A stretch of 28,984 bases of DNA from IMG/VR virus record IMGVR_UViG_3300032236_001746, positions 1-28,984 of that record; one strand, written 5' to 3'. This document shows positions 1-28,984 of the stretch, piece by piece. A program made the position numbers and the translations under genes. How positions within the stretch are numbered: the stretch's first letter is position 1; every line of letters starts with the position of its first letter. Under the pieces are notes generated by a model. That model was not told where the DNA came from and made no database searches. It saw only the letters and a program-made list of their open reading frames with translations. This stretch comes from a virus.

Positions 1-29
1 AGAAGAAGATAGAGATCACATCTATTAAT

Positions 30-119
30 AGAGAGTTACCCAAGTTGGTGAAGGGGGCAGTTTGCTAAATTGCTAGGTCGGGTTAAACTGGCGCGAGAGT
101 TCGAGCCTCTCACTCTCTG
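30..119 (+). tRNA. tRNA-Ser(GCT)
   Basis: A complete type II (long variable arm) tRNA can be folded by hand. The acceptor stem is 7 perfect pairs (30-36 with 112-118). The D stem is CCC/GGG (39-41 with 53-55). The anticodon stem is 57-61 with 69-73, with loop TTGCTAA and anticodon GCT at 64-66. A long variable arm covers 74-94. The T stem is GAGAG/CTCTC (95-99 with 107-111) around loop TTCGAGC. The anticodon and long variable arm fit serine (AGC/AGT codons). The discriminator is G119 and no CCA is encoded, so the host enzyme must add it. Phage tRNAs usually supplement host decoding during infection. Confidence 0.93.
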
Positions 120-126
120 CAAACAT

Positions 127-298
127 TGTATCGTGGTGAAATTGGACTGTCTCAGTTATGGTCCTGGCAAACACACCCACTCGTCTCGTGGGCGCGGATC
201 AAGAAATAGAAAAGTAATATGGGGTTGACCACCAGCTTGCAAGCGATTGTGTTACTTTCCGAATCTCCGCTTGAATGGTTCGAATCCTTCCGATACAG
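127..298 (+). ncRNA. tRNA-like RNA with a very long insert
   Basis: The ends form a perfect 7-bp acceptor-like stem (127-133 TGTATCG with 291-297 CGATACA). Next to the 3' strand is a T-arm-like hairpin with loop TTCGAAT (279-285). Its stem (273-278 with 286-290) pairs only if T276 is bulged. No normal D arm follows the 5' strand; instead 144-150 pairs with 158-164 around the 7-nt loop CTCAGTT, which would read as anticodon CAG (Leu) with U33 in place. About 108 nt separate this arm from the T arm and contain more helices: 176-180 with 188-192, 194-198 with 266-270, and 211-217 with 252-258. No CCA is encoded. It could be a degenerate or interrupted tRNA-Leu, or a new tRNA-like RNA. The pairings are seen in the sequence; the function is not known. 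Confidence 0.45.
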
Positions 299-307
299 CT
301 AAAATAA

Positions 308-319
308 TTATATTAAAAT
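308..319 (+). promoter_or_regulatory. Shared upstream element TTATATTAAAAT
   Basis: This exact 12-mer also occurs 8 nt before the ATG at 839, and a 10/12 match lies 7 nt before the ATG at 18036. Here it is 9 nt before the ATG at 329 and is followed by a fair Shine-Dalgarno sequence (AAAAGG). It may be a promoter -10/-7 element or a translation-enhancing AT-rich leader. Confidence 0.35.
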
Positions 320-328
320 GAAAAGGTA

Positions 329-790
329 ATGAAAAAATTTAGAACTCTCTATGGAACTCCAATTCCAGATGTGATTGAATACATCAGTGAGTACCTCGCA
401 ACAAGAGAGAATGTGGAAATTCTTATCGGATCTGATTCCCAATGTTATGGAAATAAAAAAACTATCTATGGGGTAGTAATAGCTCTTTACACAAAAGGTA
501 AAGGTGCACATGTGTTATGTACGCGTGAGTCTGAACCTATGGAAAGAAACACACCGAATAGATTGTTATCGGAAGTTTGGAAATCGATTGAAATTGCTGA
601 GTATCTAAAAGAAAATGGGTTACCTAAACCACAATGGATTGATATTGACTTAAATCCTGATCCAAAGTATAAATCAAATTTAGTGTTGAGACAAGCTGTT
701 GGTATGGTTGAAGGAATGGGTTATAAAGTTAGATATAAACATCTAGGCGCTTTAATGACTTATGCCGCAAATCATTTAGTTAGAATTTAA
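329..790 (+). CDS. YkuK/DUF458-like RNase H-fold protein
   Basis: This 153-aa protein matches the pattern of the YkuK (DUF458) family, which is predicted to adopt an RNase H-like fold. Near residue 34 is the acidic motif IGSDSQ, followed by a beta-rich stretch (YGVVIALYTKGKG). Near residues 104-108 is a second acidic motif, DIDLNPD, and the C-terminal end is helical. The spaced aspartates could bind metal ions as in RNase H. The family's substrate is not established; a nuclease role on RNA or RNA-DNA hybrids is inferred from the fold. The ATG at 329 is supported by AAAAGG 4 nt upstream. The gene follows the tRNA region in the same direction and may be co-transcribed with it. Confidence 0.72.
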   Translation: MKKFRTLYGTPIPDVIEYISEYLATRENVEILIGSDSQCYGNKKTIYGVVIALYTKGKGAHVLCTRESEPMERNTPNRLLSEVWKSIEIAEYLKENGLPKPQWIDIDLNPDPKYKSNLVLRQAVGMVEGMGYKVRYKHLGALMTYAANHLVRI

Positions 791-818
791 TTTTGTTTTT
801 TCAATTTTATTTTTTATA

Positions 819-830
819 TTATATTAAAAT
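819..830 (+). promoter_or_regulatory. Shared upstream element TTATATTAAAAT
   Basis: This is identical to the 12-mer at 308-319 and lies 8 nt before the ATG at 839. There is no Shine-Dalgarno sequence, as is usual in Bacteroidota. Confidence 0.35.
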
Positions 831-838
831 AACAAATT

Positions 839-1030
839 ATGAAATGTATTAGAAATAAGAAGACAGGCGACATTGTTAGAGTTGCTGATAAAACTGCTGA
901 TTCAATGGTAGGTATTACTTGGGAATTTGTATCAAAAGATGTTTGGAGAAAATCTCAAGGTTTAACTAAAGACGAAACTAAAGTTGCTGAGCAACCTGTT
1001 GAAAAGAAAAGTAAGAAAGAGAAAAAATAA
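839..1030 (+). CDS. Small protein with lysine-rich tail, unknown
   Basis: This 63-aa protein is not recognised. The first 40 residues look like a small folded domain (MKCIRNKKTGDIVRV start, with a central GITWEFVSKDVW). The last 20 or so are strongly charged and end in a lysine-rich tail (EKKSKKEKK), which suggests nucleic-acid contact or a flexible extension. It follows the YkuK-like gene in the same direction after a 48-nt gap that holds its own AT-rich element, and precedes a structured 3' region with an intrinsic terminator at 1112-1137. Confidence 0.7.
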   Translation: MKCIRNKKTGDIVRVADKTADSMVGITWEFVSKDVWRKSQGLTKDETKVAEQPVEKKSKKEKK

Positions 1031-1039
1031 AGATAGTTT

Positions 1040-1065
1040 CTTGGTTTGTATCATCCAAAACCAAG
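1040..1065 (+). other. Stem-loop in the 3' region of the 839 gene
   Basis: CTTGGTTT (1040-1047) pairs with AAACCAAG (1058-1065) in a perfect 8-bp stem with a 10-nt loop. It is followed by GC-richer sequence up to the terminator at 1112. The 1031-1137 interval is more structured than an ordinary spacer and could be a short RNA or a 3' UTR. A tRNA fold was tried and fails because no T arm is present. Confidence 0.4.
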
Positions 1066-1111
1066 TGGTGGAATCGAGGCTTAGTACGTTTTGTTTACCA
1101 GCCGACCCCGA

Positions 1112-1137
1112 GGACTAGTTAAAGCTAGTCCTTTTTT
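1112..1137 (+). terminator. Intrinsic terminator
   Basis: GGACTAG (1112-1118) pairs with CTAGTCC (1125-1131), followed by TTTTTT. It ends the plus-strand tRNA/YkuK/small-gene transcript. The stop codon of the convergent minus-strand gene (1125-1127) lies in its right arm. Confidence 0.85.
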
Positions 1138-1463
1138 ATTCGTAAATTTCCATCTGCTGGAGTAATTGGAACAATATCAGCACCGTCATTAAACGCCGCT
1201 TTGATTTCTAAAGATGTTTTCTTATAAACATTTTTCAAGAAATTGAAAATAGGTGTTGTCGCACTAGATGTGTTATGTGCTTTATAAACATTCGGATATA
1301 ACTCTTTTGGTGGATATATTGTATACACATTATTCTTTTGTTCAACTCTACAAGTTGTGTGTTTTTCAATCCACTTAATTAAATTAGTTAATTCCTTAGG
1401 ATTGTGTGGACCTAATTCATTTAACAATGTTTGATACTGAGATTCCGAAATAACTATTTTCAT
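1125..1463 (-). CDS. Probable internal head protein with targeting helix
   Basis: This 112-aa protein is not a recognised family. Its first 16 residues form an amphipathic helix, with IVISESQYQTLLNE leading to a possible cleavage site L14-N15-E16. The same kind of start is found on five other proteins in this window. In T4 such an N-terminal segment (capsid-targeting sequence) sends internal proteins into the prohead, where the protease cuts after [LI]-x-E. The mature part would be about 96 residues with several aromatic and basic positions (NVYTIYPPKELYPNVYK). The ATG sits 4 nt from a GATATTTATA box. The virion role is inferred; the shared N-terminal pattern is seen directly. Confidence 0.75.
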   Translation of the reverse strand: MKIVISESQYQTLLNELGPHNPKELTNLIKWIEKHTTCRVEQKNNVYTIYPPKELYPNVYKAHNTSSATTPIFNFLKNVYKKTSLEIKAAFNDGADIVPITPADGNLRIKKD

Positions 1464-1467
1464 AACA

Positions 1468-1477
1468 TATAAATATC
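1468..1477 (-). promoter_or_regulatory. TATTTAT box before the 1125-1463 gene
   Basis: On the minus strand this reads GATATTTATA, 4 nt before the ATG. It is one of about ten copies that lie in sense orientation upstream of genes in this window. It may be a phage promoter giving a nearly leaderless mRNA. Confidence 0.45.
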
Positions 1478-1513
1478 TTGTAATTTTCTTTTGGTATTAC
1501 AGTAAATTTTAAT

Positions 1514-1521
1514 TATATTTG
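1514..1521 (+). promoter_or_regulatory. Bacteroidota-type -7 box TATATTTG
   Basis: TATATTTG matches the Bacteroidota -7 consensus TAnnTTTG and lies 5 nt before the ATG of the metallophosphoesterase. If it is used, the mRNA would be leaderless or nearly so. No clear TTTG -33 box was identified. Confidence 0.45.
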
Positions 1522-1526
1522 TTACT

Positions 1527-2273
1527 ATGAGATTAGTATGTATATCAGATACCCACAGCATGCATCGCGAAATGTTACACGAATTACCAGAAGGTGATAT
1601 GTTAATACATTCTGGGGATATATCAAATAAGGGTGGTGAGAGAGACGTGACAGATTTTATTCATTGGCTTGAAGGGATAAAAGGATTTGATACTAAAATA
1701 TTCATATCTGGAAACCATGATTTTTGTTTTGAGAGAATTAGTTTACCTCACCATAAAAAGGAATACGATTGGTTACGTCATTTGATTGCACCAGAGAATT
1801 TATCTCAATCGGATATTGTTTATTTAGAGGACGAATCATTTACAATTGAAGATCCAGAATTTTCAAGACCAATTAAATTTTATGGTACACCTTGGCAACC
1901 TTGGTTTTATGATTGGGCTTTTAATCTACCAAGAATGGGTGATCAGTTAAGAGAAAAATGGAATATGATTCCAAATGATGTCGATGTATTGATAACACAT
2001 ACACCGCCAAATGGTATTAAAGATTATGTAATAAATTGGAGAGGAAATGAACATGTTGGTTGTGAGGTATTAAGAGCTAGATTAGAAGAAATAAGCCCAG
2101 CTGTGAATGTGTTTGGACATATCCATGAAGGATACGGTGTTTCTTATGTTAATAAAACAATGTTTGTAAATGCGTCGATTTGTACTGCTAGATACGAACC
2201 AATAAATAAACCTATCATTATTGATTTAACTGAAATTGATGGTGAAATAATTGCAACATATGTCGAAGAATAA
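1527..2273 (+). CDS. Calcineurin-like metallophosphoesterase
   Basis: This 248-aa protein carries all the motifs of the two-metal calcineurin-like phosphoesterase fold: D8-x-H10 in ISDTHS, G30-D31 in HSGDIS, GNHD at 62-65, H158 in LITHTPP, and GHIH at 197-200. The length and motif spacing are closest to the MPPED/UPF0046-type metallophosphatases common in Bacteroidota. It should hydrolyse a phosphomonoester or phosphodiester in the cytoplasm; the substrate cannot be told from sequence. Its 3' end overlaps the start of a glycosyltransferase gene by 14 nt, which suggests coupled translation. A link to nucleotide-sugar or glycan metabolism is possible but is only a context inference. Confidence 0.9.
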   Translation: MRLVCISDTHSMHREMLHELPEGDMLIHSGDISNKGGERDVTDFIHWLEGIKGFDTKIFISGNHDFCFERISLPHHKKEYDWLRHLIAPENLSQSDIVYLEDESFTIEDPEFSRPIKFYGTPWQPWFYDWAFNLPRMGDQLREKWNMIPNDVDVLITHTPPNGIKDYVINWRGNEHVGCEVLRARLEEISPAVNVFGHIHEGYGVSYVNKTMFVNASICTARYEPINKPIIIDLTEIDGEIIATYVEE

Positions 2274-2946
2274 CGAAGTAATAAGCGTGGTTATATCCAC
2301 AAGAAAAATTGATGATGAATATCTTAACCACGTTGAAAAGATGTTCTCACATCCTAATACTGAAATTTTAATTTATGAGAATGATGGTAGCCAATCATTA
2401 ACTGAAATTTACAATATTGGTTTAAGAGATTCTAAAAATGACATTGTTGTTTTCATGCATGATGATCTTATTTTGGAAACTCAAAATATGACACCTAAGA
2501 TTGTTAAATTATTTGATAAGCATCCTGATTATGGTATTATTGGTATTGCTGGTACGGATAAATTAGTAAGTGGTATGTGGTGGCAAAACCGTGAAAACAT
2601 GTTTGGTGTTGTTGGTCATATACATAATGGTAAAAGACACGTTAATCACTATTCTAAGGGCGTTTTTAACGATGTTCTTAAAAATGTGGTAATTGTGGAC
2701 GGTTTATTCTTTATGGTCCATAAAAAACGTATTAAAAAGAATTTCAACCAAGAGTTTGAGGGGTTCCATTTTTATGATATTTCTTTTTGTTTTGATAATT
2801 TTATGGAAGGTGTTAAAATTGGTGTTACAACCAAATTTTCAATAACACATAAATCAATTGGTATAACTAATAAAAAGTGGGAAAAGAATAAGTTATTTTT
2901 TGAGGCTTTATATTCACAATATTTACCACTAGAAGCTAAATCCTAG
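2260..2946 (+). CDS. GT-A type glycosyltransferase (GT2-like)
   Basis: This 228-aa protein has a GT-A start (ISVVISTRK), a central acidic triad FMHDD that fits the nucleotide-sugar and metal-binding DxD motif, and a later FHFYDISFCFD segment typical of glycosyltransferase-like family 2 proteins of the PF13712 type. The protein is short, with no membrane segment, so it is probably cytoplasmic. I chose the ATG at 2260 rather than the in-frame TTG at 2251. The gene overlaps the metallophosphoesterase. It is separate from the six-gene glycosyltransferase operon at 10.7-16.9 kb, making seven such genes in the window. Confidence 0.82.
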   Translation: MSKNNEVISVVISTRKIDDEYLNHVEKMFSHPNTEILIYENDGSQSLTEIYNIGLRDSKNDIVVFMHDDLILETQNMTPKIVKLFDKHPDYGIIGIAGTDKLVSGMWWQNRENMFGVVGHIHNGKRHVNHYSKGVFNDVLKNVVIVDGLFFMVHKKRIKKNFNQEFEGFHFYDISFCFDNFMEGVKIGVTTKFSITHKSIGITNKKWEKNKLFFEALYSQYLPLEAKS

Positions 2947-2972
2947 ACTTTAACTTTTAGTTGAATTAGGAT
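2940..2972 (+). other. Stem-loop spanning the glycosyltransferase stop codon
   Basis: ATCCTA (2940-2945) pairs with TAGGAT (2967-2972), and TTTAACT (2949-2955) pairs with AGTTGAA (2959-2965) around a TTT loop. No clean T-tract follows; instead the TATTTAT box of the next gene begins. It may be a weak terminator or an mRNA 3'-end stabiliser. Confidence 0.45.
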
Positions 2973-2981
2973 ATATTTATA
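2972..2981 (+). promoter_or_regulatory. TATTTAT box before the 2995 gene
   Basis: TATATTTATA is followed by TAAAAATA and lies 13 nt before the ATG. The stretch TATTTATATAAAAATA is identical to the one upstream of the ribbon-helix-helix gene (minus strand, around 17981). It is a candidate phage promoter. Confidence 0.45.
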
Positions 2982-2994
2982 TAAAAATACGTTT

Positions 2995-3249
2995 ATGAAA
3001 AAAATTATCGAATTAATTAAAAGTTTATTAGGTGGTGGATCAATTGCTGAAAAAGCTGCTGAATTAACACAACTTGAAACTGCTGTAGTTGAAGAGGTAA
3101 AAGAAGTTAAAACTAAAGTTGATACTGTTAAAGCTGAAGTTGCCGCTAAAGTTGCAGAAGTTGAAGCAAAGGTTGCTGAAGTAAAAGCTAAAGCTAAAAA
3201 ACCAGCTAAAAAAACTGCAGCAAAGAAAACAGCTAAAAAAGCTAAGTAA
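2995..3249 (+). CDS. Histone H1-like basic protein
   Basis: This 84-aa protein has three parts: a short amphipathic start (MKKIIELIKSLLGGGS), a heptad-like helical region rich in Ala, Glu and Val (residues 20-64, with repeats of the form KVAEVEAKVAEVKAK), and a tail dominated by Lys, Ala and Thr (PAKKTAAKKTAKKAK). The tail resembles bacterial and eukaryotic H1-type DNA-binding tails. It may bind phage DNA or be packaged with it; this is inference from composition. Low complexity means that similarity to other proteins can arise by chance. It has its own TATTTAT box and ends in a strong terminator. Confidence 0.75.
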   Translation: MKKIIELIKSLLGGGSIAEKAAELTQLETAVVEEVKEVKTKVDTVKAEVAAKVAEVEAKVAEVKAKAKKPAKKTAAKKTAKKAK

Positions 3250-3275
3250 TTAAATTAACACATATAGGTTATTAC

Positions 3276-3305
3276 GGGGTTAAATTTGTTTTTAACCCCT
3301 TTTTT
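3276..3305 (+). terminator. Intrinsic terminator
   Basis: GGGGTTAAA (3276-3284) pairs with TTTAACCCC (3291-3299), followed by TTTTTT. It separates the basic-protein gene from the tmRNA. Confidence 0.9.
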
Positions 3306-3308
3306 ATC

Positions 3309-3316
3309 TATATTTG
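3309..3316 (+). promoter_or_regulatory. Bacteroidota-type -7 box for the tmRNA
   Basis: TATATTTG fits TAnnTTTG and lies 11 nt before the predicted mature 5' end at 3328. A TTTG at about 3286-3289 is placed roughly where a -33 box would be. Host RNA polymerase could therefore transcribe the tmRNA early. Confidence 0.5.
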
Positions 3317-3327
3317 TAATATCATAT

Positions 3328-3734
3328 GGGGATGAAATTAGTATTGATTGACGACTGTATGGTAAATGGGCACGTAGTCAGATGTCATCTATGACTTTAA
3401 ACTATGGTGGTAAAAAACAAATGACAACGTTTATAACGTTATGGAAGCTTGTGGTTTAATCGCAACTTCTACTGTAGCTGTAGCCTAAGAGTAACACCTA
3501 CAAACGGGTCGGCGGACATATAACCTTGGAACAGAAGTCCTCACGGTGTAATACCACCCAAAGAGTGTTAAAGGTCTTGTTAGAGTAACTACCTAAAGTG
3601 AAACTCCCACAGTTATCGGTAATGATGGAAAAATAAGAACCGAATATTTGTCAGTTGTGAATAATTGAATAAACGTGTAGTCCATCTACGATATAACGGA
3701 CAAGACCGGAAGGCAGTATTCCGCATCTCCACCA
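3328..3734 (+). ncRNA. ssrA: Divergent tmRNA (transfer-messenger RNA)
   Basis: This 407-nt RNA has the tmRNA plan. The 5' GGGGATG (3328-3334) pairs with the 3' CATCTCC (3724-3730), followed by A and an encoded CCA. GATTGACGAC near the 5' end resembles the conserved tmRNA D-loop segment. A T-stem CGGAA/TTCCG (3707-3711 with 3719-3723) lies beside the acceptor. A tag reading frame begins about 96 nt in, at GAC 3423, and ends ...LIATSTVAVA then TAA at 3486-3488; E. coli resumes at nt 90. tmRNA rescues stalled ribosomes with SmpB and marks products for proteolysis. Oddities are a T-loop GGCAGTA without the usual TTC, and a long tag ending V-A instead of A-A. Promoter and terminator flank it. Confidence 0.85.
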
Positions 3735-3736
3735 AA

Positions 3737-3758
3737 GGGTCCATTAGGACCCTTTTTT
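3737..3758 (+). terminator. Intrinsic terminator of the tmRNA
   Basis: GGGTCC (3737-3742), loop ATTA and GGACCC (3747-3752) are followed by TTTTTT. It starts 2 nt after the encoded CCA. The stop codon of the convergent HNH gene lies inside the hairpin. Confidence 0.92.
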
Positions 3759-4286
3759 ATTTTTAATTATTATATTAATTAATTCATTAACCATATCATC
3801 CGTCATTGTGTTTTTCATCCAATTCATTGCTCTTGATACCCATCTAATATTTCCTTTAACGTATCCTTTAGAATTATCTATTCTATCCAATGATGCTGCA
3901 TATATTGGATTTTTTTCGATTTTTGTGTGAGATGAAAGAATTAATTTAACACCACTAAATTCACAAATACCATTTTGTAATTCCCATTGTTCTTTTAAAT
4001 CATCGATAGAAACATCAATAATTTGATTTCTTTTTTTAATATTCCTAAAATGATATCTATAAATTGTATATTCATCACCAAGTCTTTTATAACCTAACTT
4101 TGATAAATCAACTCTTTTTTCACCAAAATTTTTAAGATTATTTTTACCTACACAACTTCTTGAACAAAAATTTGGTCTATTTAATTTTTCATTCCTACGA
4201 ATTTCAGTAAGTGGTTTTTCAAATTCTACACCACAATTTTTACAAAAAGTCATACCCAATTTATAATGTTGTTTTTTCTTTTCCAT
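3744..4286 (-). CDS. HNH endonuclease with zinc ribbon
   Basis: This 180-aa protein has an N-terminal zinc-binding module (C15-x2-C18 and C41-x3-C45) and a C-terminal HNH-type core. In the core, C108 and S-G precede the pattern DRID (134-137), GYVKGN (141-146), W149-V and N155, as in free-standing phage HNH nucleases. It should make double-strand or nick cuts in DNA and may be a homing endonuclease that spreads its own gene. It lies convergent to the tmRNA and its stop codon is in the tmRNA terminator, so insertion beside an RNA gene is plausible. The ATG lies 4 nt from a GATATTTATT box. Confidence 0.85.
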   Translation of the reverse strand: MEKKKQHYKLGMTFCKNCGVEFEKPLTEIRRNEKLNRPNFCSRSCVGKNNLKNFGEKRVDLSKLGYKRLGDEYTIYRYHFRNIKKRNQIIDVSIDDLKEQWELQNGICEFSGVKLILSSHTKIEKNPIYAASLDRIDNSKGYVKGNIRWVSRAMNWMKNTMTDDMVNELINIIIKNKKGS

Positions 4287-4290
4287 ATAT

Positions 4291-4300
4291 AATAAATATC
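4291..4300 (-). promoter_or_regulatory. TATTTAT box before the HNH gene
   Basis: On the minus strand this reads GATATTTATT, 4 nt before the ATG at 4286. The distance is the same as in the 1125-1463 gene and the 94-aa gene. Confidence 0.45.
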
Positions 4301-4427
4301 ATGGAGATGGTGAAAAAACATGGAGATGGGAAATTTATTCAGTTAAATCTTACTATTTATAAACGTACGTACAAAGAAAATGTTGATGATCACAACATTT
4401 GATAAACGACAACAAAACCCAAAAACG

Positions 4428-4718
4428 ATGGCAACAAGAGAAATCTTTGTGACATCCGTCAATGGTAATGACGTTAAAGTCCGTGACTTACATAACTTAA
4501 GAAGATTAGTAAGTCATCTTAACAGATTTGGGGCTAATATTGGAAACGATTTTGTTTCTCAAACTATTACAAACAATCCGAACGGAACTGTTACACTATC
4601 ATTATCTACGGTATCACAAAACTACGTTTTCACCTTTACTAAACGAACTGAGACATTTACACCTCAGCAACGTGTAGCAGGTCAAAGACGTGGCCCAGGT
4701 GGTCCAAGAAGACCATAA
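4428..4718 (+). CDS. Small basic protein, unknown
   Basis: This 96-aa protein is not recognised. It starts MATREIFVTSVNGNDVKV, alternates strand-like and polar segments (GTVTLSLSTVSQNYVFTFTKR), and ends in a basic, proline- and glycine-rich tail (GQRRGPGGPRRP). The tail suggests nucleic-acid binding or flexibility. An in-frame ATG at 4380 exists, but the ATG at 4428 gives a cleaner start with an A-rich leader. A CTATTTATA box lies at 4352-4361. A strong terminator follows 8 nt after the stop. Confidence 0.7.
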   Translation: MATREIFVTSVNGNDVKVRDLHNLRRLVSHLNRFGANIGNDFVSQTITNNPNGTVTLSLSTVSQNYVFTFTKRTETFTPQQRVAGQRRGPGGPRRP

Positions 4719-4726
4719 AAAAATGA

Positions 4727-4749
4727 CCCCGAGAAATCGGGGTTTTTTT
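4727..4749 (+). terminator. Intrinsic terminator
   Basis: CCCCGA (4727-4732), loop GAAA and TCGGGG (4737-4742) are followed by seven T. Confidence 0.92.
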
Positions 4750-4804
4750 ATATCTAATTGAATATAATTTTATTTAAATTGTTGATTTTATATCTAAAAA
4801 CGTA

Positions 4805-4831
4805 TAAAAACAACAAAGAGGCTTGCGCCTC
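4805..4831 (-). terminator. Intrinsic terminator of the three-gene virion operon
   Basis: On the minus strand, GAGGC-GCAA-GCCTC (4831-4818) is followed by TTTGTTGTTTTTA. It lies about 90 nt past the stop codon of the 842-aa gene. Confidence 0.8.
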
Positions 4832-4862
4832 AATGTCGAGATTTAGAATACCTCCTTTTCGT

Positions 4863-4909
4863 TTTACAGAGTTATCATTTAACGGCGACCAACCGCCAAA
4901 CTCTGTAAA
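4863..4909 (-). repeat. Nested inverted repeat after the 842-aa gene
   Basis: TTTACAGAGTT (4863-4873) and AACTCTGTAAA (4899-4909) are perfect 11-bp inverted repeats. Inside them GGCG (4884-4887) pairs with CGCC (4894-4897) around ACCAAC. It is a strong stem-loop in the 3' UTR, ahead of the terminator. It could protect the mRNA 3' end or be a protein-binding site. Confidence 0.7.
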
Positions 4910-4918
4910 TAAATATGT

Positions 4919-7447
4919 TTATAATCTGGAACGGAGATGTTTTCCAACTATATTTTTTATAAAATCTTCTCTTAATTGTTGTGGTTCTGCTGCTGGTTGT
5001 GCTTCCTTATTTTTGATCCACACATATTTTTCATCAGCTTCCCCAGGAACATAATCTTTATCCTTTTGTTTCATGTATGAATAGCCTAATGTTTTTATGT
5101 ATTGATTAAGTGCATCAAGATCTTCTTGGCTTAATAATGAACCTTTATATTTCAATCTATCACCATCTTTTTTAATAAATGGTTTTGGTCTACCTTCTTT
5201 TTTATAATTGTCATATAAATTAGTGTAAATTGATAAACCTTTTTCAATTAGATTTTGTATCTCAGGTGTCTTTTCTTGTTCTTTATTTGCACTATCTTGT
5301 GTTTTAACCATATCAGCAACACGACTTGTTTGAGTTGATGTGTCGCCCGTTGTTGTTCCAGTTGTTGTCGCTGTAGTTCCAGTAGTAGTTGCTGTTGAGC
5401 CTGTTGTTGTACCTGTTGCTGTACCCGCACACATAGCCATTTGCTGGTCATAAAGAGCTTTATCTATCACCTTAGCATTACCAAGGAATGCTGATGTTGA
5501 AGGCCCAAATTTACCGTCCGCACCGCCTGTTAACTCAAACCCTCTTGAACCTATACATTCTTGTAATTTTTTAACATATGGTGAAATACAACCTAATTCA
5601 ATTGTGTCTCCATTATCTAAATTTTTACTACTACAATCATGATATTGGAAAGCAGAATCGTCTTTTTTATTTCCACCATCAGTAGTTGTTGTTGTTTGTC
5701 CACCTGCAGATTCACCATCCCAAGTAATTGACACATTAGATAAACCAGTAGTTGGATTGTTATCACCACCTACACCTGCTGATGCAATATCTAAAATTTC
5801 TTTTTTAAGTTCATAACCTTCAGCACCTAATGTGCTTGTACCGATTTCTTTAATCATTTCAACAAAATCATGACCAAATGTACCATGATACATTTCTAAA
5901 AATTGTGATACTGCATTTTTTCCTTTGTATGTCTTACCTGTTAAGATATGCATGATACCCACTAAATTTTTAAGATCACCTAATACAACCCAACCTCTTA
6001 CATTTGTTGCAGCATCATCAACATATTGATGCATTTGTTGTGGTGAAATCTCAGTTGCTTGTTCACTTAATGTTTCATCGCTTTCTTCTCCACCAGTTTC
6101 GGCATTACCAACTTGAAGTTGTTGTCCGTTACATGTATATGTTCCTCTTCTTTTATTGTTTTTGTAAAATACTCTACCATTTGGATAAAATAATAAACCA
6201 CCATTTGTGTCATACTCTTTATCTCCGGTATTCTTAACATAAATTACTGGATCACCACCAGATGTCACAGCAATTGTTGTTCCATTATCATCTAATAATG
6301 CTGATACACAAGGACCAAATGTTTTTACTTTTACAGTATCATTTGATTTTTTATACAAATAGTAAAATGCTGCAATACCTGCACCACCTAAAACTAATTT
6401 CCAAAAACCACCAATTTTAGGATAAGCTTTTTTCCATTTATCCCATCTACTACCTTTTGTATTTTCTTCAATAGCCGCTTTATTCTGTTTAAGATCATCT
6501 TCAATTTTAGTTATTGTTGTTGTACTTGCTTCAGTAGCAGTTGTTGCTGTTCCGGCAGCACCAGTTGTTGTTGCGCCTGCTGTTCCAGTTGCAGTTCCAG
6601 CACCTGGCTCTGGTGTTAAACCTTTTTTAGCATATTTTCCAGATTTAACATATTTTCTTTTAACGATCTCTTGTTTAACGGAAGCACCTTCACCAATCGC
6701 TTTGTTAATATTAATGTTAATATCACGACCAGCTGACATTCCTTTAGATGTAAAATAAGCTAACAATTCTTCTTCACTATTAATAATTCTACCTTCCAAT
6801 TGGAACGGCTTGAATTCATTAATCGCTTCAATATTACTAACACTATTACTTACATTTGCATCAACAGCGGTAGTAGCATCTTCACCAGCTGCCGCAGGAT
6901 TAACTTTAGTTGCCCCACGTTCAGCAATCATTTCATCAGCAATTAGTTTAGCTTCGCTTTCTGAATATGGACTTGAAAGACTTTTCAATTTACTAATAAT
7001 TTGTTCTCTAGTCATAGTAAGATATTCCGGAGCATCTTTCAATGCAAGACTAGCAATTGAACTAGCAGCTTTTTGTGCTAATTTAACGTTACCACTTCTA
7101 AGTAAACCTCTTTTTATTGTCCCAATACCAGCTGGTGCAATTGTACCAGCTTCTAAACTATGTATTAAGTCATCAACAGACGTTATTGTTTTTAAATTAA
7201 CATCTTTAATACCACCAAAACCAACATTTTTCAAAACATTTTCCAATGCTGTTCTTTCTGCTGGTGCTATATCTTTTAATCCTGTGGCTAATTCTTGACC
7301 TGCTTTTTCCCAAGTAGCAGCATCAGCTTCATTGATTACATTTTCTAAAATAATGTTATTTTCAACAATGTTTTCGTTTAAAGTTTTTGATGGTTCATAT
7401 TTCATCAAAAGTTTAACTCTTTCTAATATTATGTTCTTATTTTTCAT
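4919..7447 (-). CDS. Large probable virion protein with targeting helix and peptidoglycan-binding-like domain
   Basis: This 842-aa protein is of unknown family. Residues 1-40 form a signal-like helix with candidate cleavage sites at T-L-N-E25, N-I-V-E29 and V-I-N-E40. Helical segments follow, then a Thr/Ala/Gly-rich linker (about 285-315) and one hydrophobic segment (FWKLVLGGAGIAAFYYLYKK, about 345-365). After a variable middle part comes a segment resembling a peptidoglycan-binding domain (VKKLQECIGSRGF then GADGKFGPSTSAFL), a second Thr/Gly/Ala linker and a charged C-terminal end. The layout suits a protein carried in the virion that meets cell wall or membrane on entry, but that is inference. 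It is last in an operon with the 387- and 94-aa genes (spacings 4 and 6 nt). Confidence 0.78.
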   Translation of the reverse strand: MKNKNIILERVKLLMKYEPSKTLNENIVENNIILENVINEADAATWEKAGQELATGLKDIAPAERTALENVLKNVGFGGIKDVNLKTITSVDDLIHSLEAGTIAPAGIGTIKRGLLRSGNVKLAQKAASSIASLALKDAPEYLTMTREQIISKLKSLSSPYSESEAKLIADEMIAERGATKVNPAAAGEDATTAVDANVSNSVSNIEAINEFKPFQLEGRIINSEEELLAYFTSKGMSAGRDINININKAIGEGASVKQEIVKRKYVKSGKYAKKGLTPEPGAGTATGTAGATTTGAAGTATTATEASTTTITKIEDDLKQNKAAIEENTKGSRWDKWKKAYPKIGGFWKLVLGGAGIAAFYYLYKKSNDTVKVKTFGPCVSALLDDNGTTIAVTSGGDPVIYVKNTGDKEYDTNGGLLFYPNGRVFYKNNKRRGTYTCNGQQLQVGNAETGGEESDETLSEQATEISPQQMHQYVDDAATNVRGWVVLGDLKNLVGIMHILTGKTYKGKNAVSQFLEMYHGTFGHDFVEMIKEIGTSTLGAEGYELKKEILDIASAGVGGDNNPTTGLSNVSITWDGESAGGQTTTTTDGGNKKDDSAFQYHDCSSKNLDNGDTIELGCISPYVKKLQECIGSRGFELTGGADGKFGPSTSAFLGNAKVIDKALYDQQMAMCAGTATGTTTGSTATTTGTTATTTGTTTGDTSTQTSRVADMVKTQDSANKEQEKTPEIQNLIEKGLSIYTNLYDNYKKEGRPKPFIKKDGDRLKYKGSLLSQEDLDALNQYIKTLGYSYMKQKDKDYVPGEADEKYVWIKNKEAQPAAEPQQLREDFIKNIVGKHLRSRL

Positions 7448-7451
7448 ATTT

Positions 7452-8615
7452 TTAATAATCTACTCCTTTTTTAAATTGACCTGCTGTTGTTGGACCTAAT
7501 TTCTTCATTAATTCATCACTTGAATCGCCCCCCAACATACTACCAATATACTGTGACACTTTACCAATTGCACCACTATCTGCAGCACCAGTTATTGCAC
7601 TGGCAACACCAAATTGTTTAGCTGAACTTTTAACCGCTTGTTGTGTTGTACCTTTAATAGATTTAACACCAAATGATTCAATTATATCTGCAATATATTT
7701 TGTTGCTTTATCTAACATACTACCAACCCATTTCAATCCCATTTTTTCTGACATAAATTTTCCAGCATCAGTTAAAACACCTTTTGATTTAGATAAGATT
7801 GTAGTACCATTTTTTGTGATTGTTTGAGCCATTTCAGCTGTTCCTGGATTTGCTTTCAATTCTTGTACTACCTGACCTACACCTTTACCTTGCGTCTTAG
7901 CAAATAAACCAAGTCCTTTAACTTTTGTCATAAAAGCTTTTGCTAATCCTGAAAATGCTATCCCCAATACATCAGCAATTAAATTCATCCAATGAAATTC
8001 TTGATAATTTGTAAATGCTAAATATACATCATAAAGTGCCATAACACCCCAAGCAACACCAGTTACTATTGAACCAACACCAGTTGTGTTTAAGAATGTT
8101 TCAATAGCAATACCAACTGGATTATATAACATTTGTCTAAAGTCCTCAAAAAATGGTGAACATTTACCTCCAGTTATACAAGTCAAAAGGTCTTTTGCTG
8201 ATTTAACAGCAGTTGAACCAAATTCTTTAACTTTATCAACCATATACCCACCAGCAGACTTAACTTTATCAGCTGTCCAATTCCAAGCATCTGATAACCA
8301 ATTTTCCATTAAAACTGTTGATTCTGTAATTAATGTTCTACCGTATTTGTAATCAAATTCTAACATTAACTTAGTTTTCATATCAAAAGAAAAATTTTCC
8401 AGTAATTGATATGTAACTCTTCTTTGGTAATTTACGATTTCGTATATGTCAACTAACTTATTCTCATAAGCATAAATTGAATTTTCTTTAAGAATTTGTA
8501 AGCTTCTTTCTATTGAGAATTCACCCCAATTATATGATTTATCTTCAGCAAGTGAATAAATTCTTTCTTCGCTGACAAAATATAACCCATTTAATGAAAC
8601 CTTAAATAAACTCAT
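7452..8615 (-). CDS. Probable virion or membrane-active protein, unknown
   Basis: This 387-aa protein is not recognised. Residues 1-93 form a polar, aromatic-rich domain. Residues 95-105 (LITESTVLMEN) resemble the N-terminal targeting helix of its neighbours and offer a possible L-M-E cleavage site, so the first about 104 residues could be a long propeptide. A Cys pair follows (LLTCITGGKC), then hydrophobic segments (NPVGIAIETFLNTTGVGSIV and WGVMALYDVYLAF, about 165-205). The rest is helical, rich in Gly, Ala and Lys. It might insert in membranes. It lies between the 94-aa and 842-aa genes in one operon, so the three products probably act together. Confidence 0.72.
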   Translation of the reverse strand: MSLFKVSLNGLYFVSEERIYSLAEDKSYNWGEFSIERSLQILKENSIYAYENKLVDIYEIVNYQRRVTYQLLENFSFDMKTKLMLEFDYKYGRTLITESTVLMENWLSDAWNWTADKVKSAGGYMVDKVKEFGSTAVKSAKDLLTCITGGKCSPFFEDFRQMLYNPVGIAIETFLNTTGVGSIVTGVAWGVMALYDVYLAFTNYQEFHWMNLIADVLGIAFSGLAKAFMTKVKGLGLFAKTQGKGVGQVVQELKANPGTAEMAQTITKNGTTILSKSKGVLTDAGKFMSEKMGLKWVGSMLDKATKYIADIIESFGVKSIKGTTQQAVKSSAKQFGVASAITGAADSGAIGKVSQYIGSMLGGDSSDELMKKLGPTTAGQFKKGVDY

Positions 8616-8621
8616 ATAATT

Positions 8622-8906
8622 TTAATTTAATGGATTTCCTTTACCTCTCTTTAATGAACTTCCAACAACGTCTTCCCATTTTGTAACATCTACTTGATTA
8701 GCGGGTCCTCTTGATACACCACTCTCCCATTTATCAACAGTTGGATATCCTTGACCTCCACCAGTTGACCCTGAAGATGTACCAGATTCTGGAGCCGCAC
8801 TTGCAGCTGCTTCTGGTGATCCTGCGGCGTCAGTTGTTTCACCCTGTTCAGTAACTTCTTTAGATAAAATAAGTTTTAGTTGTTTTTCAGTTAATAATAA
8901 ATCCAT
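8622..8906 (-). CDS. Small probable internal head protein with targeting helix
   Basis: This 94-aa protein starts with the helix MDLLLTEKQLKLILSKEVTE, which ends in a possible cleavage site V18-T19-E20 followed by Gln. The remaining part is disordered in appearance, rich in Ala, Ser, Gly and Glu (residues 21-57), and ends in a short region with Trp and Lys (DVTKWEDVVGSSLKRGKG). The product looks like a cleaved, flexible internal protein. It is the first gene of the operon with the 387- and 842-aa genes, and its ATG lies 4 nt from a GATATTTATG box. Confidence 0.72.
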   Translation of the reverse strand: MDLLLTEKQLKLILSKEVTEQGETTDAAGSPEAAASAAPESGTSSGSTGGGQGYPTVDKWESGVSRGPANQVDVTKWEDVVGSSLKRGKGNPLN

Positions 8907-8910
8907 AACT

Positions 8911-8920
8911 CATAAATATC
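8911..8920 (-). promoter_or_regulatory. TATTTAT box before the virion operon
   Basis: On the minus strand this reads GATATTTATG, 4 nt before the ATG at 8906. It would drive the 94-, 387- and 842-aa genes. Confidence 0.45.
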
Positions 8921-8960
8921 AAAAAACTTGGGAATTTTGTAGTCCTAGACGATAAAAGTT

Positions 8961-9329
8961 TTATACGTCATATATTGAGCTATCTATTTTAGCAAACATC
9001 TTAATAAATTGTCCTGCTTTTGCGTTTGCTTCGTCTTCAATTGGTCCACCAATATCGGGTGGTTTTACCTTTAAGTCACCTCTTTCAAATTGTTGGTGAT
9101 GCGTTAATTCATGTGCTAAACTTCTCATTACGTCAACTAGAGCCCTATTATGAGCATTTACTTTAACAATCTTGTTTTCTTTGGTATAATCATAGTTAGC
9201 GGTAGTTTTCAACTCACCTCTACCATTTTGAATTGCCATAGTAGGTGGGTTTTTGATCCCTAATTCTTTGATAACAAATTTTGCAAATTCTTTCAATTTT
9301 GCTTTTTTCTCGTCGGTTAGTCCAGCCAT
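8961..9329 (-). CDS. Small HExxH zinc metalloprotease-like protein
   Basis: This 122-aa protein has the zinc-binding motif H73-E74-L-T-H77 in a helix (SLAHELTHHQQ) and a downstream acidic segment (GGPIEDEANAKAG, E98 or E100) that can provide the third ligand. This is the plan of compact gluzincin or SprT/ImmA-like peptidases. It has no signal peptide, so it should act in the cytoplasm or in the virion. The substrate is unknown. A second small HExxH protein of similar plan is at 18836-19231. The gene starts 13 nt after the stop of the 77-aa gene and still keeps a GATATTTATT box in that gap, which suggests its own promoter. Confidence 0.8.
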   Translation of the reverse strand: MAGLTDEKKAKLKEFAKFVIKELGIKNPPTMAIQNGRGELKTTANYDYTKENKIVKVNAHNRALVDVMRSLAHELTHHQQFERGDLKVKPPDIGGPIEDEANAKAGQFIKMFAKIDSSIYDV

Positions 9330-9334
9330 AATAT

Positions 9335-9344
9335 AATAAATATC
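9335..9344 (-). promoter_or_regulatory. TATTTAT box before the metalloprotease gene
   Basis: On the minus strand this reads GATATTTATT, 5 nt before the ATG at 9329. It overlaps the TGA stop of the preceding gene, yet the motif is intact. Confidence 0.45.
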
Positions 9345-9576
9345 ACAAAGTTAATTGTTCGGGTAAATCATTTTCTTTTAAGTATTCAATTAAAAGGTCT
9401 ATTACCGAATTTTCATCAAAATCTCTAACATCAGCCTCATCGATTATTTCAGTTGAGTAATATATGACATCATTATACTCTAACTCTAAAATTCTATAAA
9501 AATCTTCCCCATCTTCTTTTGTGGAGAATTCAATATATAATCTGCGATTGTTGTAGAAGAATTCGTGTATTAACAT
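9343..9576 (-). CDS. Small acidic protein, unknown
   Basis: This 77-aa protein is acidic and not recognised. It has a strand-rich first half with several Tyr and Phe (LIHEFFYNNRRLYIEF) and a helical, acidic end (SVIDLLIEYLKENDLPEQ). I chose the ATG at 9574-9576; an in-frame TTG three codons earlier is less likely. It is followed directly by the metalloprotease gene in the same direction. The 96-nt region to the divergent gene at 9673 is very AT-rich and probably holds promoters for both sides. Confidence 0.65.
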   Translation of the reverse strand: MLIHEFFYNNRRLYIEFSTKEDGEDFYRILELEYNDVIYYSTEIIDEADVRDFDENSVIDLLIEYLKENDLPEQLTL

Positions 9577-9672
9577 TATAAACAATCATAATTATATAAA
9601 AAAAACATAAAAATCAAAAAATAATTATGTTAAGTAATACAATTTCAATATTTTTTTGTTATTATTAATGTT

Positions 9673-9984
9673 ATGGATTGGTATACAATAGAATACTTAT
9701 ACCCGTTGAGTTTCAAGGAATTTAAGAAAATAATGTTTCCTAATACCGGCATTGTTAGTTTGACGGTATTAAACAACTATGACCTTAAAAAACTTTATCA
9801 TTTCTTTGATAAAGAAAAGGTCTATTTGATTGTTGAAAAATTAAAGCAAAATCAATGGGTATATACGATTACAACAAATGATGTTGTTTTAGGACCCGGA
9901 AATTTTCAAAACAGTAGAGAAAAAATTGAAGAAGAGGGGTTCTTAGATTGTTTTAGAGTATTAGAAAATATATTAAATCACTAA
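9673..9984 (+). CDS. Unknown protein, 103 aa
   Basis: This protein is not recognised. It begins MDWYTIEYLYPLSFKEFKK, has a central hydrophobic-basic stretch (KKLYHFFDKEKVYLIVEKLK), and a strand-like segment (WVYTITTNDVVLGPG). There is no signal peptide or membrane span. It is followed after 3 nt by a 104-aa gene and then a 48-aa gene, so the three form one operon that ends at the terminator near 10437-10467. The WYTIEYLYP start and Phe-rich content recall small phage proteins of unknown role. Confidence 0.68.
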   Translation: MDWYTIEYLYPLSFKEFKKIMFPNTGIVSLTVLNNYDLKKLYHFFDKEKVYLIVEKLKQNQWVYTITTNDVVLGPGNFQNSREKIEEEGFLDCFRVLENILNH

Positions 9985-9987
9985 ATA

Positions 9988-10302
9988 ATGAACAATATTT
10001 ATAATATGGATATGACAATCAATTTTCTATTACAAGCCACTAAAATACTAACTGTAGGTGATTATGACGATAATCAACTAGAAATGATAATAAATTTTAT
10101 CAGTAATGTTGACAATGAGACATTAAATGATTATAATAATACATGTACTATATTATCATATGATACAGATTTACATCTTTTTGTTGAAGTATTAGATGCA
10201 TTAATTGCAATATGCGAAGAAAAGGAAGATTATGAAGTTTGTGATATATTGAAACATAAAAAAGACGATTCGATCGAAATAATGGAAACTAAAACTATAT
10301 AA
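9988..10302 (+). CDS. Acidic helical protein, unknown
   Basis: This 104-aa protein is not recognised. It is acidic (rich in Asp, Glu and Asn), predicted largely helical by eye, and has three Cys (NTCTILS, AICEEKE, YEVCDIL). No metal motif is clear. It begins 3 nt after the stop of the 103-aa gene and ends 1 nt before the start of the 48-aa gene, so it is the middle gene of a tight operon. An internal ATG five codons later is an alternative start. Confidence 0.65.
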   Translation: MNNIYNMDMTINFLLQATKILTVGDYDDNQLEMIINFISNVDNETLNDYNNTCTILSYDTDLHLFVEVLDALIAICEEKEDYEVCDILKHKKDDSIEIMETKTI

Positions 10303-10303
10303 T

Positions 10304-10450
10304 ATGAGTGTATTGAAAATGACTGAGGAAGAAAAAAAGAAAATTTCTGATCAGCACAAACAACTAGAAAAAGAAGCAAAAGAAAAAAAAGAACAATTGA
10401 AACAAGGATTAACTAAACCGAATTTCAATGACAATAAAAAAACCTCCTAA
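10304..10450 (+). CDS. Tiny Lys/Glu-rich helical protein
   Basis: This 48-aa reading frame starts with ATG 1 nt after the preceding stop and runs to TAA at 10448-10450. It is almost all charged helix (TEEEKKKISDQHKQLEKEAK and onward), so a coiled coil is likely. Its stop codon falls in the loop of the following terminator hairpin. The tight spacing to the upstream gene supports it as real. The function is unknown. Confidence 0.55.
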   Translation: MSVLKMTEEEKKKISDQHKQLEKEAKEKKEQLKQGLTKPNFNDNKKTS

Positions 10451-10467
10451 TTTTGGAGGTTTTTTTG
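10437..10467 (+). terminator. Bidirectional intrinsic terminator
   Basis: AAAAAACCTCC and GGAGGTTTTTTT flank a TAATTTT loop (stems at 10442-10447 and 10455-10460). The A-tract and T-tract allow termination in both directions. It ends the 9673-10450 operon on plus and, on minus, the small membrane protein gene and perhaps the glycosyltransferase operon. Confidence 0.9.
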
Positions 10468-10692
10468 TTTATTTAATAATTTGGTATAATAAATGTATAA
10501 GCCAAAAAAGAATCCCGCAATACAATACAAGACGAAATTCGCTCTCCATAAACTCCCTGTCAGTAATATTAGGGAATATTGAACGGCATCGAACCCAAAA
10601 GGATTGAAGAATAGTGCTAGCATTAGGAACATGTCTTTTAGAAACGGCAGACGATGTTCTCTGTGTTTTAATTTTTTGATTGTTTTTATCAC
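10447..10692 (-). CDS. Small two-span membrane protein
   Basis: This 81-aa protein has a basic N-terminal part (KTIKKLKHREHR) and two hydrophobic segments (MFLMLALFFNPFGFDAVQY and ANFVLYCIAGFFFGLYIYY), so both ends should lie in the cytoplasm. Function is unknown; small two-span phage proteins include holins and exclusion proteins, but nothing here picks one. The start used is a GTG at 10692, chosen because no ATG is in frame upstream; a later ATG (residue 21) is possible. A competing frame over the same region reads as less hydrophobic and is likely not coding. Confidence 0.6.
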   Translation of the reverse strand: MIKTIKKLKHREHRLPFLKDMFLMLALFFNPFGFDAVQYSLILLTGSLWRANFVLYCIAGFFFGLYIYYTKLLNKQKNLQN

Positions 10693-10744
10693 CGTCAGGG
10701 TCCATCTAAATTAAGTTATATGTTTATGTCCTTAAGACTAAAAC

Positions 10745-10754
10745 AATAAATACC
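10745..10754 (-). promoter_or_regulatory. TATTTAT box before the small membrane protein gene
   Basis: On the minus strand this reads GGTATTTATT. It sits right after the stop of the last glycosyltransferase gene and about 53 nt before the GTG start at 10692. Confidence 0.35.
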
Positions 10755-10755
10755 C

Positions 10756-12429
10756 TTAACTTTCTTTTCTCTCGTAACCTTTGTAGAAATCAAAACGGTC
10801 ATGTTCTGTTGGTGTTGCCAATAAAACCCCTGGGAAGATGTTACCTTTTATTGTTTCTTGATAAATGTATGACATCCAAGTCTGCTCAAAAGGATGAGCC
10901 CAGGTTGTTGTTAAAAACATTTTTTTATTACCTTCTCTTGAAACTACTTGCGGCCAATTACAATAATAAATTTCGCCAGTTGCATAAGGTAAACCTCTAT
11001 ATGTTTTAATATTATTAAATTTTAGAAATGGTGACGCATTTGTATCATTACTTAATTTAACTGGATTTTCTGGGAATAATTGTGATCTAACACCAGCTGG
11101 AACATTATGCCAAGACCATTGTCTTGTATTGTCACCATAAAACTCCGTAAAATTCCATTTTAGAAAATCAAAATTCTCAGACCAAGCTATGTCAATCATT
11201 AAATTGTAAAAATTATCAATTTTCCTTCTAAACCCATTTTTACAAAATTCATCTGGCCCCATGTAAAAAAACATATCATCCTCAAAGAAGAAATGGTAAT
11301 CAAATCCATTTTCTTCTGCATGCTCAGCTATAAACTGTCTACCACCACATATTCCTAAATTCTCCTTATGTATTTCCTCAAAACCATATTTCTCACATAA
11401 AATATCATAATCAGTATCAGTATCTCTATTAAGTGAATTATTCAACAAATATTTTTTAGGTTTATCCAAAAAATTCTTATCATATATCTCAAATGATTTA
11501 CATAACTTCTCAAATTGACTAGGAGCGTTAAATGTTAAAACATATAAAGCAGTGTTATTTTTATCATGTGGATTCTGCTTAATAAATTCACTTTTTTCTT
11601 GACGTGCAACTAATGTTTCGTTTTTCAAGTTCTCAAAAAATGTACCTAATAACCCATTATTTTCAATATCAAAATATTGAATATATTGAGGGTATTTGTA
11701 TGTCATTATTGTGAATATACTTTCTTCTGTCCCCATTAAACCCTTATTCAAGGTTTCATATAATAAACTATGGTATATGTTGTTTATTGTTGTTATTAAC
11801 CCTTTTGGTCCGCCAAATATACCACCTCTAGCAACTTTGTCCACAATCCCTTCTGAATATCTACACATCTCATCATACTTGAATCCATGTATTTCAACCT
11901 TACCGTCATATGGAAAACATACAAAGCTAAATTTATTAAGATACTTTTCTAATTTTTGTATAACACCATCTTTCCAGAAATAACCTTCATGAACTGTATT
12001 TGTTAACGCACCATCAACCCAAACCATATAATCTGAATTGAATGGATCTAAAATTGCAGCATCATTCAACAAAAACATTTTTGACATTACAATTGGGTTG
12101 TACATTTCTAATTTTGCTTGTGTACTTTCAGCCAACCAACCAGCTTGATTATACCAATTCGGATTCAACCTAATTTTTTGTATTTTATCAAACATGTCAC
12201 CATTATTTCTAAACCAATCTAAATCTCTAACAATAATTGACGTGTTATCACTGCTACGTTTACTTTCAACAAAATCACGATATTGTTCTTCTATGTATAT
12301 TATCATATTATCTTGAGTTTTCATTAACTTCTCAAGATTATTAAGATAGTGATCAAAACTTCTATTCCACCCCTGTGTTAATTGATCTCTTTTTATATCC
12401 CAAATGCCAGTTACTATAGTTGTGCTCAT
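10756..12429 (-). CDS. Two-domain glycosyltransferase (HtrL/YibB-like plus GT2-like)
   Basis: This 557-aa protein looks like a fusion. Residues 1 to about 285 resemble the HtrL/YibB (WlaTC) family: ALYD-like VWVDGALTN at 136-143 and GGIFGG at 202-207 match the spacing in the neighbouring 293-aa protein. Residues from about 290 begin a GT-A domain (ALYVLTFNAPSQFEKL) with the acidic triad E383-D384-D385 (FFFEDDMFF) that should bind the nucleotide sugar and metal. The two sites could add two sugars in sequence. No membrane span is seen. It is the last of six glycosyltransferase genes; its ATG overlaps the stop of the preceding gene by 4 nt. The fold calls come from motifs seen by eye. Confidence 0.78.
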   Translation of the reverse strand: MSTTIVTGIWDIKRDQLTQGWNRSFDHYLNNLEKLMKTQDNMIIYIEEQYRDFVESKRSSDNTSIIVRDLDWFRNNGDMFDKIQKIRLNPNWYNQAGWLAESTQAKLEMYNPIVMSKMFLLNDAAILDPFNSDYMVWVDGALTNTVHEGYFWKDGVIQKLEKYLNKFSFVCFPYDGKVEIHGFKYDEMCRYSEGIVDKVARGGIFGGPKGLITTINNIYHSLLYETLNKGLMGTEESIFTIMTYKYPQYIQYFDIENNGLLGTFFENLKNETLVARQEKSEFIKQNPHDKNNTALYVLTFNAPSQFEKLCKSFEIYDKNFLDKPKKYLLNNSLNRDTDTDYDILCEKYGFEEIHKENLGICGGRQFIAEHAEENGFDYHFFFEDDMFFYMGPDEFCKNGFRRKIDNFYNLMIDIAWSENFDFLKWNFTEFYGDNTRQWSWHNVPAGVRSQLFPENPVKLSNDTNASPFLKFNNIKTYRGLPYATGEIYYCNWPQVVSREGNKKMFLTTTWAHPFEQTWMSYIYQETIKGNIFPGVLLATPTEHDRFDFYKGYERKES

Positions 12430-13307
12430 TGTAAATTTTCTAAAACTTTATAAAATGATTTTTTTTCAATAAAGTACTCTTCTATTGTTTGATTATTCCC
12501 ATGATGTTGGAAATTGTTTTCATGCGTCCAAACATCAAAATAATCATTAACAAACATATCACTATAATTGTAAAAAATTGTTGTTAATAGGTTTTCTTCG
12601 TGCCATTGAATTCTTTTATATTTTGTAATAATACATTCAATAGCGTCACTAAACTTAGCAAATAAATCATCAATTAACTTTGTGTCCCCTCCAAATACAC
12701 CCCCAATTACGTGCCATTTACCATCATATTCATTATCAAAACATTCCCTAGGCTGTTGATTCCAAAAATTAAGTTGATTTTCTTTAGTTATCACAAACAA
12801 TTTATTTTCAGTTATTTTATTTAAATTAGCTAAAAAATTGTTATTGAATAATTCTGATTTATAGTAGTCATCACCACTAACATAAGCACCTTTACAATCA
12901 ATATATTTATCTGGTATTATACCAGTATACGATAATCCTGCATCAAACCAATAAATCCTATCATAACCATCTGTATTTTCTTCTTTTAACCAATATAATT
13001 TCATATACTGTAATTCAATACATCTATCACCCCTTTTAGCTTCTTCATAATCTTTATATTGATCAAATAATTCTTTCCAATTATGATTTTCTAAATCAAA
13101 TATTTTCAATGTTAAATTTGCATGTTCCCCTAAATGACCCTTAACATCATCATATTCTTCTTCAGATGTGTAAACAACAAAGTCAGCTTCATTCATTTTC
13201 AATAATGATTTTAATGAATGAATATAATGATAACCCCTACTAGGTCTCCCCCCAAATTTTGTATTATGTAATTTACAATAAATCGCACTTACTACTTTAG
13301 TTTTCAT
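12426..13307 (-). CDS. HtrL/YibB-like glycosyltransferase
   Basis: This 293-aa protein fits the HtrL/YibB (WlaTC-type) family: a basic start with SAIYCKLHNTKFGGRP, the motif IYWFDAGLSYTG at 118-129 (an acidic site in the position of DxD), and VIGGVFGGD at 200-208. Related genes are found in lipooligosaccharide and capsule loci, where they are thought to transfer sugars. It shows clear partial similarity in motif layout to the N-terminal half of the next protein (10756-12429), so one may derive from the other by duplication. It overlaps the upstream GT10-like gene by 11 nt and the downstream gene by 4 nt. Confidence 0.78.
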   Translation of the reverse strand: MKTKVVSAIYCKLHNTKFGGRPSRGYHYIHSLKSLLKMNEADFVVYTSEEEYDDVKGHLGEHANLTLKIFDLENHNWKELFDQYKDYEEAKRGDRCIELQYMKLYWLKEENTDGYDRIYWFDAGLSYTGIIPDKYIDCKGAYVSGDDYYKSELFNNNFLANLNKITENKLFVITKENQLNFWNQQPRECFDNEYDGKWHVIGGVFGGDTKLIDDLFAKFSDAIECIITKYKRIQWHEENLLTTIFYNYSDMFVNDYFDVWTHENNFQHHGNNQTIEEYFIEKKSFYKVLENLQ

Positions 13308-14241
13308 TAATTAAACTTTTAATTTTTAGAAACAAATTAAATTTTTCACTTAAAAAATACTCATTTTTTAATTCTCTAATTGTATCTACATATTTTATAT
13401 ATATGTCGTCTTGATTTTTAATAATATGTTTTAACCTATATTCTATTTCACTATAATCATTTATTATATCTGTAAAATCAAACTCCGCTAATTGAGGTAA
13501 ATAATCGTTTATATTATTACAACCAAAGTTAATTGGTATCGTCTCACATAAAACACAATCCCAAAACTTCTCACTTATATAATTTTTTTGTATTGTGTTT
13601 TCACATGCAATTGAAAATTTATAGCCATCAAGTGCAATCATTTTGTTCCAAACTTCACCAAATACATTATCCTTTTTTTCCCAATAATTACCATATATGT
13701 CAATAGGTAGTTTATTTTCTATGATTCTTTCTCCAATTTTAACGCGATCAACATAAATAATCTTAAAGATTTCACTAGAATAGTTATAATGTGATTCATA
13801 CGCATTTCTAACAATAAAACTGATTGATTTAGTCTTATTGTATTTTTTGTTGTATAAATTTTCGTATGTCCAATCATATTCACGCTGACTAAAATTTATT
13901 TCACCTCTTCCACCATATAACATGTATACAAGGTTCTCTTTGTAACAATCTAAATTTTTATATCCTCTTTTATCATGCACTAAGATATAATCGCTTATTT
14001 CATCTAATGATATCGTATTATTTGGTGACCATAATGGTTCCATTGTGAAACAAAAAGTTTTACTTTTATCTTTTATTTGTGTATTTGAATTAGGTCTACC
14101 AAATATAATAAGATAATCATAGGAATTATCGTACACAAATTCGATACCTTTTAATTGTTCTTCATTTGTTACGAATTGTTTAATAACCCTACCCGTAATA
14201 CTTTGACTATCTGTCCACCAACAATCTATCTTTACCTTCAT
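13297..14241 (-). CDS. GT10-like fucosyltransferase
   Basis: This 314-aa protein has the C-terminal donor-binding signature of GT10 alpha-1,3/4-fucosyltransferases at residues 207-240: YKFSIACENTIQKNYISEKF, then WDCVLCETIPINFG. In the family the pattern is F-x(2-3)-EN, then Y-x-[ST]-EK, then P-[IV]-x-x-G. The upstream half contains MEPLWSPN and IFGRPNSN, as expected of the acceptor domain. It should transfer fucose or a related deoxysugar from a GDP donor to a glycan. It lies 8 nt after the GT2 gene and overlaps the HtrL-like gene. By eye this gene and its neighbours are among the most AT-rich in the window. Confidence 0.83.
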   Translation of the reverse strand: MKVKIDCWWTDSQSITGRVIKQFVTNEEQLKGIEFVYDNSYDYLIIFGRPNSNTQIKDKSKTFCFTMEPLWSPNNTISLDEISDYILVHDKRGYKNLDCYKENLVYMLYGGRGEINFSQREYDWTYENLYNKKYNKTKSISFIVRNAYESHYNYSSEIFKIIYVDRVKIGERIIENKLPIDIYGNYWEKKDNVFGEVWNKMIALDGYKFSIACENTIQKNYISEKFWDCVLCETIPINFGCNNINDYLPQLAEFDFTDIINDYSEIEYRLKHIIKNQDDIYIKYVDTIRELKNEYFLSEKFNLFLKIKSLINEN

Positions 14242-14249
14242 ATAAATTA

Positions 14250-15005
14250 TTATAACTTATCTTTATTTTCTCTAAAAAATTTTTCATATGGGTATTGTGA
14301 TAATGTTGGAATAACTAATCGCATTTTAACCGGAAACATACCATTTATTCCATTTTCATCATCTTGGATGTATTTTGGATTGTCACCAGTAAATGTTATT
14401 TCCCTATTGAATGCAGTATATTTACCAACACCTCTTTTTATATTTTCATCTCTAATTTCTGAAACAATATTTTCTATGCCGTGAATTCCCATCCATTCTA
14501 CTGGCCACTTATTTAATTCATTTATGTATCTGTAACAAATATCACCATCTTCCTCACCAAATCCCAATAGCTTTTCGTCAAAATATTTTAACTCTTCAAG
14601 TATTAATTTATTTATTACGAAATGTGAAAATGAACCATTTACTCTAATTAAGCTTGGTTCGTGTGAATTTAGATCACAATTTAATTTCAAAAACAATTCA
14701 GGTCCAGTAATTTTCACATCATCATTTAATAATAATACCCAGTCATTTTTAGAATGAATTGCTAGTGTGTTCCACAATTTTGATAACCCCCTTTGTTCTG
14801 GGAAAAAAATAGGATACACATTAAAATTTTCTAAACATAATTTAAGTATGTCCAATCTATACTCTTCTGAAAAATCCAAATTATAATCACCATTTATTGC
14901 GATTATAATATCCATATCTGTGTATTTTCTAATATCAGGTATTAGTTCCTTTATAAAATGTAATCTCTTTGAAAATGTTGTTATTCCAATTGTATATTTT
15001 TTCAT
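14250..15005 (-). CDS. GT2 family glycosyltransferase
   Basis: This 251-aa protein has a GT-A fold start (YTIGITTFSKRLHF), the motif LLLNDDV with D95-D96 for metal and nucleotide-sugar binding, and a second acidic motif GFGEEDGDICYR (148-158) that fits the catalytic-base region of GT2 enzymes. It has no membrane segment. It begins 1 nt after the stop of the upstream gene and is followed after 8 nt by the GT10-like gene. The donor and acceptor cannot be read from the sequence. Confidence 0.85.
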   Translation of the reverse strand: MKKYTIGITTFSKRLHFIKELIPDIRKYTDMDIIIAINGDYNLDFSEEYRLDILKLCLENFNVYPIFFPEQRGLSKLWNTLAIHSKNDWVLLLNDDVKITGPELFLKLNCDLNSHEPSLIRVNGSFSHFVINKLILEELKYFDEKLLGFGEEDGDICYRYINELNKWPVEWMGIHGIENIVSEIRDENIKRGVGKYTAFNREITFTGDNPKYIQDDENGINGMFPVKMRLVIPTLSQYPYEKFFRENKDKL

Positions 15006-15006
15006 T

Positions 15007-15675
15007 TTATCTGTTATAATATAATTTATTTCCCCAATCGGTAAAATGTGGTAAATGATAAGGTGAAAAATGTTTTATCGGAACTCGTTTAGTTATTCTC
15101 AATAACCTATCTAATACTTCACCATCTTCACCACCCCAAGTTTCAATTGTTTCATCAAAACCACCAATGTCTTTTATTTTTTTTGTTGGTACAATAAAAA
15201 AAGCACCTAATCCACCTACCGTACCATTTCCCATCGCATAATCCCATTCATCTTTGTTCAATAATAATCTGTTTTCGAAATCAATATAAATTTTATTTCT
15301 TATTTTTTTCCAATCAAAATTATAAACACTATCTTCATCTAGTTCCATGTATAATTTGAGTATATCATCATAATTGATTTCATCAAAAAAACAATCAGCA
15401 TCTATAATACTAAAAAAATCAGAATCAATTTTATTTAATACTAGATTAATCTTTTCAGATCTTTTGTAAACTGATAATGGGTATGGTAAATGTATTGAAT
15501 TACTTATAATTTTATCATGTGAAAAATCATAGATTAAATATTCAACATCACATCCGTGATTAGTTAAATAATTAACTAACTCATTCATTTTTTCAATTGA
15601 AAACTTAACATTACGTTCTCTATCACTATTTTCTTTACCGTCAGTCCAAAAAATTGTTACAATCGTCCATTTCAT
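15007..15675 (-). CDS. GT2/GT7-like glycosyltransferase
   Basis: This 222-aa protein starts MKWTIVTIFWTDGKENSDRE. It has the DxD-type motif IIDADCFFD (D92-A-D94) and a late motif GGFDETIETWGGEDGEVLDR at 171-190. The last matches the C-terminal signature of galactosyltransferase-like GT7C domains, where the tryptophan and GGED bind the acceptor and catalytic base. Transfer of a hexose or HexNAc is likely. It lies 2 nt after the GT60-like gene, so the two are probably translated together. Confidence 0.85.
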   Translation of the reverse strand: MKWTIVTIFWTDGKENSDRERNVKFSIEKMNELVNYLTNHGCDVEYLIYDFSHDKIISNSIHLPYPLSVYKRSEKINLVLNKIDSDFFSIIDADCFFDEINYDDILKLYMELDEDSVYNFDWKKIRNKIYIDFENRLLLNKDEWDYAMGNGTVGGLGAFFIVPTKKIKDIGGFDETIETWGGEDGEVLDRLLRITKRVPIKHFSPYHLPHFTDWGNKLYYNR

Positions 15676-15677
15676 AT

Positions 15678-16928
15678 TTACAAATCACCAGTTATTCTAT
15701 CACACCATCCTTTTGATGTGCTATATGGCCATACAACCCAATACTTTGGTTTTTTATCAGCTTGAAAATCTCTCCATATTTTACCATAACCATCTGGATC
15801 TGATTTTATTCTGGTAATCTCATTAGCATCCGCATCCTTTCTATAGATTGTTTCATCTTTTTCATCATGAAATGCTACTACTAAAAATTCATAATCATTA
15901 AATGGTAATTTATCAAAACTAATATCAATACAATGTTTAAATATTTGTAAAAATGAGTTATCAAAATCTTCACCGTACAATGGTGGATTAGGTGCTAAAT
16001 TATTATCTAATGTATATTGTTGAACAGCGCGTTTCTTAAATGATAAACCAGCATATCTTTCATAATCCTCTAATGTTCTATTTTTACCAAAGTCAAATAT
16101 ACCAAAATCAATATCTTTAACTTCACCATCCATCTCAAACAATTTTCTATTACGTTTGTGGCAATTAACATTTTTACTTACCCACATTTTATCGTCATCC
16201 CATTGTTTTGTTCTACCTTTACGAGTGTATTCGTGCCAAATAATTGTTTTATGAGGGTGGAATAAATCATATCCATGTGTAAATGCTCTAACAGCAATTG
16301 AAATCTCTTCACCATGGAAATAATATTCAGGATCGTGTGGAACTTCTTTACAAAATTGTCCTAACGTAAAACAAAAATGTGCTGAATAGAATCTTGCAGG
16401 AATTGGTTCAGTTCTTTCTTGATAATCATCTATTGTCGCTGGTAAAAAGAATACCGCGCCTTCAGGAATGAATCTATCAAAGTTCATTTTCCATGGTTGT
16501 TGAATTCTAGCAGCAGGATCATTATCAGGATCAAAAGATGAAACGTAACCCGTTAATAACGGTTTTGAATGACCTTTATCTTGAAGTTGTTTTATCATAT
16601 TAATTAATTCTTCATCCCAATTTTCAATGAATCTATGGTGAGAATCTAATTGTAATGTGTATTCTTCACCATCATAGTTTTGTTGTAATTGATATCTAGC
16701 CCAACAAGCACCTTTTGATTCTTGATAAGGTATATCCACAATCTTAAATCTTACATCATCTTTATATTCGTCTAAATTATCCCAAGTATCACTAGGTGAA
16801 TGTTGCCAAGCAATTGAGAACACCAAGTTATCTGGATTTTTAGCTTTTTCAATACAATCTTTTAATGTTGGTAATAACTGAGGATCTCTATACGATGCGA
16901 TTTGCACAAAAATTTTACCGTTTCCCAT
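15678..16928 (-). CDS. GT60-like N-acetylglucosaminyltransferase
   Basis: This 416-aa protein has the signature of the PF11397 (GlcNAc, GT60) family: IFVQIASYRDPQLLPTLKDC at 6-25, LQLDSHHRFIENWDEE at 92-107 with a DSH metal-binding motif, and YFHGEEISIAVRAFTHGYD at 203-221. Known relatives add alpha-GlcNAc to hydroxyproline of Skp1 in protists, while bacterial and phage members are mostly uncharacterised. It could therefore glycosylate protein as well as glycan. A C-terminal extension of about 140 residues is of unknown role. It is the first gene of the six-gene operon. The 95-nt upstream region is AT-rich and should hold the operon promoter. Confidence 0.87.
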   Translation of the reverse strand: MGNGKIFVQIASYRDPQLLPTLKDCIEKAKNPDNLVFSIAWQHSPSDTWDNLDEYKDDVRFKIVDIPYQESKGACWARYQLQQNYDGEEYTLQLDSHHRFIENWDEELINMIKQLQDKGHSKPLLTGYVSSFDPDNDPAARIQQPWKMNFDRFIPEGAVFFLPATIDDYQERTEPIPARFYSAHFCFTLGQFCKEVPHDPEYYFHGEEISIAVRAFTHGYDLFHPHKTIIWHEYTRKGRTKQWDDDKMWVSKNVNCHKRNRKLFEMDGEVKDIDFGIFDFGKNRTLEDYERYAGLSFKKRAVQQYTLDNNLAPNPPLYGEDFDNSFLQIFKHCIDISFDKLPFNDYEFLVVAFHDEKDETIYRKDADANEITRIKSDPDGYGKIWRDFQADKKPKYWVVWPYSTSKGWCDRITGDL

Positions 16929-17023
16929 TTAATATTTAATTTTTATAAAATATAAGAAAAGATATCCACATTAACAACTCGTCATTTTTTTTTATCAAAA
17001 ATTAAGGTTATCATTTAATATAA

Positions 17024-17383
17024 ATGTTAATGAATATGAGTAAAATTTACCAACCGATTGTTTTAGAGTATGTTGAACACTTAATTTTAGGGTTAGAAGA
17101 ATCTAATTTCTTCGATGATTATGAAATAGAAGATTTAACATTTATCAGGGAGCATTTATCTGGTATTCTAACTGAAAAATTTATTGAGGGTACTTTAGAA
17201 GGTGAATTTGAGGAAATATTCACGGAAGATGAATTTGAGTTATTGTTAAAAGAAATGATTGCAGGATCTATACTGTATGAATTGAAAGACAAATCTTTGG
17301 TCAATTCAGTTGAAGACCAGGACGGGGAAGAAGTGTTTTTCTTAACCGAAGAGGGTAAAAAATATCTAAAATCTTTAGATTAA
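17024..17383 (+). CDS. Acidic protein with winged-helix-like C-terminus
   Basis: This 119-aa protein is strongly acidic. Residues 1-75 are helical (LEYVEHLILGLEESNFFDDY and later FEEIFTEDEFELLLKEM). The last 40 (ILYELKDKSLVNSVEDQDGE, then EVFFLTEEGKKYLKSL) read like the recognition helix and wing of a winged-helix domain, as in MarR-like proteins whose C-terminal part often has LTEEGKKYL. A regulatory role is possible, but the acidity argues against simple DNA binding and it could be a DNA mimic. Three in-frame ATGs lie within five codons; I took the first. The stop overlaps the convergent gene by 4 nt. Confidence 0.65.
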   Translation: MLMNMSKIYQPIVLEYVEHLILGLEESNFFDDYEIEDLTFIREHLSGILTEKFIEGTLEGEFEEIFTEDEFELLLKEMIAGSILYELKDKSLVNSVEDQDGEEVFFLTEEGKKYLKSLD

Positions 17384-17712
17384 ACTTTTTTCTTTTCGTC
17401 TACTTGCTGTGCGTACGCACCTTTCTTATGTTGTCTAATTTTTTCCTTTAGTTGTTTAACTAATTTGTGTGCACCAGATAGGTTATTAGAAATTCCAGAA
17501 ACTCTACCGTTAGATACCGTTTTAAGGCCGTCAGGAAGCGAATTTTCAAGCTTTCTAAATTCCTTAAGGGTTTCTATCAATGAATTCTCAAGTTCCTCTA
17601 ATCTGAATTGAACGCGACTATAATCATCTCTTTTAACTTTAGATGCTTCTTCGTTCAATACCTGAAAAACTAAATCTTTTATAATATTTTCTGAAATTGT
17701 TTGTTTTTCCAT
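17380..17712 (-). CDS. Coiled-coil protein with targeting helix
   Basis: This 110-aa protein starts with TISENIIKDLVFQVLNE, ending in a possible cleavage site L19-N20-E21 followed by Glu, as in five other proteins here. After that comes a long charged helical stretch (QFRLEELENSLIETLKEFRK), a small break (LPDGLKTVSNGRVSG) and a basic helical end (KLVKQLKEKIRQHKKG). It may be an internal head protein or an assembly factor. It starts 1 nt after the stop of the ribbon-helix-helix gene, so the two are co-translated. That pairing is unusual and could mean that the RHH protein also associates with DNA in the head. Confidence 0.7.
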   Translation of the reverse strand: MEKQTISENIIKDLVFQVLNEEASKVKRDDYSRVQFRLEELENSLIETLKEFRKLENSLPDGLKTVSNGRVSGISNNLSGAHKLVKQLKEKIRQHKKGAYAQQVDEKKKV

Positions 17713-17713
17713 A

Positions 17714-17965
17714 TTAATCTACTCTAAATTCTTTGTCTTCAAGACCTGATAATTCCTTATCTCTTTTCATTCCCTCTTTAATGTACTCTCTGATCAATTT
17801 AGATACAGTTTTCTTTTGGTGATTAGCCACCTTTTCAATCTCCTTGTAATAAGCTGGAACCACTCTAAATGATAACATTCTAATTAACTGCTTATGTTTT
17901 GGCATATCAGTGCCAACATTGCTGGCTTTATTTGCTGCCATTTCTTTATACTTTTCAGATGCCAT
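17714..17965 (-). CDS. Ribbon-helix-helix DNA-binding protein
   Basis: This 83-aa protein has a ribbon-helix-helix pattern at residues 28-68: strand MLSFRVV, helix AYYKEIEKVANHQ, a turn, then helix TVSKLIREYIKEGMK. Proteins of this CopG/Arc type dimerise and insert the strand in the DNA major groove. It would act as a transcription regulator of phage genes, or with its coiled-coil partner directly downstream. The N-terminal part is basic and helical (SEKYKEMAANKASN), and the C-terminus is charged. A TATTTATATAAAAATA box lies 15 nt upstream. Confidence 0.8.
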   Translation of the reverse strand: MASEKYKEMAANKASNVGTDMPKHKQLIRMLSFRVVPAYYKEIEKVANHQKKTVSKLIREYIKEGMKRDKELSGLEDKEFRVD

Positions 17966-17980
17966 TTGGATATATTTTTA

Positions 17981-17990
17981 TATAAATATT
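17981..17990 (-). promoter_or_regulatory. TATTTAT box before the RHH gene
   Basis: On the minus strand this reads AATATTTATA, then TAAAAATA, 15 nt before the ATG at 17965. The 16 nt TATTTATATAAAAATA match the element before the gene at 2995. Confidence 0.45.
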
Positions 17991-18016
17991 TTGTATTACA
18001 AATAAAATTGCTTATC

Positions 18017-18028
18017 TTATAATAAAAG
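18017..18028 (+). promoter_or_regulatory. Upstream element TTATAATAAAAG
   Basis: It matches TTATATTAAAAT (at 308 and 819) at 10 of 12 positions and lies 7 nt before the ATG at 18036, a similar spacing to the other two. Confidence 0.3.
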
Positions 18029-18035
18029 ATTAATT

Positions 18036-18386
18036 ATGTCAGAAGAAAAAGCACAAATAGTGAAAGAAATTGAGGAAAACTATCCTGAAATGACCAAAGA
18101 GTTTAAGAGAATTCTAAGAGAACAATATGAAACCTTTTGTCTAAAACAGTCAAATTATGGTCCAGATAACATTGCATTAGGTAAAGATTTAACTAAAGAA
18201 GAGGACAGAAATTTATCCCAAATGGGTATTTGGTTCAGAATGAACGATAAAATACAAAGATTAAAGCAATTGGTGATATTAGGTAACCAAGATAATGTTG
18301 GTGAATCCACCACGGACACTTACCAAGATCTATCAGTATACGCAATCATATCCCAAATCGTTAAAAACGGTAAATGGGCTAAATAA
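18036..18386 (+). CDS. DUF1599 (nucleotide-modification-associated) protein
   Basis: This 116-aa protein matches DUF1599: NYGPDNIALG at 45-54, then GIWFRMNDKIQRLKQLV, then DTYQDLSVYAIISQIVKNGKW near the C-terminus. These are the conserved blocks of the family, which is all-helical. It has been linked by comparative genomics to phage nucleotide or base modification (Nmad-type domains), but I know of no firm enzymatic assignment. If that link holds here, the phage DNA may carry a modified base. No companion base-synthesis gene is visible in the window. It has its own promoter-like element and is followed by a strong terminator. Confidence 0.82.
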   Translation: MSEEKAQIVKEIEENYPEMTKEFKRILREQYETFCLKQSNYGPDNIALGKDLTKEEDRNLSQMGIWFRMNDKIQRLKQLVILGNQDNVGESTTDTYQDLSVYAIISQIVKNGKWAK

Positions 18387-18406
18387 AAAATTAGCTTACA
18401 TCATTC

Positions 18407-18435
18407 GGGGATTAATAAAAATTTAATCCCCTTTT
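18407..18435 (+). terminator. Intrinsic terminator
   Basis: GGGGATTAA (18407-18415) pairs with TTAATCCCC (18423-18431), followed by TTTT. It ends the DUF1599 transcript. Confidence 0.9.
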
Positions 18436-18457
18436 GATTTTAAAACAAACATAACAA

Positions 18458-18467
18458 GGTATTTATT
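18458..18467 (+). promoter_or_regulatory. TATTTAT box before the 18484 gene
   Basis: GGTATTTATT is followed by AAAAACG and lies 16 nt before the ATG at 18484. A GAAGG ribosome-binding site sits between them. Confidence 0.45.
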
Positions 18468-18483
18468 AAAAACGAAGGTAATA

Positions 18484-18843
18484 ATGAGAGTTAATGTAAA
18501 TCATCCATCATTTGTTCAATTTCTAGACGGCGTTACAACATCAATTTTAGGTAATATATCAACTGAAAATTACTTCAAGTTGTCACAAGAGAAAAAAATG
18601 ACCGTTTTGTACACAGTTTTCAAGTTGATGAGGAAGTCATTGAAAGTAAGAGCTGAGTTAACAGATTTAGAAATGAAGACATTTGTAACAGTATTATGGA
18701 AGAAAAACGAAGAATGTGAAAATTACGAATTTGCTGCAATATTGAATGATATAAACAACAATTTTGACGCTGTTAATGATTTTACTAAAACCATAAAAAG
18801 ACAAAGTAGGACACCAAGAACAGAAGCTAAAAAAAATGGGTAA
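18484..18843 (+). CDS. Unknown protein, 119 aa
   Basis: This 119-aa protein is helical and not recognised. It has a Phe- and Asn-rich first third (VNHPSFVQFLDGVTTSILGN), a basic middle (KLMRKSLKVRAEL) and a charged, basic C-terminus (IKRQSRTPRTEAKKNG). A GAAGG site 5 nt before the ATG is a rather good Shine-Dalgarno for this genome. Its stop overlaps the start of the metalloprotease gene by 8 nt, so the two are translationally coupled and probably work together; it could be a partner or inhibitor of that enzyme. Confidence 0.68.
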   Translation: MRVNVNHPSFVQFLDGVTTSILGNISTENYFKLSQEKKMTVLYTVFKLMRKSLKVRAELTDLEMKTFVTVLWKKNEECENYEFAAILNDINNNFDAVNDFTKTIKRQSRTPRTEAKKNG

Positions 18844-19231
18844 AAATCTTGATTTTGAAACCAAAAAACAATACACAAATTACGCTATTAAATGGTGTAA
18901 GAATTTTTTTGGTGAAAATGAAAGAAAACGATCCAAGCTACACATAGAGGTTACCGAAAGAAAAAGAAGAATCAAACAAGCTGATGTATTTGGTAATTAT
19001 TGTTTTTATCGAAACAAAATGACCATACATACAAATACATGTAGAACACTATATGAACTAGTTTCGACTGTTATACACGAATATACACACTATTTACAAT
19101 CTAGAAATAGGTACAAATACTACCAGGACAATTATTATTATTCGACCAATCCTTATGAGAAGGAGGCAAGAAGAAACGAGGATAAATACACTCGTAAATG
19201 CATCAACGACATTAAAAAGTTAGTTAAATAA
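18836..19231 (+). CDS. Small HExxH (SprT-like) metalloprotease
   Basis: This 131-aa protein has H81-E82-Y-T-H85 in a helix (STVIHEYTHYLQSRNRY) and a downstream NPYEKEARRNEDKY in which E108 or E110 can be the third zinc ligand. It is basic, with no signal peptide. The plan and size are close to small SprT/ImmA-like peptidases and to the second HExxH protein at 8961-9329, where HELTHHQQ is followed by EDEAN. The substrate is unknown; the basic surface hints at nucleic acid or nucleoprotein. It is coupled to the 119-aa gene and ends 8 nt into the convergent 69-aa gene. Confidence 0.8.
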   Translation: MGKNLDFETKKQYTNYAIKWCKNFFGENERKRSKLHIEVTERKRRIKQADVFGNYCFYRNKMTIHTNTCRTLYELVSTVIHEYTHYLQSRNRYKYYQDNYYYSTNPYEKEARRNEDKYTRKCINDIKKLVK

Positions 19232-19433
19232 TATCCCTAACAATTTGAGCTTCTTCAATCTCTCTTAAAAAAAGAAGTGTGTCGTCGTTATTAAATTTAT
19301 TTCTAACAACGACGTCACATCTCCAAAAATCCTTTACATCGTTTACATAACCTTCCTTAATTTGGTCGGGTTTCATTTTTTTGTAAACGTAATAAAGTTT
19401 ATTTTGATAATTAACTAATTCTTTTGGTATCAT
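19224..19433 (-). CDS. Small unknown protein after the nuclease
   Basis: This 69-aa protein is not recognised. It has several Tyr and Trp (PKELVNYQNKLYYVYKK, DFWRCDVVV) and charged ends; no signal peptide or metal motif is seen. Its ATG overlaps the TAA of the nuclease gene in a TAATG arrangement, so it is co-translated with it. The position after an exported nuclease suggests an immunity or accessory function, but this is only inferred from the gene order. Confidence 0.62.
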   Translation of the reverse strand: MIPKELVNYQNKLYYVYKKMKPDQIKEGYVNDVKDFWRCDVVVRNKFNNDDTLLFLREIEEAQIVRDII

Positions 19434-20080
19434 TAGTTGAACTTAAAGCCTGTTAATTTAGTAATATCAGCAACATCCACTTTATGTGAATTTACACCTG
19501 TTGGCTTATCTGTTGTGTTATTAAATAAGAAAGCCATATACTCCTTATTCTTTTTAATGTAAATTACTTTCCAACATTGTGTAGGAACAGCGATTTTTTG
19601 TGCTCCTAATGTCTTTGCAACACCAACAGAACCACACCATACATGAACAGAATCATTATCATTTGCTAATTGTCTTTCTAAAACTTCAACTGACTTCCAA
19701 TCACCAGCATTTAATGAGTGATATTGAGGTGTCATATTTGAGAAATAGAAACATTCGTCCTGTACAGCTGGAGTTTGACATTGATTTTCAGCAGCTGGCA
19801 TATTGTGTCCTCTATCCGTACCGCTACCAACATAATCCTTACCTAAATTAGTTTCTGATGCTAATTGTGGATCAGGTTGAAAATTGTCTTTTCTAGCTAA
19901 TGGTGTTGGACAACCAACTTTAGCTTTAGTAATCCACCATTCAACCTCAACTGGGTATTTTTTAGATTTACTGAATGTAGTTGTGTAATTTGTGTGCTTG
20001 ATTGTAACCAAGTCTTGTGCTTTACCACCAATAGCAAAGAATGCTAGAATGATAGTAACTAATACTAAGATTTTTTTCAT
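19433..20080 (-). CDS. Exported DNA/RNA non-specific endonuclease (NUC1 type)
   Basis: This 215-aa protein has a signal peptide (MKKILVLVTIILAFFAIGGK, then AQD, with cleavage likely near A21-Q22). It then has the beta-beta-alpha-metal nuclease core: DRGH at 89-92 in GSGTDRGHNMPAAENQ, the metal-binding N115 in FYFSNMTPQY, and LNAGDWKSVEVLE as the following helix. In the Serratia nuclease family the DRGH histidine is the general base. It should degrade DNA and RNA in the periplasm or outside the cell. Several Cys suit oxidising conditions. The start overlaps the stop of the P-loop gene by 4 nt. Phage roles could include nucleotide scavenging or killing rival DNA; this is not known. Confidence 0.92.
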   Translation of the reverse strand: MKKILVLVTIILAFFAIGGKAQDLVTIKHTNYTTTFSKSKKYPVEVEWWITKAKVGCPTPLARKDNFQPDPQLASETNLGKDYVGSGTDRGHNMPAAENQCQTPAVQDECFYFSNMTPQYHSLNAGDWKSVEVLERQLANDNDSVHVWCGSVGVAKTLGAQKIAVPTQCWKVIYIKKNKEYMAFLFNNTTDKPTGVNSHKVDVADITKLTGFKFN

Positions 20081-20625
20081 ATTTGATTGTTTATATACCT
20101 AAATATACGACTTGAAGCGTTATTGTCAACAGTAAACTCCTTAAAAGGAACTGAATTAATCATTAATGTTTCCTTAATATCATTATCTATTTCAATTGCT
20201 TCATTTAAATCTTGCATTCTACCATTTGGGTCATATGTTTCATCATTTCTTGTAAGAAGAATATTGATGTTTTCATATTGCTTAAATAAATTCCATAAAA
20301 AATTACTTAGACCTGACATTGAATAGTGTGATGCTGGGTAACCTTCACCATATCTTTGTTCATAAAAGCAACCTAATATTATTGGTGAATCTACTATAAT
20401 ATAATCAACTTTACCATAAAGACGGCTAATATTTCTGTGTTGATTTCCACTAATAAAAAATTGATCTTTCAATTGTGATATGTTTCCTTCCCATGCAACT
20501 TCTTTAGGAAATTCATAGGTATATTCAACACTCATATGATGTTTTTTCATTTCGGTAAACAAACCTGATGCTTGCGTGGATTTACCAATACCAGGACCAC
20601 CAAAAAAATTGATTATTTTACTCAT
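20077..20625 (-). CDS. P-loop NTPase/kinase (AAA_28-like)
   Basis: This 182-aa protein has a Walker A motif at once after the start (FFGGPGIGKST, K15-S16-T17), then a DSP motif (IIVDSPIILG) in the place of Walker B, and RNDETYDPNGRMQ, which resembles the lid region of small-molecule kinases. It fits the AAA_28/NadR-like phage ATPases, so it may phosphorylate a nucleoside, nucleotide or cofactor. I chose the ATG at 20623-20625; an in-frame TTG five codons earlier is less likely. It is the first gene of an operon with the nuclease and the 69-aa gene. The terminator upstream leaves only 14 nt, so promoter overlap or read-through is likely. Confidence 0.85.
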   Translation of the reverse strand: MSKIINFFGGPGIGKSTQASGLFTEMKKHHMSVEYTYEFPKEVAWEGNISQLKDQFFISGNQHRNISRLYGKVDYIIVDSPIILGCFYEQRYGEGYPASHYSMSGLSNFLWNLFKQYENINILLTRNDETYDPNGRMQDLNEAIEIDNDIKETLMINSVPFKEFTVDNNASSRIFRYINNQI

Positions 20626-20639
20626 ACGATTAATATACA

Positions 20640-20675
20640 AAAAAAAAGGGAGATTAAAAAATCCCCCCTCTTTTT
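20640..20675 (-). terminator. Bidirectional intrinsic terminator
   Basis: GGGAGATT (20648-20655) pairs with AATCCCCCC (20660-20668) with one mismatch. A minus-strand T-tract (eight T) and a plus-strand TTTTT flank it. It should end the small exported protein gene. Confidence 0.75.
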
Positions 20676-20979
20676 ATTGATCTAAATGTTCTTCCATCAT
20701 TTGACGAAAACGACCACGAGGTCTTTCTCTATATTGGAATATTTTTGTTTCAACAATCTCAGGTCTTAATTTTTGGAAATCTGATTTATTAAAAATTAAA
20801 ATTACTTTATCACCTTTAACAATTACTTTTTCTGGTTTTGGATGAAAAGGAAAATGATGTGACGCAAATTCTGGTCTTTGGTGTTCTTTTTGGAATTTAA
20901 CATAATCAGCGAATTGATTTTGTGAGAATGCTGCAAATGATGTAATCATCAATAACGCAACAAAAAGTGTTTTTTTCAT
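20674..20979 (-). CDS. Small exported protein, unknown
   Basis: This 101-aa protein has a clear signal peptide (MKKTLFVALLMITSFAAFSQ, with cleavage likely before Q20 or Q22). The mature part is basic and rich in His, Pro, Phe and Arg (RPEFASHHFPFHPKPEKV), followed by a strand-like segment (VIVKGDKVILIFNKSDF) and an Arg-rich helical C-terminus (FQYRERPRGRFRQMMEEH). No family is recognised. It lies between the nuclease operon and the TonB-dependent receptor on the same strand, each with its own terminator, and adds to a block of envelope-directed genes. Confidence 0.75.
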   Translation of the reverse strand: MKKTLFVALLMITSFAAFSQNQFADYVKFQKEHQRPEFASHHFPFHPKPEKVIVKGDKVILIFNKSDFQKLRPEIVETKIFQYRERPRGRFRQMMEEHLDQ

Positions 20980-21055
20980 AATAATGTTGTTTATTAATAA
21001 ATAATTTTAATACCCACCAAACAGCCTCCGATCATAAAGTGGTTTTGACCGTTCA

Positions 21056-21091
21056 TAAAAAACCCCCACATTTCTGTGAGGGTCTTTTTTT
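21056..21091 (-). terminator. Bidirectional intrinsic terminator after the receptor gene
   Basis: ACCC(C)CACA and TGTG(A)GGGT form a hairpin with loop TTTC (21063-21083), flanked by an A-run on the left (T7 on minus) and seven T on the right. Confidence 0.85.
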
Positions 21092-21107
21092 GCTTAGCCC
21101 ATGAGTG

Positions 21108-21125
21108 ATCGTATTGGCGTACGAT
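21108..21125. repeat. Short inverted repeat at the receptor 3' end
   Basis: ATCGTA (21108-21113) and TACGAT (21120-21125) flank TTGGCG and touch the receptor stop codon. It could be a weak operator or an edge mark of an inserted segment. It is short, so chance is possible. Confidence 0.3.
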
Positions 21126-24100
21126 TAGTTAAACAAATATTTCACACCAATTTGCATTTGCCATCTTGAACCAATACTTGTTGAGTTTTGGAATGGTTGA
21201 ACAAATGGAGTTGTTCCTGTTTGATAAGGGAATGAGAATGATGGTGTTTTACCGTCAGCAGCTAAACCTTCATATTTCAAGAAGTTAGTAACTGTTGCGT
21301 ATTTAACCACACCCCAATCTCTATTGATAAAGTTACCAGCGTTAATTAAATCATAAGAAATCTTAACTGTGTGTTGTGCACCGACAACTTTAACTTTCAA
21401 TTCTTGTGTAACATTTAAATCTAATCTACTGAAGTAAGGTAACACAGTAGCATTTCTACCAGCGTATTGACCTCTATGTGTATTCAAGTATGTTGAATTA
21501 GAAATAAATGCATCTAATTGAGACCATATTTGTGCTGCAGTTCTTGTATCTGTAACACCTGCTGTTCCTGTACCTAAACCACCTGAACCAACTTTAACTA
21601 AATTGATATCAGCAGCTGTTTTAGGAATATAAATCAAGTCATTACCTGAATTACCATCACCGTTTAAATCCCCGTTATAAACATATGATGTAACACCAGC
21701 GTTAGCTAATTCATATATTGCACCAATTGTTGTAGCTAAATGCTTACCTTCATTGATCTTATATGCTAAATTTGCAATAACTCTGTTTGGTTGATAATAT
21801 GATGCGAACCCTAAGTTAGCAGCATTTGGATCTTGATTTGCAACTGGTGCAGCACTCCATAAAGAAGATGCTGTACTTCCACCTTCAGCAGTGTTTTTAG
21901 CTACTGAATATGTGTAAGCAACACCATAAGTTAAATTCTCAATACTTCTTTGCACTCTACCTGTTAATGTGTAAACATAACCTTGATTAGTATTACTCAT
22001 TAAAATTGCATTACCAATATTAGGATTTGCTAAGGTAGTACCGTAGTAATATTTGTTTGTGTTAGCAACTGAAGTTAAGAAACGAGTTCTTGCATCAGCA
22101 CCTGCTAAAGCGAAACCATTACTTTCGTTTAAGTTTACATTAGAATAGTATACTGCGTTGATATCTTTTGTATATGTGTATTCAGCACCTACAACCCAAC
22201 CATTTTCTAACTTCTTATCAATTGCGATATTTGATTTCCAAGCAGTTGGATATTTGAAGTTATTAGCAACTAACGCTGTACTATATGATGTGTTTGCAGC
22301 ACCAGCAGTTGGTCTATATGCGTTAGGATCAACATTAAATGCTTTATTAGCTACAGTAAATGATCCGAATTGAATACCATTGTTAGATGCTTGGTTAGAA
22401 ATCCAAACAAATGGAGGAGGACCTGCAAAAATACCTGTACCACCGCGAACTTGTAATGTTTTGTCGCCATTTGGATTCCAGTTGAAACCAGCTCTAGGAG
22501 AAACTAACAAGTTGTTCATTGGAGCAACTCCGATGTTATATGTTTGTCCGTTTGCGAATTTCAACGCATCGAAATAAGGGTTATCTGTCATTGATTGCTT
22601 GTAGATAGTTTCATCCAATCTAACACCATAAGTTAATGTTAAATTAGTTGTTGGTCTCCACTTATCTTGAACAAATTGAGATAACTCAGTTGAACCAGCA
22701 TAAGCCCATGGGAAATCACCACCTGGTAATGCTGAATATTGTAAGTAATATGATTTTGCGTTAGCTAATCCATTGTTTGCTGAATTGTAAAAATCAGTTA
22801 AACTATTGAATTGGTATACACCTTGGTAACCTGGTGCAAACGCATTTTGATATTTCTTATATGAATTTTGTGTACCAATTGTAAATTCATGAGATCCCTT
22901 ATAATAAGTTAAGATGTCATTGAATTGATAAACATCTGTGTTTAACTTGTTATTATAGGTATACATCTCATAACCAAATGTAGTATAAATGTTACCATTG
23001 TTTAAGATATCAACCAACGGCATAGTACTACTTGTAGAATGCGGTGAACGATAATCTTTCAATTGTGTTAAACCAATTTGTAATTTGTTTGATAACTTGT
23101 TGTTAAATCTAGTGTTTAACTCACCAATTAAGATGTTAAAGTTATTGTTAATTACGTATCCACTACCATAGAATGGCATTGAATATGTACCTGGTTGACC
23201 ACCTGTAACTTGACCACTACCTGGTCTTGAAGTTGATGCAAACTGATCTGCGAATGACTTCAAGTAATTATACTTCAATGTGAAAGTATTTTTACTGTTA
23301 ATATTCCAATCTAATTTTGCAGTGATCTTATCAGAATAAGTCTTGAATGTATATCCTTGGAATGCACCTGGATCATAACCAAACTTACTCTTTAAGAAAT
23401 TAGACAAAGCAGCTAAAGTATCTGCATTAGCTTGTGAATATACCCCACCAGCAGCATGTGTAGCATCTGAAGCTAACATAGTTGTAGCAGGAGCATCTTG
23501 TCTAACTTGTTCTGCACTTACGAAGAAGAATAATTTGTTTTTAATGATTGGACCACCTAAAGTAGCACCTTTGATTGAATAAGTGAAAGGTGTTTTAGCT
23601 AAAGTTGTTGCACCAACATTATAACCTTGATTATCTTGGTTCTTCATATATTCATAATAAGAACCCTTAAATTGGTTAGTACCACTCTTGGTAATGGTAT
23701 TGATACCTGTTCCAGCAAACCCACCTAATTTAACGTCATATGGTGATACATTTACTTGGATTTGTTCGATAGCCTCTAAAGATACTGGTTGAGCACCTGT
23801 TTGACCACCTAAGATAGAAGATAAACCAAATGAGTTATTGAAGTTTGCACCATCAATAGTCATATTGTTATATTGGTTACTTCTACCACCAATGTTTAAT
23901 CCGTTTGCTGTTGGCTCCAATTTTACGAAATCTTGGATTGAACGGTTAATTGTTGGTAAACGGTCGATTTGAGATCTACTGATCAATTCCTGTGAACCCG
24001 TTCTTGAGTTGTTGAAAATTTTGTCATTTCCTGACTTTACAACCACATCCTTCAATGATGTTGTCGATTGTACCAACTCAAAGTTTTGTTTGTAAACTTG

Positions 24101-24397
24101 ACCTACAACTAATGATATCTCATCTTCTGTTGCTGGTTTATAACCAACAAAAGATACTGATACTGTGTAAGGTCCACCGATTTTTACGTTTGGTAAGTTA
24201 TAACGACCATCTTGACGTGTTGTGGTCTTATAAACTGTACCAGTAGGTGTGTGCAGAGCAGTAATCACTGCGCCCGCTAATTTGTCTTTTCCCGAAGAAA
24301 CCGTACCTTGAATTTCTGACGTTGTCTCTTGGGCCATTGCACTTAAACCTATCAACATAGATAAGGATAAAAGCAATTTACCGATTGTTTTTTTCAT
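21125..24397 (-). CDS. TonB-dependent outer-membrane receptor (Oar/SusC-like)
   Basis: This 1090-aa protein is a full-length TonB-dependent transporter. It has a signal peptide (MKKTIGKLLLSLSMLIGLSA, then MAQ, with cleavage near A22-Q23) and a carboxypeptidase-regulatory-like beta domain (28-110). A plug follows (about 120-240, with NMTIDGANFNNSFG and IEQIQVNVSPYDVKLGG), then a long 22-strand-type barrel that ends in QMQIGVKYLFN. The plug and barrel resemble the Oar group of Bacteroidota. It would import a large ligand in the outer membrane using TonB energy. I chose the ATG at 24397; the longer frame adds an unlikely 33 residues before the signal peptide. A Bacteroidota-type promoter box lies upstream. 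By eye it is less AT-rich than its neighbours, in keeping with capture from a host. Confidence 0.93.
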   Translation of the reverse strand: MKKTIGKLLLSLSMLIGLSAMAQETTSEIQGTVSSGKDKLAGAVITALHTPTGTVYKTTTRQDGRYNLPNVKIGGPYTVSVSFVGYKPATEDEISLVVGQVYKQNFELVQSTTSLKDVVVKSGNDKIFNNSRTGSQELISRSQIDRLPTINRSIQDFVKLEPTANGLNIGGRSNQYNNMTIDGANFNNSFGLSSILGGQTGAQPVSLEAIEQIQVNVSPYDVKLGGFAGTGINTITKSGTNQFKGSYYEYMKNQDNQGYNVGATTLAKTPFTYSIKGATLGGPIIKNKLFFFVSAEQVRQDAPATTMLASDATHAAGGVYSQANADTLAALSNFLKSKFGYDPGAFQGYTFKTYSDKITAKLDWNINSKNTFTLKYNYLKSFADQFASTSRPGSGQVTGGQPGTYSMPFYGSGYVINNNFNILIGELNTRFNNKLSNKLQIGLTQLKDYRSPHSTSSTMPLVDILNNGNIYTTFGYEMYTYNNKLNTDVYQFNDILTYYKGSHEFTIGTQNSYKKYQNAFAPGYQGVYQFNSLTDFYNSANNGLANAKSYYLQYSALPGGDFPWAYAGSTELSQFVQDKWRPTTNLTLTYGVRLDETIYKQSMTDNPYFDALKFANGQTYNIGVAPMNNLLVSPRAGFNWNPNGDKTLQVRGGTGIFAGPPPFVWISNQASNNGIQFGSFTVANKAFNVDPNAYRPTAGAANTSYSTALVANNFKYPTAWKSNIAIDKKLENGWVVGAEYTYTKDINAVYYSNVNLNESNGFALAGADARTRFLTSVANTNKYYYGTTLANPNIGNAILMSNTNQGYVYTLTGRVQRSIENLTYGVAYTYSVAKNTAEGGSTASSLWSAAPVANQDPNAANLGFASYYQPNRVIANLAYKINEGKHLATTIGAIYELANAGVTSYVYNGDLNGDGNSGNDLIYIPKTAADINLVKVGSGGLGTGTAGVTDTRTAAQIWSQLDAFISNSTYLNTHRGQYAGRNATVLPYFSRLDLNVTQELKVKVVGAQHTVKISYDLINAGNFINRDWGVVKYATVTNFLKYEGLAADGKTPSFSFPYQTGTTPFVQPFQNSTSIGSRWQMQIGVKYLFN

Positions 24398-24437
24398 TTT
24401 TGTTTTGTTTTTGAAATTTATTGCAGATGTTAAAATA

Positions 24438-24455
24438 TACGGAAAAAAATCCGTA
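24438..24455 (-). promoter_or_regulatory. Hairpin in the receptor 5' leader
   Basis: TACGGA (24438-24443) and TCCGTA (24450-24455) flank AAAAAA; on the minus strand the loop is TTTTTT. It lies between the -7 box and the ATG of the receptor gene and may control mRNA stability or transcription of the receptor. Confidence 0.45.
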
Positions 24456-24493
24456 AAGTGAAAAATTGTTAAAGAATTTAACGTTTTACCCAT

Positions 24494-24501
24494 CAAAAAT
24501 A
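24494..24501 (-). promoter_or_regulatory. Bacteroidota-type -7 box for the receptor
   Basis: On the minus strand TATTTTTG fits TAnnTTTG. With a start site a few bases downstream, it gives a leader of about 90 nt before the ATG at 24397. This differs from the short-leader TATTTAT boxes of most phage genes and suggests host-type transcription. Confidence 0.55.
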
Positions 24502-24621
24502 ACTACCATATATATGCTAAAAAAGTCGTATTTTAACGTCTCCTAAATTAGGGGTTGAAACTTTTTACGTTTTATCATATTGTTAAAGGGAAAAAGTTTA
24601 AAATTATTTTATTGTTATCAA

Positions 24622-24631
24622 AGTATTTATA
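24622..24631 (+). promoter_or_regulatory. TATTTAT box before the 24637 operon
   Basis: AGTATTTATA lies 5 nt before the ATG at 24637. It would drive the 24637, 24977 and 25337 genes. The spacing is like that of the minus-strand virion genes. Confidence 0.45.
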
Positions 24632-24636
24632 TAGTG

Positions 24637-24975
24637 ATGTCAAATGATTATACTTCTTTATGGGCGGTATTAGGTACTGCAGTTACTGTTCTTGGCTCTG
24701 CAAGTGCTTGGAGATACTATGAAAAGCGTGCTATGCATAAGGAAAAGGATGAAGATTTCATTAGACATGATTGTAAAGACCGTATCGCCAAATTAGAAGC
24801 ATTATTGGAATATTCCGGTAAAGAAAAGGACGAACTTAGATCTATGATATTAGATTTAACTAAAAAAGTAGCTGAACTTAAAGTTACTGTAGATTTTCTT
24901 AGAAATGAAAACCTTAAATTAGAAAGTTCATTAATTAAAAAACCAAAAACAACAAGAACCCCTAAAACAAAGTAA
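24637..24975 (+). CDS. Membrane-anchored coiled-coil protein
   Basis: This 112-aa protein has one N-terminal membrane segment (SLWAVLGTAVTVLGSASAW, residues 7-25), a basic flank (RYYEKRAMHKEK) and then a long charged coiled coil (KDRIAKLEALLEYSGKEKDE and onward) with a basic C-terminal tail (KKPKTTRTPKTK). This layout resembles an inner-membrane spanin or another lysis-cascade protein, or a membrane anchor for virion assembly, but no family was recognised. I chose the ATG at 24637 because it gives the membrane segment close to the start; a longer frame from 24580 lacks support. It is followed 1 nt later by the 115-aa virion-like gene. Confidence 0.68.
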   Translation: MSNDYTSLWAVLGTAVTVLGSASAWRYYEKRAMHKEKDEDFIRHDCKDRIAKLEALLEYSGKEKDELRSMILDLTKKVAELKVTVDFLRNENLKLESSLIKKPKTTRTPKTK

Positions 24976-24976
24976 T

Positions 24977-25324
24977 ATGAAAAAATATATATTCACAGAA
25001 AATCAAATAAAAACTATTATTGATTCTCAAATCAACGAACAAACTTTTGTTGATGATCAAACAGCAGCAATTAACGCTGGTACTAAAGCATTTTTAGATG
25101 CTAAGAAAATCCAAGGAAAAGATTTAACAGAAAGAATTAAAAATTATCAGTTAACAATTCCAAATTGTAAACCAACTGGTCATATGTTAGATTGTAAAGG
25201 TATGTTACCTGAAGCTGACAAAAAATTATGGCAATCACTAATAAATCAAAATAAGCCTTTTTATGATAAAGCACTTGATTGGTTTAACAGCATGTTAGGT
25301 TTAGGTCCAGGAAGTGGATATTAA
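24977..25324 (+). CDS. Probable internal head protein with targeting helix
   Basis: This 115-aa protein is of unknown family. It starts with KKYIFTENQIKTIIDSQINE, ending in a possible cleavage site I19-N20-E21 followed by Gln, as in the other proteins of this set. The mature part would be about 94 residues with two Cys (PNCKPTGHMLDCKG) and a C-terminal segment DWFNSMLGLGPGSGY. It lies 1 nt after the membrane coiled-coil gene and 12 nt before the 741-aa gene, so the three are probably made together late in infection. Confidence 0.72.
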   Translation: MKKYIFTENQIKTIIDSQINEQTFVDDQTAAINAGTKAFLDAKKIQGKDLTERIKNYQLTIPNCKPTGHMLDCKGMLPEADKKLWQSLINQNKPFYDKALDWFNSMLGLGPGSGY

Positions 25325-25336
25325 TTTTATTTACAA

Positions 25337-27562
25337 ATGAATATAGAAGAATATATTAAAAGTTTATTAAGCGAACAAGACGACGATAATAATGTTCAAC
25401 AACAAGAACCAGAACGTCTTGGCGATATTGTTATTCCCGAAGAATTCAAAAAAGTTAAATTAGACGAAAATGACGTTAATTTACAATATTGTATTAAAAA
25501 ATGGAAAGCACAAAAAAGCAATCTAACAGATAAACAAGCGTATTATCTTTACAAAGCTTGGTTAGTTTATGTTAAACCTAGATTGAATAACATGACTAAT
25601 CAACCTGAGTTTCTTACGTTTTTTATCAGATACGTAAAGCAGAATAACAATGGTTTATTCCCATCATTACCAGGAAACGAATACGAGAAAAGAACAATTC
25701 TTAAAGAATTATTTAATGTAAAATATACAAAAGCTGAATTAGCATTAAAGCAACCAGGTGCAACAGAAGCACTTAAAAAAGCTATTAAAAATGATTTAGC
25801 TGAATATGAATTTGGTTCTATTGAGGAAAGAGATGAAAATGGTAAAGTGATTATGATCCAAAAGAAAGATGCCGCTGGTAATCCTTTATTTTTGGGTAAC
25901 GGTAAACCTCAAATGATTGCTAAAAGAAAACCATTTATTTGGATTACATCAAAAATGCGAATAGCATTAGAAAATGCTGTTAATAAAGATCGTGCGATTG
26001 GACCTTATTTTGATAAAATGAAAGATCCAAAAAATTATTCATTAGATCAAATTAACTTTTTAGTTGCTGAATTTTGGGTTGAACTTATTAGAACAGCAGA
26101 AGGTCAAACACAACAAAGAACTAGAGATAAATCAACCTTAGTTAAATCTGATGCTAATGTTGAAATGTCTCGTAATTTACAAAGTAATTTAGATTCTAAT
26201 GATTTAGTTTGGAAAAGTGGTGATGGTAAAATTAGAATTTACGATATTAAAGATCAATGGTCTAGTATTGAATATGGTTTCTATTTTGAGAAAGCCGGTC
26301 TTGAAATGGTTAGACTTGAAAGAAATGGTATAATCGTTAACAAACCAGCAAATGACGATAGATTAATGGAATGGTGTGTAACTAAATTACCACCATCTGG
26401 TTATTATTCGTCATATAGAACTGGTGAAAAAGCATATAAGTTTTATCTTTTAGTTAATGATAACTATAACTTTATGTCAATGAGTCCTGAAGAATTGAAA
26501 AATTTACCAATAGATTCACCATTACGTCAATGGAACAATGCAATCAATTATGGTAATATGATTTGTTTGCAAAAAGATACCGAAGCTGGTAAAAGCTCTA
26601 GTATGATTGTGTGTGACTTAAGAGATAGAGAAATAAATAGAGACTGGTCTTGGATCGAAAGTAATTTCCCAGGATTAACAAAAGAAATTGCTGGTCAAAG
26701 TTTATTTTACAAACCATTCTCTAAAGCTGAACTTGTTGATCCAGATGATAAAAAAAGTTCTTATGTTAATGACATCGATGGTGAAAACTTTTTTGGTGCC
26801 GCTTCACAAAGAGACAAATCAATTTTCATTAGAGGTACACATGACGAATATAGAGGTAGATGGAGTAGAGGTACAATAACTAGTGTTGATACATGGAGAA
26901 CATTAAGTGATGATAACAAAAAAGCTTATATCACTCAAACAGATAACAGATCACAAGCATTAGATAAATTTAAAAACTTATTAATATTTGAGGAAATTAG
27001 ATATGACTCAGATATCTACGGTCAGTTTGTTAATACATTCAATCAACTTGATTCTAGAGAACCAGGTACATTAGACGCTGTTAAAAATCAAATGCTTTCT
27101 GACACATATATTACAGATGAAGTTTGGAGATATTCTATTAAAAATAAAAATATTAAATTGTTACAACAAAAAAACAACAGAGATTTTTACAACTTAATTA
27201 ATGTTGATACATGTAGCAAATTAGTGACTCCAACACAAGAATATATTTCTGACTATACATTCACACACACATTTATATTCTTAAATGGTGATGATGATAA
27301 TCAATACATTGCAGAAAAATATGATTCATCATTAGGATCAGACGCACCGGATACATTATGGGCGATATATGACTCAGGAAGTGATCATTGTTACTTCTTA
27401 AACAAGAAATCATTTGAGAAATGTATAGATGAAGGTATTATTGAAATACCAGATCTAGATGATGCTGCAGAAGGTGTTCCTGGTTCAATTAAACTAGGAT
27501 CATTCAAGAATAGAGAAGAAGTTTTTGAGAATAAAAAACTAAATAAAAAAGGGACTAAATAA
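25337..27562 (+). CDS. Large probable virion protein with targeting helix
   Basis: This 741-aa protein is of unknown family. Its start (MNIEEYIKSLLSE) closely resembles T4 internal-protein targeting sequences (M-x-x-Y-x-x-F-I-x-E); a cut after L11-S12-E13 is likely. The rest is a soluble, mixed alpha/beta protein with many Asp, Lys, Trp and Tyr (SKMRIALENAVNKDRAIGPY; ENFFGAASQRDKSIFIRGTH; SVDTWRTLSDDNKKAYI). No catalytic motif was recognised. At about 80 kDa it is large enough to be an enzyme injected with the genome, as for T4 Alt, but this is speculative. A terminator follows, with the stop codon inside its hairpin. Confidence 0.75.
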   Translation: MNIEEYIKSLLSEQDDDNNVQQQEPERLGDIVIPEEFKKVKLDENDVNLQYCIKKWKAQKSNLTDKQAYYLYKAWLVYVKPRLNNMTNQPEFLTFFIRYVKQNNNGLFPSLPGNEYEKRTILKELFNVKYTKAELALKQPGATEALKKAIKNDLAEYEFGSIEERDENGKVIMIQKKDAAGNPLFLGNGKPQMIAKRKPFIWITSKMRIALENAVNKDRAIGPYFDKMKDPKNYSLDQINFLVAEFWVELIRTAEGQTQQRTRDKSTLVKSDANVEMSRNLQSNLDSNDLVWKSGDGKIRIYDIKDQWSSIEYGFYFEKAGLEMVRLERNGIIVNKPANDDRLMEWCVTKLPPSGYYSSYRTGEKAYKFYLLVNDNYNFMSMSPEELKNLPIDSPLRQWNNAINYGNMICLQKDTEAGKSSSMIVCDLRDREINRDWSWIESNFPGLTKEIAGQSLFYKPFSKAELVDPDDKKSSYVNDIDGENFFGAASQRDKSIFIRGTHDEYRGRWSRGTITSVDTWRTLSDDNKKAYITQTDNRSQALDKFKNLLIFEEIRYDSDIYGQFVNTFNQLDSREPGTLDAVKNQMLSDTYITDEVWRYSIKNKNIKLLQQKNNRDFYNLINVDTCSKLVTPTQEYISDYTFTHTFIFLNGDDDNQYIAEKYDSSLGSDAPDTLWAIYDSGSDHCYFLNKKSFEKCIDEGIIEIPDLDDAAEGVPGSIKLGSFKNREEVFENKKLNKKGTK

Positions 27563-27574
27563 GTCCCTTTTTTT
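27545..27574 (+). terminator. Bidirectional intrinsic terminator
   Basis: AAAAAAGGGACT and AGTCCCTTTTTTT flank AAATA (stems 27551-27556 and 27562-27567). It ends the plus-strand virion operon and the convergent endolysin gene, and both stop codons lie in or next to it. Confidence 0.92.
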
Positions 27575-28421
27575 ATGCAAGTAAATTGTAAAATTCTAAG
27601 AAATGTTTTTTACGATCATCCAAACCAATTGTTCCACCATTCACACATTTTGTTACATTAGTAATTGTTGCGTCTGATGAATCAACACATTTTTTCAAGC
27701 AGTTCTTATTGAAGAACCAAGCCGCTGATAATAAAGCATAATCAGTACCAACTTTTTCTGGTTTAGATGCAATATCTTCATTGATTGATTTACCAAATGC
27801 AGTATAGTTGTCCTTACCTGTTAATTGGATAAATCCACGACCACGAAACTTATATCCTTCACCAGATGACTCTGGTCCATTACCCATTCTACCAGAATAC
27901 ACTCTATTAGCGATTTTTTCAGGGTTTCTTTGATATGCATTAGCAGTTGCTTCATCTGGGAAATACTTCTTGAAAATACCCATTAAACCTTTAGCAGAAT
28001 AGTTCAAGTTCTCTTGTGTAATCTTGAACCCACCACTTTCATGTCCACACTGTGCTAAGAAATGTGCTAACTTAATTGGTGTATCAATACCAAATTTAGT
28101 TGCAACCTCAGGGATCATCGCAATAACACTATCAGGAACATGTCCTTTCAATTTATCTAAATTCAATCCACCAACATTTGCAACAGGTGCAGGCTCTGTT
28201 ATAACCTGCGGTGCACTTACAGGTGCTGCAGATTCTGTAATACCCATTAATTTTTTCCATGATGTATCACCAACCACACCATCAGCAGTTAAACCATTTT
28301 TTGCTTGCCATTCTTTAACAGCCGCTTCAGTTTTTGGACCAAACTTACCTATTGGGTCTACCCCTAATTTTTGTTGTAACTTAACAACATCGTCTCCAGT
28401 TGAACCTAATTTTAATAACAT
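27573..28421 (-). CDS. Endolysin: peptidoglycan-binding domain plus GH19 lysozyme
   Basis: This 282-aa protein has an N-terminal peptidoglycan-binding domain (residues 3-60: GSTGDDVVKLQQKLG, then DPIGKFGPKTEAAVKEWQ and DGVVGDTSWKKLMG) and a linker rich in Ala, Pro and Val. From about 85 to the end is a GH19 chitinase-like lysozyme domain. The likely catalytic pair is E128 in CGHESGGF and E137 in QENLNYS, and GYKFRGRGFIQLTG (about 188-201) is the family signature. It should cut the glycan chain of peptidoglycan at lysis. There is no signal peptide, so a holin is expected to release it. It has its own TATTTAT box. Confidence 0.93.
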   Translation of the reverse strand: MLLKLGSTGDDVVKLQQKLGVDPIGKFGPKTEAAVKEWQAKNGLTADGVVGDTSWKKLMGITESAAPVSAPQVITEPAPVANVGGLNLDKLKGHVPDSVIAMIPEVATKFGIDTPIKLAHFLAQCGHESGGFKITQENLNYSAKGLMGIFKKYFPDEATANAYQRNPEKIANRVYSGRMGNGPESSGEGYKFRGRGFIQLTGKDNYTAFGKSINEDIASKPEKVGTDYALLSAAWFFNKNCLKKCVDSSDATITNVTKCVNGGTIGLDDRKKHFLEFYNLLA

Positions 28422-28435
28422 AAATTGTCTTTTTT

Positions 28436-28445
28436 AATAAATACT
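28436..28445 (-). promoter_or_regulatory. TATTTAT box before the endolysin gene
   Basis: On the minus strand this reads AGTATTTATT, followed by AAAAAAG, 14 nt before the ATG at 28421. It is very close to the element at 18458-18467. Confidence 0.45.
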
Positions 28446-28474
28446 CTTCACTTTTTTTAAAAGTTAGACTATAC

Positions 28475-28556
28475 TTATAATAGACCTTGTGGTTGAAGTC
28501 GAAGTGTCCCAGTGGCATTTGAGTTGGAATTGATACCAACAAATTCGGGTTCAAAT
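28475..28556 (+). other. Structured leader of the last gene
   Basis: TTATAATAG (28475-28483) resembles the second class of upstream element. In the leader, ATTTGA (28517-28522) pairs with TCAAAT (28551-28556), enclosing a hairpin GTTGG/CCAAC (28523-28527 with 28536-28540). It ends 18 nt before the start codon. A regulatory leader is possible; a tRNA fold was tried and rejected. Confidence 0.35.
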
Positions 28557-28574
28557 ACAAAAAAATATAAGGAA

Positions 28575-28984
28575 ATGACATACATTAGCACAAACTATGC
28601 TACATTAGTAGCTAGACCAGAGTCTTTTATCACAAAAGGTAAGAAAAGACTTAAACAACACACAAACACCGTATATCTAAACAACGGTGACGAGTTCGAG
28701 ATCGAACTTTTTAATCCAACAAAAAATAAACTTTTAGCAAAGATTGAAATCAATGGTAATCCCATCGGTTCAGGTATTGTTCTTCGCCCTGGTGAAAGAG
28801 TGTTCCTGGAAAGATATTTGGATGAAGCCAAGAAATTTCTTTTTGAAACTTATGTTATTAGTGGTAAGAACAAAGATGTTCAAGAAGCAATAGCAAACAA
28901 TGGTGATGTCCAAATTAAATTTCATGAAGAAATTATACCATTCAGTAACATTGGTTCAGGAACTTTGTATGGTAGTGGTAATAC
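28575..28984 (+). CDS. Unknown protein, probable virion component (3' truncated by window)
   Basis: This reading frame is open for 136 codons and runs off the window end, so its C-terminus is missing. The start ATG has AAGGA 2 nt upstream, a good Shine-Dalgarno for this genome. The product begins TYISTNYATLVARPESFITK and contains VYLNNGDEFEIELFNP and GIVLRPGERVFLERYLDEAK. It has repeated strand-like segments, an acidic central block and many Gly and Asn, as in structural beta-sandwich proteins. A structural role in the virion is likely but not proved. The structured leader and promoter-like element before it suggest it is expressed separately from the endolysin, which reads the other way. Confidence 0.72.
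   Translation, partial: MTYISTNYATLVARPESFITKGKKRLKQHTNTVYLNNGDEFEIELFNPTKNKLLAKIEINGNPIGSGIVLRPGERVFLERYLDEAKKFLFETYVISGKNKDVQEAIANNGDVQIKFHEEIIPFSNIGSGTLYGSGN

Follow-up and report, generated by a model that had tools for sequence, protein, structure and literature searches.

What could make six otherwise unrelated viral proteins begin alike? The question is raised by the window analysed here, a stretch of 28,984 nucleotides from IMG/VR record IMGVR_UViG_3300032236_001746, in which an earlier note had recognized six genes with a shared start motif and had read this start as a likely capsid-targeting and cleavage signal. In uncultured jumbo phages the function of most genes is unknown, and such a tag could reveal which proteins are carried and injected. 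Judged from sequence, the shared N-termini are quite probably removable capsid-targeting propeptides of a T4-type system, one that is lineage-specific and runs here on an unusual scale. All six open reading frames are present as described, and the proteins indeed show no other similarity to one another. Comparison of the tagged proteins of the window with Pfam and PHROG gave nothing beyond noise, and neither back-translation in IMG/VR nor tblastn in INPHARED turned up a close relative of the 741-aa or the 842-aa protein; an AlphaFold model of the 741-aa protein alone (pLDDT 35) was too poor for a fold search.

The observation was confirmed, with the refinement that all six starts reach an h-x-E site but belong to different types: class I, class II and a short T4-like form. 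Class I (MK-hhh-[ST]E-x-Q-h-K-x-[IL][IL]) comprises three tags on the minus strand, in the 112-aa protein (gene 1125-1463; tag 1416..1463, MKIVISESQYQTLLNE|L, ending at LNE16), the 94-aa protein (gene 8622-8906; tag 8847..8906, MDLLLTEKQLKLILSKEVTE|Q, VTE20) and the 110-aa protein (gene 17380-17712; tag 17650..17712, MEKQTISENIIKDLVFQVLNE|E, LNE21), and one on the plus strand, in the 115-aa protein (gene 24977-25324; tag 24977..25039, MKKYIFTENQIKTIIDSQINE|Q, INE21), the bar marking the putative cut. When a class I score matrix (PSSM) trained on other phages was applied to the N-termini of the window, these four scored 22.3, 24.4, 5.7 and 23.1, respectively; the remaining N-termini scored below -5, and the best internal position reached 11.1. 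Class II (LLMxYDxxKTLxEN), which is as recurrent as class I, is represented by the 842-aa protein (gene 4919-7447; tag 7373..7447, minus strand, ..RVKLLMKYEPSKTLNE|N, ending at LNE25). The 741-aa protein (gene 25337-27562) starts with MNIEEYIKSLLSE|Q (25337..25375, plus strand; LSE13). This start had been likened to T4 and does resemble short T4-like tags, but it falls into neither class I nor class II and is the weakest case of the six; its homologue in phage G012, the nearest relative, begins MNIRDLVYDVIVEE. Gene 17380 also scores weakly, and its G012 orthologue, MEKQIITENQVKNILDKILME, scores 26.5. All six tagged proteins have a strict [LIV][NST]E site within their first 30 residues, compared with 3 of the 30 other window genes (Fisher p=4e-5), against a background of 6.8% of internal 30-mers. 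At the DNA level, the pattern [ST]E-x-Q-x-[KRQ..]-x-h-h occurs three times in the window (0.19 expected; 0/100 shuffles reach 3), each time at the start of one of the noted genes.

The tag is real and virus-specific, and the set of tagged proteins proved larger and more varied than the window alone could show, with several classes and many tags that have no site nearby. Class I was found in more than 120 IMG/VR stretches, compared with 9 for a codon-shuffled control pattern, and gave 13 matches in 257 Gb of bacterial and archaeal genomes. Its 101 proteins fall into at least 51 unrelated mature clusters, and M1, K2, E7, Q9 and K11 are invariant among these pattern-selected members. In three relatives, 80 of 1,214 gene starts carry class I tags where 1.2 are expected, 53 of them already recovered with the un-iterated matrix. 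The class II pattern occurs in 90 IMG/VR stretches, mostly N-terminally, and its LLM-Y-KTL-EN is invariant in A3. Nine of 13 records selected by class II also contain the class I pattern (42 matches), as opposed to 0/20 random control records: the two classes travel together. The tags are modular: one mature domain can bear different tags, including class I versus the short MKx[DE]hhxE. Since codons within the tag broadly follow genome usage, the tag is conserved as protein.

The ends of these tags look like protease sites. They reach [LIV]-x-E in 6/6 window proteins, 49/51 clusters and 53/80 genes of the three-relative census; [LIVMF]xE stands in fixed registers after the tag in 47/80 tagged genes, compared with 23% of untagged genes, the two being equal farther in, and Gln at P1' is 8-fold enriched at tag sites. 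The three class I orthologue pairs between the window and G012 all keep h-x-E while P2 changes: the orthologue of the 8622 protein retains its tag with the site LGE|Q, and that of the 24977 protein carries six extra residues inside its tag, yet preserves h-x-E|QT..DDQ. The window, a fragment, holds neither a protease nor a capsid gene, and is syntenic with G012, a 336-kb phage; there the gp21-like prohead protease that the earlier note proposed to look for was found (S77 family; G012:122913-123596), together with a gp23-type capsid protein. Sites in the capsid proteins (MCP; YLINE|A, LLSE|A, LVTE|T) align with the T4 cleavage point FLTE|A, and the tripeptides INE, LSE and VTE are common to MCP sites and tag ends. 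In addition, the protease N-terminus, ILIE, aligns with the autocleavage site LLIE of T4 gp21, which has been published as LIE-9 (PMC9026906). Among large tagged records, 21/31 encode an S77 protease and 20/31 a Gp23 protein. Many large phages have T4-type heads, and 6/20 random control records encode S77 without showing the tag pattern, so this co-occurrence alone lends modest to weak support.

The tagged genes also share an upstream signal. A TATTTAT box precedes 48/80 tagged and 18/30 late genes but only 1/26 early genes (tagged versus early, p=1e-7); it is common to tagged and late virion genes and is not shared with replication genes. Within the window, the box of gene 1125 lies at 1469..1475 (minus strand, at -12), and further boxes head the units 8622 > 7452 > 4919 (8912..8918, minus strand), 17714 > 17380 (17982..17988, minus strand) and 24637 > 24977 > 25337 (24624..24630, plus strand; first gene starting at ATG 24637). 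The tag is absent from 26 replication and metabolism homologues, so that the comparison with clearly non-virion proteins, named beforehand as a possible refutation, favours the capsid-targeting reading, as do the G012 protease and capsid protein, the matching tripeptides and the late-type box. We propose that tagged proteins would be made late in infection, together with virion proteins, and that an amphipathic N-terminal stretch of about 12-25 residues would dock each of them into the scaffold core of the growing T4-type prohead. Cleavage, presence in the virion and injection would presumably follow.

The proteins that bear tags include some with a polyvalent/DarB-like and a minor-head-protein domain, an internal virion protein with an endolysin domain, SLT/PG-binding peptidoglycan hydrolases and an ECF sigma factor. 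We lean slightly toward a broader view, in which several interchangeable N-terminal tags form a general cargo-loading code for some 15-35 head proteins per genome, some tags being kept and most cut, and in which the tag alone would predict the injected proteome of uncultured phages. By the same slight preference, this cargo would comprise peptidoglycan hydrolases, an ECF sigma factor, polyvalent/antirestriction domains and candidate ADP-ribosyltransferases. Should the tag indeed denote cargo packaged in the head, metagenomic sequence could be searched with one short pattern for the proteins that reach the host as infection begins.

It is alternatively conceivable, though we consider it unlikely, that the N-terminal helix recruits the proteins to a target other than the prohead, such as the ribosome, a phage chaperone or a site of replication, with h-x-E incidental or used only sometimes. 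About a third of the census tags (27/80) have no [LIVMF]xE at residues 12-24, including a local paralogue family, MKYLITESQIDNVIFKYLDNQDF, in G018, which implies either that targeting can occur without cleavage or that some tags serve another purpose. However, h-x-E keeps a sharply defined register that is specific to the starts of tagged proteins, the tag sites agree with those in the phages' own capsid protein and protease, the late-type box is common to tagged and virion genes, and the cargo resembles known head-borne proteins. In T4, moreover, a protein with Asp at residue 10 is still targeted although it is no longer processed (PMC9026906), which makes uncut tags compatible with packaging.

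Much less probable is that new genes captured a promoter together with the first codons, leaving a functionless peptide. The box does sit at two preferred distances upstream of tagged genes, and these are located in gene-rich variable regions. Against such DNA-level hitchhiking, untagged late genes have the box as well, and the operon-internal genes 24977, 25337 and 17380 have no box of their own; we rejected it because tag codons vary broadly as genome usage does and because tag classes of unlike sequence replace one another on the same mature domain. Chance resemblance of short AT-rich, Lys/Glu-rich helices, which the shortness of the six window peptides and the weak scores of two might suggest, is the least probable of all and is refuted for classes I and II by the shuffled, codon-permuted, internal-position, random-record and bacterial-genome controls, although it may hold for 25337 alone.

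Capsid-targeting propeptides have clear precedents. The first 10 residues of T4 IPIII suffice for packaging and are cut off by gp21 (PMC9958956, PMC9026906). Like the capsid-targeting sequence (CTS) of IPI-IPIII, the tags studied here are short N-terminal peptides with an h-x-E end on otherwise unrelated, probably late proteins, and they accompany a homologous S77 protease and a gp23 capsid protein whose cleavage site aligns with that of T4. Short class IV tags such as MKLMDLLTE look like T4 MKTYQEFIAE, and the class IV regex (MKx[DE]hhxE) is the sole pattern that picks up both T4 IPII/IPIII and G012 genes. Unlike the T4 CTS, the main classes have other sequences (MKIIITESQLKKLI.., LLMxYDxxKTLxEN), many tags have no nearby cut site, and each genome has dozens of tagged genes in several interchangeable classes rather than T4's handful. 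If the reading is true, a different phage lineage has rebuilt T4's way of loading cargo, using new tag sequences and working on a far greater scale. The giant phages phiKZ and SPN3US likewise process many head and ejection proteins, cutting after [S/A]-x-E (PMC5694885, PMC10052503), but their propeptides are mostly >100 residues without a shared tag, and they use S80 proteases rather than a T4 gp21-like S77 enzyme. In P1, up to 30 residues from the N-terminus of DarB suffice to bring a reporter into the head, although the N-termini of the Dar proteins lack a common consensus (PMC9024508); a domain of one tagged protein here matches the DarB-like PHROG.

The carriers appear to be a family of very large viruses from lakes and the sea whose predicted hosts are Bacteroidetes, for example freshwater Flavobacterium. 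G012 and its relatives resemble the bS21-encoding Bacteroidetes jumbo phages (Chen et al. 2022, PMC9723584) in their TerL/portal/protease/MCP order, in sizes up to about 330 kb and in a small basic reverse-strand ORF that looks bS21-like by eye; N-terminal tags of this kind were not found mentioned in the parts of that study consulted. A wider origin was considered, but the class I matrix found no genes in the T4 stretch tested and no tags in immuto or crAss001, and Mel-JY01 gave one marginal match, which makes the class I tag lineage-specific. A tblastn search with the 20-residue consensus tag, too short a query, returned no match. In the Flavobacterium phage immuto, starts of a different kind recur that likewise end in h-x-E (MADNFNLRSFLTENKLTKNAQLLKE, MENFDLKKFLVENKLTTNSKILKE).

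Between two tagged genes, in one transcription unit with them, lies the gene of a 387-aa protein with hydrophobic Gly-rich segments (7452..8615, minus strand). AlphaFold modelling of this protein with 7 homologues (pLDDT 41) was too poor for a fold search. The internal ITESTVLMEN that had been pointed out in it is real and belongs to a tag-like segment (residues 95-107); some homologues have a similar segment at the same place, and others carry class I-like N-terminal tags.

All six open reading frames claimed in the earlier note (1125, 4919, 8622, 17380, 24977 and 25337, named by lower coordinate) are present in the window, which is an IMG/VR fragment of 28,984 bases, and their start peptides terminate at LNE16, LNE25, VTE20, LNE21, INE21 and LSE13. 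The proposed [LIV]-x-E-type end is well supported: the strict form [LIV][NST]E occurs within residues 1-30 in 6/6 named genes vs 3/30 other window genes (p=4e-5), with a background rate of 6.8% of internal 30-mers. That all six starts are alike holds for these ends, but the 842-aa protein of 4919 begins with a second class of tag (class II, LLMxYDxxKTLxEN). The DNA pattern of the class I core, carried by the remaining genes except 25337 with its short T4-like tag, matches three times in the window, each time at a named gene start, where dinucleotide shuffles expect 0.19.

A degenerate pattern for DNA encoding M-K-x-h-h-[ST]-E-x-Q-h-K-x-h-h matches at least >120 stretches of IMG/VR, compared with 9 for a permuted-order control with identical codons; across 257 Gb of bacterial and archaeal genome sequence it matches 13. 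Among the matches listed, translation shows gene starts, with widely differing proteins after them; the 101 complete ones form 51 clusters without detectable similarity between clusters past residue 22. Their alignment gives the consensus MKIIITExQLKxLI, several residues of which were imposed by the search pattern, and nothing beyond. The earlier note had proposed looking for the N-terminal pattern elsewhere in the phage; in three large tagged records, G012 (335,630 bases, syntenic with the window), G018 and G025, a score matrix (threshold 0.1% internal; genes called simply from the first ATG) recovered 80/1,214 N-termini vs 1.2 expected, its training set slightly overlapping the test records by a few sequences. 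The un-iterated matrix alone found 53. Codon choice in the tag is broadly that of the genome, and therefore the peptide is what is kept. Among the phages tested, class I is limited to the present lineage: it is absent from Flavobacterium phage immuto, crAss001 and the T4 stretch examined, and Mel-JY01 has one marginal match.

Several observations bear on cleavage. At the position of T4 E65 (FLTE|A), 19 distinct gp23-like capsid proteins from tagged records have an aligned Glu, within YLINE|A, HLINE|A, ALLSE|A or LVTE|T, and INE, LSE and VTE are common to these sites and the window tag ends. An N-terminal ILIE or LLIE is common to the proteases and aligns with LLIE of T4 gp21, which cleaves itself after LIE-9 (PMC9026906). 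[LIVMF]-x-E clusters at fixed distances beyond the tag (residues 12-22 in 47/80 tagged genes vs 23% of untagged), tagged and untagged genes being no different further inside the protein; Gln at P1' is enriched ~8-fold, and class II tags mostly end in [TSN]E|N. In 3/3 class I orthologue pairs the site is retained from window to G012 with its middle residue altered: in G012, INE|Q reads LQE|Q, with a 6-residue insertion in the tag, while LNE|E reads LME|D and VTE|Q reads LGE|Q. In a protein whose gene adjoins the capsid gene in G012 (G012:127141-127536; also G025:140250-140621 and loci L023, L032, L038, L048 and L101), the propeptide is variable and the L[NTHQ]E|AEYQGRKVQLGK junction after it conserved; this is likely a second cut site. 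A tagged paralogue family (MKYLITESQIDNVIFKYLDNQDF...) at G018:1186-3547 and 285715-293080 lacks a nearby h-x-E, and so has a tag but presumably no cleavage.

The gp21-like prohead protease sought by the earlier note was found: G012, with which the window is inverted but collinear (62,241-89,656; most genes common, typically at 50-84% identity), encodes Peptidase_S77 (the T4 gp21 family) and Gp23. Among 31 large tagged records, S77 occurs in 21 and a Gp23 match above cut-off in 20, usually a few kb apart; ~20 copies are expected from ~6.1 Mb in total and genomes near 300 kb, assuming one copy per phage. S77 alone is not specific, since 6/20 random control records have it, none of those six with the tag pattern. 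The order TerL, portal, protease, MCP and small basic reverse-strand ORF matches that of the bS21-encoding phages of freshwater Bacteroidetes (PMC9723584). A gp21-type protease and a gp23-type capsid protein each occur twice in the 269-kb record G027 (31,291-34,946 and 233,494-237,899), which either has a pair of head cassettes or is a joined contig.

In T4, the first ten residues of IPIII direct foreign proteins into the head and are then cut off by gp21 (PMC9958956, PMC9026906). By analogy, late proteins most likely dock in the prohead core through their tag and are trimmed by the prohead protease as the head matures. Targeting and cutting are separable in T4, where Asp at position 10 stops processing and not targeting (PMC9026906); the 27/80 tags without a nearby site thus fit this model, though it leaves them unaccounted for. 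We regard 1125, 8622 and 24977 as probable cases with high confidence, 17380 (through its G012 orthologue) and 4919 (as class II) with good confidence, and 25337 with moderate confidence. The system is like the T4 capsid-targeting sequence (CTS) in its working, with protease and capsid protein homologous to those of T4, but differs in its tag sequences and scale: the main tags are not recognisably related to the T4 CTS, and far more genes are tagged. We found no description of such a tag in the open-access literature searched, subscription journals being mostly outside its coverage.

The timing of expression may also be shared. The 45 nt upstream of the gene contain the heptamer TATTTAT in 48/80 class I genes, 18/30 late genes (homologues of immuto terminase, portal, protease, scaffold and tail genes; 60%), 1/26 homologues of replication/metabolism genes (4%) and 206/1,078 others (tagged vs early, p=1e-7). 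In G012, G018 and G025 the box sits at about -11 to -14 or -19 to -24 relative to the start codon, and it is a candidate late promoter. TATTTAT is the reverse complement of part of the T4 late element (TATAAATA). Each tagged window gene belongs to a unit headed by such a box (units 1125; 8622-7452-4919; 17714-17380; 24637-24977-25337; boxes at 1469, 8912, 17982 and 24624). The earlier note's concern that the pattern might be equally common in non-virion genes was not borne out by the 26 replication/metabolism homologues, which lack the tag; class I occurs on 0/56 late or early core genes in all.

Tagged proteins outside the window include an ECF sigma factor, an SLT transglycosylase with PG-binding and GDSL domains, lysozymes, LysM, a cell-wall hydrolase, an 836-aa protein matching DarB-like antirestriction, minor head protein and virion structural PHROGs, and a match to an internal virion protein with an endolysin domain; peptidoglycan-binding domains are frequent in class II. 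Proteins of such kinds are known or predicted to be virion-borne (PMC5512222, PMC9024508). By eye, L010:2154-3014, L010:3585-4127 and G012:48155-48676 resemble ADP-ribosyltransferases. The tagged 94-aa window protein (8622-8906) has a G012 counterpart (78819-80828) fused to ~575 more residues, and its C-terminal motif (KWESGVxRGxANQ..KWxDVVGSxLxRGKxNPL) occurs at 33 loci, near class II genes. On the reverse strand, the window also encodes a 1,123-aa outer-membrane beta-barrel protein (21125-24496) with carboxypeptidase-regulatory and plug domains, apparently a Bacteroidetes-style TonB-dependent receptor, accompanied by a small secreted protein (20674-20979). Both genes are missing from the syntenic G012 stretch, and the pair is either phage cargo of an unusual kind or DNA acquired from a host.

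Class II occurs in 90 IMG/VR stretches, mostly at protein residues 12-30, and 9/13 records selected by it contain the class I pattern (42 matches) vs 0/20 chosen by random 15-mer. Short starts in G012 include MKLMDLLTEN and MKLLDIIFEN; the expression MK.{1,4}[DE]hh.E gives 9 matches there vs 0.56 expected. In the T4 stretch examined it picks out IPII and IPIII and no others (0.05 expected). Orthologous mature domains carry differing tags in 42/89 domain clusters; the RMGGAKKI family, for instance, follows class I at loci L062, L077 and L099 and the short class at L063, L109, L117 and in G012. In immuto (NC_055915), adjoining genes at 117631 and 118632 begin MADNFNLRSFLTENKLTKNAQLLKE and MENFDLKKFLVENKLTTNSKILKE, possibly one more class of tag; immuto is a cultured T4-type phage and would in that case be convenient for experiments.
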